64,000 nt of DNA, taken from contig NZ_CP090949.1 in the NCBI RefSeq assembly GCF_023823125.1, positions 1,054,001-1,118,000 on the forward strand, given 5' to 3'. Source of the stretch: Erythrobacter aurantius (lineage in GTDB: Bacteria > Pseudomonadota > Alphaproteobacteria > Sphingomonadales > Sphingomonadaceae). The notes under the pieces were generated by a model, which did not search any database, was not told the DNA's origin, and saw nothing but the letters and a program-made list of their open reading frames with translations. Shown here piece by piece: positions 1 to 64,000 of this stretch; position 1 is the first letter of the stretch; the number at the start of each line of letters is the position of its first letter. The translations under genes and the position numbers were made by a program.

Positions 1-441
1 GCGCTTGGCCGTGGCAGTGATCGTGCGGATGGGCTCGATACCGGAGCCGACGACTACCTGGCCAAACCGTTCGAACCCGAAGAACTGATGGCTCGTCTGC
101 GCGCCTTGCACAGGCGCTCAATCGGCCGCGAACATAGCACCGTCATTATCTATGGCGCTTTCGAATGTCATTTGAAGGCAAGGACCGCGTTCCGCGACAA
201 CAAGCATCTGGCGCTTAGCCCCAAGGAGTTCGAACTGTTCCGCTACTTTATGGAGAATGCGGGAGAAACCGTCACCCGCGAGATGCTGCTGCGCGACGTC
301 TGGAACATTGATTTTGACCCGCAGACCAATGTCGTGGATGTCAACATCGGGCGGCTGCGCCGTAAGCTTGAAGAAGGGTTCGACGCCCCGGCGTTGGAGA
401 CGATCTGGGGTTCAGGTTACCGTATCCTCGAGGGGAGGTAA
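1..441 (+). CDS. Response regulator, OmpR/PhoB type (5' truncated)
   Basis: This is the C-terminal part of a two-component response regulator whose start lies before the window. The first codons give the end of a receiver domain, with GADDYLAKPF containing the conserved Lys-Pro of the beta5-alpha5 switch. A winged-helix DNA-binding domain follows (LSPKEFELFRYFMENAG, then TNVVDVNIGRLRRKLE and a GSGYRILE ending), which is typical of the OmpR/PhoB trans_reg_C family. The phospho-acceptor Asp is outside the window. The gene ends just before a histidine kinase on the same strand, so the two should form a cognate pair that regulates transcription by phosphotransfer. An internal ATG at 88 is not the true start, because the receiver domain continues upstream in frame. 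Confidence 0.93.
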   Translation, partial: ALGRGSDRADGLDTGADDYLAKPFEPEELMARLRALHRRSIGREHSTVIIYGAFECHLKARTAFRDNKHLALSPKEFELFRYFMENAGETVTREMLLRDVWNIDFDPQTNVVDVNIGRLRRKLEEGFDAPALETIWGSGYRILEGR

Positions 442-476
442 CCATCGAGGCCCGTCGCTCGATATTTTCGCGCCTC

Positions 477-1769
477 GTGCTGGCCGCAATCGGTCTGTCG
501 CTGGCGTTGGTCCTCGCTCTGTGGTTCGTGACGCACCAGACAGTGCTTTCGACGCTGAACGAAGGCGCCCAGAACGAGATCGATGTCGATATCGCCGGTC
601 TGGTTGATATTTACGCCAGCAATGGTCTTGAGGAATTGCAAAGCCGCATCGCGGACCGCGTAGCCTTGACTCCATCTGACGGCAACACGCCGCATTACCT
701 GCTCGCTGACAATGCCGGTAAACCGATCGCCGGTGATATTGCGGCATGGCCTGAACTGGATCCGAAGGTTTCGGAAACCGGCATAATCAAGATTGGAGCG
801 AGTTCCGAAGGATTTGCCCGCGCAGTGCAACTCGGCCCCGACCTCAAGCTTGTTGTGGCCCGGCGTATCGACGGCAACCGCAACGTCTTGCGCAGCGTTG
901 CGCTGGCCTTTGCAATCGGTGGCACGGTGTTCGTTCTGCTGGTGGCCCTATTGGGGCGGATTGCTGCGCTGAACCTTCAACGGCGCATTGGCCAGATCAA
1001 TCTGGCTTTTCGCGATCCAGCGCGCGAGCGGGACTTTGCGACCAAGGAAAATGGCGACGAAATCGACGAGTTGACCGCGCACAGTGCCGCCGCCCTGCAG
1101 CGACAACGCGATTTGATGGAAGCCTACAAGGAAACCTCGGAACAACTCGCGCATGAAATGCGCACCCCGCTTTCGCATCTCGACAACCGTCTTTTGAAGG
1201 CGCTCAAGGAGGGCCCTGCTCCTGCGGTTGCTGAACGACTTGCCGAAGCCCGCGCCGAAATAAGGCGATTGGTTCAGACGCTTGAATCCTTGCTCGACAT
1301 TGCAGCCAGCAAGACGCGCCGGGGCGATCGGTCCGGGCTCGAAAGGGTCGATATGAGTGCGATGATCCACCGCATCTGCGATCTCTATTCAGGCAGCGCT
1401 GAGGAAACCGGACATGAACTTGTCTGGCACCTTGAACCGGGGGTCATGATTGAAGGCGAGGAACGTCAGCTCAGCCGGCTGGTGACGAATATTCTCGACA
1501 ATGCGCTCAAATACGTGCCGCCGGGCGGTCGTATCGAAGTTACACTGACGCATGGGCCCGAACTGGTGATCGCCGATGACGGTCCGGGCATCGCGCCTTC
1601 CGACCGAACGCGGGTCTTTGATCGCTTCTATCGGGGAAGGGCAAGCATGGGTGACGTCAACGGCAGCGGTCTTGGGCTCGCATTGGCGCGGGCGATTGCC
1701 GAACGACACGGGATGGTGCTGGAACTCGACGATACCGAAAAGGGGTCAAGTTTCAGGCTACGACGGTGA
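477..1769 (+). CDS. Sensor histidine kinase, membrane-bound
   Basis: This is a membrane sensor kinase that should phosphorylate the response regulator just upstream. Counted from the GTG at 477, it has a first membrane segment at residues 1-18, a periplasmic part of about 120 residues, and a second membrane segment near 140-160. A HAMP-like linker, a HisKA domain with LAHEMRTPLSHL (His226) and an HATPase_c domain follow; the last has the N-box NILDNALKY, DDGPGIAP and the G-box GSGLGLALA. The GTG at 477 has no ribosome binding site and would start inside the first membrane helix. The frame is open further upstream, and a good Shine-Dalgarno sequence (AGGGGAGG, 431-438) sits five bases before an in-frame ATC at 444. 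Starting there would add a basic N-terminus, so the true start is uncertain. Confidence 0.93.
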   Translation: MLAAIGLSLALVLALWFVTHQTVLSTLNEGAQNEIDVDIAGLVDIYASNGLEELQSRIADRVALTPSDGNTPHYLLADNAGKPIAGDIAAWPELDPKVSETGIIKIGASSEGFARAVQLGPDLKLVVARRIDGNRNVLRSVALAFAIGGTVFVLLVALLGRIAALNLQRRIGQINLAFRDPARERDFATKENGDEIDELTAHSAAALQRQRDLMEAYKETSEQLAHEMRTPLSHLDNRLLKALKEGPAPAVAERLAEARAEIRRLVQTLESLLDIAASKTRRGDRSGLERVDMSAMIHRICDLYSGSAEETGHELVWHLEPGVMIEGEERQLSRLVTNILDNALKYVPPGGRIEVTLTHGPELVIADDGPGIAPSDRTRVFDRFYRGRASMGDVNGSGLGLALARAIAERHGMVLELDDTEKGSSFRLRR

Positions 1770-1833
1770 CGAGGCAGGCACGTCGCGAATGTACAATATT
1801 GGCAAATCAGAGCGAAGTAGAAGGGATGCGGTC

Positions 1834-2445
1834 ATGAAAAAGCCTTTGCGTAACACCCCCTTGACTGACGCGGCCATAATGCTTGCCGCGAGCCTGACTG
1901 TGCTTGGCTGTTCGAACGCGGCGATCTCGCCGGTCCAAGCATCATCAGCGCAAACCGAAATCTCTGCGCCGCGCGCCAGTCGTATTGCGCAAGCCTTGGC
2001 CGAAGCGGAAGAGGCGCACGAGACAGGGCGCAACGAAAGCCTTGTGATGCTGGTCAACAGCCTTCGTGCCAGCGGCCTTTCACCCCGCGATGAGGGCGGT
2101 GTGGACATGCTCGACACCTGGTCGCGCGCCGCCGGAATCGAAGCAAGCCCTTTCCGCGGTCGTCTTCTTGGCCCTGCTTATGTCAGGGGCGAATTGGCTC
2201 CCGGCGAGGTCTGGCGCAGTGCCCAGACTTTCAAGTCAGGGGTACCCAGTACGCTCGCGGTCTCGCATCGCGGAGCCGGGCCGGTGCGGATCAAGGTAAG
2301 CGACCAAAGCTCGCGACCTGTGTGCAGTCCGGCCTCCTCACGCGAACCACAATGCCGGTTTACACCGCTCTACACCCAGCGTTACGAGATCGAACTGGTG
2401 AATGAAGGGGCGGGGCGTGCGGTTTATTTTCTGGTCTTCGATTAA
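1834..2445 (+). CDS. Putative lipoprotein of unknown function
   Basis: This 203-residue protein has a basic start (MKKPLRN), a hydrophobic stretch and a lipobox ending VLGC near residue 26. It is therefore probably exported and lipidated in the cell envelope. The ATG at 1834 is chosen because AAGGGA lies seven bases before it and because it gives a proper signal peptide; the open frame itself begins earlier, inside the kinase gene. The mature part is rich in Ala and Glu near the N-terminus. Two Cys residues near the C-terminus (PVCSPASSREPQC) could form a disulfide. I do not recognise a family. It lies between the sensor kinase and the CHAT protein, overlaps the latter by 44 bases, and is probably cotranscribed with it. 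Confidence 0.75.
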   Translation: MKKPLRNTPLTDAAIMLAASLTVLGCSNAAISPVQASSAQTEISAPRASRIAQALAEAEEAHETGRNESLVMLVNSLRASGLSPRDEGGVDMLDTWSRAAGIEASPFRGRLLGPAYVRGELAPGEVWRSAQTFKSGVPSTLAVSHRGAGPVRIKVSDQSSRPVCSPASSREPQCRFTPLYTQRYEIELVNEGAGRAVYFLVFD

Positions 2446-5179
2446 GGCAGCAATCGCAGGATTTGCGCTGCTTTCCGCCGTGCCTTCGGCGGCGCAATAC
2501 TTCGATATCTATGGCGAGGCGAACCGGAACCTCCCTGCGGCACAGGCAGCCTACGATGCCATGCCCGCCAACGCTTCCGCACATTTGCGGGCCGAACTCG
2601 TATCCGACTTGATCATGGGGTTGATCGGCAAGGCCAAGTTCAAGGAAGCCTATGAGCTTTATCTCGCCAATGCCGATCTCGATCTGCATCCGGATGCAGT
2701 CGCCGGGGCTGTGGGACATGGGCTGGTCGCCTTCGTAACAGACGAAGCTTTGCAGGCAGATTATCTGGCTCGGTTGCAGGGCGTGGTCGAAAGCGAAAGT
2801 TGCGCGCCATGCTATGCCCGGACTTTCGCGGCGCACCACATCGCCCGCTATATCTACGTAAAGCAGGACGATCTTCCCACTTCGGTGGAGTGGCACAAAC
2901 GTGCGCTTGACCTTTCTCGGATCGATCTGGCGGCGAATGATCCGGCACGGGTGCAGTTTGCCTATCAATACGCCAGCTATCTCCGCAATCTCGATCTCGA
3001 AGCCGCCGTCGGCGCGGTGCGCGAAACCGAGGCGTTGGCGTTCGAAGTCCTCCCTCGCGACGATCATATTGGCTGGCTTTACGTGTTCCTCAACAATGCC
3101 CTGATCGCTCTCGACAAGGGACGAACTGCCGAAGCGGCAGATTTGTTTGGGCGCATCGCGGATATCAGCGCAAAGGAATGGGGGCCGGACAGCCCACAGC
3201 TCTTGCCGATCTACCAGAACACGGCGGTCCTGCTTTCACGGTTGGGGCGGACTGATCAGGCGGTCGAGGTAGCGCTGATGGCGGAAGCCAACGAAGGCTA
3301 TTCCGATGATGGCGAACTGGGATACCAGCGCGCCCTTGTTGCTCGCCTGATGTACGAGGATGCGCGCGTCGACGAGGCCATTGATTATTACAATCGCGCA
3401 TTGGTTTTGCTTGAGCGACAGCAGGACAACCTTGTCGACATGGCGAGGGCGCGGCTTGACCTTGCTGACGCATTGGGGGTGACGGGCGATCATGAGCAGG
3501 CTCTCGCGCTCACTGATCTGGCGCTTTCGACCTATCGCGAGATGTTCGAGCCAACCAATCCGCAGCGTCGCGGGCGCGAGACGCAAGCGGCCCTGATCCT
3601 CGCCCGAGCTGGTGAAACGCGGCGCGCGGCCGAGACGCTGGCGCCGGTGCTGGATTACAATGAGGGCGTCTTGCTCGATCTATATGCCAAAGATCAGGAT
3701 CGGCTGGCGATCGCATCCGATGGGAATTCGCTGTTTGCCACATCGGTGGCGGTTTCATTGCTTGCCGGAGACGCCGAGCGCGCATGGCGCAGCGCGCAGC
3801 TGGCGACAATCAGTGATCTCGCGCTCAGCGCCTCGGCGCTTGCCTATCCGGGCGATCCCGATGGATTCAGCGCAGCGCTGGAGAAGGTGCGGCAAGCGCG
3901 CGATGGCGAGGAGGCTGCGCGCACCCGCTTCGCCGGGGGAGAAGGCAGTGCTGCCGAACTGGCCAATGCGCGCATCGCGCGTGAAGCGGCGGAGGCTGAG
4001 CTTGAAGCCGGTTATCCGGACTTTGCCGACTATCTCCGCCCGCGTCCTCTGACGATCGCGGAAGCCAGCGGCCTGCTTGCCGATGACGAAGCCTATATCG
4101 TTCCGATGGTCTATCCCGACCGGGTGGTGACCTTGGCTTTGACCCGCGAAGGGCTTGTCTGGGGTCAGGCAATTACGGCGCTTCACGAAGCGCGGCAGCT
4201 TATCGATCGCTTGCGCACTTCGCTTGATGCAGGGCTGGGTGGTCAGCAGACCTTTGACGCAGAGGCCGCGCACCGGCTGTACCGTCTCATCTTCAGCGCC
4301 GAAATCACCGATGTTGTCGCGGGCAAGGAAAGGCTGGTTTTTCCGGCTAGCGGCCCACTTTCAGCCATCCCGCCATCTGTCCTCGTAACCAGCTTGCCGC
4401 AAGCAGGTGCTGCACCCGAATACCTAATTGAGGATCATGCGATCTCGATCAATGCGGGCCTTGGTCAGCGTGCGCCAAACCGGGCACGTGCCCCGCGCCG
4501 TTTTGCGGGCATTGGCGCGCCCAGTCTGTCGCCGGCGCCCGGAGATCGCTTCGGCCTGCGCGGCGCGATTGTCGATGCCGAGGATATCAGCGCGCTCCCG
4601 AGCCTGCCCGGCGCACAGGAGGAGCTTGCAGCTTTGGGTGCGGCATTCCCCGATGACGAACCCTTGATCCTGACGGGCGACGCAGCAACCGAAGCCGCCG
4701 TTCGCGCCGCACCCCTCGATCAATATCGAGTGCTGGCCTTTGCCACGCACGGACTGGTTAGCGGCCAGATATCGGGGCTTTCCGAACCCGCGCTGGTGAT
4801 GACGCCACAGGCGGGGGCAAACGGCGCCGAAAACGATGGGTTGCTGACTGCCAGCGAAATCGCGCGTCTTTCACTGGCAGCGGATTGGATCATCCTTTCG
4901 GCCTGCAACACTGCGGCAGGCGAAGGGCGTGGTGCAGCCACCTATAGCGGCCTTGCAAGAGCGTTCCAGCTCGCGGGCGCGCGTTCCCTGCTCTTGTCGC
5001 ACTGGCCGGTAAGGGATGATGCTGCAACTCGGCTTAGCGTAGCGACCGTTACCGCGACCGGACAAGGCATTTCGCGGGCCGAGGCATTGCGTCGTGCACA
5101 GCTCGCGATGATCGCTGATCCCGAAATCCCCGGCGGGGCATCGCCTTCGATCTGGGGACCGTTCATCTTGATCGAATGA
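2402..5179 (+). CDS. Secreted TPR-CHAT domain protein (caspase-like peptidase)
   Basis: This 925-residue protein starts with a signal peptide (membrane stretch about residues 8-28, cleavage near SAAQ). A long helical region of tetratricopeptide-like repeats runs to about residue 430, followed by a coiled segment near 490-540. The C-terminus is a CHAT domain. The expected His-Cys dyad is visible: FATHG with His783 and SACNT with Cys835, followed by the conserved LARAFQLAGARSLLLSHWPV block. CHAT proteins are clan CD (caspase-like) peptidases, and here the TPR part would serve for partner binding in the periplasm or outside the cell. It probably forms an operon with the lipoprotein upstream. The substrate is unknown. 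It is not a Craspase-type CHAT, because no Cas genes are nearby. Confidence 0.88.
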   Translation: MKGRGVRFIFWSSIKAAIAGFALLSAVPSAAQYFDIYGEANRNLPAAQAAYDAMPANASAHLRAELVSDLIMGLIGKAKFKEAYELYLANADLDLHPDAVAGAVGHGLVAFVTDEALQADYLARLQGVVESESCAPCYARTFAAHHIARYIYVKQDDLPTSVEWHKRALDLSRIDLAANDPARVQFAYQYASYLRNLDLEAAVGAVRETEALAFEVLPRDDHIGWLYVFLNNALIALDKGRTAEAADLFGRIADISAKEWGPDSPQLLPIYQNTAVLLSRLGRTDQAVEVALMAEANEGYSDDGELGYQRALVARLMYEDARVDEAIDYYNRALVLLERQQDNLVDMARARLDLADALGVTGDHEQALALTDLALSTYREMFEPTNPQRRGRETQAALILARAGETRRAAETLAPVLDYNEGVLLDLYAKDQDRLAIASDGNSLFATSVAVSLLAGDAERAWRSAQLATISDLALSASALAYPGDPDGFSAALEKVRQARDGEEAARTRFAGGEGSAAELANARIAREAAEAELEAGYPDFADYLRPRPLTIAEASGLLADDEAYIVPMVYPDRVVTLALTREGLVWGQAITALHEARQLIDRLRTSLDAGLGGQQTFDAEAAHRLYRLIFSAEITDVVAGKERLVFPASGPLSAIPPSVLVTSLPQAGAAPEYLIEDHAISINAGLGQRAPNRARAPRRFAGIGAPSLSPAPGDRFGLRGAIVDAEDISALPSLPGAQEELAALGAAFPDDEPLILTGDAATEAAVRAAPLDQYRVLAFATHGLVSGQISGLSEPALVMTPQAGANGAENDGLLTASEIARLSLAADWIILSACNTAAGEGRGAATYSGLARAFQLAGARSLLLSHWPVRDDAATRLSVATVTATGQGISRAEALRRAQLAMIADPEIPGGASPSIWGPFILIE

Positions 5180-5204
5180 TCTATTCCCGTATCGGGTCAA
5201 CAAC

Positions 5205-7244
5205 TCAAGCCAGAAGAGGCACCGAAATCCGCTGTTGGCGCGCGATCAACAACGCATAGGCTGCGGCGAGATGGGTTGCGCCATCGGTTGCCGAAGATAA
5301 CATCTCTGCCATCGAGCCAAGCCCGTAGTCATTTAGCCTTCTGGCATGGGCATCGCGCTTGTCATCAAGCATCCGTGCAAGCTGCGGCCCCGCTTCCAGT
5401 CGATCCAGCACCAGTCGCCATGCGTCCATGATTGCCGACGTGCTGCGATCAGGCTGCGCATATGTGAAGGCGCGGCCGGGATCGGGGACTAGCCGCTGGA
5501 GCCATCCCATCAGGTTTGCTCCGCTCTTTTGCGGGTTGCCCCAGACGAAAGTGGGACGGATCAGAGCAAGGTCGGTCGCCTTGCGTCCGTCGAACAGGGT
5601 AACGGGCGAAAGTTCGATGCTCGAACCGGTCTGGAATGCCTTGACGAGCATCATTCCGCTCCACCGGCCTGCCAACCGCTTCTCTACTTCCTTGATCGCG
5701 TGTTCGGACCGTTCGTCATGATCGATCGTAAGGGCGATCCAGCGCCCTGCGCCATCGCGTACCGGCCAGAGCAGCTTTTGCGCCAGCTCGTCGAATTGCG
5801 GCCGCGCGACTTCGGCCGGTGCGATGAGAGCGATCTGTGGCAAGCCATTGCCTGCAACGCCCAGTCCGAACCTCTTTACGAGGTCGTCGCGCAGCACTGC
5901 CCAGTCTGATTGAACATAGTCGGCATTGCGCTCAATTTCTGCGGACTTGTCGATGATTTCTGCCCGCACATCCTTGCCCGATGCCAGCCTGCCTCCGTCG
6001 GCAATGCCCGCATTGTGGAGCACGATGTGGGCATGGCACAACATCTCCATGGTACCCGATTGCCAGAGCGCGTGCTGTCTGAATGCCTCACGCGGATTGA
6101 AGGAGGGGTCCTGTCCGGCACCGCGCGCCATGGCCACCGAATAAAATTCGCCTGTCGCCGGTTCGACGAAATGCGCAGTTATGCCTCGTGAACCGGAGGC
6201 CGAGTGCCATAGATCCGCACCGCAGCCGATCAGTTCCATCCTCTCAGGCTCCGCGTAATTGCGGCGCAATTCTCCGGCCAACCGCAGATGCTGGGCGAGG
6301 GTAAGGCCCTCGCGCTCAACCGCATGGGTAATGGCGTAGGCAATCGCGCAAAGCTCAAGCATCTCGCTGGCGTCAAATTCATAAGACTTGTGGCGGCGCA
6401 ATCGCATCTGTGCGGCGATCGTCCGCAGCAATGTGGCCAGTCGTGGCATGGCATCGGCGCGCGACGATACCGAAAGCTCGAACAACCTCTCTTCAATCGG
6501 TAGTGGAGCGATATTGAAGCCAAGCTGCGCGCAATCGGCCAGCGCGGTTCGCACTTGTTCCAGGAATGCTGCATCGGGGCGGGCAGGCCCTTGGCTGACT
6601 GGGCTGGCCGAACTGGCCCGCCCCTCGTCTTCGTCGATAGTGAAGCTGAGCCCCAGATGTCGTCTTGCTGCCAACAGCGCAGCGACATGGTATGCCTTGC
6701 GCCTCGCCTTGCTCGCTCTTGAAGCGATGCCCTCCATCCCCTGGCCGCGTAGAACCAGAACGGGCTCATCAAGCGATGCGAAGGTCACGGCGAAGCTAGT
6801 TGGCCCCGGTTCGACGGCTCCTGCTTCCTCAAGCAATTCGAGGCCCGCTCGCCATCCCGGCCGTCCGGCGTATTTTCGCGCTAGGTCGAGTGTGATGTCC
6901 TCCAACCACTGCTCAGGCGGAACCTCGTCTTCTTCCGCGTTGTCTCCTCCGGTTGCATCTTGTCCTGCGGCTAGCGTGCGCAAAGCGATTACTGATGCGA
7001 GCTTGTGGCGGCACACTCCAGCTGCGGGACAATTGCAGGAGGCCATTGCCGGGCCAGTGGGGCCGATTTCTACGGTCTGGCCATCGACATTAAGCTCTGC
7101 CTTGTCTCCATCGACACGTACCAGTGTGGCCTTTCCGCTATCGACATCACGCTGTGCACGCCGCAGCAGGCCGGTATTGGCGATGGTAGCCAATGCGGCA
7201 TCGTCAAAGGCTGAAATCGCCTTCGCTAGTGCCTCGCTGATCAT
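5205..7244 (-). CDS. SWIM zinc finger domain protein (YehQ-like)
   Basis: This 679-residue protein is the last gene of a five-gene minus-strand operon. Near its N-terminus (about residues 68-82) it has the SWIM zinc-finger pattern CxCx(n)CxH, seen as CNCPAAGVCRHK, which typically binds DNA or protein. The rest is largely helical with no catalytic motif I can name. Its start overlaps the end of the VWA gene by four bases (ATGA type), which indicates translational coupling. Domain type and position in the cluster match E. coli YehQ. The function is unknown; the neighbours suggest it acts as a target-recognition part of a MoxR-VWA chaperone-like machine. Confidence 0.87.
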   Translation of the reverse strand: MISEALAKAISAFDDAALATIANTGLLRRAQRDVDSGKATLVRVDGDKAELNVDGQTVEIGPTGPAMASCNCPAAGVCRHKLASVIALRTLAAGQDATGGDNAEEDEVPPEQWLEDITLDLARKYAGRPGWRAGLELLEEAGAVEPGPTSFAVTFASLDEPVLVLRGQGMEGIASRASKARRKAYHVAALLAARRHLGLSFTIDEDEGRASSASPVSQGPARPDAAFLEQVRTALADCAQLGFNIAPLPIEERLFELSVSSRADAMPRLATLLRTIAAQMRLRRHKSYEFDASEMLELCAIAYAITHAVEREGLTLAQHLRLAGELRRNYAEPERMELIGCGADLWHSASGSRGITAHFVEPATGEFYSVAMARGAGQDPSFNPREAFRQHALWQSGTMEMLCHAHIVLHNAGIADGGRLASGKDVRAEIIDKSAEIERNADYVQSDWAVLRDDLVKRFGLGVAGNGLPQIALIAPAEVARPQFDELAQKLLWPVRDGAGRWIALTIDHDERSEHAIKEVEKRLAGRWSGMMLVKAFQTGSSIELSPVTLFDGRKATDLALIRPTFVWGNPQKSGANLMGWLQRLVPDPGRAFTYAQPDRSTSAIMDAWRLVLDRLEAGPQLARMLDDKRDAHARRLNDYGLGSMAEMLSSATDGATHLAAAYALLIARQQRISVPLLA

Positions 7245-8371
7245 GTCATTATCCTACCAAGCCATTCAGCGAACCGATCCGGCGTCAGTGCAGCGACTTC
7301 CATCCCCGCCCCAGCAAGACGCTGCGCGGTTGCATGATCATAGACTGCGGATCCGTCATCATCGAGCGCGGCAAGCCCCAGCAACCGCACCCGCGCCGCC
7401 GACATCCGGCGCACGGTCGCCACCAGCCGACTGACCGATCCTCCTTCCATGAAATCGCTCAGCAGCACCAATATCGTCCGGGTGGGTTGAGTGATCAGCG
7501 TTTCACAATGCGCTACGGCCCCGCCGATATCCGTGCCTCCACCCAGCTGTACCGACATGAGTACGGACACCGGATCATGCGCCTCGCTCGAAAGATCGAC
7601 AACCGACGTGTCGAAGACAATCAGCTTGAGATTTACCGATGGCAGCCCTGTCAGGATCGCCGCCATCACTGCAGCATAAATGGTGGATGACAGCATCGAT
7701 CCTGATTGATCGACGCAAAGGATGATAGTCCAGGGAAGACGTCTTTGCGTACGGCCGAAGAACCGCAGCCGCTCGGCGATGATCTGTTCGCGCTTTGGGT
7801 CGTAATTCTTCAGGTTTTCTCTGATCGTCCCGCGCCAGTCGAAATTGCGCATGGATTTGAGCTGGCTTCGACGGAACCTGTCAGTCTTGCCCGACAAGGC
7901 GGCCATCACCTGATGGCGGATCTTCTCCATGACTTCGTCAACGACCTTGCGTGCAACTTCGCGGATCTTTGCCATTGCGGCTTCGTCGGCGGTGCCTTTG
8001 TACGTGATCAGCGCCTTGAGCAGATCAGCATTGGGCTCAAGCTGGTCGAGAACATCGGGGTCTTTCAGCAATTCGGTCATGCCGAGTTGGTCGATGGCGT
8101 GGGCCTGCACAGTTTCCAGCACGCTTTGCGGAAAGAGTTCGCGCAATTCGCCAAGCCACCCCAGCGTCGTCAGCTGGCTGGGATCAAGCGTGCCCGCACC
8201 GCCGCGCTTGCCGCGCCGCATCCCGCGCTTTTCCATCTCGCGAGCGTAGAGGTAATCCAGCGCACGGTCGGCCCGCTGGTCAGCGCCGCTCATTCCGCCA
8301 TTGCCCAGCTCACGTTCCGAATAGCGCCCCAGGGCGAGCCGCCAGCGCCGTTGGCGATCCGTCAGGGTCAT
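7241..8371 (-). CDS. VWA domain protein (YehP-like)
   Basis: This 376-residue protein has a helical N-terminal half and a C-terminal von Willebrand factor A domain. The metal-ion-dependent adhesion site is intact: DQSGS (DxSxS) near residue 200, then the distal Thr/Asp in GGGTDIGGA near 275. VWA proteins of this type work together with MoxR AAA+ ATPases, usually as adaptors that insert metal or remodel a target. It overlaps both neighbours by four bases, the DUF5682 gene upstream and the SWIM gene downstream, so it is clearly part of the operon. There is no signal peptide, so it is cytoplasmic. It corresponds to E. coli YehP by domain and gene order. Confidence 0.9.
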   Translation of the reverse strand: MTLTDRQRRWRLALGRYSERELGNGGMSGADQRADRALDYLYAREMEKRGMRRGKRGGAGTLDPSQLTTLGWLGELRELFPQSVLETVQAHAIDQLGMTELLKDPDVLDQLEPNADLLKALITYKGTADEAAMAKIREVARKVVDEVMEKIRHQVMAALSGKTDRFRRSQLKSMRNFDWRGTIRENLKNYDPKREQIIAERLRFFGRTQRRLPWTIILCVDQSGSMLSSTIYAAVMAAILTGLPSVNLKLIVFDTSVVDLSSEAHDPVSVLMSVQLGGGTDIGGAVAHCETLITQPTRTILVLLSDFMEGGSVSRLVATVRRMSAARVRLLGLAALDDDGSAVYDHATAQRLAGAGMEVAALTPDRFAEWLGRIMT

Positions 8372-10755
8372 AGCAAGCCTTCCGCTGCGAGCTTCTGGGC
8401 CATCGCCTCATCAAGCCTCATATTCGCCATGGCTTCGGCCTCGCTGATCGGCACCTGCGCTTGCAGCCGGTCTTCGGAAATCCCCAACCTTTGCGCCACC
8501 ATAGAGGAAAGGCGGTCTATGTCCCTTGGATCAAGTGGCATCAGGGCTAGGCGCAAGTGCGGTACGAGTGTGATGAATTCCTCGTCATCAACATCGGCAA
8601 TCACGGTGTCGAGAGCTTCGATCACTTCGGGCATGGTCCACAGCAATTCACGGGCGATCGCAATGATGCCGCCAAGGAATGCGAGCCGATCTGCAGGCTT
8701 GACGTAGGCTCCCGCCAATTCGCCGAGCAACCTGTCCGACAACGCTTCACCACCAGCGCGTCCATCCAGAAGCGCAAAGGCGGTGATGGCCCCGTCGATC
8801 TGCGGTGCGAGCCTGGCCTGTTCGAGCCGGGATAGAGCATCTTCAAACGCGTCAAGTTCAAGTCGGAGGCCGGCCGATCGTGCAACTTCGATCGTGCCGC
8901 GCAGATCAGCAAGCGCCCTGACCTGAGGCTGTGCCTGATCCGCGGGTATCGCAGCAAGCTCTGGCAACAACAGCAGCGCGCGTCGCCATGTTGTCGCGAC
9001 AAGGTGATCGATTGGGCTCGTGTCGGTGATGCCGAGAACTTCAGCCCCTCGCCGCAGCAGGACTGCATCGTCCAGCGCCGCAATGACAGATGGAAGTTGC
9101 GGGTCCTCAATCACTTCTGCTTCGACCAGATCGAGGATCGCAACAGCGCCTTTCTCCCCGATCCCTGCGCGACATGCGGTGGCGAACAGCTCGATCGCGG
9201 CGAGGGCATTGCGACCTCGGCCCTGCGCTTCAAGCCCCGCGACCTGTTCCGCGATGGTCGTGGCCACTGCCTCAGCCAAAGTATCGCCCTTATGAGAGAT
9301 TTCGATCAGGCGTGCCTCAACCATTGGTGACCAGCTAACCGACCAGATCTCGAACAGTCGATCAAGACCAACATCATTCCGGAAATCGGGACCGGCTGTG
9401 CGCTCTGCAAAGCCGGCGCCGAGCAATTGCAGGCCATGGCAGAACCGGCTGGCCTCGCGATGGGCAGGCTTGCGATAAATGTCGAGGTTTCGCTGGCGGA
9501 TCTCGCCATCGTCGATTGCGAACCGCAGCCGCCGCGCTTCATTGCGTACCGCTTCGACCAAAGGTGGTGAACCGGCGGACGCAGGGACGTCACCGATCGC
9601 GGTGCCGGTCAGCCATGCGTGCAGTTCGTTCAGAACAGGAGCACCGTGGCGGGGCACTTCGTCCTTTATGAAGGTTGAGCGGACGGCATCGATTATGTCG
9701 TCGCGGAAGGGCAGGCTGCGGCCGCGCAATTCGGCCAGCCGCTGCGCCTGCTCGACAGCAGCAAGGATCAAGGGGAAAGAGGGCGCCCGTCGGTCCTTGC
9801 GCAAGTGCGCGGCAAACCCGCCGATCAGATCATGCGCCCAGATGCGCGGATCGAGCGACGCGGGGTTGGCCTTGTGCCATTCCCACCATTTTTCATAGAA
9901 ACCGGGCAGTGGCAGGCCTGCCGAATATCCTTGCAAGGCATCAAGCTGGCGGTTGCCGTAACGCACCAGATAGCCTGAAGCCTGCGTCGCCGATGGCCCG
10001 GTGATCTTGTCTCCCGCCAGTTTTGCATCCATCAGGGCAGGCGCGTGAAACCCGCCGACCACTGCGACAATCGGTCCTTCGACGGTCTTGCGAACTTCGG
10101 CGATGATGGCGCGCATCTGCGCCTCGCGTTCCAATGTGCCGTCAGCCTCTATCGAGCCTGCGGGAGCGGCGGCGCGAATGCAGGCACAATACCGACCGAC
10201 TTCACCAAAAAAGCCACGCCAATCCGGCTCGGCAATGCGGCTTTCAAAGAGTTGGTCCCACACCTCGTTCCCGTCGCGGCACGACATTTCCCGCGCCAGC
10301 GCGGTCACGAAATCGCCAATGTCGAACGCGCTTTCGTCACCCATGATGGCGGGTGGGGGAGCATCTGCTGCATCGCCCATCATCGCGCGCGAATGCGAGG
10401 GAAGGTCGATGAATCGGGTAACTATTCCGGCGCTGACGCCATGCCGTAATGCGATGAATTCAGGGCTGTGAGCGCAGAACGGGTAATAGCTGGTGGCGCG
10501 CCTTGATGTTTCTCCCTTTTCGATGGATCGCACAGCCACGATTGCCACCGGGGCGCGTGTCCTCTCGTCATTCAATAGCGGGATGTGCTGATCGAAATCG
10601 CAGGGGCCCTCCACCAGGATCGCCGCCGGCCTTACCTCCTCAAGCAGCCGTTCGAGCTGCGCGGAGCATGCCGGACTGTGATGGCGGATCGGCACGACAT
10701 AGAGATCGCGTTCCGAAACATGCAGTTGCGGTGGTGCCGGATCGGGGATGCTCAC
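8368..10755 (-). CDS. DUF5682 family protein (YehM-like)
   Basis: This 795-residue cytoplasmic protein begins with a segment typical of DUF5682: VVPIRHHSPACSAQLERLL, then ILVEGPCDFDQHIPLL, and SYYPFCAHSPEFIALRHG near residue 90. The many conserved His, Asp and Glu residues in this first part suggest a metal- or phosphate-binding fold, but no reaction is established. The remaining two thirds are helical. It lies between the MoxR ATPase (gap of four bases) and the VWA gene (four-base overlap), matching the position of E. coli YehM. I infer that it is a working part of the same complex. Confidence 0.85.
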   Translation of the reverse strand: MSIPDPAPPQLHVSERDLYVVPIRHHSPACSAQLERLLEEVRPAAILVEGPCDFDQHIPLLNDERTRAPVAIVAVRSIEKGETSRRATSYYPFCAHSPEFIALRHGVSAGIVTRFIDLPSHSRAMMGDAADAPPPAIMGDESAFDIGDFVTALAREMSCRDGNEVWDQLFESRIAEPDWRGFFGEVGRYCACIRAAAPAGSIEADGTLEREAQMRAIIAEVRKTVEGPIVAVVGGFHAPALMDAKLAGDKITGPSATQASGYLVRYGNRQLDALQGYSAGLPLPGFYEKWWEWHKANPASLDPRIWAHDLIGGFAAHLRKDRRAPSFPLILAAVEQAQRLAELRGRSLPFRDDIIDAVRSTFIKDEVPRHGAPVLNELHAWLTGTAIGDVPASAGSPPLVEAVRNEARRLRFAIDDGEIRQRNLDIYRKPAHREASRFCHGLQLLGAGFAERTAGPDFRNDVGLDRLFEIWSVSWSPMVEARLIEISHKGDTLAEAVATTIAEQVAGLEAQGRGRNALAAIELFATACRAGIGEKGAVAILDLVEAEVIEDPQLPSVIAALDDAVLLRRGAEVLGITDTSPIDHLVATTWRRALLLLPELAAIPADQAQPQVRALADLRGTIEVARSAGLRLELDAFEDALSRLEQARLAPQIDGAITAFALLDGRAGGEALSDRLLGELAGAYVKPADRLAFLGGIIAIARELLWTMPEVIEALDTVIADVDDEEFITLVPHLRLALMPLDPRDIDRLSSMVAQRLGISEDRLQAQVPISEAEAMANMRLDEAMAQKLAAEGLL

Positions 10756-10759
10756 GGGA

Positions 10760-11857
10760 TCAGTCGAGCTTCAGTGCGCGCGCGGCCTTGTAAAAATCCT
10801 TCCACACCGATGATTTGCCGGCTCGCTCGCGCGCGATGTGATCGACGTAGGCCCGCAGTTTCTTCCCGTCATCAGCTGAATCCTTGAGCACGACACCCTG
10901 CAATTGCCGCGCGACATGGGCGCCGTTGATCTTGCCGTCATCCAGATACACCGCTTCCAGCGCGGCAGCATGCAGCACGTTCACAGCCTCGGCGCTCGAC
11001 ATCACGGCATCGGGCTTGTTCAGGCTGGTCCCTTCGGCGGTGCGCCCTGTGCGCAGGTCCTGGAATGTCTTGACCAGCAGATCAGCCACCTCTTCCACGC
11101 CGCGCAGTGCTATCCCTTCGGGTTCCAGCCGCTCGCTTAGCTGCTTGATCACCAGCTCCCTTTCAAATGCCGGATCAGCGATCGGATGGACCGTTTCGAA
11201 GTTGAACCGCCGCTTGAGTGCGCTCGACATTTCATGCACGCCTCTGTCGCGCAGGTTGGCGGTGGCGATGATGTTGAAGCCGGGCTTGGCCGTTTCGACC
11301 CGGTCTGCCCCCAGTTCGGGAAGAGCGAGCGCCTTTTCCGAAAGGATTGATATCAGCGCATCCTGCACCTCGGGCGGGCAGCGGGTAATCTCTTCAAAAC
11401 GCACGATCCGCCCACTGCGCATGGCATTGAGCACGGGCGAAGGGACTAGTGCACGTTCGCTCGGCCCTTCGGCCAGCAGCAGTGCGTAATTCCAGCCGTA
11501 GCGCAGATGATCTTCATTGGTGCCAGCCGATCCCTGCACCACCAGCGCGCTGGTTCCGCTGATCGCGGCACCGAGCAGCTCGGAAAGCATGGATTTGGCG
11601 GTGCCCGGTTCCCCGACCAGCATCAGGCCCTGCCTGCTCATCAGGCTGACGATTGCACGATCCACCAGTGGATCATCGCCATAGAACTTGCGCGAAACAC
11701 CCAGCTTTGGATCGCCCAGAATGAACCGGCGGACCGCGCGCGGGCTCAGTTTCCAGCCTGAAGGACGCGGTGCGGTGTCATCGCCCGCCAGCCGTTCCAG
11801 CTCATCGGCATAACGATGCTCTGCCGCCAGCGATACGGATGTCGTGTGCTCGTTCAT
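10760..11857 (-). CDS. MoxR-family AAA+ ATPase (YehL-like)
   Basis: This is a AAA+ ATPase of the MoxR group with Walker A GEPGTAKSM (about residues 72-80), Walker B-like IVRFEEITR, sensor 1 IIATANLRDRG and a C-terminal lid. It should couple ATP hydrolysis to remodelling a protein target with the VWA partner encoded two genes downstream. An earlier in-frame ATG at 11878 exists, but the start at 11857 is preferred because it forms an exact ATGA overlap with the stop of the DUF4132 gene, the same coupling used elsewhere in this operon. The protein is then 365 residues. It is cytoplasmic and matches E. coli YehL in position. Confidence 0.9.
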   Translation of the reverse strand: MNEHTTSVSLAAEHRYADELERLAGDDTAPRPSGWKLSPRAVRRFILGDPKLGVSRKFYGDDPLVDRAIVSLMSRQGLMLVGEPGTAKSMLSELLGAAISGTSALVVQGSAGTNEDHLRYGWNYALLLAEGPSERALVPSPVLNAMRSGRIVRFEEITRCPPEVQDALISILSEKALALPELGADRVETAKPGFNIIATANLRDRGVHEMSSALKRRFNFETVHPIADPAFERELVIKQLSERLEPEGIALRGVEEVADLLVKTFQDLRTGRTAEGTSLNKPDAVMSSAEAVNVLHAAALEAVYLDDGKINGAHVARQLQGVVLKDSADDGKKLRAYVDHIARERAGKSSVWKDFYKAARALKLD

Positions 11858-14800
11858 AGGCCAGCCTTCTTCTGCCAATCAGGATCGAAGCCCGATCCCT
11901 TGTCGGCCATGTCATGATAATCGCGCCATGTTTCCGCCAGCAGCACATCGGGAACGTTCTCGAACGCGACTTGCGTGCCGAATTTCCCATCGTCCCGCAA
12001 GGTGCGGAAGCTAAGCGATATGAGCGCGGCGGGCATGTTCTGCTCGGGTAGTGAGCTACCCGTAAATTCGACCTCGGCGACCAGCTTAGCTTCGCGCAGG
12101 ACCCGGTGATAGGTCATGAACCAACCGCCGTCCTCCGCCGGGCCGCGTTGATAGCCCAGCTTGGTGGCGATGCCTCTCAGCTTGAAGGTTTCGATCATCC
12201 ACCCTTCGCGATCGTTGATCAGGCGCTGCTTGCGGGTTGCCTCGCTGATTTCGGGAAGCAGCCGTCCAAGCTGATCAAACAAAGGTTTGACGTCGTAGTC
12301 TACGATGTGTTCGGTCCACACCTTGCGCATATCGGCATCAAGCAGGGTCGAATGCGCCAGCTTGATTTCGGCGAAATCGGCGGGGTTGATGTCGTCGTCG
12401 TTCTGATCCGTGCAGGACCCGTCACCCAAGGGACGGAAACTGGCCAGCGGATTGCCATCCTTGTCGGTTCCGATCCACACCAGCCTTGCGGCCAACCGTC
12501 CCACAATGGGGTGGCTTTCGACATAGTTGATCCAGTCCTCACTGGACCAGGTGCGTTCCATGCACATTGCCTCACGAAACCGTTCGGTCTGTGCCGCAAC
12601 AACCTGCTTCACTTCCTTGCGTGCTTTTGACAGCGCTTTCTTGGCATCGGCGACCGCGGATTTTTCGTCATCCATTCGGGCTGGTGGGAGGGCCTTCACT
12701 TCCTTGCCCAGCGGATTGAACAACGCCAGCTTGTCTTCCTCGTCCAGCCGCGCGGTGTAGATGCGATCCGCTCCGCATTCGAGTTGGAGCACGCCGTCTT
12801 CGTCCAGGCCGCCCGTCGGTACAGTTCGGTCCGCCAGCTCGCCAGCGCTCCATCCGCGTCGTTCCGCGACATCCTCGATCAGCTTGGCGGCATGGGCCTG
12901 AACGCTTTTCTGTTTGAGCCGATCGGCCGTCTGCAACAGCACCTGAAGCGCCGCTGGTGTGCCGATGTTGGCCAGCACGTCGAGCAGCGCCTTCGCCTGA
13001 GACGTGCGGCTGCCGTGGTTCTTCAGAAAGGCCCTGATACGCGGACCTGCATCGCTGCCCTCAACCCTGCTGGCGAGGGCGAGCATCCCCTTGCTTTCCG
13101 CCGCAGAGCCAAGATAGTTGCCGGCAAAACCGCGTTTGATCTGCGCGAATACGGTGTTGTAGTCGGTCGAAATCCAGTCTGCCGACTGGGGCCAGCGCTT
13201 CAGCGTGTCCTTGTTCCACGCCAGTTGCTGATCAACCCTTGAAAGGGCGTGCTGGTTGGCCTCCTCGTCGCTGGGTGTGCGGGTGTCCTGGGCGATCCAG
13301 CCTGTCAGGATCATCCATCCCAGCTTGTGCGCATCACCCGGTGCAAGGCGATCGAGCCAAAGGTCAATAAGGGCATTGCCACCCGTTTCCTTGAGCCGGG
13401 TCGCCAGTACTACCCAATAGCGCGGCAGGATCGGGTTGACGGGACGACCATCGGCCCAGTTGAGCGCCGGCAATCCGTCAAACGGGAACCACTCAAGCCC
13501 TTTCGGCATGGCCTTTTTGAGGCCCTTTTCCGCCTCTTGGACCATTGCCTTTTCGTCAAAGAAATCGCTGGTGTCATCGCCCAGCCGCTCCAGTGCAGAG
13601 ATCATCTGCGCGCGCGCCTTGTCGCTGCGTTCCTTCTTAAGGCGTGCCCTAATCGCCGGAATGTGGCTGGCCGCACCGCGCTGCGCCAGCCAGTCTGCAG
13701 CCTGTGCGCGGACGTCCTGCTTGCCATCATCCAACTGCAAGGCGATCGCGTCCTCGATCCCTTCGGCATCGGCCAGCAGATCGCGCGCCTGCTCCCTGAT
13801 TTTCACCCCGCTTTCGTTGGCAAGGATCATCAGGCGATTGCGGTATCTCTCGGGGACTTTCGGGAAAAGGGTAAGCAATCGCAGCGTGCGCAGAGTGTCA
13901 TACTTGGTATTCGATGTCTGCGGTATGATCCCCATTGCTTCGTCTAGGCGGTTCATTTCATCAAGCAGCATCGGCCATGCTTCACCCGGAAGGCCATGAT
14001 CCTGATAATACCACCTGTAACCCAGGTATTCCTCGACGAAGTCCTCCCCGCCCGCTTCGCGCCACAACTGCACGAGAGAACGCATGTCCGCCCCCTTGGC
14101 CAGCCGCCGCTGAAGTGCGAGGCCCGGCGCGCTTGCATAGTCTGAGAACTGTGCGAGCAGACCATTGCCGCTGATCACTCGCGCAAGCCGTACGACATGC
14201 CGCAGTGTCACCGATGGATGGTCAAAGAATTGATCCACTTCGCCTGATTTGGCGTGCTGCCCATGCAGCCAGACGAAGCTGTAGTAATTGTAATTCTGCG
14301 ATACCGGCTTTTCGCCTTCAGCGATGGCACGCAGCTTGGCGATAGCATCATCGACGGGTGCAAAGACCTGATGCTTTGACCAATGATAAGGCACATCCTT
14401 GTAGCGCTGCTTCATCTCCTTGAGGTGGGTATTGTATGCCTCGATCGGAGTACGCAGAAGATCATAGGCTTCGCGGTCGATCTTGCTGCGTTCGGGCGGA
14501 GGAGTGCGCTCTGGCGTAGGCACCCATTCCCCGTCGATCGCGACAAAACCCGAAGCGCCATCCTTTTGCCAAGGATTGCGGGGCTTTGCCGCAGCTGAGG
14601 TCACGGCCCCCGCAACGCGGTCCATCGCCGCCTTGACCTTGGCCGAGCTTTCGCTTTCGCGCAGCCGTTCGATTAGCGGTCCTGCACGATCACCCAGAGT
14701 GTTGGCTGCAGCTTCGATCAAGTGCGCGCGGCGGGTCGGGTTGGCTTCGGCGTAGGTTGCCTCGAATGCGGCTTCGAGTGCTTCGGGCTTTGCGCCTGTC

Positions 14801-15519
14801 AGCGACTGGATCGCTGCAGCCCGCGCGCCCTTTGCGGTGCCCATCGCCAGATCCAGCAGGAATGCCAGATAGAGGTCGTGAATGCGGAAGCGGCCGATTG
14901 CCGTTGCAAGCTGCGCGCGCGCATCAGCGCCCGCCTGAACAGCATCATTGGCGATGGCTGGTGCATTTTCCCGCAGCCAGCTTTCGACCCCTGTGAAACG
15001 ATCGAGACAGTTGTCCGAGCGGTAATTGGTGGGGTCCCGCGAAAACAGGATTTCGAGCGGGCCCTCGGCTCCAAGGCCGCGCAGGTCGCAAAGGTCCACA
15101 AGCGTTTCGACCGGTTGCGGACGATCTTGCGCGCTCAACCACCATTGGACGATGTGGCGCAGCCAGTCGGGCGACTTCTTCGATCCGTAGCGCCCGTATT
15201 CGTGAGTGATGGGTTCAAGCGCGGCTAGCACTTCGCCAAAGCGCGCCATCTGGTCGATTTTCCATCGGGAAAGGTCGGAAAAAAGCCCTTCTCCTTCGCG
15301 CCGCCAGACATAATGGCGCTTCCGCCACTTGTTCTGGTTGTCCCGGTGGGAGCAATCGGACAGCACCGAACTGGCGCTGCCGTCCTGCACGTATGTCTCA
15401 ATCCTTCCGGCAAGCTGGCTGCCCAGTTGCTTGGCAAATGTGCGTTTTACCGCGCTGCTTGAAACAGCATTGTCACCCAGCGCCTGACCAAGCCGATAGA
15501 GAAACGAATTCAGTGCCAT
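11854..15519 (-). CDS. DUF4132 domain protein (YehI-like), first gene of the operon
   Basis: This very large cytoplasmic protein (1221 residues) is the first gene of the five-gene operon. The middle resembles HEAT-like helical repeats (LLADAEGIEDAIALQLDDG, then DWLAQRGAASHIPAI). The C-terminal 250 residues carry the DUF4132 signature, including DREGWMIETFKLRGIATKLGY and the AEVEFTGSSLPEQ block, ending near ETWRDYHDMA. Unlike some relatives it has no clear N-terminal WGR domain. The start at 15519 has a good ribosome binding site (GGAGGG, four bases upstream on the minus strand); an ATG at 15564 is open in frame but lacks one. The stop overlaps the MoxR start as ATGA. Function unknown; E. coli YehI is the counterpart. 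Confidence 0.88.
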   Translation of the reverse strand: MALNSFLYRLGQALGDNAVSSSAVKRTFAKQLGSQLAGRIETYVQDGSASSVLSDCSHRDNQNKWRKRHYVWRREGEGLFSDLSRWKIDQMARFGEVLAALEPITHEYGRYGSKKSPDWLRHIVQWWLSAQDRPQPVETLVDLCDLRGLGAEGPLEILFSRDPTNYRSDNCLDRFTGVESWLRENAPAIANDAVQAGADARAQLATAIGRFRIHDLYLAFLLDLAMGTAKGARAAAIQSLTGAKPEALEAAFEATYAEANPTRRAHLIEAAANTLGDRAGPLIERLRESESSAKVKAAMDRVAGAVTSAAAKPRNPWQKDGASGFVAIDGEWVPTPERTPPPERSKIDREAYDLLRTPIEAYNTHLKEMKQRYKDVPYHWSKHQVFAPVDDAIAKLRAIAEGEKPVSQNYNYYSFVWLHGQHAKSGEVDQFFDHPSVTLRHVVRLARVISGNGLLAQFSDYASAPGLALQRRLAKGADMRSLVQLWREAGGEDFVEEYLGYRWYYQDHGLPGEAWPMLLDEMNRLDEAMGIIPQTSNTKYDTLRTLRLLTLFPKVPERYRNRLMILANESGVKIREQARDLLADAEGIEDAIALQLDDGKQDVRAQAADWLAQRGAASHIPAIRARLKKERSDKARAQMISALERLGDDTSDFFDEKAMVQEAEKGLKKAMPKGLEWFPFDGLPALNWADGRPVNPILPRYWVVLATRLKETGGNALIDLWLDRLAPGDAHKLGWMILTGWIAQDTRTPSDEEANQHALSRVDQQLAWNKDTLKRWPQSADWISTDYNTVFAQIKRGFAGNYLGSAAESKGMLALASRVEGSDAGPRIRAFLKNHGSRTSQAKALLDVLANIGTPAALQVLLQTADRLKQKSVQAHAAKLIEDVAERRGWSAGELADRTVPTGGLDEDGVLQLECGADRIYTARLDEEDKLALFNPLGKEVKALPPARMDDEKSAVADAKKALSKARKEVKQVVAAQTERFREAMCMERTWSSEDWINYVESHPIVGRLAARLVWIGTDKDGNPLASFRPLGDGSCTDQNDDDINPADFAEIKLAHSTLLDADMRKVWTEHIVDYDVKPLFDQLGRLLPEISEATRKQRLINDREGWMIETFKLRGIATKLGYQRGPAEDGGWFMTYHRVLREAKLVAEVEFTGSSLPEQNMPAALISLSFRTLRDDGKFGTQVAFENVPDVLLAETWRDYHDMADKGSGFDPDWQKKAGL

Positions 15520-15603
15520 GGACCCTCCGGGCACACTGATCATTCGCGCTGCGGGAAAGATCAAGCGAAATGACAGAAGATGCGTGTTGAAGCCGTGCCG
15601 GTC

Positions 15604-16608
15604 CTATTCGACATGGTCAAAAATCTGATCAAGGAACTCCAGAATGCGCCGTTTGACTGTGGTCTTGCTCAGGTCCGAGCCCAAGCTCGGGGCACCCATA
15701 GGGTAGAAGTGTCCGAAGCCAGGAATCCAGGCACTCTCGGCTCGAATATCCGCGCCTTGCAAGATTGCAACTATGCTTCGGGTCCCGATCTGCATGCCTT
15801 GAAGATCGTTCTGACCGATGAAGAACAATCCGGGCGGCATGCCCGACACCGCGCTTCTGCTCAGGTCAAAGCCTATCAGTCCTCCCGATAGCGATATGAC
15901 ACCCTGTACGGGCACGCCGCGGCCGTAAGCAGCATTGATTGCTGTGATCGCGCCAGCCGAGAAGCCGCCGATGGCAATCCGATCCGGGTCCAGGCCGAGG
16001 CGTTTTGCATTGGTCCTAGAAAACTCGATAGCTTGTATGAGATCCTCGGTCGAAGACAGGATGGTGTTCCAGAGTTGTTCGCGAGACAGGTCGTCGAGCG
16101 GGGCAAGTCCCATTCTTGCTCGAATGAGCTCCACCCGACTGACTGCGGCAGGATGGGAGAGCGTCTCTTTGGGATACAGGGATGCTGAACCTAGGGTCGA
16201 GGGCGGAGCAGGATCTTCGGGGACGAGGCGATATTCGATTGACATGCAGACGTAGCCAGCCGCTGCGAGGGCTGCACAATATTCGCCCATGGGCGAATCC
16301 GATGCGCCGTCCTCCTCGAACCTGATGGTTCCTTTTGATCCGCGATGGTAGGCTCCGCCAAAAGCCAGGATCACAGCAGGCCGATCTTCGAGAAGCTCGC
16401 CATTGCTCGCTGGCCTGTAGAGGTCCAGTTTCAGGTCACGAGACTGCGGCGTGGCGCTTGAAGCGCCAATCACTCCCTCGCCGTAAGTCACGTCGGCCTC
16501 TGTCACCACGTCGAAAGCGGCGGAAACAAAGTCTTCGGCGGCAACCGCTGTGGGACTGCCAATCAGAATGGTGCAAACCAGCAGCGGCACAATCCATCGT
16601 CTGATCAT
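15604..16608 (-). CDS. Secreted alpha/beta hydrolase (esterase-like)
   Basis: This 334-residue protein has an N-terminal signal peptide (MIRRWIVPLLVCTILIG, cleavage near AVAAED). It has an alpha/beta hydrolase fold of the carboxylesterase/BD-FAE-like group. Visible features are the strand with FGGAYHRGS near the oxyanion hole, the nucleophile elbow GGFSAGA (GxSxG) near residue 208, and a C-terminal GFGHFY that could supply the catalytic His. It should hydrolyse a carboxylic ester in the periplasm; the substrate is unknown. The start at 16608 is chosen because it gives a signal peptide and has AGGGGG just upstream, whereas the frame is open to 16764. It lies 84 bases upstream of the DUF4132 operon on the same strand, and its promoter region abuts the island boundary. 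Confidence 0.82.
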   Translation of the reverse strand: MIRRWIVPLLVCTILIGSPTAVAAEDFVSAAFDVVTEADVTYGEGVIGASSATPQSRDLKLDLYRPASNGELLEDRPAVILAFGGAYHRGSKGTIRFEEDGASDSPMGEYCAALAAAGYVCMSIEYRLVPEDPAPPSTLGSASLYPKETLSHPAAVSRVELIRARMGLAPLDDLSREQLWNTILSSTEDLIQAIEFSRTNAKRLGLDPDRIAIGGFSAGAITAINAAYGRGVPVQGVISLSGGLIGFDLSRSAVSGMPPGLFFIGQNDLQGMQIGTRSIVAILQGADIRAESAWIPGFGHFYPMGAPSLGSDLSKTTVKRRILEFLDQIFDHVE

Positions 16609-16780
16609 ATACCCCCTAACCAGCCTGGACCAAAAAATGTGTCGATGATCTGCGCATGTTGGCAGATGCAGTGGCGCTTGAACAGATGCCCACTTTTCAT
16701 CTGGTGCAGGCGTTGCGATTGAGATCGACTGATCCCGCGAACCTTGCACGGGGCAGCGAGCCACGAATCCGGATAAGGGG

Positions 16781-16817
16781 TTGTCTTGGAAAAGTAAGGT
16801 GGCGGAGACGGAGTCCG
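16781..16817. repeat. att site, left end of island 1 (tRNA-Ser 3' end copy)
   Basis: The 15-bp core GTGGCGGAGACGGAG at 16799-16813 is identical to the 3' end of the tRNA-Ser gene at 50397-50411 and to a third copy at 35107-35121. The longer block 16781-16817 matches 35089-35125 at 36 of 37 positions. This is the footprint left by tyrosine integrases that target tRNA 3' ends, and it marks where the backbone ends and island 1 begins. Confidence 0.85.
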
Positions 16818-16875
16818 ACCTACATCTGAAATAACGATTTGATATCAGACAGGTAAGGAAATTTGGCGATTAGCC

Positions 16876-16896
16876 AGACCCACAATCAGGCCCACA
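16876..16896 (+). repeat. Paired 9-bp repeats, candidate integrase arm sites (left)
   Basis: AGACCCACA at 16876-16884 and AGGCCCACA at 16888-16896 are direct repeats 12 bases apart. The same arrangement, AGACCCACA twice with a 12-base period, is found at 34973-34993 near the other end of island 1. Paired short repeats near both ends fit arm-type integrase binding sites. The rest of 16818-17116 shows no gene I can support. Confidence 0.55.
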
Positions 16897-17116
16897 CTTT
16901 TGAGCGGATGCATGCGGAAGTCTGCGCACGATCTGAGACTATGGGCGACCCTCTTCCACTCGCGGAGGATAGACAGCCGCTTTCTAACCTTCCTGAAAAT
17001 AGACATGCGACTGCTAGACCGTAGGATGCCCCAAACCCTCACCCTTTCAATTTTCGCGGCTCCGCATCGTTACCTAATTTCGGCAACTGAAACTCTGGTG
17101 AGTTGGCGACGGTTCA

Positions 17117-18355
17117 TTACGGACGGTAAGCTTTCTCATAGATCAGATCTACAATTTGCTCGGCAGATCCGCATGCCATCGTCCAACCCAAATGGCCGTG
17201 CCCGCAATTTAGCCAAAGGCCCTCTTTGGCAGACTGCCGTATAATCGGCTGACCGCTCGCGCTCATTGGACGAAGCCCGGTCCACGGCTTGGCGTCCGAT
17301 AGATCGATACTGCCTTCAAGGTCAGGATAAAGCCGCTCAAATAGGGAAATGAGGTTGTCGATCCGCACCTGATCAATTTCTTGGTTGAATCCCGCGAACT
17401 CGGCGGTGCCAACAAATCGGAGGCGGTCTCCCAGCGGAACGACGGCGGCATGCATCGCATCATCGATGACAGGCACGCGCGGCATGCGATTGCCGAGTGC
17501 GCGGGCGTCTACCGACAGGCTGTAGCCTTTGGCCGGTTTGACAGGTATCGACTGGCCAAGCTGCGCGGCTAGTTCGGGGCTCCATACGCCAGTGCACAGA
17601 ACCACCTCTCCAAGATGCTCTTTACCGTCCTGCACAATACCGCAGATACGGCCTTCGCGCAGGATGAGATCATTCACGCGCGCGCCAAGATTGATCGCGG
17701 CGCCAAGCTCCCTTGCTTTCTCAGCCAAGGCGAGCACGAACTTGCGCGCATCTCCAACCCCATCATCGGGAAAATACAGCGCGCCGGCAATGCGGTCCGC
17801 AATCGGCGCCAGCAGAGGTTCCCTTGCAACGGTCGCCGCGGCATCGAGCTTTTCAAACCGAAGCTCTTCTTGCGCCAGTCGTTGGGCGAGCGCCAATGGA
17901 CCAGCCATAGCTGCTTCGCTTTCAAAGACTTTCAGGGTCCCGCGATCAGACTGGTCGAATTCCAGCCCCAGCTCTTTGGTAAGCGCGCGTGTCCGGTCAA
18001 GTGAGCGTGCGCAAAGGCGATAGTTCGCCAGTGTAGCAGCTTCATGCCGAGCGCGGCCGGACCCGGCGAGAAATTTCAGCCCCCAGCTGAAAAGCGAAGG
18101 GACCTGGGAAAGATGCAGCTTCATCGAGGATCGTGGATCGAACAGAGAAGCAAACAGATGTCGTGCAACCCCCGGTCCATTCCAAGGATCAGGCATAGAC
18201 GGTGTCAGCATCCCGCCATTGGCGAAGCTTGCGCCCAGAGCCAAATCTTCCTCGGCCTCGAACAGGGCCGCATCATATCCGCGCGAAACCAATTCGTAGA
18301 GTGTGGTCACACCGATCAGGCCACCACCGACGACAATGAAACGAGGCTTGCTCAT
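17117..18355 (-). CDS. FAD-dependent D-amino acid dehydrogenase-like oxidoreductase (DadA family)
   Basis: This 412-residue flavoenzyme has the dinucleotide-binding motif VVGGGLIGVTTLYEL at residues 8-22 and a family-typical GASFANGGMLTPS near 42. It ends with a DAO-type C-terminal part (PWTGLRPMSASGQPII, then LNCGHGHLGWTMACGSAEQI). DadA-like enzymes oxidise D-amino acids or imino/N-substituted amino acids to imines or 2-oxo acids and pass electrons to the respiratory chain. It is 44 bases downstream of the M81 peptidase gene on the same strand, so both are probably transcribed from the operator-bearing promoter at 19885-19904. I infer that it oxidises an amino acid released by the peptidase. 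The exact substrate cannot be read from sequence. Confidence 0.87.
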   Translation of the reverse strand: MSKPRFIVVGGGLIGVTTLYELVSRGYDAALFEAEEDLALGASFANGGMLTPSMPDPWNGPGVARHLFASLFDPRSSMKLHLSQVPSLFSWGLKFLAGSGRARHEAATLANYRLCARSLDRTRALTKELGLEFDQSDRGTLKVFESEAAMAGPLALAQRLAQEELRFEKLDAAATVAREPLLAPIADRIAGALYFPDDGVGDARKFVLALAEKARELGAAINLGARVNDLILREGRICGIVQDGKEHLGEVVLCTGVWSPELAAQLGQSIPVKPAKGYSLSVDARALGNRMPRVPVIDDAMHAAVVPLGDRLRFVGTAEFAGFNQEIDQVRIDNLISLFERLYPDLEGSIDLSDAKPWTGLRPMSASGQPIIRQSAKEGLWLNCGHGHLGWTMACGSAEQIVDLIYEKAYRP

Positions 18356-18399
18356 GGGTTATCCAGACAATCGATCCCTGGTCGCCGGTGTGTCTGCCA

Positions 18400-19866
18400 T
18401 CAAGCGTTTTCTGTCATCAGGCTAACATCGGCGAGCGGCCAAACGTCACGCGAAAGCCGAGTGTATGGGATTTCTGCCACGTCGAACGGCATTGCGCCTG
18501 GTGTGCTGACGTAGTGAACCGAAGTGGCCAGAGGAGCCCAAAGATCGTAGAAATGCTGCGTTGATTTTACCACCAAAAGCTTCATCGCGGCAAGATCGAT
18601 ACCCAGTTCCTGAAATGGCTGCGGATCGAAAACCTGCGTCCGCGTGTCTCCGACAAACAGATGTATGCCGTCTGCTTCCAGCCAGACAATCGTGCCTGCC
18701 GCCATTGGGGCATCACCGAGACGCTGCGACATCTTCTTTCCAATCGCTCTGACGGTCACAGCCAGATCGACAGGGTCGCCAGAACTTGGCCCGATCTTGC
18801 CGCCGAGGCGGACTGGCAGCGTCGCGCCGACACCGGCATCTTCTGCGATCTGGACGAGGATCGGATCCCAATAGAGCGCCAGCATAGCATCCTTGATGCC
18901 CCGCCTGAGGATTTCCTGAAGAATAAAGGTGGAATCGGAAGGAGCCCCTCCGCCGGCATTGTCGGCCACATCCGCCAGCACAAAGGGGCCACCTGACAAG
19001 TCTCCAAGCTCGTCGAGCGTCTCCACGATACCCGGCTGCCCGATCCTGAACTGCTCGCGAAGGTCCCAGATTTCGCGTCCAAATTCTTCAGCGAGCCGCG
19101 CAGCCTTATCGGCATCGTCATCGCAGATCGCGAGCATCTTGGAACCAACATCGGGGGAATCGCCCCATGGAAAGCCATGCACAAACGATAGCGAAAGGAC
19201 CCCATCTTGACCTTCCATCGCCAACTGCTTGTCGACAATGTCCCGCATCGGCCCAACGGGCGTGTGATACATGCCGATCATCCTGCAATCGAAGGTCCGC
19301 ATAACCGGCCTGGTCTTGCCCGACTTGGCGTCTACAGCGAGCTTGAAGAGATGCTGGGCGCGCTCTGCAATGTCCGTGTGCGGATATTCCTTGTAAAAGA
19401 CCAGCAGATCGGCGGCTTCGAGCATGAGATCCGTAAGATGCGCATGGGGATCGAATTCTCCTCCGATCAGCACATCATCACCAGCGATCGCACGTAGCCG
19501 GGAGATCAGATCGCCTTCACAATCGATCGTCTGTTCGGCAATCATCGCGCCGTGCATTTTTAGGAGGATGATATCGACATCACCAGCGCCGCGAAGATCA
19601 TCGCAGATGCGCGCGCTCAAGGTGTCGTAGACGTCTTGTACGGTTGGGCCGGCTGGCTGCGCCATGGCCGAAACGCTTTCCACGACCTCGTGTCCCTCGG
19701 CTTCTGCCGCACGGCGCCATTCGTGAAGAGCGATATTGAATGCAATCGGAGCGTGCTTTGTGGCATCGCCATAGTGGATGCCGGTTTCTTCATAGCCGGA
19801 CCAACCAGTTGGCAGAGGGGAAAAGCTGTTTGACTCGGTCGCAAGGCATGCGATGAAAATTTTCAC
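18400..19866 (-). CDS. M81 family metallopeptidase (MlrC-like)
   Basis: This 488-residue enzyme belongs to the M81 family, whose best-known member is microcystinase C (MlrC). Visible features are the N-terminal IFIACLATESNSFSPLPTGW, the KMHGAMIAE block near residue 104, the metal-ligand region GEFDPHAHLT near 135, and ADVADNAGGGAPSDST near 305. Family members are zinc enzymes that cleave small peptides or amide bonds. There is no signal peptide, so it acts in the cytoplasm after substrate import. The gene is divergent from the TetR gene, with a 20-bp palindromic operator 19 bases before its start. The other mlr genes (mlrA, mlrB) are absent from the window, so its substrate should not be assumed to be microcystin. 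Confidence 0.9.
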   Translation of the reverse strand: MKIFIACLATESNSFSPLPTGWSGYEETGIHYGDATKHAPIAFNIALHEWRRAAEAEGHEVVESVSAMAQPAGPTVQDVYDTLSARICDDLRGAGDVDIILLKMHGAMIAEQTIDCEGDLISRLRAIAGDDVLIGGEFDPHAHLTDLMLEAADLLVFYKEYPHTDIAERAQHLFKLAVDAKSGKTRPVMRTFDCRMIGMYHTPVGPMRDIVDKQLAMEGQDGVLSLSFVHGFPWGDSPDVGSKMLAICDDDADKAARLAEEFGREIWDLREQFRIGQPGIVETLDELGDLSGGPFVLADVADNAGGGAPSDSTFILQEILRRGIKDAMLALYWDPILVQIAEDAGVGATLPVRLGGKIGPSSGDPVDLAVTVRAIGKKMSQRLGDAPMAAGTIVWLEADGIHLFVGDTRTQVFDPQPFQELGIDLAAMKLLVVKSTQHFYDLWAPLATSVHYVSTPGAMPFDVAEIPYTRLSRDVWPLADVSLMTENA

Positions 19867-19884
19867 GTGCTTCTCCCTTCCAAT

Positions 19885-19904
19885 AAATATACTATGGTAT
19901 AATT
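19885..19904. promoter_or_regulatory. Palindromic operator, copy 1 (between the M81 and TetR genes)
   Basis: The 20-bp sequence AAATATACTATGGTATAATT occurs here and again at 22875-22894 without any mismatch. Its core is the inverted repeat TATAC-TATG-GTATA (19888-19901). It lies in the divergent region between the M81 and TetR genes. A TetR-family dimer would be expected to bind such a site, so I infer autoregulation plus control of the M81-DadA operon. Confidence 0.75.
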
Positions 19905-19959
19905 AATTGGACGAGGCAAGGGCTTTATCCTTGGGCTGTTCCATGCTTCAGGAGAGTGC

Positions 19960-20619
19960 ATGACCGCGAAGGCAAAGACGAAAGCGACAAAAAGACGCGT
20001 AGGGCGCCCTCCCGCTTCCGAGAAGGGCGATCGCCGCAACGCTCTGCTGGATTCCGCGATCAGCCTGTTCTCTGAAAAAGGCTTCTCGTCTGTCGAACTG
20101 CGCGAGATCGCTGCCGAAGCTGGCGTAACGGTCGGCCTCATTCGCCATTACTATGGCACCAAAGATGACCTGATCGATGCGGCGGTCGCACAGGTCACCG
20201 CGCGGCTGCAGCAAGTTTTCGAAAAGATCCTGTCAGGTCTCGAGGCGGACAGTGCCGAAGATTTCATTGATGGCCTGAACGAGCGCACCGGCAAATTCCT
20301 GCTGCCAGAATACAAGCTCCTGTTCTTTCTCAAGCACATGGTGATTGAACTGCCAGACAAGTCTGCTCCGGTTTTCAAAACCTATTTCGACCTGTTCCAG
20401 TCTGAACTCAACGGGCTGGAAGCGATCGGCAAGATCAACCCGATGGTCAACAAGGTTTGGCTTTCGTTCATGCTGATGTTCGTGCAGCTGGGGCCGGTAT
20501 TCCTTTCGCGCCAGATCGAGGACATTCTTGGCAAGTCGGTGAGTGATCCGAATGCCGCAATGCAGCGCGCCGCCAACAATGCCTTCATCCTAAAATACGG
20601 ATTGGTTGAGCGCGACTGA
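19960..20619 (+). CDS. TetR/AcrR family transcriptional regulator
   Basis: This 219-residue repressor-type protein has a basic N-terminal tail (KAKTKATKRRVGRPPAS) followed by the TetR helix-turn-helix (residues about 25-75): ALLDSAISLFSEKGF, VELREIAAEAGVTVGLIRHYYGTKDDL. The rest is the helical ligand-binding and dimer domain, with no close family that I recognise. It is flanked by genes with two identical palindromic sites, one before its own divergent promoter (19885) and one in the receptor/MFS promoter region (22875). This makes it the likely local regulator of the whole catabolic cluster, released by a cluster substrate or intermediate. Confidence 0.92.
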   Translation: MTAKAKTKATKRRVGRPPASEKGDRRNALLDSAISLFSEKGFSSVELREIAAEAGVTVGLIRHYYGTKDDLIDAAVAQVTARLQQVFEKILSGLEADSAEDFIDGLNERTGKFLLPEYKLLFFLKHMVIELPDKSAPVFKTYFDLFQSELNGLEAIGKINPMVNKVWLSFMLMFVQLGPVFLSRQIEDILGKSVSDPNAAMQRAANNAFILKYGLVERD

Positions 20620-20640
20620 AGACTGCTCGGCCAATGAGGT

Positions 20641-20672
20641 GATGCCCGCCGCTTCATCGAGCAGCGGGCATC
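20641..20672. terminator. Hairpin between convergent TetR and TonB receptor genes
   Basis: GATGCCCGC (20641-20649) and GCGGGCATC (20664-20672) form a perfect 9-bp stem with a 14-base loop. It lies between two convergent genes and probably stops transcription in both directions. An alternative 7-bp stem, CTGCTCG (20623-20629) with CGAGCAG (20658-20664), shares bases with it. Confidence 0.6.
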
Positions 20673-20682
20673 ATCAATCAGT

Positions 20683-22842
20683 TTACTTGCCGAACTCAAC
20701 CTTGACGGTCACGCCGTATGTCTGCGGGTCGTTGAACTGAGCGCGAGGGATGCCGAGGAACGAGCGACTGTTAAAAATCTGCTCGGTCGTGTCGAACGCG
20801 TTCCGCATCCAGCCAAAGACCGTGACATTCCCGAAATCGAGACCCGCCCTAAGGTTCACTGTTTCCAGTGCTGCGTTGAGGTTTACCGGATCATTGTTCG
20901 GATTGGAGAAAAATGAGTCGCGGTAGTTGTAGTCCGCCTGGGCGATCAATGATGCAAAGCCAAGGTCGAAATTGGTGGCAAAGCCAATGTTGAGGTTGTG
21001 CTTCGGTGCCTCTGATGGGCGGTTACCGTCAAAATCAACACCAGGGCCGCCACCATTGGCAAAACTGTCGAATGTCGCATCATTGAAGCCATAATTGACG
21101 AAGATATCGAGCCAGTCAGCCGCATCAAGATCAGCTTCGATCTCAAAGCCCTTGCTCGTCAGTTCACCGGCATTCGTTGCAGACAACGCCGTGCCGCCGT
21201 TCGATAGCTGACGGAAGCTGAAGACCTGAAAATCGCTGTGTTTGGATAGATATGCTGCGGCATTGAAGCGCAACCGACCATCAAACAAAAGGCTCTTCAG
21301 TCCGATCTCAAACGCATCGACGCTTTCGTCTTCGAACTCGATATCGGAGATCGAAGGAACGAAATCGGCGTTCCAGCCTCCGCTCTTGAAGCCCCGCGCA
21401 TACCGACCGTAAATCATCACATCGTCCGACGCGAAGTAGTTGAGACTTACGGTTGGCGAGAAATCCGTGGCCGACCTGTCATCCACAAGCGTGCCATTGG
21501 TAAACAGGCCGCTGGTGTCGGAGATCGTGAAATCGATGTCCTTCTCTTCGTGAGTGAGGCGGGCGCCGAATGTCAGCTGCAACTGCTCGGAAAAGCGGTA
21601 GTTTGCGTGCGCGAAAGCCGCGAATGTCTGCGAGGACACGATCGCATCCTGGTCGACATTCACAAACACTGGTGGTGCGGCAGGATTTATCGCCCGGGCG
21701 AACACGAACGCTGAGCCACCGCCATCGATCTCTTGGTCAAGATAGAAGAGGCCAAGGACATAGTCGAAGGTGCCATTGTCAGGAGAGGCATATCGGATCT
21801 CTTGCGAGAAGTGCTTCGTATCCTCCTCGACCCGCGATGTCCCGGCAAGCGTCACGGGTGAGTAATCCTCGTCAGAGGAAGCGAAGAAGTCGCTCGTCCG
21901 GTATGCCGAGATCGACGTCAATGTACCGCCATTGCCGAACTCGTGATCGATTTGCGCGGAAATCCCGCTATACTCGATAGCCACGTTTTGCTCGTCATCG
22001 ATGGCAATGACCCTGTCCGCAGGGGCCAGAGGATCACCGATACGCTCCCCGCCTGCGGTCGCTCGGAAATCATATGAAGACGTATCGCCCGCGATATAGA
22101 TCGTCGTGCTTCCCGTCTCGAACTGAAGCTGACCGCGCAGGTTGTATTCGTCCCGATTGTCGTAATCCAGGCCGTTCGAAATGTTCTGCGTAAAGCCGTC
22201 GCGCTTTGTATATGCGCCGGACACACGCGCAGCAGCCGCATCGGAAAAGCCCAGATTGAGCGTCCCCCGGATACGTTGAAGATCGTAATTGCCAAGCTCC
22301 CCTTCGACATAACCGAAATATCCGTCTTCGGGGCGTTCGGTGATGATATTGATCGCCCCTGCAACCGTGTTCTTCCCGAACAGGGTTCCCTGCGGGCCGC
22401 GCAGAATTTCGATCGATGCAACGTCCAGCACACCTTGGTTCGATGCTGCCGAACGACCGACCCAAACGCCGTCGACATAGACGCCGATACGATTGTCGAA
22501 ACCGGCGTTGCGCGAACGGTCCGAGATCCCACGAATGCCGAAGCTCTTGCGAGTTGGGTCGGCCCCGGCCACGACAAGTGAAGGGGTCGAATATTGCAGG
22601 TTGTCGATGTTCTGAACCTGCAGCCGCTCAAGATCTTCGCCGGTCGTCACGGATATGGCCAGAGGGACATCCTGAACATCTTGCGCACGTTTTTGTGCAG
22701 TGACGATAATTACGTTTCCAGCTGATTCTGCATCCTCTTCTGCCTCTTGAGCAAGCGCTGGCTGAGACAGCATGGCCCCGGCAACAAACGGAAAAACAGA
22801 TGAAAATCTCAGAATCTGGCCCTTTAGACGCCGGTTTTGCAT
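20683..22842 (-). CDS. TonB-dependent outer-membrane receptor
   Basis: This 719-residue receptor has a signal peptide (cleavage near QPALAQEA) and a TonB-box-like start of the mature protein (NVIIVTAQKRAQDVQDVPLA). A plug domain follows (DNRIGVYVDGVW, then VASIEILRGPQGTLFGKNTVAGAINIITERP), and a C-terminal beta-barrel ends in an aromatic-poor YGVTVKVEFGK. It imports a substrate too large or scarce for porins, using TonB energy. It is of the sphingomonad type often tied to organic nutrients rather than siderophores. It is divergent from the MFS gene and has the second copy of the 20-bp operator 32 bases before its start, so it should respond to the same TetR regulator as the peptidase genes. 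Confidence 0.93.
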   Translation of the reverse strand: MQNRRLKGQILRFSSVFPFVAGAMLSQPALAQEAEEDAESAGNVIIVTAQKRAQDVQDVPLAISVTTGEDLERLQVQNIDNLQYSTPSLVVAGADPTRKSFGIRGISDRSRNAGFDNRIGVYVDGVWVGRSAASNQGVLDVASIEILRGPQGTLFGKNTVAGAINIITERPEDGYFGYVEGELGNYDLQRIRGTLNLGFSDAAAARVSGAYTKRDGFTQNISNGLDYDNRDEYNLRGQLQFETGSTTIYIAGDTSSYDFRATAGGERIGDPLAPADRVIAIDDEQNVAIEYSGISAQIDHEFGNGGTLTSISAYRTSDFFASSDEDYSPVTLAGTSRVEEDTKHFSQEIRYASPDNGTFDYVLGLFYLDQEIDGGGSAFVFARAINPAAPPVFVNVDQDAIVSSQTFAAFAHANYRFSEQLQLTFGARLTHEEKDIDFTISDTSGLFTNGTLVDDRSATDFSPTVSLNYFASDDVMIYGRYARGFKSGGWNADFVPSISDIEFEDESVDAFEIGLKSLLFDGRLRFNAAAYLSKHSDFQVFSFRQLSNGGTALSATNAGELTSKGFEIEADLDAADWLDIFVNYGFNDATFDSFANGGGPGVDFDGNRPSEAPKHNLNIGFATNFDLGFASLIAQADYNYRDSFFSNPNNDPVNLNAALETVNLRAGLDFGNVTVFGWMRNAFDTTEQIFNSRSFLGIPRAQFNDPQTYGVTVKVEFGK

Positions 22843-22874
22843 TTCGGATATCCTCCCTCAATCCAAACTTAATT

Positions 22875-22894
22875 AAATATACTATGGTATAATT
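22875..22894. promoter_or_regulatory. Palindromic operator, copy 2 (between the TonB receptor and MFS genes)
   Basis: This is an exact second copy of AAATATACTATGGTATAATT, with the TATAC-TATG-GTATA dyad at 22878-22891. It is placed between the divergent receptor and MFS/cyclodeaminase genes. The perfect repeat across 3 kb in this position supports one TetR-controlled regulon. Confidence 0.75.
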
Positions 22895-22956
22895 TATCTA
22901 GCGGTGCAAGCGATATTGGTCTAGATGGCTGCTGCTGGAAGAAGGATGGGGGTCTC

Positions 22957-24273
22957 ATGACGGGGATGGCAGAGACGCAGGGCGGCGATCAGGGCGGTGC
23001 AGTCAGCAATCGCTGGTATGTCTTGATCCTGCTTGCTCTGGTCTACACGCTCAGCAATCTCGACCGCTATCTGCTTGGGATCGTACTTCCCTACATCAAG
23101 GCCGAGATGGTGCTAAGCGACACGCTGCTTGGACTGTTATCAGGGGCAGCCTTTGCAATCTTCTATGCGACGCTCGGACTGCCGATCGCCCGGTTGGCTG
23201 ACCGTTATAGCCGCAAGCTCATCATCACGGTTTCGCTGGCTATCTTTAGCGTGATGACTGTGCTTTGCGGGCTGGCTTCAAGCTTTGCCATGCTGTTTAT
23301 CGCGCGGATCGGGGTCGGTATCGGCGAAGCCGGAACCAGCCCCGCTTCCTATTCGATCATCTCCGATTGCTTCGAGAAGGAACGCCGCGCCACCGCGATG
23401 GGTATCATGTCTCTGGGCAGCAATGTCGGCCTGCTACTGGGCTTTGTCGCTGGCGGGATCATCGCCGCTAATTATGGTTGGCGCTGGGCATTCATCGTTG
23501 CCGGGATCCCCGGGATTATCCTCACGCTGGTCATGCATTTCACCATGAAAGAGCCGCCTCGCGGTGCGATGGATGAAGCAAGTCTAGCGCCAGATACCAA
23601 GCAGGTTTCGACACTTGAAGCGATTCGAACGCTGATGGCAGTTCCAAGCTATCGTCATCTCGTTTGCGGGATGGCTCTCGTCCTGTTTGCCGCAACCGGC
23701 ATGCTCGCCTGGTTGCCCTCGCTGTTGGACCGCTCATTCGGGTTAGGGCCAGACAAATCGGGTCTGCCTATTGCCCTTATCATTATAACTGCGGGTGTAG
23801 TTGGCACGCTGTTCATTGGCGGGATGCTGGCCGACAGGCTCGGCAAGAACGACCAGCGTTGGGTCCCACGCATTGCCGCAATCGGTGCGCTTGTCATGGC
23901 AGGTGGCGCAATCGGGGTTGCTTTCGCCCCCAGTCTGGGCTGGCTTTGGACCGCCTATTGTTTTGTCGCCGTCGGAGCGACCACTTTCCTTGCGCCATCG
24001 CTATCGCTCAGCCAACTGCTTGCGCCCGTCAAATTGCGCGCGACCAGTGGCGCATTAGCCCTGATGATCGCCAATCTGTTCGGGCTTGGCCTTGGCGCAC
24101 CCTTTATCGGCCTGGCGAGCGATCTTTTGGAACTTAGGTTCGCAACCGAGAGCCTTTCCATGGCCTTCCTTCTGGTTCCGGTCGCCGGAAGCTGGGCCGC
24201 ATTTCACTACTGGCGCTGCGCGCAATTGCTGCCGCATTCGCTCTCGTCGCAAAAGGATGACGCACTCGCATGA
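22957..24273 (+). CDS. MFS transporter, probable organic solute carrier
   Basis: This 438-residue protein has about twelve membrane segments. The major facilitator signature after segment 2 is visible as LPIARLADRYSRKLIITV, and there is a related GGMLADRLGKNDQRWV in the second half. The early motif LSNLDRYLLGIVLPYIKAEM is common in sphingomonad carriers of the spinster-like/anion:cation symporter type. It probably moves the receptor's substrate, or a breakdown product, across the inner membrane. The start codon has AAGGATGGGGG shortly upstream. Its last four bases overlap the next gene as ATGA, so it is cotranscribed with the cyclodeaminase-like enzyme under the operator at 22875. Confidence 0.92.
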   Translation: MTGMAETQGGDQGGAVSNRWYVLILLALVYTLSNLDRYLLGIVLPYIKAEMVLSDTLLGLLSGAAFAIFYATLGLPIARLADRYSRKLIITVSLAIFSVMTVLCGLASSFAMLFIARIGVGIGEAGTSPASYSIISDCFEKERRATAMGIMSLGSNVGLLLGFVAGGIIAANYGWRWAFIVAGIPGIILTLVMHFTMKEPPRGAMDEASLAPDTKQVSTLEAIRTLMAVPSYRHLVCGMALVLFAATGMLAWLPSLLDRSFGLGPDKSGLPIALIIITAGVVGTLFIGGMLADRLGKNDQRWVPRIAAIGALVMAGGAIGVAFAPSLGWLWTAYCFVAVGATTFLAPSLSLSQLLAPVKLRATSGALALMIANLFGLGLGAPFIGLASDLLELRFATESLSMAFLLVPVAGSWAAFHYWRCAQLLPHSLSSQKDDALA

Positions 24274-25211
24274 ACAGCTTGCCCTTGATTACCGCTGATG
24301 AAGTTCGCGCGCGTCTAACGCAAAAGGCCTGCATCCCTCTCGTTCGCGACGCGATGATTGCGTTAAGCGCTGGCAAAACCCGTCAGGCCTTGCGTCAGAT
24401 CGTCGACTTGGGAGGAGGCAATGCTTTTGGCAGCATGCCGGGCGCCATCGACGGCCTGTGCCATGGCGCCAAGCTCATCAGCGTCTTCCCCGGCAATGTT
24501 GCAGCAGGAGGCAAGGCCCACGAAGGCGTGATCGTTCTTTTTGATCCTGAGAACGGCAAAGCGACCTGCGCCGTTGATGCAGGTGAGGTAACCGCAATCC
24601 GAACCGCAGCAGCCTCTGCGGTCGCAACCGATGCTCTTGCGCGAAAGGATGCCAGCACCGTGACCATCCTCGGCACGGGCGAACAGGGCTGGCAACATGC
24701 CCTTGCCATGAACGAGGTACGCGACTTGAAGGCAATCACGCTGTGGGGCAGGGATATCGGCAAAGCACAAGACCTCGCAGCGCGGATTGCCGAGGCGATA
24801 GGTATTGAGACGCACGCTTGTCCGAGCGTTGCCGAGGCTTGCGCTGCAGCGGACATCATTTGCACAACCACGGCTTCACCCGAACCGGTGCTTCTCCTTG
24901 ATCACGTGACCCGAGGCGTCCACATCAATGCAGTGGGCTCAAGTCGGGCTGGTCCGACAGAGATCGATCCGTGTCTCATACCCGTTTCATTGTTTGTTCC
25001 CGACCATCGCGAGGGTGTGATTGCGCAAGGCTCCGAGTATCTCGACGCCGTTGAGTTAGGGATCGCCGATGAGCGCAACATCGGGCCAGAAATCGGCGAG
25101 ATTCTTGCAGGAAGGGCGACGAGCCGCACCAGCGCCGAACAGATCACGATCTACAAATCGCTCGGCTCAATCGTTCAGGATATCGCAGCGACGGAATGGC
25201 TGGCGCGATAG
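24270..25211 (+). CDS. Ornithine cyclodeaminase / mu-crystallin family protein
   Basis: This 313-residue enzyme has an NAD(P)-binding Rossmann motif, TILGTGEQGWQHALAM, near residues 131-146. The family's typical substrate-site segments are present: GAKLISVFPGN, VDAGEVTAIRTAAASAVATD and GSSRAGPTEID. Members act as ornithine cyclodeaminase, ketimine/pyrroline-carboxylate reductase, or alanine and opine dehydrogenases. The family does not settle the substrate. The pairing with a DadA-like oxidase in the same regulon suggests handling of imino or N-substituted amino acids. It starts within the MFS stop codon (ATGA), indicating coupling, and is the last gene of that operon. After it, 25212-25629 is noncoding. 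Confidence 0.87.
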   Translation: MNSLPLITADEVRARLTQKACIPLVRDAMIALSAGKTRQALRQIVDLGGGNAFGSMPGAIDGLCHGAKLISVFPGNVAAGGKAHEGVIVLFDPENGKATCAVDAGEVTAIRTAAASAVATDALARKDASTVTILGTGEQGWQHALAMNEVRDLKAITLWGRDIGKAQDLAARIAEAIGIETHACPSVAEACAAADIICTTTASPEPVLLLDHVTRGVHINAVGSSRAGPTEIDPCLIPVSLFVPDHREGVIAQGSEYLDAVELGIADERNIGPEIGEILAGRATSRTSAEQITIYKSLGSIVQDIAATEWLAR

Positions 25212-25481
25212 ATGAAGCGGGACAATTTGCGTGTTCAAGGAGGGTGTCGAAATCTTACCGGCTGTAAGCCCAAACGCTGCTTGCGCTCCGGCAATGAGTA
25301 GTCCCCTTGGGAGTCATGGAAATCGCGTCGAGGTTTACCGGATCCAATGTGCGCAATTTCGAAATTGGTTGGCACACCGTACCCGGAGATCCGGTGTTTG
25401 GAAGGCGAGGATTTCTGCGGGTTTCGCTGAGATTTCGGGAGCTGTCGCCAAGTAATGTCATCTGATGTCACTCCGCGATCC

Positions 25482-25580
25482 GCAACTCGCATGTGAGTTG
25501 CCCGGCTCTAAGCCATTAATTTACAATCGAAAAATAGCGTTTTCCTACAGGGCGGCCGCTGCTGTAGACTGATGTCAGTC
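25482..25580. other. Candidate oriT region with two dyads
   Basis: The 418-base gap before the mobilisation genes has two clear inverted repeats. GCAACTC (25482-25488) pairs with GAGTTGC (25495-25501) around a six-base loop, and GACTGA-TG-TCAGTC is at 25567-25580. ATGTCA is also repeated at 25455 and 25465. An origin of transfer is normally located just upstream of the relaxase operon and carries such hairpins, so this is the natural place for it. No nic sequence can be assigned by eye. Confidence 0.45.
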
Positions 25581-25629
25581 CAGAGGGGGCATCGGGCCGT
25601 GGAGGGTCGGCCAAACGTCAGGTGACGCC

Positions 25630-25935
25630 GTGCGATTTGCCCTTCAATGCTATGTCGACCAAGACCTTCATGCGCTTGTTAAAGCCGCTGCTGATGCAGC
25701 CCATATGAGCGTCAGCCAATGGCTGAAACTCACTGTCATCGACGCGCTAGACGAACCCCAAGACGAGGCGTTCCGCGATCAGGTTCTTTCCGATCTGCTC
25801 TTCGCCAAGATCGCGCTCGACGGCTGGCTCCGCACACACAAAGATAAGGAACTGCGGGACCGCGTTGTGGTCGCTTACCAACGACGCATTCGCGAATATC
25901 GCGAGCGGAAAGCCGCGAAGCGCGAGGGGCGCTGA
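25630..25935 (+). CDS. MobC-like relaxosome accessory protein
   Basis: This 101-residue basic protein starts with GTG. It has a ribbon-helix-helix-like N-terminus (RFALQCYVDQDLHALVKAAADAAHMSVSQWLKLTV), followed by a charged helix ending RRIREYRERKAAKREGR. It is placed three bases before the MobF-type relaxase gene and just after a stretch with inverted repeats. The likely role is to bind the origin of transfer and assist relaxase nicking. The family call rests on size, fold pattern and context, so plasmid-type DNA-binding protein is the safe reading. Confidence 0.7.
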   Translation: MRFALQCYVDQDLHALVKAAADAAHMSVSQWLKLTVIDALDEPQDEAFRDQVLSDLLFAKIALDGWLRTHKDKELRDRVVVAYQRRIREYRERKAAKREGR

Positions 25936-25938
25936 GCG

Positions 25939-28878
25939 ATGCTTTCGGTTGCCAATGTTCGCTCGGCTGGTGGTGCGGCCAACTACTTCGCTAACGACAA
26001 TTACTACACCAAGGCGGACGCTGACCGGTCCGGAATCTGGGTCGGCAAGGGTGCCGAAAGGTTGGGTCTTTCGGGCACGGTCGATGCCAAAGCGTTCGAG
26101 GCAATCCTGCGCGGCGAGCTGCCCAATGGCGAACGGATCGGGCACCAAGGTCAGTACCATCGGGCCGGGACCGATCTGACCTTTTCACTGCCCAAGAGCT
26201 GGTCACTGTTGGCACTCGTCGGCAAGGATCAGCGGATCATTGACGCATACCGTTCTGCTGTCGTCGAAACCCTCCAGTGGGCGGAGAAGAATGCGGCCCA
26301 GCATCGCACCGAGAAGGCTGGCAAAGAACGGCTGCATGCGAGCAATAACCTGACCGTTGCCCTGTTCCAGCACGACACCAACCGCAATCAGGAACCGAAC
26401 CTGCACTTCCACGCCGTCGTCGCCAATATGACGCAGGACAAGGACGGCAAGTGGAGGGCGCTGCGCAACGACAAGCTCTGGCAGCAAAACACTCTTCTCA
26501 ATGCCATCACGATGGCGCGCTTCCGGATCGAGGTCGAGAAGCTCGGCTACCGGATCGGCGAGTTCGGAAAGCATGGCAACTTCGAAGCCAAGGGTATCGA
26601 CCGCAACACAGTGATGGCATTCTCGACGCGGCGGCAGGAGGTGCTCGAAGCACGGCGCGGCGGTGGGCTTGAGGCGGGTGTGGTGGCGACGCTGGCGACC
26701 CGGCAGGCCAAGCATAGCGATGTCGATCGCGATACCTTGATGAGCCATTGGGAAGGGCAGGCCTGGGACCAGGGGCTCGACCTTGAAGGCATGGTGCGCG
26801 ACGCCAAGCTACGTTCGCACGAGTTGATAGTAGCGGCAACGAAGCGGGCGAATGATCGCCCCACCTTACTTGAACGGGGCAAGGCAATGATCGCCATCCT
26901 GGCCGAGCGGATGGGCATCAAGGAGGGCGATCCGCTCATTCCCAAGCGGCTTCATATGAAAGGCCGCGAAGAAATTGCGACGGCTCACGCAGTTGCATCG
27001 GCGATACGGCATTTGTCCGAACGAGAGGCGGCTTTTACGGCAACTGATGTTGCCAAGGCTGCGCTCGATTTCGGCCTGCCAACAACGATGAGGTCGGTCG
27101 AAAGGCGCATTGGCCAACTCACCCAGCAGGGCGCGCTGTTGCGCGGGCGAGGCGCGCAGAAAGGGTGGCTGACTACGTCTGATGCATTGACGCTGGAGAC
27201 CCGCATGTTGGCCGAGATCGAGAAGGGAAATGGCGCAGTTCAGGCGATCCTCGACGCGGAGACCGCCGGGCCGTTTCTGCAGGCGTCGGCGGCGATCAAT
27301 TACGGAATGAAGCTCAACGCAGGACAGGAAGCAGCAGGCCGATTGATCCTGTCTTCGACCAATCGCGTCGTAGCCATCCAGGGTGTGGCAGGGGCAGGTA
27401 AATCAAGCGTGCTTCGGCCACTCAATCAGTTGCTTGAAGAGCATGGCAAGAGAGTCATCGGCTTGGGTGTTCAGAACACGCTGGTACGCATGCTGGAGAA
27501 GGATACCGGCATCCCGTCGATGACATTGCACCGCTTTCTCGGGCAGAATTCCAAGCTGCTCGATGGCTCGGCAGGCAAAGCCGAGATCGCCGCTGCGCGC
27601 GAAGACTATCGCGACACTGTCCTGGTTCTCGATGAAGCCTCAATGGTTTCTACCCGCGACCAGGACCGACTGATCCGGCTTGCCAATCTACTGAAGGTCG
27701 AGCGCCTCGTGCTGATGGGTGACGAGAAGCAACTGGGAGCCGTCGAAGCGGGCAAGCCCTTTGCTTTGGCGCAGCGCGCAGGGACCGAAACGGCGCACAT
27801 GGACCACAATCTTCGCGCCCGTTCCGACACCCTTAAGAAGGCTCAGCAGGCGGCCCAGTCGGGCAACACCAGTAATGCACTAGAATATCTCAAGGATCAC
27901 ATCGTCGAGGTCCAAGAGAACAGCGCAATTGTTGCGGCGGAACGCTGGCTGTCCCTTCCGCCTGCCGAGCGCGAGCGCACGTCGATCTTTGCTGCGGGCC
28001 GCCGATTACGCTCTGAAATCAATACCGCAGTCCAGACCGGCCTTGCCGCGAATGGAGAAATCGGACCAGCGAGCGCAAGGCTTACGGTTCTATCCCGTGT
28101 GAACACGACCCGCGAGGAATTGCGCTACGCGCGCAATTACAAGCCGGGCATGGTGCTCGAAGTGGCAAGACGACAGTCGCGCCATGGACTTCGGCGCGGA
28201 AGCCATGCAGTCGTTGCCGTCGATACCGAGAAGGGTGCTGTTACGCTTCGCGATGCGCGAGGGCATTTGCGCCGCTTCGTGCCAGCGAGGTTGTCGGCGA
28301 AGGGCAGCGACCAAACACTACAGCTGTTCGAGAAGAAGGATCTCGATCTTTGTACCGGGGACGCTATCCGGTGGACGGCGAGCGACCATAAACGCGGAAT
28401 TATAAATGCAGACCGGGCAACAGTCACCGCGATCGAGCGGGACGGAGTGACGGTCACTACGTCCAGCAGCATGGAACACAAACTTAAGCCGAACGACCCG
28501 ATGTTGAAGCGCATCGATCTCGCCTACGCGCTCAACGCCCATATGGCACAGGGCCTCACAGCAGATAAGGGCATAGCCGTGCTCGACAGCCGCGAGCGGC
28601 GACTGCTCTCGCAGAGGAACTTCCTTGTCACGATCACGCGATTACGGGATGAGCTCACTCTGATCGTCGATAACCGGGACAGGGTTGGGCGAGGGATTAC
28701 GACAAACTTGGGCGACAAGACTTCGGCAGCGGAAACCACCGAACGGCTGGGCATAGCGGCAGCGAATGGAGTCAGGCTGGGTCAAATCCAGGCGACCGCC
28801 TCTGATCGGCAGGCTGAACCCGAGAAGGCTCCCGAGCTAGCCAAGGAGCGGGTCAAACCGTTCGATATCGGCATTTGA
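25939..28878 (+). CDS. MobF-type conjugative relaxase-helicase (TrwC/TraA-like)
   Basis: This 979-residue protein combines two functions. The N-terminal 300 residues are a MobF relaxase: catalytic tyrosines in the NDNYYTKAD segment (about residues 19-27) and metal-binding histidines in PNLHFHAVV (His156, His158). It would nick one strand at oriT and remain covalently bound. From about residue 480 it is a superfamily 1 helicase: Walker A GVAGAGKSS, Walker B LVLDEASMVS, then LMGDEKQLGAVE and a C-terminal HMAQGLTADKG motif typical of RecD2/TraI helicases. No coupling protein or type IV secretion genes are in the window, so the element would be mobilised by another conjugative element. Start ATG 25939 follows the MobC stop directly. 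Confidence 0.92.
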   Translation: MLSVANVRSAGGAANYFANDNYYTKADADRSGIWVGKGAERLGLSGTVDAKAFEAILRGELPNGERIGHQGQYHRAGTDLTFSLPKSWSLLALVGKDQRIIDAYRSAVVETLQWAEKNAAQHRTEKAGKERLHASNNLTVALFQHDTNRNQEPNLHFHAVVANMTQDKDGKWRALRNDKLWQQNTLLNAITMARFRIEVEKLGYRIGEFGKHGNFEAKGIDRNTVMAFSTRRQEVLEARRGGGLEAGVVATLATRQAKHSDVDRDTLMSHWEGQAWDQGLDLEGMVRDAKLRSHELIVAATKRANDRPTLLERGKAMIAILAERMGIKEGDPLIPKRLHMKGREEIATAHAVASAIRHLSEREAAFTATDVAKAALDFGLPTTMRSVERRIGQLTQQGALLRGRGAQKGWLTTSDALTLETRMLAEIEKGNGAVQAILDAETAGPFLQASAAINYGMKLNAGQEAAGRLILSSTNRVVAIQGVAGAGKSSVLRPLNQLLEEHGKRVIGLGVQNTLVRMLEKDTGIPSMTLHRFLGQNSKLLDGSAGKAEIAAAREDYRDTVLVLDEASMVSTRDQDRLIRLANLLKVERLVLMGDEKQLGAVEAGKPFALAQRAGTETAHMDHNLRARSDTLKKAQQAAQSGNTSNALEYLKDHIVEVQENSAIVAAERWLSLPPAERERTSIFAAGRRLRSEINTAVQTGLAANGEIGPASARLTVLSRVNTTREELRYARNYKPGMVLEVARRQSRHGLRRGSHAVVAVDTEKGAVTLRDARGHLRRFVPARLSAKGSDQTLQLFEKKDLDLCTGDAIRWTASDHKRGIINADRATVTAIERDGVTVTTSSSMEHKLKPNDPMLKRIDLAYALNAHMAQGLTADKGIAVLDSRERRLLSQRNFLVTITRLRDELTLIVDNRDRVGRGITTNLGDKTSAAETTERLGIAAANGVRLGQIQATASDRQAEPEKAPELAKERVKPFDIGI

Positions 28879-29127
28879 TGATTTGACTGGAATTGGGCCG
28901 CAAGCGGACGGTCGGCTAAGAGGGGCATTTCGTTCGAAATCCAGACCTTCTTTAGGGATGACTCTGCCAAACTCGGATCTCGTGCTGGAGCTTGCCGATG
29001 CCTGCGATATCGGCACTATCCGGTCGGCCGTTGGAAGGCTTATGGGGGCGGGGGCCAGCCTGCCTGAACAAGCTGTCTCGAAGCATGCGAAATAAGCTTG
29101 TGTTAAGTGGGCGGCGCCAATCGTTCA

Positions 29128-29149
29128 GCCGATCAAACATAGCATCGGC
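29128..29149. other. Small inverted repeat in the gap before hamA
   Basis: GCCGAT (29128-29133) and ATCGGC (29144-29149) form a 6-bp dyad with a 10-base spacer. It lies in the 375-base noncoding region 28879-29253 that should hold the hamAB promoter. It could be an operator or an mRNA hairpin. I see no gene in this gap. Confidence 0.35.
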
Positions 29150-29253
29150 GGATCAATAGAGACGCTTATAGGGCCTACGTGCATGGCAATTACTGGATTT
29201 TATTTCAGATAGAGGTACACGACCGCATCCCTTTGATTTCACGGAAGTAGCAC

Positions 29254-30033
29254 ATGCCGCAGTTCAACGATTGGTGCGTTAGTGACGATGTGCCAGTTGG
29301 AAATCACTTTTGCCGTGTAATGACCGGCCAGGCAGCAAACCTTCCCACCGGCATTCAGGCAACGGCTGCAATAGTCCCAGCGCACTATGCGTCGGAAGAA
29401 CATGTGGCGCGGGCATTCGCACGTCTCGGCAAGCCAGCCACGGCCGCACTCATCCAAGGCAAACTACCTACAACGAAGGCTATCCGTTCTGGTGATCTGG
29501 GAGAAATATATGCGACCGAATGGATCGATGCGCACAGCGGTGGCTATAGTGCGCCGATCAAGCGCCTCCGTTGGAAAGATCATCGCAACATGGCGATGCG
29601 CGGCGAGGATGTTATTGGCATCCTCCAAGACCCTAAGTCTCAGCGCCTGCACTTTCTTAAGACCGAAGCGAAAAGCCGGGTGGCGCTGACCGCGCAGGTT
29701 CTCGTCGAAGCCCGCGCCAATCTAGATAAGGACAGTGGCCTGCCATCTGCCCATGCCCTCGCCTTCATTTCGGCCCGTTTGCTCGAACTGAACAATCTTC
29801 CGCTTGCGGATGCGATCGACGATGCGCTGCTCAAGCATGGCATCCCGCCGCAGAACGTTCGGCATCTGCTTTTCACATTCTCTGGCAACGCGCCGGACGC
29901 AATGCTTGCCGAGTCGCTTCAAGCCTATCCCGGCCAATTCAACCAGTGGGGGGTTGGCCTGCGCGTGGAAGGCCATGCCGCTTTCATCGGCGCCATATAT
30001 GATCAGGTGATTGCCAATGCCAACAACCCCTGA
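29254..30033 (+). CDS. hamA: Hachiman defence protein HamA (DUF1837 nuclease)
   Basis: This 259-residue protein fits the HamA/DUF1837 family. It has GDLGEIYATEW near residue 80 and a PD-(D/E)XK-type active site seen as MRGEDVIGI (Asp119) followed by the strand LHFLKTEAKSR (Glu138, Lys140). In Hachiman anti-phage systems HamA is a nuclease held in check by the helicase HamB and released when damaged or phage-altered DNA is sensed, leading to DNA degradation. All expected catalytic residues are present, so the protein looks functional. It overlaps hamB by 23 bases. It lies inside a mobilisable island, a usual place for defence genes. Confidence 0.88.
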   Translation: MPQFNDWCVSDDVPVGNHFCRVMTGQAANLPTGIQATAAIVPAHYASEEHVARAFARLGKPATAALIQGKLPTTKAIRSGDLGEIYATEWIDAHSGGYSAPIKRLRWKDHRNMAMRGEDVIGILQDPKSQRLHFLKTEAKSRVALTAQVLVEARANLDKDSGLPSAHALAFISARLLELNNLPLADAIDDALLKHGIPPQNVRHLLFTFSGNAPDAMLAESLQAYPGQFNQWGVGLRVEGHAAFIGAIYDQVIANANNP

Positions 30034-33000
30034 AGCCATAGCGGCGGACATTGCTGAGGCGGCCACTGCCGGCTTCCGCGGGCGCCTCATAGCCCGTGGA
30101 CAAGCCCGCGCGATCATCTGGCGCGACGGTATCCTGCCGCCTGAAGCGCCGGACTTTGCCCCCCAATTGAGCTACGATCTTCATTCGCACGGCTATGCGC
30201 TATTAGGGCTTGGCCTCCGATTGCGCGAGCTGGGCGGCGATGAGGCGGCCGCGCGCGTTGCCTTCGAACAGGCCGCCACCGCCCTTGAAGCCGTTATAGC
30301 AAAAGGTAATCGAGACGAGGCCGATCGTGACTTCCACTTCGTCATGGCGGCGGCAAGCTACCACCTCGCACATCTCTCTGCCCGCGCTTACTCGCTGCTC
30401 GCGATCGTGGAAACAGACGAGAATTTCTCGCCGGTCGAGCGCGTGCTTGCTCAATTGATGCGGCGGAATCTTACTGCCCTTCGCACCAGCGTCCTTGATT
30501 ACCGATCCTCAGGAGAAGGTAGTGACGCACGCATCGCCGCTGCCATACAAGCCAAGCTAGATCTCATAGGGGACGCGACCGATCCAATTGACGGTGGCCA
30601 TGACTTCCTTTTCGAGGGGCTCGATACAGCTCTAATCGATGGCTTCTTGGCTGCCATGTCCCTATTTCTCCTTGCGTTGGAACGCGGTGAGCGGCCGCTG
30701 CTGGATCAGGCGCTCGAAAGACTGCACGTCAATCTTTCCATCTGCAGCGAACTCAACCTGCTACCGCAATGGTGGGCCCATCGGATCGCGATACATCTTT
30801 TGTCCGATCTGTGGTCGAACACATTCCACCAGCAGGTGCCTTTAGAGCCAGTAGGCGGCGAAGCGGCGGAATGGCCACAACTCCGCGAACTATTCATCGC
30901 CTTGCTTCAGCGGCGACCCAAAGCCGAGATCGACCTCTGGCCCTCTCAGATTGAGGCCGCAACCCGCGCAGTCGACCAAGGAGACGACCTTGTCGTGTCA
31001 CTGCCCACCAGCGCCGGCAAAACCCGGATAGCCGAACTATGTATCCTGCGTTGCCTTGCCGGTGGGAAGCGGGTGTTTTTCATAACCCCGTTGCGCGCGC
31101 TTTCCGCGCAAACAGAGTCGACCCTACTCAGAACCTTCGGTCCGCTCGGTAAGACAATCTCTGCGCTTTACGGCAGCATTGGCGTCAGTGGTTTCGACGA
31201 GGACGCAATCCGGGAACGGCATATCGTCGTCGCCACTCCTGAAAAGCTCGACTTCGCTCTGCGCAATGATCCGTCCCTGCTCGATGACGTGGGACTCCTC
31301 GTGTTCGACGAAGGCCACATGATCGGCCTCAATGAACGCGAGGTTCGTTATGAAGTGCAGATCCAGCGGCTCCTACGGCGTCCCGACGCTCACGAACGGA
31401 GGGTCGTCTGCCTATCCGCCATCCTGCCAGACGGAAATCAGCTTGACGATTTCGCCGGGTGGCTCCGACGGGATCATCCCGGTGGCCTGATCAAACATGA
31501 CTGGCGCCCGACAAGGTTGCGCTTCGGCGAGGTGGTCTGGAACTCACCCACGGCGCGGCTGAACCTCCGCGTTGGTGAGGAACGACCCTGGGTCCAGCGT
31601 TACCTGACCGGGTTTGCCCCTCCCGACTGGATTCCACCCAAACGACGACGGACCCGGCTCTTTCCAGGAGACCAGCGCGAACTGTGCCTCGCTACCGCCT
31701 GGCGGCTGACCGAAGATGGACAAACTGTTCTCATCTTCTGTCCGCTGCGGAAAAGCGTAGAGCCTTTCGCGGATGTCATCGTCGATCTTCATGAGCGTGG
31801 CGCACTGCGCTCTCTGCTCGAAGCCGATCCCGGCGCACTCGAAACGGCGATTGCGCTGGGAGAAGAATGGCTTGGCCCCGACAGTGCGATTCTCAAATGT
31901 CTCCGCCTAGGCGTCGCTCTTCACCACGGCGCCTTGCCGACCGCCTATCGCAAAGAGGTCGAGCGGTTGCTGCGCAACAATGTGCTCAAGGTGACAATCT
32001 CTTCGCCCACGCTGGCGCAGGGTCTCAACCTGTCGGCGACGGCCGTCATCATGCACTCTCTGCACCGCAACCGTGAGATGATCGAGGTCTCCGAGTTTAA
32101 GAACGTCATCGGCCGGGCGGGCCGAGCCTATGTCGATGTCGAAGGTTTAGTACTATATCCTATGTTCGACGATATCGCGAAAAAGCGCCGCAACTGGGAA
32201 GAACTCATAACCGACCTGGGCGCACGGGAAATGGAGAGTGGTCTTGTGCGACTTGTCGCCGCCCTCTTGGCTCGCATGCGTGAACGGATCGGAGGAGACC
32301 TAGGCCAACTCGTCGAATATGTGGTCAACAATGCCGCTGCTTGGAATTTCCCGGAGGTTGCAAACGAGAAGCCGGAAGACCGCGCCCGCGCACTTGCCGA
32401 CTGGGAACGGCATGTTGCCACTCTCGACACTGCTGTCCTTAGCCTGATTGGTGAAACCGATATCCCAGACGAAGAGATCGAAGCGGCGCTTGACACCATG
32501 CTCCAGTCCTCACTGTGGCAGCGCCGCCTTCAACGGCAGAACGAGCCAATACAGCAGGCTCTTAAGGCGGGCCTCATTTCCCGTAGCCGGCTCATTTGGA
32601 GCCAATCCACTGCCGAACGCCGTCGGGGCTATTTCCTAGCGGGGGTGGGCCTTTCGACCGGCCAAGCGCTGGACGCGATTGCCGCGGATGCGAATCATCT
32701 CCTCGTTCAGGCCAATGGTGCAATCCTTCAAAACGATGTGGACGCGGCTATCGCAGCCATCACTACGTTCGCTGAGTTGGTCTTCACCATTTATCCCTTC
32801 ACGCCAGACCCTATGCCGGCGAACTGGCGGGACATCCTACGCGCTTGGCTGCTCGGTCAACCGCTCGCGGCGATCGCCGTCGGTCAGGAATCAGAGACGC
32901 TGCAATTCATCGAGGGAGGCCTTGTCTATCGTCTTCCCTGGGCCATGGAGGCGGTCCGAGTTCGGGCGGCCGCCAATGGCGACACGACCGGCGTCTTTGA

Positions 33001-33535
33001 TCTTCCTCTGGAAGATCACGAACTCGGCCTTGCCGTTCCCGCCGTCGAAACCGGAACCCTGAACCGCTCCGCATCGATCCTTATCCAGGCCGGCTTCAAC
33101 TCAAGGCTCGCCGCCATCAAGGCCGTCACAGATACTGGTGCAACCTTTCAAACCGGGCAGGAACTTCGGCATTGGCTGAATTCTGAAGCGGTCCAAGCGT
33201 GGAGCGCGCAACCCGATTGGCCGACAGCCGAGACAAAGGCGATGTGGACGGACTTTACGCAAGGCTTCACACCGCGCGATAATCGTACGTGGGCCGAGCG
33301 ACAATATTCGGCAAACGTGGTATGGCTGAATGCCCCACCACCCCCCGGTACGCCGGTTCAGGTTCACCATTCGGCAGGCCAACAACGGGTGCTTTCGGCC
33401 GACGGCACTCCGCTTGGCGCAGTGCAGGGGGCCCTCAACCCAGGCCGCGCCGGATTGTTGCGCGCCCAAGTGGCGCAGGATGTCGGTCGAATTGATATCA
33501 GTTATCTGGGGCCAGCGGACTTGTCAGGCGCATGA
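30011..33535 (+). CDS. hamB: Hachiman defence helicase HamB
   Basis: This 1174-residue protein pairs with HamA. A helical N-terminal region of about 310 residues precedes a superfamily 2 helicase core. The core has Walker A PTSAGKTRIAE (about 332-342), a DEGH box in LVFDEGHMIG (about 430), motif III-like CLSAILPDG, and the second RecA domain with ISSPTLAQGLNLSATAVI and NVIGRAGRAYVDVEG (about 700). The long C-terminal part is typical of HamB and has no motif I can assign. It should load on DNA ends or structures and control the HamA nuclease. The gene is complete and overlaps hamA, so the two are translated together. Confidence 0.88.
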   Translation: MPMPTTPEAIAADIAEAATAGFRGRLIARGQARAIIWRDGILPPEAPDFAPQLSYDLHSHGYALLGLGLRLRELGGDEAAARVAFEQAATALEAVIAKGNRDEADRDFHFVMAAASYHLAHLSARAYSLLAIVETDENFSPVERVLAQLMRRNLTALRTSVLDYRSSGEGSDARIAAAIQAKLDLIGDATDPIDGGHDFLFEGLDTALIDGFLAAMSLFLLALERGERPLLDQALERLHVNLSICSELNLLPQWWAHRIAIHLLSDLWSNTFHQQVPLEPVGGEAAEWPQLRELFIALLQRRPKAEIDLWPSQIEAATRAVDQGDDLVVSLPTSAGKTRIAELCILRCLAGGKRVFFITPLRALSAQTESTLLRTFGPLGKTISALYGSIGVSGFDEDAIRERHIVVATPEKLDFALRNDPSLLDDVGLLVFDEGHMIGLNEREVRYEVQIQRLLRRPDAHERRVVCLSAILPDGNQLDDFAGWLRRDHPGGLIKHDWRPTRLRFGEVVWNSPTARLNLRVGEERPWVQRYLTGFAPPDWIPPKRRRTRLFPGDQRELCLATAWRLTEDGQTVLIFCPLRKSVEPFADVIVDLHERGALRSLLEADPGALETAIALGEEWLGPDSAILKCLRLGVALHHGALPTAYRKEVERLLRNNVLKVTISSPTLAQGLNLSATAVIMHSLHRNREMIEVSEFKNVIGRAGRAYVDVEGLVLYPMFDDIAKKRRNWEELITDLGAREMESGLVRLVAALLARMRERIGGDLGQLVEYVVNNAAAWNFPEVANEKPEDRARALADWERHVATLDTAVLSLIGETDIPDEEIEAALDTMLQSSLWQRRLQRQNEPIQQALKAGLISRSRLIWSQSTAERRRGYFLAGVGLSTGQALDAIAADANHLLVQANGAILQNDVDAAIAAITTFAELVFTIYPFTPDPMPANWRDILRAWLLGQPLAAIAVGQESETLQFIEGGLVYRLPWAMEAVRVRAAANGDTTGVFDLPLEDHELGLAVPAVETGTLNRSASILIQAGFNSRLAAIKAVTDTGATFQTGQELRHWLNSEAVQAWSAQPDWPTAETKAMWTDFTQGFTPRDNRTWAERQYSANVVWLNAPPPPGTPVQVHHSAGQQRVLSADGTPLGAVQGALNPGRAGLLRAQVAQDVGRIDISYLGPADLSGA

Positions 33536-33812
33536 TAGGCCAAACGTGCCCACCGATCTCTCTTGTATGTCGTTCTGAAGTTTAGATCGCAACTTGCGGC
33601 ACATGTGGCCTATACCGCGCCGCCCTTGGTAGAAGGCAAGCTTATGAACGACTGACAGGCGTGAGCGATTTTTCGCCTAAGAGGAGACCTTCCGGCTCAT
33701 TCAACTTTGGGGTCATTCCCGCTCCACAAGGTCATGTCTGCTCTTAAGCATCAGACGCACCGCCTCTAATGGCGGAAACTGGGGCGCATAGCTGACATCC
33801 GTATTTGCACGA

Positions 33813-34958
33813 TCAGCGGGCCACGAACTTTGCCCAGTCCGCCATCATGGGCTTGCGCTTGTCGAGATAGTCCGTGCGTCGATAGGCCGCCTCGACCTTG
33901 TTCGCGATCGCATGGGCCAGCGCGGCTTCTGCGACCTCGCCAGGGTAGTTCGTCTTTTCCGCAACCCAATCGCGAAACGATGAGCGAAAGCCGTGGACGG
34001 TATAATCGTCGCCCTTGTCGCGCAGAATTTTCAGCAAGGTCATGTCGGACAATTGCCGACGCGGGTTCTAGCCCGGAAAGATCAGATCGCTGACAGGCGA
34101 GCGAAATGCTTTCGCTCGCTTAAGAACGTCCAAGGCCGCTTCCGAAAGCGGGACAACGTGGACAGTCCCGGCTTTCATGCGTTCGGCGGGGATCGTCCAG
34201 AGTTTCTTCTTGAGGTCGATTTCGTTCCAACAAGCACCGCGGACTTCGCCGGAGCGAGAGGCGTTCAAGATCACAAACTCCAAGGCAAGACGGCCGACCG
34301 AGGAGCGCTCACGCAGCCATTTGAAGAATGCGGGGAGTTCCTGATAAGGCATTGCTGCCAAGTGGCCTTGTTTCTTTGGCTGACGCGGCAAGCCACGGAG
34401 TACCGACCGCATCGGGGCTTCAGTCTCGCGAAAACCCTTGGCGCAGGCCCAATCCAGTACCGATCCGATTCGTTGCCGTACCCGCCGCGCGGTTTCTGGC
34501 TTCGTCAGCCAGATCGGAGAAAGCGCATCGCGGATTGCAGGGCCCTCAATGTCCGAAACGAGTTTGTCGCCCAAAGTCGGGAAGGCATAGGTTTCAAGCG
34601 TCTTGATCCATTGGGCTTGGTGCTTGCCGTTCTTCCACGCGGCCTTGTGTTCTTCATGCACGAGCTTGGCAGCGTCGCTGAAAGTGGGGATGACCAAAGC
34701 CTCCTTTGTCCGCTCTGCCAGAACGTCGACGCCTGCTTTCACCTCCTTACGGACGGCCCGCGCGGCCTCGCGAGCATTGGCCAGTGGCAGCTCGGAAAGT
34801 GGGCCTAAACCGATGTCTCGGCGCTTCCCGTTGGCCTGAACCCGGACAATCCAGCTGCCTTTACCTTTTGCGGCGAGTTTGAGGATCAAACCCTCGCCAT
34901 CTGAATAGCGACCTGGTTCCGTGAGATTCTTTACTCCCATCGCTGTCAGTTTGCCCAT
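33813..34958 (-). pseudogene. Tyrosine integrase of island 1, interrupted by an amber codon
   Basis: The gene encodes a P4-type tyrosine recombinase of about 381 codons. Codons from 34958 give the arm-binding N-terminus and the first catalytic Arg (NASRSGEVRG). At 34070-34068, right after SDLIFPG, a TAG stop interrupts the frame. The same frame then continues without a shift (NPRRQLSDMTLLK) through the HGFRSSFRDW box, LAHAI and the nucleophile Tyr in EAAYRRTD to the natural end at 33813. One base change would therefore restore the gene. Without readthrough the product lacks His, Arg and Tyr of the active site. The gene sits next to the 35107 att copy, as expected for the integrase of island 1. 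Confidence 0.88.
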
Positions 34959-34972
34959 TGCTCGTTCCTCTC

Positions 34973-34993
34973 AGACCCACATCCAGACCCACA
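34973..34993 (+). repeat. Paired 9-bp repeats, candidate integrase arm sites (right)
   Basis: AGACCCACA at 34973-34981 and again at 34985-34993 lie between the integrase start and the att copy. The same pair, same orientation and same 12-base period, occurs at 16876-16896 near the opposite end of island 1. Confidence 0.55.
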
Positions 34994-35088
34994 CTCGACG
35001 CCGGATGCATAAGAACATATAGGGAACTATGCGGACGGCGAAAAGCGAAAAAACGCCGCATTTCTGCGGGTTTGAGGACTATAAAAGA

Positions 35089-35125
35089 TTGTCTGGGAAA
35101 AGTAAGGTGGCGGAGACGGAGTCCG
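35089..35125. repeat. att site at the island 1 / island 2 junction
   Basis: The core GTGGCGGAGACGGAG lies at 35107-35121, and the 37-base block equals 16781-16817 with a single mismatch. It is the right end of island 1 and the left end of island 2. It is too short to be a tRNA gene. Confidence 0.85.
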
Positions 35126-35299
35126 CCTCGCTGTCCGAGTAAGTCACTAATCGGTCTTAGTGTTTTCCGGAAAGCCTGGCGGCTACCCCACAGGTTATCA
35201 CCGAAATCCTCGATCTATCTCTAATAATCGCATAGCGGATGCCGTTCTGCAAGCGGACTAGCTCGATGAATAACAAACCCGCAGTGGTTGGTGACAATT

Positions 35300-35327
35300 T
35301 GAGGCAAGATCGTTGAGGCAAGATCGT
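35300..35327 (+). repeat. Tandem 14-bp repeat beside a palindrome
   Basis: TGAGGCAAGATCGT occurs twice in direct succession (35300-35313 and 35314-35327). The last base is also the first base of the palindrome at 35327-35340. The region 35126-35406 downstream of the reverse transcriptase is otherwise noncoding. Confidence 0.6.
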
Positions 35328-35340
35328 GCACCCGGGTGCA
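35327..35340. repeat. CCCGGG-centred palindrome, copy 1
   Basis: TGCACCCGGGTGCA is a perfect 14-bp palindrome that fits the consensus TGMMCCCGGGKKCA shared by five sites in island 2. It lies 67 bases beyond the stop codon of the reverse transcriptase gene. Confidence 0.7.
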
Positions 35341-35406
35341 GAATAATAAGCGTGTTTGGCTCTACACTGAACGATACTGCAACTTGGCATGCACGGGTCA
35401 TTCTGG

Positions 35407-36678
35407 TCAATCTTCTGGTTGCAAGAAGGTGTAAGGTATAAGCTCACTCAAAGCCCGGGCCTCGAGCACGCTAGCTGCATGGGCTTCCCATTGGCAGCGA
35501 AGACTGCGGGTTCCCGACCACAATGGCCATGATTGGCAATAACCGTGCATCCGCTTCAATACTTGAGGAACCCGTTCGGCGGGCCCATTCTGCAGCTGGT
35601 CCGAGAAGTACGCGAACCGGCCCAGCCAATCCAGCTCGCGGACCCAGAAGGCGCAAGCACCCTCTGGGGTCACCGAGAAGGAGTACCCACCGAAGCGGCA
35701 CTCTTGACTCAAGGGACGTCGAGTGAAGCGTATGTCGAATGGCCCAGCCGGGTGGGACCGAAATCCCACCCGAAGGGTCTGTTCAAGACGCTCTGCCTCT
35801 TGGGCTGGGACGACCAGCCCGAAATTGTCCGAGTAGTTCACCAGAGGGTACGCGCGGAGGGAACCTACTTCCGCGATAATGTTCTGGATCACCATTTCAG
35901 CAATGAGAGGTGAGAGCGCCGAACCCTGCGGCAAGCCGCGCTGGGACATCCTTTCGATTTCCTCTTCCGTAATACGGAGAGCTGGACGCCGTGTTACCCT
36001 AGAAGAGACTGTATACCCGGATGTGAATATCCAAGGCTTCAGGCTTTCAGGCAACGGCACATTTTCCCTCAGCCATTCCGGTGACACATGGTCGTAGAAC
36101 TGACGTACGTCTCCATGGAGGAAAACAGCGTCTGGACCTGCCGTTTCGGCGTGGTCCCTGAGGGTTTCGACGGCGAGGTTCCCTCCGCGTTGACCGTATT
36201 GGTCAGGGCGGTCGCCGAGGAACGGGAGAATAGAGCGAGCTAGCAGCGTCTGCTGCGCGAGATCGGTATCTCGAAACTGTCCTAGGATGCGGGTGCCCCC
36301 ATCCGCCTTCGGCTTCTTCCATACCATCATAGTGCCCGGCTGGGCGTTGAAGCCGATCATCTGTGCGCGGCTGTAGACGAAAGTGAACCGGCGCTTCATC
36401 TCGCAGTTCCGCACGACCGTTTTGTCGCTGGCGGCCACAAAGCGAGCTGCGAATGAGTGGATGTACTCCCGCTGTAGCCTGCGAGCTTTTCGAAGGTTAT
36501 CCTCTGCCACGCTTAGCGCAATCTTCTCGCGATCCCGGCGCTCTTTTGCGCGTGCAATTCGTGTGAAGCGGTGTTGTTCAGCCAGAGTTAGGTCGTTCGG
36601 ACAGCCTTGCTTGCTTGTGATCCTATGGCGAACTTGACGGAAGAAACACTCGTCCGATTTGTTCTCGAGGCAGGTCAT
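35407..36678 (-). CDS. Reverse transcriptase with variant YSDN motif
   Basis: This 423-residue protein is a reverse transcriptase. Finger motifs are visible (KKPKADGGTRILGQFRDTD, about 121-139). Motif A is GDVRQFYDH with Asp190 and Asp196, motif B is RGLPQGSALSP (247-257), and motif C is NYSDNFG with Tyr282, Ser283, Asp284 and Asn285. Most RTs have YxDD; the second Asp is Asn here, confirmed at base level (codon AAT at 35826-35824). The N-terminal 100 residues are basic and helical, with no maturase or HNH domain, so it is not a standard group II intron protein. The start at 36678 forms an ATGA overlap with the AlpA-type gene. Defence or a retron-like role is possible, but I cannot assign a known class. 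Confidence 0.82.
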   Translation of the reverse strand: MTCLENKSDECFFRQVRHRITSKQGCPNDLTLAEQHRFTRIARAKERRDREKIALSVAEDNLRKARRLQREYIHSFAARFVAASDKTVVRNCEMKRRFTFVYSRAQMIGFNAQPGTMMVWKKPKADGGTRILGQFRDTDLAQQTLLARSILPFLGDRPDQYGQRGGNLAVETLRDHAETAGPDAVFLHGDVRQFYDHVSPEWLRENVPLPESLKPWIFTSGYTVSSRVTRRPALRITEEEIERMSQRGLPQGSALSPLIAEMVIQNIIAEVGSLRAYPLVNYSDNFGLVVPAQEAERLEQTLRVGFRSHPAGPFDIRFTRRPLSQECRFGGYSFSVTPEGACAFWVRELDWLGRFAYFSDQLQNGPAERVPQVLKRMHGYCQSWPLWSGTRSLRCQWEAHAASVLEARALSELIPYTFLQPED

Positions 36679-36899
36679 GTGTTGCCCCCGGGGGCAAAGC
36701 TGCCCGCACGAGGCAGGGTATTGCGCCACTCATTCAGCTCTTGCTCTGGCCATGCAACCGCACGCTTTCCAATCCGGACTGGGCGAGGAAACGCCCCATC
36801 GGCCATCAGCGCATATATTTGGCTTTTCTTGAGGCCGACGACACGCTCAACTTCTCGGCGGCGTAGCAGACGATTGGGGGGTGGAGGCTTGAAGATCAT
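36675..36899 (-). CDS. AlpA-type helix-turn-helix regulator
   Basis: This 74-residue DNA-binding protein is of the AlpA/excisionase type: RLLRRREVERVVGLKKSQIYALMADGAFPRPVRIGKRAVAWPEQELNEW holds the MerR-like winged helix. AlpA proteins often control integrase or excision genes in islands and prophages. Here the gene overlaps the reverse transcriptase start as ATGA, so both are translated from one message. A palindrome of the island 2 family (36683-36696) is located inside its last codons, just before the RT start. A sigma-70-like promoter is visible upstream at 36954-36981. It may regulate its own operon or assist excision of the island. Confidence 0.82.
   Translation of the reverse strand: MIFKPPPPNRLLRRREVERVVGLKKSQIYALMADGAFPRPVRIGKRAVAWPEQELNEWRNTLPRAGSFAPGGNT
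36683..36696. repeat. CCCGGG-centred palindrome, copy 2
   Basis: TGCCCCCGGGGGCA is a perfect palindrome (16 bp when the flanking T and A are counted) within the end of the AlpA-type gene. It is four bases upstream of the reverse transcriptase start codon. In mRNA it would form a strong hairpin over the RT ribosome binding site region. Confidence 0.7.
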
Positions 36900-36953
36900 G
36901 AGTCAATGATAAGTGCACTCACGATGATTTCAAGAAAAACCTTTAATATCAAT

Positions 36954-36981
36954 ATATTATATGCATAACATTCTTTGTCAA
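36954..36981 (-). promoter_or_regulatory. Sigma-70-like promoter of the AlpA-RT operon
   Basis: On the minus strand TTGACA (36981-36976) is followed after 16 bases by TAATAT (36959-36954), or after 14 bases by TATAAT. The stretch is strikingly AT-rich compared with its surroundings. It lies 55 bases before the AlpA-type start codon. Confidence 0.55.
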
Positions 36982-37114
36982 ATGCGGTGACGAGAGGGCT
37001 CTGTGACCTTCATTACTGAACGCCGACACCCTGAATTATCGACAGTGAAAACACTTCTCATGCGGTGTGAGCGCACTCTCCGCTAAGCGCGGCTCGAATC
37101 TAGCGTACTCGGTC

Positions 37115-37128
37115 TGAACCCGGGTTCA
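37115..37128. repeat. CCCGGG-centred palindrome, copy 3
   Basis: TGAACCCGGGTTCA is a perfect 14-bp palindrome. It ends one base before the stop codon end of the PD-(D/E)XK gene at 37129. It is 216 bases upstream of the AlpA-type gene start, so it could serve either gene. Confidence 0.7.
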
Positions 37129-38019
37129 CTAGGTCGACTTCTGCAAGCCGCAGGCTAACGCATCGCGGTGCACCGCCGTCCCAGACTGTTCTGCCACAGC
37201 AAGGGCAAGCCCCTTCATCAATCTCGACAGGGTCTCACCCCTTTGCCCATCTGCTGATGCGTCGAGGTGAACTTTCCAGCAGGCAGCGGCAAACTGGGAC
37301 CAAGAAAGATGGTGCATGACCAACCGATCGGCCACACTCCGAAAATGCTCTCCATGGTCTGTCAGCATTTCCCTGATCGCCGCATTCGTCTGAGACACAG
37401 GAACACGCTCAATGTAGTCAGGGTCGATGGATCCATTGGGCCCGGCGCGGCATTGCTCCCAAACGATGCTTGCATCGGGGTGCGGTGTGATGAAGATAAG
37501 ACCCACGTTTTCTCGCGAGCCCGATCGCCTTTCCTCGGCGACAATCAGCGAAATGTATTTGAGAACCTGGCCCGGCCATGTCGTTGAGCCCAGCTTCAGC
37601 TCAACGCCTACCGCGCTGCTACTTGAAACGAAGAAGCCATCTTGTTGCGTGGTGTTGCCATCCGTGAAACCAGTGTAGCGGACGGCGATTTCTCGCCCAA
37701 GCCGCTCGAAGGGACCACTATCTGAGATCCCGGCTGGCTTGAGAATGAGTTCTTCGATCACGTGGTCGGGCGCGATTCCGAACGCGATCTCAAATATGTG
37801 GTTGAGCGGTTCCTCGAGGCGACGCATTCGCTCGGCGTTCTCTTTCGCTGTTCCGCGTCTTGCATAGATCGAGCCGCCATTCTGAACTCGGTTCGCTGGT
37901 ACCGATATCCGATCGCCTTCTTTGATCCATTCGCCCTTCGGAATCGACGGCAACCCAAGCAAGCTTGGATTCCAGTAGAATTGGTCGACTGAGTCCCAAT
38001 ATTTTCGATGCCAGCTCAT
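37129..38019 (-). CDS. PD-(D/E)XK nuclease-like protein of unknown function
   Basis: This 296-residue protein is not one I can assign to a named family. Around residues 125-150 it shows a pattern that fits a PD-(D/E)XK nuclease core: QQDGFF (Asp), then a strand with VGVELKLG (Glu-x-Lys), then a helix with GQVLKY that could supply the fourth conserved residue. This suggests a DNA-cutting enzyme of the restriction or island-defence kind. The start at 38019 is chosen for its ribosome binding site (GGGAGAGG just upstream on the minus strand). The gene is divergent from hsdM and is bracketed by two palindromes of the TGMMCCCGGGKKCA family, 37115-37128 after the stop and 38078-38091 before the start. 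Confidence 0.6.
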   Translation of the reverse strand: MSWHRKYWDSVDQFYWNPSLLGLPSIPKGEWIKEGDRISVPANRVQNGGSIYARRGTAKENAERMRRLEEPLNHIFEIAFGIAPDHVIEELILKPAGISDSGPFERLGREIAVRYTGFTDGNTTQQDGFFVSSSSAVGVELKLGSTTWPGQVLKYISLIVAEERRSGSRENVGLIFITPHPDASIVWEQCRAGPNGSIDPDYIERVPVSQTNAAIREMLTDHGEHFRSVADRLVMHHLSWSQFAAACWKVHLDASADGQRGETLSRLMKGLALAVAEQSGTAVHRDALACGLQKST

Positions 38020-38077
38020 GTCCTCTCCCTGCCTGTGCTCAATGCGTCTTGGCCAAGGCTTGGCCAGCATGGTGCTG

Positions 38078-38091
38078 TGAACCCGGGGGCA
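38078..38091. repeat. CCCGGG-centred palindrome, copy 4
   Basis: TGAACCCGGGGGCA fits TGMMCCCGGGKKCA; its half sites differ in two positions, so it is near-palindromic. It lies in the 170-base divergent promoter region between the PD-(D/E)XK gene and hsdM, where an operator would be expected. Confidence 0.65.
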
Positions 38092-38189
38092 ACTCGGACT
38101 CCACGACGGCGATCGAGCAAAATGTCTGGACCGAGGCTAGGCCGTGGCTAGTATGTTCTGCAAGTGGCTCGTCGAAGGGGATATTCACA

Positions 38190-39746
38190 TTGGCAGTTGA
38201 TCTACAGGACCTCTCGCGAAGGCTCTTCCAGGCTGCGAACCAGCTCTGGACCAACACGGCGCTCAGGCCTGACCAATATGCCCAGCCAGTGCTTGCCCTG
38301 ATCGCGCTGAGGCAGATGGAGGCGAAGTTCGACCAGGTGCACGGTGAGCTGGCAGAGACCTTCACCGGACGCCTCAAGCCCACCCCCCAGGACTACCACG
38401 GCCACGGCGCAGTTTACCTGCCCGACAATGCCCGCTTCTCCTACCTCCTATCCTTGCCTGAGACCGAGGACCTCGCCGAGGCTCTCAACGAGGCCATGAA
38501 AGGCATCACGGAGCATAACCCCGACCTCGCAGGGGTAATGCCCCAAGGCTACGGATCGCTGCCTGACAAGGTCCTGAGGGAGCTTCTGCGCATCCTCCAG
38601 CCGCTCGACATTGGCGGGGATGCCTATGGGGTGATCTTCGAGTACTTCATGGGCGAGTTCGCCTCGGCCTACATGCAAAAGGGCGGCGAGTATTTCACCC
38701 CATCCTCCATCGTTAAGCTGATCGTGGAGGTGATCGAGCCGTACCACGGGAAAATCTTCGATCCTGCCTGCGGCTCCGGCGGGATGTTTGTCCACTCTGC
38801 CGACTTCGTAAAGCGTCACCACAAGACCCCCAGCCGCGAGCTGAGCGTCTACGGGATCGAGAAGATGGAGGACACGCAGAAGCTGTGCCGCCTCAACCTC
38901 GCGGTTCATGGGCTTTCTGGGGACATCGTGGTGGCCAACAGCTATTACGAAGACCCGCATCAGATGGTCGGCAAGTTCGACTTCGTCATGGCGAACCCCC
39001 CGTTCAACCAGTCCCAGGTGGATACCGAACGGCTGGTAAATGATGCGGGACATGTGGACGCCCGGTTCTCGCTCGGCATCCCCAAGGTGGGCAACGCGAA
39101 CTACCTATGGGTCGGCCTTTTCCATGCGGCGCTGAACGATACGGGTCGTGCGGGGTTCGTCATGGCCAACTCGGCCTCCGATGCTGGCGGGTCGGAGCGT
39201 GAGCTAAGGAAGAAGCTGGTGCAATCGGGATCGGTCGACGTCATCATCTCTACATCGCCCAAAATGTTCTTCACGGTGTCTCTGCCGGTGACCTTGTGGT
39301 TCCTCGACAAGGCCAAGGCGAAAGGCGAGCGGGCAGACGAGGTACTCTTTATCGATGCTCGCAACATCTACCGAGAGGTTGGACGGGCGCACCGCGAGTA
39401 CACGCCGGAGCACATCGAGTTCATCGGGAACATCGTGCGGATGTGGCGCGGCGAAGAGGTGGAGACCGAGCTTGGTAGCGCGGACCTCATGGTCGAGACC
39501 TTCGGAGACGATAGCTTCAAGGACATCCCAGGCCTCTGCAAGGTCGCCAGCCGGTCGGAGATTGAGGCGCAGGACTGGAGCCTTAACCCTGGGCGCTATG
39601 TGGGCGTGGCGGCTGGTGAGCAGATCGACGACGTTGACTTCAAGGAGCGGCTGGAGGGCCTGCAGGAGGAGCTGGAGGTGCTAAACGCAGAAGCGGCGCG
39701 GCTGCAGGAAGTGATTGCGGCGAACGTGGCTGAAGTGCTGGCTTGA
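38190..39746 (+). CDS. hsdM: Type I restriction-modification methyltransferase subunit HsdM
   Basis: This 518-residue N6-adenine methyltransferase subunit has a helical N-terminal HsdM_N domain (SRRLFQAANQLWTNTALRPDQYAQPVLALIALRQME). Motif I is DPACGSGGMF (about 191-200) and motif IV is NPPF (269-272). With HsdS it methylates the host recognition site, and with HsdR it forms the restriction complex. A TTG start at 38190 is chosen, ten bases after GAAGGGG. The frame is open upstream to 37965, but that part overlaps the divergent gene and has no HsdM-like sequence. It is the first gene of the hsdM-small ORF-hsdS-DUF4268-hsdR operon. Confidence 0.93.
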   Translation: MAVDLQDLSRRLFQAANQLWTNTALRPDQYAQPVLALIALRQMEAKFDQVHGELAETFTGRLKPTPQDYHGHGAVYLPDNARFSYLLSLPETEDLAEALNEAMKGITEHNPDLAGVMPQGYGSLPDKVLRELLRILQPLDIGGDAYGVIFEYFMGEFASAYMQKGGEYFTPSSIVKLIVEVIEPYHGKIFDPACGSGGMFVHSADFVKRHHKTPSRELSVYGIEKMEDTQKLCRLNLAVHGLSGDIVVANSYYEDPHQMVGKFDFVMANPPFNQSQVDTERLVNDAGHVDARFSLGIPKVGNANYLWVGLFHAALNDTGRAGFVMANSASDAGGSERELRKKLVQSGSVDVIISTSPKMFFTVSLPVTLWFLDKAKAKGERADEVLFIDARNIYREVGRAHREYTPEHIEFIGNIVRMWRGEEVETELGSADLMVETFGDDSFKDIPGLCKVASRSEIEAQDWSLNPGRYVGVAAGEQIDDVDFKERLEGLQEELEVLNAEAARLQEVIAANVAEVLA

Positions 39747-39781
39747 TCTATGTCGGCAACGGAGAGGAATGAGGCGGCTCT

Positions 39782-39997
39782 ATGAACTTCGAACTACTGT
39801 TTGCACGCCTTTCGACTGATAGCCTGCATGAGCTGTATGAGGCCGTTCGAAGTGCACTTGCAGATGATGATGGCAAAGAAGACCCTTCAGAGCGACGGTA
39901 TCTGGTGCGTGAAACCAGGGATTGGCGAGAGTGGTCAGAAGCCATTGAGGCTGAGCTTGAAAAGCGCGACGTCAGTTTCGAGAAGATCGAATGGTAA
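39782..39997 (+). CDS. Small acidic protein within the hsd operon
   Basis: This 71-residue acidic protein (starting MNFELLFARLSTDSL, ending FEKIEW) is predicted to be almost wholly helical. It has no signal peptide or membrane segment, and I do not recognise it. It is 35 bases after hsdM and overlaps the hsdS start by seven bases, so it is translated in line with the restriction subunits. Coding strand, compact spacing and overlap support a real gene. It may be an accessory or control factor of this type I system. Confidence 0.6.
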   Translation: MNFELLFARLSTDSLHELYEAVRSALADDDGKEDPSERRYLVRETRDWREWSEAIEAELEKRDVSFEKIEW

Positions 39998-41178
39998 AGG
40001 CTTGGCGCGATTGCACCTTGGGTGACGTGCTTACCCTTCAGCGTGGTTTTGATCTGCCCACGCGCCTTAGGGTCGAAGGCCCTTTTCCTGTGGTCTCTTC
40101 AGCGGGGGTTTCGGGCAGTCACAACGAGGCTAAGGTCCATGGCCCTGGTGTGGCGATTGGTCGATACGGCACCTTGGGCGAAGTTCACTACGTTGTGGAA
40201 GACTTTTGGCCATTGAACACCACGCTGTGGGTGAAGGACTTCAAGGGCAACGAGCCACTTTATTGTGCTCACCTTCTCAAAACGCTCGCTGTCGCTGAAA
40301 CCTCAGGCTCGTCTGCAGTTCCTGGCGTAAATCGAAACGTCCTCCATGGGTTGCCTGTGAAGTGCCCGCCCTTGGAAACCCAGCAGCGCATTGCCGCGAT
40401 CCTCGGAGCCTATGACGACCTGATCGAGGTCAACCGGCGGCGGGTGGCGGTGCTGGAGGAGATGGCGCGGGGGCTGTTCGAGGAGTGGTTCGTCCGCTTC
40501 CGCTTCCCTGGCCACGAGGACGTGCCCATCGTCGACACCCCCGATGGCCCGCTGCCGGAGGAGTGGGAGTGGGCGCGACTTGGAGATGCATGTAGCATCA
40601 TTCGGTCAGGCTCTACTCCTTCTCGAAAAGAGCCGGAGTTCTGGGATGCAGGGATTTTGGACTGGTTCACGACAGGAGAACTGAGGGGGTCCTTTCTCTT
40701 CTCTTCAAAGGAAAAGGTCTCACAGGCTGCCATCGACAAGAAGAAGGCCAGGGTCTTCCCATCGGGCACAGTCTTCATAGCACTTTATGGAGCCACAATC
40801 GGGGCACTTGGGATTTCAAACGTTAGCTGCTCCAGTAATCAAGCTGCGCTCGGTTTAGTTGGCGACGGGAGGCGTATGCGACAATGGCAACTTTTTCACA
40901 CCCTTGAGAGATTGAAGGATTGGTTCATTTCTGTCGGTCAAGGTGCTGCGCAGCAGAACATCAGCAAGGAAAAAGTTTCTGGGGCGACTGTTGCACTCCC
41001 ACCAGCCATCATTTCTGAGCTTTTCGACAAGCGAGTATCTGCCCTGTGGGAGCTGAGGAAGAACTTAGAATGGCAGGAAAGTCTGTTAAAGACATCCCGC
41101 GACCTCCTGCTCCCCCGCCTCATCTCCGGCCAGCTCTCCGTCGAGGCTGCCGAACGCCAACTGGAGGACGTCGCATGA
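39991..41178 (+). CDS. hsdS: Type I restriction specificity subunit HsdS
   Basis: This 395-residue subunit determines the DNA recognition sequence. It has two target recognition domains: the first from about residue 5 (WRDCTLGDVLTLQRGFDLP) to 150, the second from about 190 (WEWARLGDACSIIRSG) to 340. Each is followed by a conserved helical repeat (ETQQRIAAILGAYDDLIEVNRRR and the final LWELRKNLEWQESLLKTSRDLLLPRLISG). The arrangement predicts a bipartite target. The start overlaps the small ORF, and the stop overlaps the next gene as ATGA. TRD DNA differs in codon flavour from its GC-rich flanks, consistent with exchange of recognition domains by recombination. Confidence 0.92.
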   Translation: MVKAWRDCTLGDVLTLQRGFDLPTRLRVEGPFPVVSSAGVSGSHNEAKVHGPGVAIGRYGTLGEVHYVVEDFWPLNTTLWVKDFKGNEPLYCAHLLKTLAVAETSGSSAVPGVNRNVLHGLPVKCPPLETQQRIAAILGAYDDLIEVNRRRVAVLEEMARGLFEEWFVRFRFPGHEDVPIVDTPDGPLPEEWEWARLGDACSIIRSGSTPSRKEPEFWDAGILDWFTTGELRGSFLFSSKEKVSQAAIDKKKARVFPSGTVFIALYGATIGALGISNVSCSSNQAALGLVGDGRRMRQWQLFHTLERLKDWFISVGQGAAQQNISKEKVSGATVALPPAIISELFDKRVSALWELRKNLEWQESLLKTSRDLLLPRLISGQLSVEAAERQLEDVA

Positions 41179-42152
41179 TCCCCAAGCTCGGCAAGGTACA
41201 GCGCGTCGACGTCCGCAGTGCGTGGATGAATGAGGCTTCGCACTTCACGCCCTGGCTGGCTTCGGAGGAGGGCATGGAGCTGCTCCAGGACACGCTTGGC
41301 ATGGAGCTGGAGGTTGAAGCGACGGAGAAGTTCGTTGGCCCCTTCAAGGCCGACATCCTCGCCAAGCGCACCGACACGACCGACGACCACTGGGTGCTGA
41401 TTGAGAACCAGCTTGAACGCACAGACCATCGCCACCTCGGCCAGCTCCTGACCTACGCAGCGGGTCTCGATGCAGTCACCATTGTGTGGGTTGCCGAGAG
41501 CTTCGCCGAGGAGCACAGGGCTGCGCTCGATTGGCTAAACGATGTAACCGGCGAGGGGCTGGAGTTCTTCGGCCTGGAGATCGAGTTGTGGCAGATTGAG
41601 GGATCACCGCCTGCGCCGATGTTCAACCTCGTCGCACAGCCCAATGAGTGGACCAAGGAGGTCAAACAGCAAGCCTCCGATGGCACACTCAGCGAAACCC
41701 AGAAGCTCCAAAAGCGATATTGGCGGGCAGTGCGTGAGTTGCTGTTGGAGCGCAACAGCAGGGTCCGGCCCGGTAAGGCTCAGGCGCAATCATGGGTAAC
41801 ATACGCGCTGGGCAAGAAAGACACGTGGTTAGGCAGTTGCGTGAACACCAGAGAGAACAGGGTGTGGGTGGAGTTCTGCTGCTACGGCCCACCGGGGAAG
41901 GTCTGGTTTGATCAGCTCGCCGAGAAGAAGGACCAGATCGAAAGTGAGCTTGGCTATTCGCTCGATTGGCGGCGCATGGACACCAAGAAGATGAGCAAGG
42001 TTCTCTATGCGCTCGATCCGGCTGACCCGACCGACGAGAGCGACTGGAAGCGACAGCATGCATGGATGGCCGATCATCTTGAGAGGTTCCACCGTATCTT
42101 TCAGCCCTACGTCCTTGAACTGTCGGACGAAGGGCCTGCGGGCGACGACTGA
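41175..42152 (+). CDS. DUF4268 domain protein in the type I RM operon
   Basis: This 325-residue protein has a nuclease-like N-terminal part (PFKADILAKR, then WVLIENQLERTDHRHLGQLLTYAAGLDA) with D...ExQ residues, a variant of the PD-(D/E)XK pattern. A DUF4268 C-terminal part follows (KVWFDQLAEKKDQIESELGYSLDW). DUF4268 proteins often accompany restriction systems, but their reaction is not established. The gene starts inside the hsdS stop (ATGA) and its own stop shares one base with the hsdR start, so it is fully embedded in the hsd operon. It may be an extra effector or a control factor. Confidence 0.85.
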   Translation: MIPKLGKVQRVDVRSAWMNEASHFTPWLASEEGMELLQDTLGMELEVEATEKFVGPFKADILAKRTDTTDDHWVLIENQLERTDHRHLGQLLTYAAGLDAVTIVWVAESFAEEHRAALDWLNDVTGEGLEFFGLEIELWQIEGSPPAPMFNLVAQPNEWTKEVKQQASDGTLSETQKLQKRYWRAVRELLLERNSRVRPGKAQAQSWVTYALGKKDTWLGSCVNTRENRVWVEFCCYGPPGKVWFDQLAEKKDQIESELGYSLDWRRMDTKKMSKVLYALDPADPTDESDWKRQHAWMADHLERFHRIFQPYVLELSDEGPAGDD

Positions 42153-45100
42153 TGGCTCCGTCGCTCTCCGGTTTGGTCGCCTCCGAGGACGGCATCGTCG
42201 AGCAGCCTGCAATGGCGCTGATGGAGGAGCTTGGCTGGGAGCGTGTAAACCTGCTCCACGATGTGCCTGGGCCGGACAACGCCTATGGCCGCACGAGCCT
42301 CAAGGAACCGCACCTTCCCGCAAGGCTGCGAGCAGCGCTTCAGAAGCTCAACCCAGGCAAACCCGCAGAGGCCCTCAAGCTGGCCGAGGAGGAGCTGACG
42401 CGGGACCGTTCGGCGCTGCAGCCTATTGCCGCTAACCGTGAGGTCCTGAGGCTCCTTAGGGAAGGCGTCAGGGTCGAGGTGAAGAACGACCAAGGCAAGT
42501 TCGAAGACATGCTGGTCCGTGTGATCGACTGGAAGAACCCGACCAACAATGACTTCCTCGTCGCCAACCAAGTCTGGATCGAGGGGGTCCTCCACACACG
42601 CCGCCCCGACACAATTGGCTACGTTAATGGCCTGCCGCTGCTGTTCGCCGAGTGGAAAGCGCCTACCTCACCATTCTCCGAGGCTTACGAGAAGAACCTG
42701 CGCGACTACAAAGACGTGATCCCGCAGCTCTTCCACGCCAACGGGTTCGTGATCCTTTCCAACGGCCTTGAGACCCGCATTGGCGGCAGTCACGCGCCGT
42801 TCCAGTTCTTCTCGCCCTGGAAGCGGCTAGAGGAGGGAGGCCCCGAAGACCCCAGCCTGGAGACCATGCTCAGGGCCACCTGCGAGCCTGCCCGCTTCCT
42901 CGACATGCTGGAGAACTTCGTCCTGTTCGACGAGGCAAAGGGCGGTCTCATCAAGATCATCGGACGCTACCACCAGGTGCTAGGGGTCAACAGGGCGATC
43001 GAGGCTGTTCGTCACATCAAGGAGAACAAGGGGCGGCTGGGGGTCTTCTGGCACACCCAGGGGTCGGGCAAGAGCCTCTCTATGGTGATGTTCGCCGAGA
43101 AGGTCCTGCGCCGCATGGGCGGCAACTACACTTTCGTGATCGTGACCGACCGCACCGAGCTGGACGACCAGATCGCGGGCCAGTTCGCCACGGCAGGAGC
43201 ACTCACCAAGGACACCCAGCAGACCCAGGCGGGCAGCAGGGCGCACCTGAGGGACTTGCTCGCTGGCAACGAACGCTACGTCTTCACGCTGATCCAGAAG
43301 TTCTCGACCGATGACAAAGAGCCAATGCCGGTGCTCTCGGAACGCTCGGACATCATCGTGATGACCGACGAGGCCCACAGGAGCCAGTACGCCCAGCTTG
43401 CGGCCAACATGCGCAAGGCACTGCCCAATGCGGCCTTCATCGGGTTCACTGGCACCCCTCTCATCAAGGGGGACGAGAGCCGGACCAAAGAGGTCTTCGG
43501 GGACTATGTGTCGGTCTACGACTTCGCGCAGTCGGTGAAGGACGGAGCGACCGTTCCGCTGTTCTACGAGGGACGAAAGCCGGAACTCCAGCTTAACTCG
43601 GACGAGTTGCAGGAGGAGCTGGACGAGCTGCTCGACGAGGCGATGCTGGACGAGGAGCAGGAGAAGAAGCTCAACCAGCAATTCGGGAGGCAGTACACGC
43701 TCATCACCAATCCCGACCGGCTGGACAAGGTTGCCGAGGACGTGGCGTTACACTTTGCCCAACGTGGCTATCGCGGCAAGGCGATGTTCGTTGCCATCGA
43801 CAAGGCCACGGCGGTTGCGATGCATGACAAGGTCAAGGCTGCAGTCGCCAGGATGATCGAGGCCGACGAAAAGAGGCTGAAGACTGCCCACGAGGCCGAA
43901 GGAGCGGCCATCGCCGAGCGGCTGGTCTGGCTGCGAGAACTCGACATGGCGGTGGTGGTGAGCCAGGGCCAGAACGAGGTCGACGATCTGCGCCAGAAGG
44001 GTCTCGACATCCTCCCGCACCGCGAGCGCATGCAGAAAGAGGACCTGGAGACCAAGTTCAAGGACAAGGACGATCCACTGCGCCTCGTGTTCGTCTGCGC
44101 CATGTGGATCACGGGCTTCGACGTCCCCAGCATCGGCACGATCTACCTCGACAAGCCGATGAAGTCGCACACGCTGATGCAGACCATCGCCAGGGCTAAC
44201 CGGAAGTCGGAAGGTAAGACCTCTGGGGTGATCGTGGACTATGTGGGCGTGTTCCAGAACCTCCAGAAGGCGCTGGCTGTCTACGCGGCTGGCAGGGGCG
44301 ACGGCGAAACGCCGATCAAAGGCAAGGAGGAGCTGGTCAAGGAACTGGAGACCGCTCTTGAAGCCGTGCGGGCCTTTGTGGAGCCGCTCAGCGTCGATCC
44401 TGAGGCGATCATGGATGCCAGGGACTTCGAGCGGCTCAAGCTTATCAACGAGGCCGTGGAGGCTCTGGTGGCCCCTGAGGATCGCCGTAGGGAGTTCTTG
44501 AGGCTCGCTGGGGCGGTCACACAGGCCTACAAGTCGCTGCTGCCTGACGAGCGAGCCGCGCCCTTCCTCAGGCCTGTGGCGGTGTTCCACACGCTGTCCG
44601 ACGCGGTGAGAGCCAAGCTCGGCCCTGTCGACATCTCGGCAATCTCGGCCAGGATCGCCCAACTCCTCGACGAGAAGCTAGAAGGGGTCGCCATAGTCAC
44701 TCCCATCGTCGAGGGTGATACCGCCGAGGGCCGCGTGGACCTCTCAGGGATCGACTTCGAGAAACTCGCCAGCCTCTTTGAGACCAGCCCCAAGGTTGCC
44801 ACCGAGAAGATGCGCGAGGCTGCAGAGGAAAAGGCCAAGAAGATGGCTCAGTCGAACCCCACGCGGGTGAGCTTTGTCGAGCGGCTGGAGAAGCTGGTCG
44901 CGGCCTACAACGCTGGGTCAATCGACGCCGAGAAGTTCTTCGAGGGCCTGAAGGCGTTCATCAAGAGCTTGGACGATGAGGAGCAAAGAGCGGCGAGAGA
45001 AGAGCTGACCGAAGAGGAGCTGGCGATCTTCGATCTTCTCACCACGCCAGAACCGAAGCTTACCAAGGCGCAGGAGCAGGAGGTCAAGAAGGTGGCTCGT

Positions 45101-45331
45101 GGGCTGTTGGAGAAGCTCCAGGGGCTTGTGGACGCCGTGGACTGGGTAAGGGGTCAGGAAACCAGAGGAAGCGTCTGGACGGCCATCAGGATGGGCCTGA
45201 ACGAGCTGCCGGAGGACCCGTACCCGCAGGACCTGTGGGACGCGAAGGTCGATCAGGTGTGGGATTTTGTGCTGAGGCGGTATGCGGGTTACAAACCCAA
45301 TGACAAGGGCGTCGACGAGCACCCCAATTGA
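42152..45331 (+). CDS. hsdR: Type I restriction endonuclease subunit HsdR
   Basis: This 1059-residue motor and nuclease subunit has an N-terminal PD-(D/E)XK domain with RPDTIGY (Asp near 151) and LLFAEWKAP (Glu-x-Lys near 168). The superfamily 2 translocase follows: Walker A THTQGSGKS-like HTQGSGKSLS (about 301-310), DEAHRSQ (about 406), FTGTPL, and the second RecA domain with ITGFDVPSIGTIYLDKP and QTIARANRK. The helical C-terminus would bind HsdM. It cuts unmethylated foreign DNA after translocation. All catalytic residues are present, so the system looks functional. The start codon shares a base with the DUF4268 stop. Confidence 0.93.
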   Translation: MAPSLSGLVASEDGIVEQPAMALMEELGWERVNLLHDVPGPDNAYGRTSLKEPHLPARLRAALQKLNPGKPAEALKLAEEELTRDRSALQPIAANREVLRLLREGVRVEVKNDQGKFEDMLVRVIDWKNPTNNDFLVANQVWIEGVLHTRRPDTIGYVNGLPLLFAEWKAPTSPFSEAYEKNLRDYKDVIPQLFHANGFVILSNGLETRIGGSHAPFQFFSPWKRLEEGGPEDPSLETMLRATCEPARFLDMLENFVLFDEAKGGLIKIIGRYHQVLGVNRAIEAVRHIKENKGRLGVFWHTQGSGKSLSMVMFAEKVLRRMGGNYTFVIVTDRTELDDQIAGQFATAGALTKDTQQTQAGSRAHLRDLLAGNERYVFTLIQKFSTDDKEPMPVLSERSDIIVMTDEAHRSQYAQLAANMRKALPNAAFIGFTGTPLIKGDESRTKEVFGDYVSVYDFAQSVKDGATVPLFYEGRKPELQLNSDELQEELDELLDEAMLDEEQEKKLNQQFGRQYTLITNPDRLDKVAEDVALHFAQRGYRGKAMFVAIDKATAVAMHDKVKAAVARMIEADEKRLKTAHEAEGAAIAERLVWLRELDMAVVVSQGQNEVDDLRQKGLDILPHRERMQKEDLETKFKDKDDPLRLVFVCAMWITGFDVPSIGTIYLDKPMKSHTLMQTIARANRKSEGKTSGVIVDYVGVFQNLQKALAVYAAGRGDGETPIKGKEELVKELETALEAVRAFVEPLSVDPEAIMDARDFERLKLINEAVEALVAPEDRRREFLRLAGAVTQAYKSLLPDERAAPFLRPVAVFHTLSDAVRAKLGPVDISAISARIAQLLDEKLEGVAIVTPIVEGDTAEGRVDLSGIDFEKLASLFETSPKVATEKMREAAEEKAKKMAQSNPTRVSFVERLEKLVAAYNAGSIDAEKFFEGLKAFIKSLDDEEQRAAREELTEEELAIFDLLTTPEPKLTKAQEQEVKKVARGLLEKLQGLVDAVDWVRGQETRGSVWTAIRMGLNELPEDPYPQDLWDAKVDQVWDFVLRRYAGYKPNDKGVDEHPN

Positions 45332-45386
45332 AGATCCAAAGCTGGTGCTTCGAGTTGATCGTACGCGACATATGGAGGGCCAGAGG

Positions 45387-45836
45387 ATGCTTGTAACAGT
45401 GGGATGGGATGTTGGCCTCCTCTGGGATGTCGAACAGGATGATCAAGAAACACTCGAGGAGTTTGGCGACGCCAATCAATGTGTCGCTCTAAGGCGAGCC
45501 AAGTTGCTTACCTTGCTACAAGTCAGCGAGCAGCAAAGCGAAGATGGTTTCCTAGTAGCTGAGCGGAAAACTCAGCATTTTATGCAGTGTCTGAACACGA
45601 GCGGAGGTTGGATCCTCGAAAAACGGGAAGGGCATGCGTCGGCCCACTACAGGGCCGCGCTCATCGAACAACCAGAATGCTCGGCGTCAGAGGCTTCGAT
45701 TGTTGATCGGATACTGGCGCATCCCAGGCAACCCCAACTGTACTTGAGCACTGAACAGGTTCTAGCTGCCTTCGCAGCATACCTCGCGCATGAACCAGAA
45801 CCTGATTGGTTGAATTGGGAGCGGATGGATGTGTAA
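45387..45836 (+). CDS. Hypothetical protein after hsdR
   Basis: This 149-residue protein starts MLVTVGWDVGLLWDVEQDDQ. Its only obvious feature is a mixed alpha/beta composition with a tryptophan-rich C-terminus (PDWLNWERMDV). I do not recognise a family. The start at 45387 is chosen because GGAGGG lies seven bases before it; the frame is open to 45282, inside hsdR. It is 29 bases before the phosphatase gene and may be cotranscribed with it. The absence of a signal peptide points to the cytoplasm. Confidence 0.6.
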   Translation: MLVTVGWDVGLLWDVEQDDQETLEEFGDANQCVALRRAKLLTLLQVSEQQSEDGFLVAERKTQHFMQCLNTSGGWILEKREGHASAHYRAALIEQPECSASEASIVDRILAHPRQPQLYLSTEQVLAAFAAYLAHEPEPDWLNWERMDV

Positions 45837-45865
45837 CTTGAGGTGTGCGATCTGGAGGATCCGCA

Positions 45866-46795
45866 GTGGAATATGATGTGGTTGGTGACATCCATGGCAA
45901 CAACGAGGCCTTGGAAACCTTGCTTGCCGAGCTTGGCTATCGTCGGTCACGGGGATCTTGGCTCGGCCCATCGGATCGACAAATTATCTTTGTTGGCGAT
46001 TTTGTGGATCGCGGCCCCGGCCAGGTCGAAGTGATCTCGACAGTTCGTAGTCTAATGGACTCCGGCCATGCCCTAGCAATTCTTGGGAACCATGAGCTAA
46101 ATGCGATAGCTTGGCATCGCGGTTTCCGACCTGACAGCCAAAAAAACCGAAAGCAACATCAAGGGTTTCTTGAGCAGGTTGGCGAACGAAGTGATCTTCA
46201 CGACGAGCTAGTCGATTGGTTCTTGACCCTTCCTATGTGGCTTGATCTGTCGGAACTGCGAGTTGTTCACGCATGCTGGCATTGGCCTTCGATCGACGTC
46301 TTGCAGACGCGATTGGCCGATCAGCGATTAACTGACGACCTGATCGCGCTCGCCACTGTCGGCGCAAGCAACACAATTGGGCGAGATGGAGTGCCTCCCA
46401 ATGAACATCCGGTTTTTTCGGCAGTAGAGACATTGCTGAAAGGCATCGAGGTTGAACTCCCCGAGGGCGTCTCGTTCCTCGACAAGGACAAGAATCGACG
46501 AAGCTCCGTGAGGGTTAAATGGTGGGAGCAACCACCCGCAACTTACGGCGATGTGACGCTATCGCCGGTGCACGATTTGGCCGCGATGGCTACGAAACTC
46601 CCTGAGGGTGTCTTGCCCGGATACGATGAGCACAAGCCTTGCTTTATTGGTCATTATTGGCGTCGAGGCAGGCCGGAATTGTTGTCACCGCGTATTGCTT
46701 GCGTGGACTACAGCGCTGGAGCTGACGGTCCTTTGGTCGCCTACTGCTGGCGCGGTGAGGATGTGTTGAACGCGGAGAATTTTCGATCGACATGA
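45866..46795 (+). CDS. PPP-family metallophosphatase
   Basis: This 309-residue metallophosphoesterase has the three signature blocks of the PPP/PNKP-phosphatase type: GDIHG (about 7-11), GDFVDRG (about 43-49) and GNHE (about 77-80). A late His in CFIGHYW follows. Such enzymes bind two metals and remove phosphate from proteins, nucleic acid ends or dinucleotides. A GTG start at 45866 is chosen because GGAGGA sits eight bases upstream and because it begins directly with the metallophosphatase strand (EYDVVGDIHG). It is 38 bases before an ADP-ribosylglycohydrolase gene. That pairing hints at ADP-ribose or nucleic-acid end processing, but the substrate cannot be read here. Confidence 0.85.
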   Translation: MEYDVVGDIHGNNEALETLLAELGYRRSRGSWLGPSDRQIIFVGDFVDRGPGQVEVISTVRSLMDSGHALAILGNHELNAIAWHRGFRPDSQKNRKQHQGFLEQVGERSDLHDELVDWFLTLPMWLDLSELRVVHACWHWPSIDVLQTRLADQRLTDDLIALATVGASNTIGRDGVPPNEHPVFSAVETLLKGIEVELPEGVSFLDKDKNRRSSVRVKWWEQPPATYGDVTLSPVHDLAAMATKLPEGVLPGYDEHKPCFIGHYWRRGRPELLSPRIACVDYSAGADGPLVAYCWRGEDVLNAENFRST

Positions 46796-46833
46796 CGAGG
46801 TAAACGGCTGGAATATTTGGCGAAGGATGGAAG

Positions 46834-47757
46834 ATGGTGGACTTGAAGTCACGGGCCAGAGGTGCGCTGATCGGCTTGGCAGTGGGTGATGCAGTCGGCA
46901 CAACCCTCGAATTCAGGCCTCGCGACACTTACGAACCACTCACTGACATGGCTGGAGGTGGCCCATTTGATCTTCCAGCTGGCACCTGGACAGATGACAC
47001 CGCAATGGCTCTGGCACTTGCGGAAAGCCTAGTTGAGCAGAAAGCCCTCGATCCGGACGATTTGATGCGCCGATTTGTCAGTTGGTGGCGCGAAGGGACG
47101 TACAGTCCGACAGGTGCGTGCTTCGACATCGGTATTGCTACTCGCTTGGCTCTCTCCCGCTTCGAAGAAACCGGAGATGCTCTTGCGGGATCCAGCGATC
47201 CCAGATCGGCAGGCAACGGTTCGCTGATGCGGCTTGCGCCTATCGCTATTCGCGGCGCAGCCATAGACAGGGAGACGATGCGGGCGGAGGCAAGGCTACA
47301 GAGCCAGACCACACACGCTGCAGAAGCATGCGTGGACGCCTGCGAAGGCTGGGCGGTCATGCTTCGAGAAGTCCTTCGAGGCGCAAGCTTCGAAGAGGGG
47401 CTGGCTGCGGCTGCCCAACTTGATTTCAAAGATCCCATAGGGCCGGTCTTTGCTGGTGTTTGGCGGACCAAAGGTCGTTCTCAGATCGAGAGCAGTGGCT
47501 ACGTGGCGCATTCCTTGGAGGCTGCGCTTTGGTGCAATGCACAATCAGAGGATTTTCGGGAGATTATTTTGCTGGCCGCAAACCTTGGCAATGACGCCGA
47601 CACGACAGCAGCAATCGCCGGGCAACTGGCAGGTGCGCGACTAGGCTTAGAAAAGATCCCAGATGCGTGGCTTGCGAAGCTTGCATGGCGTGAACGATTG
47701 CAGGTTGCCGCCGACAAATTGATCTTAGGCGAGATGCCCTTGGGCATTGTCGCGTGA
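46834..47757 (+). CDS. ADP-ribosylglycohydrolase family protein (DraG/ARH type)
   Basis: This 307-residue enzyme has the ARH fold motifs: GALIGLAVGDAVGTTLEF at 9-26, the metal-site WTDDTAMALALAE near 51, NGSLMRLAP near 128, and NLGNDADTTAAIAGQLAGA near 250. All expected metal ligands (TDD and DxDT) are present, so it should remove ADP-ribose from proteins or small molecules. The ribosome binding site AGGATGGAAG precedes the ATG directly. It follows the metallophosphatase by 38 bases on the same strand. In a defence island such a hydrolase could reverse a toxin's ADP-ribosylation, but no ADP-ribosyltransferase is seen nearby. Confidence 0.9.
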   Translation: MVDLKSRARGALIGLAVGDAVGTTLEFRPRDTYEPLTDMAGGGPFDLPAGTWTDDTAMALALAESLVEQKALDPDDLMRRFVSWWREGTYSPTGACFDIGIATRLALSRFEETGDALAGSSDPRSAGNGSLMRLAPIAIRGAAIDRETMRAEARLQSQTTHAAEACVDACEGWAVMLREVLRGASFEEGLAAAAQLDFKDPIGPVFAGVWRTKGRSQIESSGYVAHSLEAALWCNAQSEDFREIILLAANLGNDADTTAAIAGQLAGARLGLEKIPDAWLAKLAWRERLQVAADKLILGEMPLGIVA

Positions 47758-47787
47758 GCAATATACCCCTTTGACAAGCCGCCGCCA

Positions 47788-47810
47788 TTTGGAGGCGAAC
47801 CAGCTCCAAA
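47788..47810. terminator. Hairpin after the ADP-ribosylglycohydrolase gene
   Basis: TTTGGAG (47788-47794) and CTCCAAA (47804-47810) form a perfect 7-bp stem with a nine-base loop, 30 bases after the stop. There is no T tract, so it may be a weak terminator or an mRNA end-stabiliser. The rest of 47811-47952 shows no gene. Confidence 0.4.
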
Positions 47811-47952
47811 GCAGAGCTCATTCAGGCGCTTAGTTGCCTTCCTGTTATGACTATTCCTTTGCGGTAGCACACCGACGGGTCCTCGTGCTGAACGCCGATC
47901 TCTTCCAGCAGCATAAGGTGACAAGCCTTCAGGTGAAGCCTACCAAGCGGAA

Positions 47953-48687
47953 ATGAGTACTGTAAGCAGCAAGCCTCGAAGTGTGCGCGTCGGCACATGG
48001 AATGTCGCCTGGAAGCATCCTTCACGGTCGGCTGGTCGGACGATGCGCGAGCGGTTGCTTGCGGAGGATCCAGAGGTTCTTTGCATCACCGAGGCGGATG
48101 CCCAGTTCATGGGCTCGACTGGCCATACGATCTGCGCTGAAGCCGACTACGGCTATCAGCTGACGGGCAACCGCAGAAAGGTGCTGTTATGGAGCAGGCA
48201 GCCGTGGTTGACCCATGATACTCTCGGTGATCCAGCCCTGCCACCGGGCCGCTTCGTGGCAGGGCGAACTCTTACCAGCGCAGGGCCACTTCTAGTTGTC
48301 GGCGTGTGTATCCCGTGGGCCGCCGCGCATGTCAGCACGGGACGGAAGGATAAAAAGCGCTGGGAGGACCATTTGGCCTATCTTGATGGCTTGCATACGT
48401 ATCTCTCGAAGCTCGCTGAGCCGTTTGTGCTAATGGGCGACTTCAATCAGGCTGTTCCCCGCCGCACGGCTCCAGAGCATGTGTTTGATGCCCTCGAGCG
48501 GGCGGTCCTGGCCCAGGTCGAGTTATTTACCTCGGGCGATGTAGAGCCCTGCGGGTATTCGATCGATCACATCGCCGGGCCAAAGGGGTCCTCATGCAGC
48601 TGGCGGAAGGGTCTGCATGCGCTCGGGGCCGAGAAGGAGGTTTTGAGTGACCACTTTGGCATCATTGCCAGACTGAGATACAGCTAG
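47953..48687 (+). CDS. Endonuclease/exonuclease/phosphatase (EEP) family protein
   Basis: This 244-residue protein has the DNase I-like EEP fold: RVGTWNVAWKHPS at the N-terminus, ITEAD with the catalytic Glu near residue 48, FVLMGDFNQAVPRR with Asp and Asn near 157, and a closing SDHFGI with Asp-His near 234. All key residues are present. The substrate could be nucleic acid or a phosphoester. It is 195 bases after the ADP-ribosylglycohydrolase and has its own gap, so it may have a separate promoter. There is no signal peptide. Confidence 0.85.
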   Translation: MSTVSSKPRSVRVGTWNVAWKHPSRSAGRTMRERLLAEDPEVLCITEADAQFMGSTGHTICAEADYGYQLTGNRRKVLLWSRQPWLTHDTLGDPALPPGRFVAGRTLTSAGPLLVVGVCIPWAAAHVSTGRKDKKRWEDHLAYLDGLHTYLSKLAEPFVLMGDFNQAVPRRTAPEHVFDALERAVLAQVELFTSGDVEPCGYSIDHIAGPKGSSCSWRKGLHALGAEKEVLSDHFGIIARLRYS

Positions 48688-48854
48688 TCGGAGCAGTTGC
48701 CTCGACCTAGCCATTACTGCAACGATTACCGGAAGCATTGTTGGGTATCTATGCGCCATTGCCGCAAGCGATCTTGTGTAAGGCGGATGAATGCCCCAAG
48801 TTTTTCGCGTCGTCCATGATCGCAGCGACTGGAAAAACGCCAGAATTTGCTCTC

Positions 48855-49064
48855 TCAACCTGATTTCAGAAATGCCAGATAGTCCGCCACACTTGCAGCG
48901 ATTTCTGCTTTGCTCATCTCTTCAGGGCAACCAGGAGTAAAGCTGCCTAAACAGGCCCCAGCCTCGTCATAGAAATGTGTCACTCCGCCGTAGTCGTCAT
49001 AACGAGAAAAGACCTTGTAGGTTTTCCCGTTGACCTCGACGTAGGTCGTGGAATGGTTTGGCAT
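48855..49064 (-). CDS. Small hypothetical protein
   Basis: This 69-residue protein has a likely beta-hairpin N-terminus (TTYVEVNGKTYKVFSRYDDYGG) and an acidic C-terminal helix. The start at 49064 is chosen because AAGGGAGG lies six bases before it on the minus strand; the frame is open to 49085. It lies 28 bases or so downstream of the integrase start region on the same strand as the integrase and could be read from the same message. I do not recognise it. Confidence 0.55.
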   Translation of the reverse strand: MPNHSTTYVEVNGKTYKVFSRYDDYGGVTHFYDEAGACLGSFTPGCPEEMSKAEIAASVADYLAFLKSG

Positions 49065-49092
49065 ATTGACCTCCCTTCTGTCCAATAGACGC

Positions 49093-50250
49093 CTAGTCTA
49101 CATGTCTTATATCGTTGAGGAATGAGCTCCACTCCTCCATCAAATCACGACGCTTATCGAATAGGTCTGAGCGAGCATATGCTGCTCTAGTCTTGTCGCT
49201 GCTCACGTGTGCTAGTGCTAGTTCCGAAATCTCATCCGAATAGCTGGTTCTCTCCCGTGCCCAGTCCTTGAATGTCGAGCGCCAACCGTGAACTGTGAAC
49301 CCGGGTGCACATTGCTTGAAGACCTTAGAGATGGCTGTGTCGCTGAGTGGCTTCCCACGCATGTTCGGGAAAACCAGCTCGGACGAGTCCGAAAGCGTTC
49401 GGACCTTTGCCAAGAAGTCGACCGTATGTGTCGAAAGGGGAACTCGGTGTTCAACTCCAGCCTTCATGCGAGATGCAGGAATCTTCCACACTCGGGCATC
49501 AAGATCAAATTCGGCCCATCGGGCTTCTCTCGCCTCAGAGGATCGACAACCCGTAAGCATGACCAGCTGCAGCGCCAGTGCTGCCATGCCGTCATGCGTG
49601 AGCAGCTTGGAGTAGACGGTTGGAGCAGCCTTAAACGGAACCGCAGGATGATGCCGAACCGTTCGCTTCTGAGGTGGAAGGTGTGCCCTGATCGCCTTTA
49701 CGGGCAGGTCGGCCTCCCTATGGCCTAAGGGCACGGAATAGCCAATTACAAATGCCACACGCTGCAACACCCTTCTGGCGGTCTCTTGTTTGGTTACCCA
49801 TATAGGGCGTAGTAAAGCCATCACGTCCGATGCAGTTACCTTGTCGATCGCCAAATCACCAATGAATGGGAATGCGTACGCTTCCAGGGTGTTGATCCAC
49901 TGATCTCGATGCTTTGAATTCTTGAATGTAGCTGCCCGCTCGACGTGGACCTGCCTTGCTAGGGTGGCAAAGGTAGGTGTCGCTGCTGGCTTCAAAGCAA
50001 AGGTAGGATCGCTCCCATTCGCCGCAGCAATCCTTGCAAGGCGGGCCTTTTCTCGAGCTTCTGCTAGAGAGAACAGCTTAGCGCTTCCGAGACCGATGTC
50101 ACGCCGTCGACCGCATTGGTCGGTGATCCGCGCCACGTAGGAACGACCGCCGCCCCTTGATATCTGAAGATATACATTTCCGCCCAGCGAGTGCTTGCCG
50201 GGATGTTTGATGTTTGCCGCCTCGCGGTCAGTCTTTAATTTTATGGGCAT
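49093..50250 (-). CDS. Tyrosine integrase of island 2
   Basis: This 385-residue P4-type integrase is complete. An N-terminal arm-binding domain (GRRRDIGLGSAKLFSLAEAREKARLARI) and a core-binding domain precede the catalytic residues: Arg in LTGCRSSEAREARW, the HGWRSTFKDW box, His in LALAHVSS and Tyr in TRAAYARSD. It lies directly beside the tRNA-Ser gene whose 3' end is the attachment site, with the gene reading away from the tRNA. It should drive insertion and excision of island 2. The start at 50250 is preferred over an upstream ATG at 50274 because the protein then begins like its relatives. The coding sequence contains one palindrome of the island 2 family (49296-49309). Confidence 0.92.
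   Translation of the reverse strand: MPIKLKTDREAANIKHPGKHSLGGNVYLQISRGGGRSYVARITDQCGRRRDIGLGSAKLFSLAEAREKARLARIAAANGSDPTFALKPAATPTFATLARQVHVERAATFKNSKHRDQWINTLEAYAFPFIGDLAIDKVTASDVMALLRPIWVTKQETARRVLQRVAFVIGYSVPLGHREADLPVKAIRAHLPPQKRTVRHHPAVPFKAAPTVYSKLLTHDGMAALALQLVMLTGCRSSEAREARWAEFDLDARVWKIPASRMKAGVEHRVPLSTHTVDFLAKVRTLSDSSELVFPNMRGKPLSDTAISKVFKQCAPGFTVHGWRSTFKDWARERTSYSDEISELALAHVSSDKTRAAYARSDLFDKRRDLMEEWSSFLNDIRHVD
49296..49309. repeat. CCCGGG-centred palindrome, copy 5
   Basis: TGAACCCGGGTGCA fits TGMMCCCGGGKKCA. It lies inside the integrase coding sequence, where codon constraints also apply, so it is the weakest member of the set. Confidence 0.55.
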
Positions 50251-50396
50251 GCTACCCCACTTCCTTCCCCACATTGTGGACTGGAAGCCGCCGGACCACT
50301 TCGGACCGTGCGACTAGCTTTCAGATCATTGATGCGAGGAAACCGGCGGGGTCACTACACGGTAGCTGACCAAATCGGACCAAACCGGACAAGAAA

Positions 50397-50411
50397 GTGG
50401 CGGAGACGGAG
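50397..50411. repeat. att site, tRNA-Ser end (right end of island 2)
   Basis: GTGGCGGAGACGGAG forms the last bases of the tRNA-Ser gene (its encoded CCA end and 3' acceptor stem, read on the minus strand). It is repeated at 35107-35121 and 16799-16813. Insertion therefore rebuilt a complete tRNA gene on the right side. Confidence 0.88.
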
Positions 50412-50488
50412 GGATTCGAACCCTCGGTACCCGGTTCGGGTACGGTTCCTTAGCAGGGAACTGGTTTCAGCCACTCACCCACGTCTCC
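50398..50488 (-). tRNA. tRNA-Ser(GCT)
   Basis: Read on the minus strand, 50488 to 50398 folds as a class II tRNA. It has acceptor stem GGAGACG paired with CGTCTCC, discriminator G and encoded CCA, anticodon stem TTCC/GGAA with loop CTGCTAA (anticodon GCT), the long variable arm of serine tRNAs, and the T arm with GGTTCGAATCC. The 91-base length is normal. It is the insertion target of both islands and appears intact. Confidence 0.96.
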
Positions 50489-50730
50489 GCGACGCTTCGC
50501 GTTTTGGCTGCGAGCCGCGCGCTATAGTCGGCGTTATCGGGTGCGGCAAGGGTGGAATCGGCCAGAATTGCGTGCACCCCTTCCACCTGCCTCGAATGCC
50601 CCGTCCATCTGCGCTTAATCCGCAGGCGGATACCGACTCGTTTCACCGCGTTTTCGATTCGCTTCGCCGCCGTGCCGTTGCCCGGAAACGCAGGAAGGAT
50701 TCTTTTCCGAAATGAGAAGGTCCGACTCGA

Positions 50731-51663
50731 ATGCTGGACGCAAAGGGACAAGAGGTGCGAACCATGCGCGATTTCGACATGCAAACAGATGCTTGGTCGA
50801 CCAAGGCGGAAACGAAGCGGCTTTCCGACAGGCTGTCTCGTTGGGTGGGTACGGTGGTGGTCGCGGCCATGCTCGCGCTTTCGCCTGCATCGGCTCAGGA
50901 AGTCGAATCCTTCGATCCCGATGCCGCGTTCGAGGCCTATCAGACAAACGGCCAGCGCGCAGTGGACAGCAATGCCGACACCGGCGCGATCGATGCCGAT
51001 CTGGTTGATCCGGCGCTGCGCAATGCGCAGACGGGTTCTCTTCCGGATCTGCCGAGCGTCGACAACTCCGGCTTTGACTGTGAGTTTGCCGATTACGCAC
51101 AGGCACAGAGCGGCGAACCCGTCCCGCAGTGGACCGAACCGGCCCCGACCGGACAGGTCGCCACTGCACAGGAAACTTCGGCCACCTATGGCGAAGACGA
51201 TCTGATCGGCGCGGCTGAAGGCGTTTTCGGCAAGGGCGCCGAAGGATTGGCCGGGCTCATCGAAGACCTGCTGCGCAAGCAAGGTGAGCCGAATGGCTAT
51301 ATCATCGGCCGCGAAGGTGGCGGCGCATTCGTGTTTGGCGTGCGCTATGGTTCGGGCACGCTGCATCACAAGGTCGAAGGGGAACGAAAGGTCTATTGGA
51401 CCGGCCCGTCGCTCGGCTTCGATGCCGGGGCGAATGCGGGCAACACCTTCGTGCTGGTTTACAACCTTTATGACACCGAAGACATCTTCAAGCGGTTCCC
51501 TGCCGGAGAAGGGCAGGCCTATTTCGTGGGCGGCCTGCATGCCAGTTACATGCGGCGCGGCGATGTGGTGCTGATCCCGATCCGCGTCGGCGCGGGCGTG
51601 CGGCTGGGTGTGAATGCCGGATACATGCGTTTTTCGAAGAAGCAGCGCTGGTTGCCCTTCTGA
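50731..51663 (+). CDS. DUF1134 domain protein, exported
   Basis: This 310-residue protein has a signal-like hydrophobic stretch (GTVVVAAMLALSPASAQ, about residues 40-56) after a long polar leader. A low-complexity acidic region follows, and then the DUF1134 domain. The domain shows GGGAFVFGVRYGSGTLHHK, GPSLGFDAGANAGNTFVLVYNLYDTEDIF and VGAGVRLGVNAGYMRFSKKQRWLPF, which matches the family along its length. DUF1134 proteins are alphaproteobacterial envelope proteins of unknown role. A later ATG at 50764 has AGAGGTG six bases upstream and would shorten the leader, so the start is uncertain. It is the first backbone gene after the islands. Confidence 0.85.
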   Translation: MLDAKGQEVRTMRDFDMQTDAWSTKAETKRLSDRLSRWVGTVVVAAMLALSPASAQEVESFDPDAAFEAYQTNGQRAVDSNADTGAIDADLVDPALRNAQTGSLPDLPSVDNSGFDCEFADYAQAQSGEPVPQWTEPAPTGQVATAQETSATYGEDDLIGAAEGVFGKGAEGLAGLIEDLLRKQGEPNGYIIGREGGGAFVFGVRYGSGTLHHKVEGERKVYWTGPSLGFDAGANAGNTFVLVYNLYDTEDIFKRFPAGEGQAYFVGGLHASYMRRGDVVLIPIRVGAGVRLGVNAGYMRFSKKQRWLPF

Positions 51664-51765
51664 GGTTGCACACAGTAGCCCCATGACTTGCCGATAGAGC
51701 AAGCCGGGGCATAGCGGATAGAATTGCGGTTGCGATACGCGGCCATGCGTTGCATTCGGTGCGCC

Positions 51766-52941
51766 ATGCTCGACCGACTCGAACCGCAATCGCCTGACGC
51801 GCTGCTTGCGCTGATCAAACTCCACGCTGCCGATGACCGGCCCGACAAGGTCGATCTGGGCGTCGGCGTCTATCGCACAGGACAGAGCGACACGCCCGTT
51901 TTCGGCGCGATCAAGGCGGCAGAGCGACTGCTGGTGGATACGCAGGAGAGCAAGAGCTACCTCGGCCCGGAAGGCGACATCGGCTTCGTCAACGCGTTGA
52001 TGCCCTATATCTTCGGCAGCGACGCGACCATGGGCGGGCGCATTGCCGGGATGCAGACGCCGGGCGGCACCGGCGCGGTGCGGCTGGCTGTCGCACTGGC
52101 GCAGAAGGCCGGACTGAAGAAACTGCATATGGGTACGCCCAGCTGGCCCAACCACGCGCAGATCTTTGCCGATCTCGATCTTGAATGGGCTCCCTTCGAT
52201 CATGCCGCGCCTGATGGCACCGCCAATCTCGACGCGGTGCTGGCTGCAATCCGCGGAGCCGGACCTGATGAAGGGATCCTGCTGCACGCCTGCTGTCACA
52301 ACCCGACGGGTATCGATTACACCCCTGAGCAATGGGAGGCGATTGGTGACGCGATTGCCGAAACCGGCATCTTCCCGATCATCGATTCCGCCTATCAGGG
52401 GCTGGGCAATGGCATGGAAGAGGACGCGGCGGGGCTGCGCAGCGTTCTGGCAAAGGTGCCTGAGGCGTTCATCGCTTACAGCTGCGACAAGAACTTCGGC
52501 ATGTACCGCGATCGTGTGGGCGCGTTTTACATCCTCGCCGATGGCGGCGACACGCTCGACAAGGCGTTCTCCAACGCCAACGCGCTTGCCCGTGCCAGCT
52601 GGTCGATGCCGCCCGATCATGGCGCGGCGGCGGTGCGCTTGATCCTGCGCGATCCGGCGATGACGGCGCAATGGCTGGACGAGCTTGACCAGATGCGCGC
52701 CCGGATGAACCAGGTTCGTGCCCGTCTGGCCGAAGCCGGCACCGCCGGCAGCGTCGATCTGACCCCGCTGGGCCATCAGAACGGCCTGTTTTCGATGTTG
52801 CCCGTGACCAAGGAGCAGGTGGTGGAGCTGCGCGAGAAGCATGGCATCTACATGGCCGGTTCGGGGCGCATCAACGTGGCCGGGCTGACTATGGACAATA
52901 TCGACAAGTTCATCGCCGCCATCGCTGACGTGACCGGCTGA
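51766..52941 (+). CDS. Aromatic/aspartate amino acid aminotransferase
   Basis: This 391-residue class I PLP aminotransferase is of the AspC/TyrB type. It has KVDLGVGVYRTGQSDTPV at about 25, CHNPTGIDYTPEQW near 182, and the PLP lysine in YSCDKNFGMYRDRVGAF (Lys near 243). It ends with SGRINVAGLTMDNID. It transfers an amino group between aspartate or aromatic amino acids and 2-oxoglutarate. The start at 51766 matches the family N-terminus (MLDRLEPQSPDALL); the frame is open upstream only from a TTG. Its stop joins the start of the GNAT gene without a gap. Confidence 0.93.
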   Translation: MLDRLEPQSPDALLALIKLHAADDRPDKVDLGVGVYRTGQSDTPVFGAIKAAERLLVDTQESKSYLGPEGDIGFVNALMPYIFGSDATMGGRIAGMQTPGGTGAVRLAVALAQKAGLKKLHMGTPSWPNHAQIFADLDLEWAPFDHAAPDGTANLDAVLAAIRGAGPDEGILLHACCHNPTGIDYTPEQWEAIGDAIAETGIFPIIDSAYQGLGNGMEEDAAGLRSVLAKVPEAFIAYSCDKNFGMYRDRVGAFYILADGGDTLDKAFSNANALARASWSMPPDHGAAAVRLILRDPAMTAQWLDELDQMRARMNQVRARLAEAGTAGSVDLTPLGHQNGLFSMLPVTKEQVVELREKHGIYMAGSGRINVAGLTMDNIDKFIAAIADVTG

Positions 52942-53502
52942 ATGCTCGATCGCCAGCCGACGCTGGAAGGGCCGGCACTGCTGCTTCGCCCCTTGCGCGA
53001 AGAGGACTGGGATGCGCTGTTCGCCGTCGCATCCGATCCGTTGATCTGGGAAGTCCACCCAGCGCATGATCGCTGGCAGGAGCCGGTGTTCCGCGCGTTT
53101 TTCGACGATGCGTTGGCCCAAGGCGGCGCGCTGGCAGTGATCGACAAGGGGGCCAATGATTCAGGCCGGGCGATCATCGGTTCCTCGCGCTATCAATGGC
53201 TTGAGGAAGCGGACGGGGGCTCGGTCGAGATCGGCTGGACCTTCCTTGCGCGCGAATACTGGGGCGGGGCGGCCAATCGCGAGTTGAAGCGGCTGATGGT
53301 TTCCCATGCGCTCGCCAGCATTTCCGAATGCCGCTTTGTCGTGGGTGAAAGCAATTGGCGCTCACGCCGGGCGATGGAGAAGATCGGTGGCCGCCTGACG
53401 GATCGCAGCGAGAGCCGCGGAATGGCCGGACAGGATGCGCGGCATGTCGTCTACGTGATCGGTCAGGCTGAATTTGCAAACGGCCCTTTGGGTTCGGATT
53501 GA
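52942..53502 (+). CDS. GNAT family N-acetyltransferase
   Basis: This 186-residue acetyltransferase is of the RimJ/RimL-like GNAT type: GPALLLRPLREEDWDALFAVASDP at the start, IIGSSRYQW and VEIGWTFLAREYWGGAANRELKRLMVSHAL (acetyl-CoA region) in the middle, and SNWRSRRAMEKIGG near the C-terminus. It begins on the base after the aminotransferase stop, so the two are cotranscribed. It may acetylate a small molecule or a protein N-terminus; the target is unknown. Confidence 0.9.
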   Translation: MLDRQPTLEGPALLLRPLREEDWDALFAVASDPLIWEVHPAHDRWQEPVFRAFFDDALAQGGALAVIDKGANDSGRAIIGSSRYQWLEEADGGSVEIGWTFLAREYWGGAANRELKRLMVSHALASISECRFVVGESNWRSRRAMEKIGGRLTDRSESRGMAGQDARHVVYVIGQAEFANGPLGSD

Positions 53503-53577
53503 GACGGGCGAGGCTGTTGGCCTTTGCCAGTGAATGGAACACCGAAAGGGGTGTTTTAAAAATATTTCCCACCGCCC

Positions 53578-54078
53578 TCATGATCGCCGTGCCTCGGCCT
53601 TTTCAGCCTGCGCGTCGATCCGCCTGAGCAGCCGGAAAAGTGCGGAATTGTCGGGTTTTCGCACGATCGAGATCAGCTTCCCGCGATACAATACAGGGCG
53701 CCAGAATCCGGTCTCGATGCGCCATTCGAGCTGTTCGAGTGTGACTTTTCGCCAATCCGCGATTTCACGGTGACGCGGGCGGTGTTCGCCCGGTCGCGTG
53801 GGGCCAGCCAGCACCCTGTCCCACGCGCTTGCAAAGCTTTCCGCGCCCGCACGCGATTTCAGCCGATAGGCGCTTTCCCGGCTTTTCCCGACAGACCTCG
53901 CTGCCGCGCTGACCGATCCTGTGGCGTAGAGCTGCGCGAGGAAAGCGCATTGCACCCGCGCCGACCAGCCATCCTTCCTCGCGCGCAGTTTGACCGGCAC
54001 GAAAAATGGCGGGCGCGAACGGCGTGACAGGAGCGTGCGCTTGGCTGGGGAAGGAGCAGGGGCTTGGCAGGGCTTCAT
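53578..54078 (-). CDS. Helix-turn-helix protein divergent from the curlin gene
   Basis: This 166-residue protein is basic and has a helix-turn-helix candidate near residues 45-75: FLAQLYATGSVSAAARSVGKSRESAYRLKSRAGAESF. I do not recognise a named family, although similar short HTH proteins are common in sphingomonads. The ATG at 54078 is used; the frame runs further upstream, but that region is the curlin promoter area. It shares a 219-base divergent region with the first curlin-repeat gene, and this contains the ATAAG-N8-CTTAT dyad, so it is a candidate regulator of the curlin genes. Confidence 0.65.
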   Translation of the reverse strand: MKPCQAPAPSPAKRTLLSRRSRPPFFVPVKLRARKDGWSARVQCAFLAQLYATGSVSAAARSVGKSRESAYRLKSRAGAESFASAWDRVLAGPTRPGEHRPRHREIADWRKVTLEQLEWRIETGFWRPVLYRGKLISIVRKPDNSALFRLLRRIDAQAEKAEARRS

Positions 54079-54167
54079 GGCCTTACCAAGCCACATTGGC
54101 GGGTGTGTAGGAAAGCCGGAATTGCCCCGGCTCCGATCATTCCGGGGGGAAACTTGTCGCCTGTGAA

Positions 54168-54185
54168 ATAAGTATATTCCCTTAT
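54168..54185. promoter_or_regulatory. ATAAG-N8-CTTAT dyad upstream of curlin gene 1
   Basis: ATAAG (54168-54172) and CTTAT (54181-54185) form an inverted repeat. It is the start of a 28-base block (54168-54195) that agrees at 26 positions with 56730-56757 before the second curlin gene. The block ends 102 bases before the start codon here and 100 bases before it there. Confidence 0.65.
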
Positions 54186-54297
54186 GTCCGGCTAAAAGGT
54201 AAGCCGCGTCATCTGAGGAGAAATTCGGGCCGTTTGTCGGACCGATGAAGCAGCTGCCTTGCGGGCAATTTCCGGAGTGCAGCCATGGGGAACATAG

Positions 54298-56628
54298 ATG
54301 AAGAACACGATTGTTGCCGGTGCATCGATTCTTGCGCTGGCCGTCGCCGCGCCTGCCGTTGCGCAGAACCAGAGCACGGTTACCCAGAACGGCAGCGACA
54401 GCAGCGTTTCGGTGACGCAGACCGGATCGGGGAACGATTCGACGGTCACGCAGGAAGGGGGTTCTTCGCTCAACGGCACGACCGTTACGCAGGACGGCAC
54501 CGACGGCACCTCCGATGTAACACAGGGCGGCACCAACAACTCGACGATTGTCGCTCAGGAAGGCTTTGATCTCGACGGCAGCCTTGCGACCAATTCCAGC
54601 ACCGTCATCCAGGCCGGCGACCAGAACGAGATCGACGCGACCCAGATCGGCGACAACAACTCCTCCTTCATCGCCCAAAGCGGCACACAGGCCGATGCAT
54701 TCCTCGTAACGGGCGGCTCCGACAACTCATCGGGCATCACGCAGTCCGGCGTCTCGAATGTTGCCGACGTATTCCAGGATGGAGACGGCAACTCGTCCAC
54801 CGCGGTGCAATCAGGCACCAATGGCTCGATCGATGTCGATCAGGCCAGCGATGACAGCACCTCGATCGTATCCCAGACGGGCGCCGATCAGGACGCTATC
54901 GTAACGCAGACCGGCACCAACAACCGTTCCGAAGTCACGCAGAACGCTTCGAGCAACACGGCCGACGTTCTTCAGGGCGATGCCGACAACACATCGTTTG
55001 TGACGCAGAACGGTACCACCGGCACTGCAGATATCGACCAGACGGGCGGTGGCAACTTCTCCAACGCGATCCAGACCAGCAGCGACGGCTCTGCTACGGT
55101 GCTGCAATCGGGTGATGACAACAACTCGATCGCCGCGCAGTTCGGGCCGAACTCGACCGCCAACATCGAACAATCGGGCGACGGCAACCGTTCGGAAGCG
55201 ACCCAGTTCGGTTCGGACAATGAAGCGCAGGTGCTGCAAAGCAGCGATGACAACACCTCGTTCATCACGCAGTCGGGCACCAATGCCTTTGCAGATGTCG
55301 ATCAGGTCGGCACGGACAGCGAATCGACCGTAAATCAGTCGGGGAATCTCAACAGCGCGATCGTGCTGCAGGAAGGGATCGACCTCGACACCAGCGGTCT
55401 GACCAACACCAGCGTGGTGTCGCAATCGGGCAATGAACAGGAAGCCGATGTCGAACAGGTCGGCGACAACAACGGGTCGACAGTGGTGCAGAACGGATCG
55501 CTCAACGATGCATTCGTCCTGACGGCGGGTGTCGGCAACACTTCGGCCATCACGCAATCGGGTTCGACCAATGTGACCAGTGTCGAACAGGACGGCGACA
55601 GCAATAGCTCGGTAGCAACCCAGTCCGGCTCCAATGGCGACATCAACGTGTTCCAGATCCTGTCCGGCAACCAGTCGTTCGCCACTCAAAGCGGCAACAC
55701 CCAGACTGCCGATGTCGACCAGACCGGGTCGAACAACACCAGCACGGTGACGCAATCGACCAACAATTACACTGCCAACATCCTGCAGTCGGGCGATGGC
55801 AACACCTCGACCGCGATCCAGCTGGATGCCGGTTCATTCGGAAATACTGGCAGCACGGTGAACACAACGCAGGCGGGCGATAACAACACCGCTTTCGTAA
55901 ACCAGCGCAGCATCAACTCGACCAGCAACATCACGCAGGCGCTGGGCGGGAACAACAACACGGCGACCGTGCTTCAGGGCTCTGTCTCACGCCGCCAGTT
56001 GAGCAACATCACGCAGGAAGGCTCTTTCAACAGCGCGAACGTGCAACAGGGTATCAATGCCAGCGGGCCGACCGATGACGACAATGTCAGCACCGTGACC
56101 CAGACCGGCGACGGAAACACCGGCACGGTGCGGCAGCTGCTGCGCCTCGGTTCGAGCACGCTCACGCAAAGCGGCGACGACAACATCGCCTTCACCGAAC
56201 AAGGTGTTTCGGGTGTCGGCAGCGGCTTTGGCCCATTCACCGTGACGGTGATCCAATCGGGCGACGGCAACAGCTCGACAGCTTTCCAGCGTTCGATCAA
56301 CAGCACCGTGTTTGTCGAGCAGATCGGTGACGGCAATGCTTCGACGATCACGCAGCAAGCGTACAATAGTGGTGGCGACGCCAACACCACGAACAGTGCC
56401 AGCGTGACGCAAAGCGGCGATCTGGGCGTGTCGGGCATCAGCCAGACGGGCAATTCCAACACCGCTTCGCTCGATCAGATTCTGGGCGGATCGGGGAACA
56501 TCTCCGACATCATCCAGAACGGCAACAGCAACACCGCCGGTGTGTCTCAGGGCGGCATCGGCGATGTCTCCAACGTCAGCCAGGTCGGCACCGGCAACTC
56601 GATCACGGTGACGCAGAACGTCCCCTGA
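54298..56628 (+). CDS. Large curlin-repeat secreted protein 1
   Basis: This 776-residue protein has a signal peptide (MKNTIVAGASILALAVAAPAVAQ). The rest is made almost wholly of curlin-type repeats, with a recurring pattern Q-x-G-x2-N-x-S-x-V-x-Q seen in TVTQNGSDSSVSVTQTGSGN. Each unit would form one strand-loop-strand layer of an amyloid-like beta-solenoid. Classical CsgA has about five such units; this protein has dozens, so it is much longer. It ends QVGTGNSITVTQNVP, identical to the end of the second gene. It is probably a secreted fibre or surface-adhesion protein. CsgG, CsgE or CsgF export genes are not in the window. The protein has no Cys-rich or enzymatic domain. Confidence 0.88.
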   Translation: MKNTIVAGASILALAVAAPAVAQNQSTVTQNGSDSSVSVTQTGSGNDSTVTQEGGSSLNGTTVTQDGTDGTSDVTQGGTNNSTIVAQEGFDLDGSLATNSSTVIQAGDQNEIDATQIGDNNSSFIAQSGTQADAFLVTGGSDNSSGITQSGVSNVADVFQDGDGNSSTAVQSGTNGSIDVDQASDDSTSIVSQTGADQDAIVTQTGTNNRSEVTQNASSNTADVLQGDADNTSFVTQNGTTGTADIDQTGGGNFSNAIQTSSDGSATVLQSGDDNNSIAAQFGPNSTANIEQSGDGNRSEATQFGSDNEAQVLQSSDDNTSFITQSGTNAFADVDQVGTDSESTVNQSGNLNSAIVLQEGIDLDTSGLTNTSVVSQSGNEQEADVEQVGDNNGSTVVQNGSLNDAFVLTAGVGNTSAITQSGSTNVTSVEQDGDSNSSVATQSGSNGDINVFQILSGNQSFATQSGNTQTADVDQTGSNNTSTVTQSTNNYTANILQSGDGNTSTAIQLDAGSFGNTGSTVNTTQAGDNNTAFVNQRSINSTSNITQALGGNNNTATVLQGSVSRRQLSNITQEGSFNSANVQQGINASGPTDDDNVSTVTQTGDGNTGTVRQLLRLGSSTLTQSGDDNIAFTEQGVSGVGSGFGPFTVTVIQSGDGNSSTAFQRSINSTVFVEQIGDGNASTITQQAYNSGGDANTTNSASVTQSGDLGVSGISQTGNSNTASLDQILGGSGNISDIIQNGNSNTAGVSQGGIGDVSNVSQVGTGNSITVTQNVP

Positions 56629-56654
56629 TCGACTGTCGAATGGAAGCAGTATCC

Positions 56655-56682
56655 GGGGCGCGGGAGGCAACTTCCGCGCCCC
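56655..56682 (+). terminator. Hairpin after curlin gene 1
   Basis: GGGGCGCGG (56655-56663) and CCGCGCCCC (56674-56682) form a 9-bp GC-rich stem with a ten-base loop, 26 bases after the stop. There is no T tract, so termination may be partial. The terminator after curlin gene 2 uses the same stem sequence, which supports duplication of the whole unit. Confidence 0.6.
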
Positions 56683-56729
56683 ATTGCTTGTGCGACTGTC
56701 CCGGGCTGAGACTCTCGCCCATACCCTGC

Positions 56730-56747
56730 ATAAGTATATTTCCTTAT
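56730..56747. promoter_or_regulatory. ATAAG-N8-CTTAT dyad upstream of curlin gene 2
   Basis: ATAAG (56730-56734) and CTTAT (56743-56747) with the same eight-base spacing as at 54168. It begins a block that matches the one before curlin gene 1 at 26 of 28 positions. Confidence 0.65.
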
Positions 56748-56857
56748 GCCCGGCTAACCTGTTAGTCTCGCAAAACGAATCGGGGGCGGTGCACCTCCGG
56801 TCAGGGTCGGTAGCGAACTATCGAGAGGCCGCGCATGGCGGGGCCGAGGGGGAAATC

Positions 56858-59677
56858 TTGAAGAACACAATCCTTGCAGGCGCGTCTATACTGGCGCTTT
56901 CGATCGCGTCTCCGGCGCTGGCACAAAACCAGAGCACGGTGATCCAGAACGGCACTGACAGCAGCGTCACCGTCAACCAGGGTGGCTCCGGCAATGATTC
57001 GACGGTCGAGCAGACGCTCGGTTCGGACTTCAACAGCGCGGTGGTGACGCAAGACGGCACCGACGGCCTCTCGACCATTACGCAAAGCGGCAATGGTACC
57101 GATGCGCTCAACCCCAATACGGTCGAAGTCAGCCAGTCCGGCGATGGCGCGGAAAGCGTCGTGACGCAGGATGGCAATGCGAACCTGCGCGTCAGCGTCA
57201 GCCAGAACGGCGACAACTTCTCGCAAGTGGTACAGAACGGCGGCGGTTCTTTGTTTGCCGAAGTGATCCAGGATGGCGATCAGAACTCCAGCATCGTCAC
57301 TCAGCAGGGCGGCGGTCTGCTGACCGGCAACCCGACCGATCTCGTCGATGGCGGTGTGATCCAGATCGGCGATCGCAACATTTCGACCGTCGTGCAGGGG
57401 CCGGGCGTCAACGCGTCGAAGCGCACCGCGAACGTCAGCCAGATCGGCGATGACAACGTCTCCGCAGTGACGCAGTCCGGATCGGTCGACGCGTCGACCA
57501 CCACCGTGCTGCAGACCGCCGATGGCAACAACTCCACGGTCAATCAGTCGGGTGACGATTCGGATATTTCGGTAACGCAGAGCGGGCCTGACGGCTTCAA
57601 CGTGTCCAGCGTCACCCAAACCGCCGGGGCGAGCACGATCAGTGTGACACAGGAAGGGTTCGACCTGTCGGCTCCGGGCACCACCAATACCAGCACGGTG
57701 ACCCAGTCGGGCAGCGACAACGAAATCACCACCAGCCAGGTGGGCGATGGCAACAGCTCATTCGTCGACCAGAGCGGATCGCTCAATGATGCGGTTCTGG
57801 TTTCGGCGGGTGAAGGCAACTCTTCCGGTATCACGCAATCGGGTTCGGAAAACCTGACCGATGTCTCGCAGGATGGCGACGGCAATTCGTCGACGGCGGT
57901 GCAGGCCGGTACTCTGAGTTCGATCGATGTCGATCAGACGGGTGACGGCGGGGTCGTCTCGATCGTCTCGCAGACCGGCACCGATCAGAACGCGGTCGTG
58001 GCGCAATCGGGCACCAACAACCGTTCCGAAGTCACGCAGAACAACGCGACCAACTCGGCCGACGTTCTTCAGGGTGATGCCGACAATGTCTCGTTCGTGA
58101 CGCAGAATGGCACGGTGGGGACCGCCGATGTCGATCAGACCGGCGGCGGCAACTTCTCGAACGTGATCCAGACCAGCAGCGACGGCTCGGCCACGGTTCT
58201 GCAATCTGGTGACGACAACAACTCGATCACGGCGCAATTCGGGCCGACTTCGGTGGCCAGCATCGAACAGTCGGGCAGCGGCAACCGTTCCGAAGCCACC
58301 CAGATCGGTTCGGACAATGAAGCGCAAGTGCTGCAAAGCAGCGATGACAACACCTCGTTCATCACGCAATCGGGCACCAATGCCTTTGCCGATGTCGATC
58401 AGGTCGGCGTCGAGAGTCAATCGACGGTCAATCAGGCAGGTGACCTCAACAGCGCGACCGTCGTTCAGGAGGGGATATTCCCTGATGCGAACGGGGTTAC
58501 CAACATCAGCACGGTTTCGCAGACCGGCACGTCGGGCGATGCGGATCTGCAGCAGGTGGGCGACGGTAACGTTTCCACCATCGTGCAGAGCGGCGCGACC
58601 ATGGACGCGGACCTGTTGCAGGCCGGGTTTGATAACACCTCGGCCATCACCCAGTCGAACGCCAACAATGCAGCGGATGTGGAACAGCAGGGCGATGGCA
58701 ACACTTCGGTTGTCGTTCAGAGCGGGACTGCCGGTATCGCCAATGTCTCGCAGCAAAGCGATGATAGTACCTCGATTGTCACGCAGACTGGCGATCGCAG
58801 CTTTGCCAATGTCACCCAGACCGGGACCAATCAGAGCTCGACCGTATTCCAGAGCTCAACCGATCCGGTGTTCAACGCACCGCATGCGGCTCGGGTGGTT
58901 CAGGGCGGTGCGGATAACGTCTCGGCCATCAATCAGACCGGTCAGGTTGCGGGCCCGTTGGGTGGCGGCTTCGGCTTAGGCTTCCTTGGCAACGGTGCCA
59001 TTTCATCACCTGCGGCGGACGTGTTTCAGATCGGGACCGCAAACGTGGCGGACATCGATCAGACCGGCTTCTCCAACCTAGCGCAAGTGATACAGAGCGG
59101 CGATGACAATGATGCGACCGTTCTGGGCGATGGCGTTAATACACTCGCCTTCGGCACGCAGACGGGTAATGCGAACGTCATCGATGTCGTTCAGTCCGGC
59201 GATGTGATCAATGGGGCTGGAGATCTTTCGCTAGTCAACTGGTCTCAGACCGGTGATCGTAACCAACTCACGGTGCTCCAGAATGGCTTTGCAAACGGAA
59301 ACTCCGCGCTCAATATCTCCAACAATCAGATTGGCGATGACAATGTTTCGACGGTGACCCAGTCGGGCACCAACGACCTCGCTTTCATCGACCAGATCGG
59401 AGACGCCAACACCTCCACCGTTCTTCAGAACGCCGGCGGTGTCTCGAACGAGGTGGACGTCAACCAGAACGGTTCGGACGGCATTTCGGAAATGACCCAG
59501 TCGGGCACCGACAACTTTGCCGAGCTGTTCCAGGGCGGATCGCTCAACGAGAGCTATGTCATTCAGGACGGTCTCAACAACAGCGCATCGGTCAGCCAGG
59601 GCGGTGCGGGCGATGTCTCGACCGTGAACCAGGTCGGCACCGGCAACTCGATCACGGTGACGCAGAACGTTCCCTGA
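56858..59677 (+). CDS. Large curlin-repeat secreted protein 2
   Basis: This 939-residue paralogue of the preceding protein starts with TTG at 56858, preceded by GAGGGGGA. This gives a signal peptide almost identical to that of gene 1 (KNTILAGASILALSIASPALAQ). An ATG-started frame from 56684 would bury the signal peptide. The mature protein is again a long series of curlin-type Q-G-N repeats, with a more varied region near residues 670-760 that includes a Gly-rich stretch. Residues about 470-520 are nearly identical to gene 1. It should be exported and form beta-rich fibres, alone or together with protein 1. Confidence 0.87.
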   Translation: MKNTILAGASILALSIASPALAQNQSTVIQNGTDSSVTVNQGGSGNDSTVEQTLGSDFNSAVVTQDGTDGLSTITQSGNGTDALNPNTVEVSQSGDGAESVVTQDGNANLRVSVSQNGDNFSQVVQNGGGSLFAEVIQDGDQNSSIVTQQGGGLLTGNPTDLVDGGVIQIGDRNISTVVQGPGVNASKRTANVSQIGDDNVSAVTQSGSVDASTTTVLQTADGNNSTVNQSGDDSDISVTQSGPDGFNVSSVTQTAGASTISVTQEGFDLSAPGTTNTSTVTQSGSDNEITTSQVGDGNSSFVDQSGSLNDAVLVSAGEGNSSGITQSGSENLTDVSQDGDGNSSTAVQAGTLSSIDVDQTGDGGVVSIVSQTGTDQNAVVAQSGTNNRSEVTQNNATNSADVLQGDADNVSFVTQNGTVGTADVDQTGGGNFSNVIQTSSDGSATVLQSGDDNNSITAQFGPTSVASIEQSGSGNRSEATQIGSDNEAQVLQSSDDNTSFITQSGTNAFADVDQVGVESQSTVNQAGDLNSATVVQEGIFPDANGVTNISTVSQTGTSGDADLQQVGDGNVSTIVQSGATMDADLLQAGFDNTSAITQSNANNAADVEQQGDGNTSVVVQSGTAGIANVSQQSDDSTSIVTQTGDRSFANVTQTGTNQSSTVFQSSTDPVFNAPHAARVVQGGADNVSAINQTGQVAGPLGGGFGLGFLGNGAISSPAADVFQIGTANVADIDQTGFSNLAQVIQSGDDNDATVLGDGVNTLAFGTQTGNANVIDVVQSGDVINGAGDLSLVNWSQTGDRNQLTVLQNGFANGNSALNISNNQIGDDNVSTVTQSGTNDLAFIDQIGDANTSTVLQNAGGVSNEVDVNQNGSDGISEMTQSGTDNFAELFQGGSLNESYVIQDGLNNSASVSQGGAGDVSTVNQVGTGNSITVTQNVP

Positions 59678-59706
59678 TCGCCTGGTCGGCTGAAAACGAC
59701 AAAATG

Positions 59707-59739
59707 GGGGCGCGGGAGGCAGTTCTCGCGCCCCTTTTT
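59707..59739 (+). terminator. Rho-independent terminator after curlin gene 2
   Basis: GGGGCGCG (59707-59714) and CGCGCCCC (59727-59734) form the stem, followed by TTTTT (59735-59739). The rest of the 306-base gap to the OmpA gene (59740-59983) shows nothing I can assign except the AAGGAG ribosome binding site just before 59984. Confidence 0.8.
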
Positions 59740-59983
59740 GCATCAGCGCGACTCGCTTCACCGTGTCCGGGCAACCGGCCATCCCTGCGCGCCATTCCCC
59801 CTATTGCCTGTTGACCCCGGTCGCAGCAGGTCTTTCGGGGTCCGGTGACGCGTGCGCTGCAAAGTCTGAATTTGGGCCTGTGTGCGCGTTAATCGGGGAT
59901 CAAAGGGGGTTCGCTAAGGCTCTGCCAAATTCCCGGCGAAAGCGACCGGGGAGCAGGGTCAAAAGGTCGCAAGGAGCATAATA

Positions 59984-60889
59984 ATGACAACCCAATCAAA
60001 CGCATGGGCGGCAGCGCTGGGCGTGGCCGGCCTTGTCGCCGCCATTCCGGCCGCACCGCTGCTGGCACAGCAGATTTCGCCTGAACAGGCCGACGTTCTC
60101 ACCACCGTTTACGCCCCGCAGCCTCCGGCGCTCGACACGCTGGCGCAGGGGCCGGACATCGAAGGCTTCATTTCCGACCGGGTCGGCAACCGTGTGCAGG
60201 TGACGATGGCCGACGGATCGAGCGTGATGGTCACGCTGACCGACGAAACCAGCATTCGCGCAAAGGGCGGTTTCCTTGGGCTTGGCCGCGAAACGCTTGG
60301 CATTGCCTCGCTCTTGAATGGTTTGCCGGTTGAAGTGGAAACGCGCGAATGGGATCGCGGACTGATCGCGGCGCGGGTGCGCTTTTCCGCCAGCGATCTG
60401 GAAACCGCAGAAATGATCCGCAGCGGCACCGCGGGCCGGTTTGCCCGCAACGAAGCCGCGATCGAGGAAAACTCCGCCGCGACGGAGGCCCTGCGCGGCC
60501 GGTTTGGCGATATCGACAAGTACAACGTCAAGGCGACGACCAACGTCTATTTCGACACCGGCAAATACAATCTGTCGCCGCGCGCCCGCAACGAATTGTG
60601 CGCTGCGGCTGCTCAGGCGGAGGAGATGGACAACGCCCTTTTGCTGGTGGTCGGCTACACCGATTCCACCGGTAGCCAGGAAGTGAACCAGCGCCTGAGC
60701 GAACAGCGCGCGGCAAGCGTGGTCAACTATCTGCAACAGCAATGCGGCTGGGCGCCTTACCGTATGCTGACCCCGACGGGCATGGCATCGGCCGATCCGG
60801 CTGCGGACAACATGACCGAATACGGCAAGGCGCAAAACCGCCGGGTCGCGGTGAACGTGCTTGTGTCGAAAAGCGTCGACGGATTCTGA
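59984..60889 (+). CDS. OmpA family outer-membrane protein
   Basis: This 301-residue protein has a signal peptide (cleavage near APLLAQQ) and a middle beta-rich domain (residues about 45-125, RVQVTMADGSSVMVTLTDE). The C-terminus is an OmpA-like peptidoglycan-binding domain: NVYFDTGKYNLSPRARNEL near 188, VVGYTDSTGSQEVNQRLSEQRAASVVNYL near 221, and AQNRRVAVNV near the end. It anchors the outer membrane or a surface structure to the peptidoglycan. It follows the curlin genes on the same strand but behind a terminator. The start is set by AAGGAG nine bases upstream. Confidence 0.9.
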   Translation: MTTQSNAWAAALGVAGLVAAIPAAPLLAQQISPEQADVLTTVYAPQPPALDTLAQGPDIEGFISDRVGNRVQVTMADGSSVMVTLTDETSIRAKGGFLGLGRETLGIASLLNGLPVEVETREWDRGLIAARVRFSASDLETAEMIRSGTAGRFARNEAAIEENSAATEALRGRFGDIDKYNVKATTNVYFDTGKYNLSPRARNELCAAAAQAEEMDNALLLVVGYTDSTGSQEVNQRLSEQRAASVVNYLQQQCGWAPYRMLTPTGMASADPAADNMTEYGKAQNRRVAVNVLVSKSVDGF

Positions 60890-60915
60890 TCCGTAACGAC
60901 AGGCGTCAAGAAAGG

Positions 60916-60941
60916 GGGCGGGCCGTCAGGCTCGCCCTTTT
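60916..60941. terminator. Terminator between convergent OmpA and ribE genes
   Basis: The stem GGGCGGGCC (60916-60924) pairs with GGCTCGCCC (60929-60937) with one G-T pair and a four-base loop, followed by TTTT. It ends the OmpA transcript and may also act on the minus-strand rib genes. Confidence 0.75.
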
Positions 60942-60952
60942 CGCTTGCGCGC

Positions 60953-61576
60953 TCAGTTCGAGGCCGCGAGCCCCTGCATCCGCTTGAGATAGCGCGCGAG
61001 CACGTCGATCTCGAGATTGACCTCGTCGCCTTCCGCGAGATCGCCGAGCGTCGTCACCTGCGCAGTGTGCGGAATGATGTTGAGCATGAAGTCGCAGGTC
61101 TTGTCAGGCCGGTCGCGCACATCGTTGACGGTCAGCGAGACGCCATCGACGGTGATCGAGCCTTTTTCGGCGATGAACGGCGCCATGTCCGCACGGGTGC
61201 GGATCGCGATGCGCCAGCTGTCCCCGACCTGGGATGACTTCACCACCGCACCGACGGAATCGACATGGCCGGTGACGATGTGGCCGCCCAGTTCATCCCC
61301 GACGCGCAGGCTCGGCTCGATATTGATGCGCGCGCCTTCGGCCCACATGCCCTTGCGCGTGCGGCTGACAGTTTCACCGGATACATCGACATCGAACCAC
61401 GCATCGCCCGCCGAACCGCCGCGCTCCACCACTGTCAGGCAGACGCCTGAACAGGCGATCGAGGCGCCAATGTCGATCCGTGCCGGATCAAGCGGGGCGG
61501 CAATGCGCAGGCGCAAATCCCCGCGCTGCTCTGCCTTGGTGATGGTGCCTATGGCGGTGACGATGCCGGTGAACAT
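60953..61576 (-). CDS. ribE: Riboflavin synthase, alpha chain
   Basis: This 207-residue enzyme joins two molecules of 6,7-dimethyl-8-ribityllumazine to give riboflavin. It starts with the family hallmark MFTGIV and has two similar lumazine-binding halves. The first has IGASIACSGVCLTVVERG and the second GSITVDGVSLTVNDV, with GGHIVTGHVDSVG between them. The length is normal. It lies 11 bases after ribD on the minus strand, so the two form an operon. Confidence 0.95.
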   Translation of the reverse strand: MFTGIVTAIGTITKAEQRGDLRLRIAAPLDPARIDIGASIACSGVCLTVVERGGSAGDAWFDVDVSGETVSRTRKGMWAEGARINIEPSLRVGDELGGHIVTGHVDSVGAVVKSSQVGDSWRIAIRTRADMAPFIAEKGSITVDGVSLTVNDVRDRPDKTCDFMLNIIPHTAQVTTLGDLAEGDEVNLEIDVLARYLKRMQGLAASN

Positions 61577-61587
61577 GGCTGCTCCTG

Positions 61588-62535
61588 TTAACGGGTTCGC
61601 AGATAGGCGCTGAAACTGTCGCTGCCAAGCTGGCGGGTCTCCGCCATTTCCCAGCGGCCGTGGGACTGTGAAAGATCGTCAAGTCCCATGCCGCCAACCG
61701 CGCGCAGCCCGTCCCCGATCAGGATCGGTGCGCGGTAGATGTGCAGTTCGTCGACAAGGTCCGCCATCAGGAAGCTGGCGGCAGCGCCCGCTCCCCCTTC
61801 GACGTAGAGATACTGGACGCCATCGAGCGCCGCGATCTGATCGGGACGATTGATGACGCGGAAACCGTCGGGCGCGACACCGCGTGACAGCAGCACCTTG
61901 TCGGGACTCCGCGCTTCGAGGCCGGGCAGGCGAACATCGAGCCGGGGACGATCCGCCCGCCATGTTGCCCCGCCGACAAGGATCGCGTCATGCCGTGCGC
62001 GCTGGGCATGAACATGGGCGCGGGCAGTCTTTCCGGTGATCCACTGGCTCGTTCCGTCCGCCATCGCGATGCAGCCATCAAGGCTCATCGCCAGCTTCAG
62101 CGTGACGCGGGGGCGGCCCATTGCGGCGCGGGTGAGATAGCCGGAAAGGCTGCGGCGCGATGCCTCATCATTGAGGATCTCGACAGCGATCCCGGCCCGT
62201 TCGATCCGCCTTGCGCCTTGCCCGGCGGTACGCGGATCGGGATCGCTCTGGCCGATCACCACGCGGGAAGGGCGCGCCGCAATGACAAGATCGGTGCACG
62301 CCGGGCCGCGGGTGGATTCATGCGCGCATGGCTCCAAAGTGACATAGAGCGTTGCACCGCGTGCCGCTCCAGGGGCAAGCCCGGCCAGTGCGACCGCTTC
62401 CGCGTGGGGCCGTCCGCCTGCATTCGTCCAGCCGCGAGCAAGGACGCGGGCGTCTTCCACCAGCAATGCGCCGACGCCCGGATTGGGTCGACTGATCGGG
62501 CGTGCACGCGCGGCAAGGCGCGCGGCAGAGGCCAT
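61588..62535 (-). CDS. ribD: Bifunctional riboflavin deaminase/reductase RibD
   Basis: This 315-residue bifunctional enzyme catalyses two early steps of riboflavin synthesis. The N-terminal deaminase has the zinc site HAEAVAL (about 43) and PCAHESTRGPAC (about 68-79). The C-terminal reductase has LKLAMSLDGCIAMADGTSQWITG (about 146) and VGGATWRADRPRL, and ends with VDELHIYRAPILIGDG. It probably receives its substrate from GTP cyclohydrolase II, which is not in the window. It is translated upstream of ribE with an 11-base gap. Confidence 0.94.
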   Translation of the reverse strand: MASAARLAARARPISRPNPGVGALLVEDARVLARGWTNAGGRPHAEAVALAGLAPGAARGATLYVTLEPCAHESTRGPACTDLVIAARPSRVVIGQSDPDPRTAGQGARRIERAGIAVEILNDEASRRSLSGYLTRAAMGRPRVTLKLAMSLDGCIAMADGTSQWITGKTARAHVHAQRARHDAILVGGATWRADRPRLDVRLPGLEARSPDKVLLSRGVAPDGFRVINRPDQIAALDGVQYLYVEGGAGAAASFLMADLVDELHIYRAPILIGDGLRAVGGMGLDDLSQSHGRWEMAETRQLGSDSFSAYLRTR

Positions 62536-62564
62536 CCATTCGGCATCGGTGGGAACTGAAGCGG

Positions 62565-63044
62565 CTATGACCCGGTGCTTTCCTGCGGGGGCGTCTCGCT
62601 CCCGACATTTTCGCCTGTACGCCCGAACATCGCGTCGCGTCGCGCCTGCTCCGCCGCTTCTTCGGCAGCTCGGCGTTCGTCCGCTCGCCGTTCGATCTCG
62701 TCCACGTCCATGCCTGCGGCGGCGCCCAAGGCCTTGTAGAGTTCGCGCTTGCGTTGGGCGAGGTCGGCCTCCGCTGCCTCGCGCAACTCCTTCACTTCCT
62801 GATTTTCGATGTTCGAGGCGACGATTTCCTCATCGCTGCGATCAGGATCGAAAGTGGTGATGTAAGTGATCCGCGGGCGTTCGGGCGCCTTGTAGGATGT
62901 TTCCCCCGCCAACCAGTACAGGATCAACGCAAACGGCGCCATCGAGGCCAGCAGGATGGGCCAGCGATAGGGGTTTGGCTTCCGGAACTCTGCCCAGAAA
63001 TCAAGTATGCCCGGCTTGGGATTGAAGCGCGATTTGGAAAGCAT
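62565..63044 (-). CDS. Membrane-anchored coiled-coil hypothetical protein
   Basis: This 159-residue protein has one membrane segment near residues 29-45 (PILLASMAPFALILYWLA). A mainly charged, probably coiled-coil region follows (KELREAAEADLAQRKRELYKAL, then EIERRADERRAAEEAAEQARRD). I do not recognise a function. It is placed just upstream of ribD on the same strand, 30 bases apart, and could be in the same transcript. The basic residues before the helix suggest that the C-terminal coiled part is outside the cytoplasm. Confidence 0.75.
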   Translation of the reverse strand: MLSKSRFNPKPGILDFWAEFRKPNPYRWPILLASMAPFALILYWLAGETSYKAPERPRITYITTFDPDRSDEEIVASNIENQEVKELREAAEADLAQRKRELYKALGAAAGMDVDEIERRADERRAAEEAAEQARRDAMFGRTGENVGSETPPQESTGS

Positions 63045-63092
63045 CGCTGCAATATAGGGGCGCCCGCCGCATGAGGCGAGTCGCTTGTTGGT

Positions 63093-63665
63093 TCAGGGGT
63101 ATTCGACGCTGATCGGAATGCGACCGCGCAAATTCCCGCTCGCCTTGGTTTCGGCGTCGATGACCAGCGTGCCAGAGAAGCGGAACTGGATCTGGCCGTC
63201 GGCGTCGAGCGTGGGAAACCCTTCGAGGTCGGTGACGAAATCTCGGAGCGTCGCATTGCCACCGGACGGATCGCGCATGGCGATTTCTCCGGGGAGGGCG
63301 ACGACAATCTGTTCGAATGGTGCGCCGGTGATCGTTGCCCGTCCCGTGACTGGCATTCCGCCGAGATCGTCAATGTCGCCGGTTGGATATTTCTGTCCGG
63401 TATCAAGATCGAGCACGACCTGCCCGGCGCCACTTCCCAGCAGCACGAGCCGCCCGAAATCGACATCGCTTTCGATCGTGATGGTCAACCGCTGGCAGTT
63501 TCGGTTCTTGTTGCCGTTGCCGTTCTGATTGCCATTGCCGCGGCAACCGGGCGGGAGGTCGCAATTGGGGCAATTGCCTTGCGCGCGCAGCGGCGCTTCC
63601 GCTCCGGCAAGGCCGGTCAGAACAAGGCCAAAGGCGGCCAACGCAAAGGCGAGCGCCCTAAACAT
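63093..63665 (-). CDS. DUF4402 domain exported protein
   Basis: This 190-residue protein has a signal peptide (MFRALAFALAAFGLVLTGLA, cleavage near LRAQG). An Asn/Gly-rich segment with Cys residues follows (NCPNCDLPPGCRGNGNQN), and then a DUF4402-type beta domain from about residue 60 (TITIESDVDFGRLVLLGSGAGQVVLDLDTG). DUF4402 proteins are envelope or pilin-like secreted proteins with no established activity. It ends with RIPISVEYP, typical for the family. Confidence 0.83.
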   Translation of the reverse strand: MFRALAFALAAFGLVLTGLAGAEAPLRAQGNCPNCDLPPGCRGNGNQNGNGNKNRNCQRLTITIESDVDFGRLVLLGSGAGQVVLDLDTGQKYPTGDIDDLGGMPVTGRATITGAPFEQIVVALPGEIAMRDPSGGNATLRDFVTDLEGFPTLDADGQIQFRFSGTLVIDAETKASGNLRGRIPISVEYP

Positions 63666-63733
63666 GGGGTGGAAATTAACCGAACAGGGTTAACGAAAGG
63701 CTACGTGTTAAGCCGAGGTGCCTAGGCTGGAGG

Positions 63734-64000
63734 TTACCCGAAGCTGGCGTAGAGCGACCGGCCATTATCCTTCAGCCAGCGGTCGGCCTTGCGGATGTTG
63801 TCGTCGTAAATCTCTTCCAGCAATGCGTGGAAGGCCGGGCTGTGATCAAAATGGACGAGATGGGCCACTTCATGCGCGACCACTGAACGCCGCACGAAAT
63901 CCGGAGCCTGCACCAGCCGCCAGTTGAGCCGGATGCGCGACTTGTCCGAACAGCTGCCCCAGCGCCGCTGCGCCCGCGACAGCGCGACCGGCACCGGATC
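63734..64000 (-). CDS. YgjP-like zinc metallopeptidase (5' truncated)
   Basis: The C-terminal 88 codons of a YgjP/DUF45 (M48-like) metallopeptidase run to the window edge and beyond. The zinc-binding helix HEVAHLVHFDHS is visible, with the RWGSCS segment before it and DNIRKADRWLKDN near the end. The frame continues past 64000, so the start and the N-terminal part are not in the window. There is no sign of damage in the visible part. Confidence 0.88.
   Translation of the reverse strand, partial: DPVPVALSRAQRRWGSCSDKSRIRLNWRLVQAPDFVRRSVVAHEVAHLVHFDHSPAFHALLEEIYDDNIRKADRWLKDNGRSLYASFG

What the first reader, a model, noticed from the sequence alone, without database searches (positions are those of the whole stretch)
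35327..49309. Five-copy palindrome family TGMMCCCGGGKKCA confined to island 2
The sequence shows TGCACCCGGGTGCA (35327), TGCCCCCGGGGGCA (36683), TGAACCCGGGTTCA (37115), TGAACCCGGGGGCA (38078) and TGAACCCGGGTGCA (49296). All five fit one dyad-symmetric 14-bp consensus with ten fixed and four two-way positions. At equal base frequencies about one copy in 17 million positions is expected, so five in 15 kb is far from chance even in GC-rich DNA. I found none outside island 2 when reading for CCCGGG. The sites cluster around the RT, AlpA and PD-(D/E)XK genes, one is in the hsdM divergent promoter region and one is in the integrase gene. I infer binding sites of an island-encoded dimeric protein, for example a shared operator, a replication/excision site or a nuclease target.
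Basis: partly seen in the sequence, partly recalled or inferred. Interest (0 to 1): 0.8.

Follow-up and report, generated by a model that had tools for sequence, protein, structure and literature searches.

The report
Palindromic sites of an AlpA–RT cassette
A short mirror-symmetric DNA word occurs five times in this genome, all inside one mobile island and mostly at the seams between a nuclease gene, a small DNA-binding gene and a reverse-transcriptase gene, and a similar gene pair in another bacterium carries near-copies at matching places, so the words look like control sites rather than coincidence.

Summary
In detail: five exact TGMMCCCGGGKKCA sites at the stated coordinates and no sixth in the 3.42-Mb genome. 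All lie in a tRNA-Ser island bounded by 15-bp repeats (35107-35121, 50397-50411).

Support came from relatives. Of 50 distinct alpA loci fetched, only G334's alpA overlaps an xSDN reverse transcriptase as in the window. It has four sites within 2 mismatches in 1.5 kb; the other 49 loci have two in all. A near-site ends 4 nt before the RT start codon in the window, G334 and G047; apart from loci fetched for the motif, the 18,219 distinct ATGs of the other loci gave no further case. Fetched relatives of the nuclease lack the exact motif.

I read the palindromes as operator-like sites of an accessory gene–AlpA–RT operon, most likely bound by AlpA. Real and cassette-linked: about 0.85. AlpA as reader: 0.45, since G047 has another HTH type. 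No binding data.

The parts
35107..35121 (+). 15-bp repeat of the tRNA-Ser 3' end: left boundary (att-like) of island 2
   Evidence: GTGGCGGAGACGGAG at 16799, 35107 and 50397
35299..35326 (+). two tandem copies of TTGAGGCAAGATCG directly abutting the palindrome
   Evidence: read in the sequence
35327..35340 (.). site 1, TGCACCCGGGTGCA, perfect palindrome, 66 nt downstream of the RT stop, outside the annotated genes
35407..36678 (-). reverse transcriptase, 423 aa, NYSDN at the catalytic motif; start overlaps the alpA stop (ATGA)
   Evidence: PF00078; P0070 and alignment A2
36683..36696 (.). site 2, TGCCCCCGGGGGCA (16-bp palindrome with flanks), in the last codons of alpA and ending 4 nt before the RT start codon
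36675..36899 (-). alpA, 74-aa AlpA-family HTH protein ending GSFAPGGNT
   Evidence: PF05930 E 9e-21; compare P0088
37115..37128 (.). site 3, TGAACCCGGGTTCA, perfect palindrome, directly after the nuclease stop codon, upstream of alpA
37129..38019 (-). PD-(D/E)XK nuclease-like protein, 296 aa (D127, E140, K142 invariant in A1); accessory gene of the operon. A longer frame opens at 38070, but relatives start at the internal Met
   Evidence: 69 proteins (the query included); alignment A1; no Pfam hit. PD-(D/E)XK is my reading of the motif, not a database hit
38078..38091 (.). site 4, TGAACCCGGGGGCA, between the divergent nuclease and hsdM genes, 58 nt from the nuclease start codon
49093..50274 (-). 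island 2 integrase (tyrosine recombinase)
   Evidence: PF00589, PF22022, PF13356
49296..49309 (.). site 5, TGAACCCGGGTGCA, inside the integrase gene (encodes A-P-G-F)
50397..50411 (+). right boundary repeat at the 3' end of tRNA-Ser (gene 50398-50488, minus strand)

Best explanation
The palindromes are cis-acting, operator-like sites belonging to an operon of one accessory gene (here a PD-(D/E)XK nuclease), a small AlpA-type DNA-binding protein and an xSDN reverse transcriptase. A dimer, most likely of AlpA itself, binds the 14-bp site through two TGNMCCC half-sites. Copies before the accessory gene, between it and alpA, and at the alpA-RT junction let AlpA control the whole cassette, including RT synthesis at the RT ribosome-binding site; copies after the RT and in the integrase gene may tie the cassette to the rest of the island. 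Shown: positions, genome-wide exclusiveness, near-sites at matching junctions of a second AlpA-RT cassette, and the fixed 4-nt spacing to the RT start in three genomes. Inferred: that a protein binds, that it is AlpA, and the sign of regulation.
For: (1) Exclusiveness and clustering. (2) Of 50 distinct alpA loci (58 rows, 8 repeated), only L052 (G334; AlpA 57.5% identical) has an xSDN RT next to alpA (tblastn and a motif scan within about 1.5 kb), and it alone has 4 sites with at most 2 mismatches; the other 49 have 2 in all. Of 62 alpA rows only the window and L052 end in FAPG. Shuffling L052: mean 0.14, 0 of 2000 with 4. (3) In 20 kb around it (L081) all 4 hits lie in the 1.5 kb of the cassette: one overlaps the -35 of a promoter-like sequence upstream of the 149-aa gene P0087, one lies upstream of alpA ahead of TATAAT at 7823, one at the alpA-RT junction, one in the RT gene. 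(4) The junction site ends 4 nt before the RT ATG in the window, G334 and G047. The window has 1,942 distinct ATGs (1 hit, the RT), other loci 18,219 (2 hits, both RT starts), loci fetched for the motif 4,424 (1 hit, L008). (5) At the start of the AlpA recognition helix, [KR]KS occurs in 2 of 62 rows, the two motif-bearing ones. (6) AlpA is a positive autoregulator in Gram-negative satellites (passages of PMC6092414 and PMC11773190).
Against: AlpA proteins of similar identity over their aligned part, with no RT seen beside them, have no site: L053 56%, L054 57%, L095 56%, L097 60%; so the tie may be to the RT. G047 keeps the junction site although its HTH protein is of another type (PF12728, recognition helix GVSRRTLSRW). 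Only the junction site is shared in position by all three genomes. Of 8 RT loci inspected at the RT start (window, L081, L121-L126; start taken as the first ATG of the frame, uncertain for L123-L126), 5 lack the site; hits of 2 mismatches elsewhere in L048 (2), L123 (1) and L126 (3) are not at RT starts. Predicted alpA promoters in the window (36981-36906) overlap no palindrome, and promoter-like hits are no more frequent than shuffles allow. In PICMI, AlpA induced excision without changing gene expression (PMC10803314 passage). Two window sites are coding. There is no binding, expression or structural evidence.
Confidence: 0.45

Rival explanations
1. The element belongs to the reverse transcriptase rather than to AlpA: the site at the RT start (DNA or mRNA) is recognised by the RT or its nucleic-acid product, as translational autocontrol or as a priming/template element, and the other copies are further targets.
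For: The only position shared by window, G334 and G047 is 4 nt before the RT start; the HTH protein differs in G047 while the RTs are relatives; the other alpA loci, without an RT, lack clustered sites. The window RT's relative P0071 has a reading frame running upstream that is compatible with TGYCCNCGNGGNCA and the same 4-nt spacing (read from A2; its DNA was not seen).
Against: No conserved RNA hairpin: junction z-scores 0.64, -1.70, -1.05, although the window junction does form a local stem-loop in its best fold. 5 of 8 inspected RT loci lack the site. The arms keep half-sites rather than complementarity, which suits protein-bound duplex DNA.
Confidence: 0.2
2. The sites are excision (Xis/recombination directionality) sites: AlpA acts as excisionase on the island ends.
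For: AlpA relatives act in excision in PICMI and EcCIMP1 elements (passages of PMC10803314, PMC11773190); site 1 lies about 205 bp inside the attachment repeat and abuts a tandem direct repeat; site 5 is in the integrase gene.
Against: Three of five sites sit 1.6-3 kb inside the element at gene junctions. In G334 two near-sites are at promoter-like sequences, and none of the five flanking proteins tested there is an integrase.
Confidence: 0.12
3. Chance cluster of a GC-rich palindrome helped by codon choice (A-P-G-G, A-P-G-F).
For: Post-hoc consensus; families with 5 copies are common in simulated windows. Two of five sites are coding, and the two sites in G157 lie in coding sequence (APGF, LAPGG; read).
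Against: Rarity- and cluster-corrected scores exceed 80 of 80 and 400 of 400 simulations; near-sites at the G334 cassette and at the G047 RT start were found with the motif fixed beforehand. 0 of 8 other distinct integrases listed has CCCGGG at the site-5 position.
Confidence: 0.13
4. The sites are targets of the neighbouring PD-(D/E)XK nuclease or of a host restriction system (CCCGGG core).
For: A nuclease gene lies between sites 3 and 4; the core is a known restriction word (recalled).
Against: No exact motif in any nuclease-relative locus fetched. The G334 cassette has a different accessory gene. CCCGGG occurs 9 times in the window against 15 expected, only a mild deficit.
Confidence: 0.05

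Closest known systems
RptR operators of Type I restriction islands (PMC12255303; abstract and section list seen)
   Same: Palindromic sites bound by a small dimeric island-encoded regulator that controls a defence island with Type I restriction-modification
   Different: The RptR site is a 6-bp TAGCTA palindrome within direct repeats in one promoter; here a 14-bp site spread over gene junctions beside an AlpA-RT cassette, binding untested
AlpA master regulator of Gram-negative phage-inducible islands (PMC6092414, PMC11773190; passages seen)
   Same: AlpA-family protein in an integrase-bearing island, expected to act on its own promoter
   Different: No operator sequence in the passages read; no RT operon mentioned there; here sites also lie downstream of alpA
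Unknown-group / defence-associated reverse transcriptases (UG/DRT; PMC8934634 passages seen)
   Same: Stand-alone bacterial RT in a defence-type island, weak PADLOC hits to UG17 and UG4
   Different: Hits weak (best general RT model 1.6e-10, UG17 2.3e-6); catalytic motif YSDN instead of the usual YxDD (recalled); partner is AlpA, and no SLATT_5 (UG17) or fimbrial (UG4) domain among the ten island proteins scanned
TorI/Xis recombination directionality factors (PDB 1z4h; also AlpA-family 8c3t)
   Same: Sequence relatives of AlpA with solved structures
   Different: Matched by sequence only; their DNA sites were not compared
P. aeruginosa AlpA antiterminator and its binding element (PMC7969949; passages seen)
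   Same: Name, predicted winged-helix DNA binding, element between -35 and -10
   Different: Whether that AlpA belongs to the same protein family was not checked

Membership tests
Operator family of an island-encoded regulator | Repeated, symmetric site specific to the island | tested here: met
   5 of 5 genome copies in the island
Operator family of an island-encoded regulator | Site overlaps or adjoins promoters of the controlled genes | tested here: inconclusive
   One, perhaps two, near-sites in G334; no window site overlaps a predicted sigma-70 promoter
Operator family of an island-encoded regulator | Site co-occurs with its regulator in other genomes | tested here: inconclusive
   Met for the AlpA-RT cassette of G334; other AlpAs lack it, and G047 keeps one site with a different HTH protein
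Operator family of an island-encoded regulator | Regulator binds the site | not testable with these tools
   needs gel shift or footprint
Excisionase (RDF) sites | Sites lie in the attachment-site arms | tested here: inconclusive
   Site 1 is about 205 bp from the att repeat; sites 2-4 are 1.6-3 kb inside
Excisionase (RDF) sites | Excision depends on AlpA and the sites | not testable with these tools
   needs deletion and empty-site PCR
RNA stem-loop element | Conserved, unusually stable hairpin across relatives | tested here: not met
   z-scores between -1.70 and 0.69 over 8 sites; no Rfam match at the sites
Genome-wide dispersed palindrome (REP/HIP-like) | Many copies across the genome | tested here: not met
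   5 copies, one island
DRT/UG reverse transcriptase | Strong match to a described UG/DRT model | tested here: not met
   only weak partial hits in PADLOC; PHROGs not searched
DRT/UG reverse transcriptase | Anti-phage activity | not testable with these tools
   no assay

The most novel reading that the evidence does not exclude
A previously undescribed kind of mobile RT module: a swappable accessory gene, a small HTH protein and an xSDN reverse transcriptase, held together by a palindromic element at every gene junction and fixed 4 nt before the RT start codon, through which the RT or its DNA product, and not only a repressor, acts on the cassette (self-limiting switch or gene-swap site).
Probability: 0.15. 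Interest if true: 0.75.

Novelty: new variant of a known kind. Interest (0 to 1): 0.5.

Why it matters
How islands of defence-type genes and stand-alone reverse transcriptases are kept off and switched on is largely open. A short, unmistakable cis-element that marks AlpA–RT cassettes would give a handle for finding them by DNA alone and a direct bench test of what controls the RT. The RT subgroup itself (xSDN motif, overlapping a small HTH gene, with integrase-linked relatives) fitted no RT class well in the Pfam, NCBIfam and PADLOC searches made here.

Tried and rejected
Nuclease as the link: relatives in 16 database contigs and 5 whole-genome loci (3 places, one marginal) carry no exact motif. 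RT DNA relatives: none in genome contigs with the single protein, none in viral contigs; in plasmids only remote, mostly group II intron-type hits for the window RT and one for the G334 RT; none in plasmids or phages for the G047 RT; class-wide hits weak, 10 of 384 other genomes, and without a site of 1 mismatch or less. AlpA: none in viral contigs or phages; 10 remote plasmid hits, not examined further; 6 other proteins, no DNA. Three more alpA loci from G334's genus had no site (L128-L130); no further RT of the G047 type in its genus (1 of 11 genomes, G047 itself). No plasmid record holds most of 34000-41900 (0 of 23 matching records). Gapped motifs with 1-11 bp spacers: none in the window. 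Two-site genome G157: both sites in coding sequence, read as chance. An exact junction pattern in viral contigs: none. RNA hairpin and Rfam: negative. RT homologues in metagenome assemblies gave proteins only; the P0071 statement rests on its reading frame alone.

Not in print: searches for AlpA with reverse transcriptase, UG17 and defense, AlpA with palindromes, binding sites, excision and prophage terms, AlpA with restriction-modification, RT and sphingomonads, CCCGGG with operator, AlpA with retron and HTH_17 with RT listed no title or abstract that describes this site or cassette. I saw the listings, not the full papers; only open-licence papers are held. A search for '8C3T' gave nothing relevant.
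Full report
OBSERVATION. The five sites are present exactly as stated and they are the only five in the genome of 3,422,084 bases; the backwards pattern gives none. With one mismatch allowed there are nine more places, scattered over the chromosome, one of them in the window at 1433. Because an exact string has 34 one-mismatch neighbours, nine neighbours imply about 0.26 exact copies expected per genome. In 198 other genomes of the family, 22 have a match and none has more than two.

LOOK-ELSEWHERE. Counting all 14-bp palindrome families with ten fixed positions, simulated windows reach five copies of some family in 16 of 40 (order 3) and 6 of 40 (order 5) cases. Judged against its own expectation (0.066 per window) this family has p = 9.8e-9, below all 80 simulations, and with clustering included it is below all 400. 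Absence elsewhere in the genome is not independent evidence, since the background is near zero anyway.

SETTING. A 15-bp word from the 3' end of tRNA-Ser (gene 50398-50488) recurs at 16799, 35107 and 50397, which I read as two islands in tandem. Island 2 (35107-50411) holds all five sites; island 1 has none. Within island 2, on the minus strand, lie nuclease (37129-38019), alpA (36675-36899) and RT (35407-36678), the last two overlapping by ATGA. Site 4 is 58 nt upstream of the nuclease start, site 3 abuts the nuclease stop, site 2 spans the end of alpA and ends 4 nt before the RT start codon, and site 1 is 66 nt past the RT stop, right after a tandem 14-bp repeat. So every boundary of the three-gene operon has one site. 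Site 5 lies in the integrase gene, where it encodes A-P-G-F; 0 of 8 other distinct integrases listed has CCCGGG there. [quoted passage not shown]

RELATIVES. The nuclease has many relatives but none of the fetched loci has the exact motif. The RT is rare: nine proteins other than itself were found, and no DNA for them was retrieved. alpA gave the informative test. I fetched the loci offered for the best matches of an order-wide search (30 loci, of matches in 124 of 296 genomes) and of a family search (30 loci, of 50 of 397 genomes): 58 rows besides the window's own, 50 distinct loci. One, G334 (L052/L081), resembles the window's cassette: a 74-aa AlpA (57.5% identical), ending GSFAPGDNA, overlapping by ATGA an RT with FSDN (P0090; 24% identity to the window RT over 157 residues). 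Of 62 alpA rows checked, only the window and L052 end in FAPG. L081 carries TGACCCGAGGGTCA, TGACCCTGGGTTCA, TGCACCCGGGGACA and CGCCCCCGGGGGCT (2, 1, 1 and 2 mismatches) within 1.5 kb, and none elsewhere in 20 kb. The other 49 loci hold two such hits. Shuffles of L052 average 0.14 and never reach 4 in 2000. The first of these overlaps the -35 of a promoter-like sequence (TTGACC-17-CATAAT; one such hit found, 0.6 expected in shuffles) upstream of a 149-aa gene (P0087), the second lies ahead of alpA with TATAAT at 7823, the third is at the alpA–RT junction. The order site–accessory gene–site–alpA–site–RT is thus the same in both, although the accessory genes differ in size and show no shared family.

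THE RT START. RT relatives found through P0090 (7 of 397 family genomes) include G837, G047 and G832, where an integrase, a protein of 185-215 aa and a 63-70-aa HTH protein precede the RT. In G047 the 14-mer TGAAACCGGGTGCA (1 mismatch) again ends 4 nt before the RT ATG. Counting each ATG context once, the window has 1,942 ATGs with one hit of 2 mismatches or fewer at that offset (the RT start); other fetched loci have 18,219 with two hits (the G334 and G047 RT starts); loci that I had fetched because they hold the motif have 4,424 with one hit (L008). Five other RT loci (L121, L123-L126) do not have it, with the caution that their starts are the first ATG of the frame. Scattered 2-mismatch hits in L048, L122, L123 and L126 lie elsewhere.

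HOW IT MAY WORK. Arms are conserved as half-sites, not as complements, and folding energies are unremarkable, which favours a dimer on duplex DNA over an RNA hairpin. AlpA is the only small regulator among the three cassette genes; the two motif-bearing AlpAs share [KR]KS at the recognition helix, seen in no other of 62 rows. AlpA autoregulates in satellites, though in PICMI it induced excision without changing gene expression. Against AlpA as reader, AlpAs of similar identity without an RT have no site, and G047 keeps the RT-start site with another type of HTH protein. I therefore put 0.45 on AlpA as reader, 0.2 on an RT-linked element, 0.12 on excision sites, 0.13 on chance and 0.05 on a nuclease target.

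KNOWN SYSTEMS. RptR (abstract seen) is the nearest described case that I found of a palindrome-reading regulator of a restriction island. RT classes UG17 and UG4 are the nearest named RT models but the matches are weak, and their typical neighbours (passages) are not among the ten island proteins scanned. I found no description of this site or cassette in the searches listed under Tried and rejected.

Noticed in passing
window 16799-16813, 35107-35121, 50397-50411: Three copies of the tRNA-Ser 3' end suggest two islands inserted in tandem; integrase 1 ends island 1, integrase 2 ends island 2.
   Followed up: partly
window 33813-34958, minus strand: The integrase of island 1 is interrupted by an in-frame stop codon near 34067, so it looks like a pseudogene.
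   Followed up: no
L121, L122, L124 (RT at 8185, 8173, 8959): A recurring order: integrase, protein of 185-215 aa, small HTH protein (63-70 aa), reverse transcriptase. L121 and L122 have YCDN at the catalytic motif, L124 has YADD.
   Followed up: partly
window 35299-35326: Tandem 14-bp repeat TTGAGGCAAGATCG directly beside site 1 and about 180 bp inside the attachment repeat.
   Followed up: no
window 38190-45331: Type I restriction-modification system with a DUF4268 (PADLOC PDC-S11) gene between hsdS and hsdR.
   Followed up: no
L031/L034 (G362) and L032/L035 (G077): Relatives of the nuclease whose reading frames are interrupted; described only.
   Followed up: no
L122 7964-8176: The small HTH protein beside the G047 RT matches, far below cutoff, the MAD1 regulator of the methylation-associated defence system (NF047737, E 8.6e-5).
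   Followed up: no
L124, about 15-45 nt upstream of the RT start taken at 8959: A near-palindromic, partly repeated TTGCAACGGGTTGCAACGGGC, possibly a diverged version of the same element (seen).
   Followed up: no
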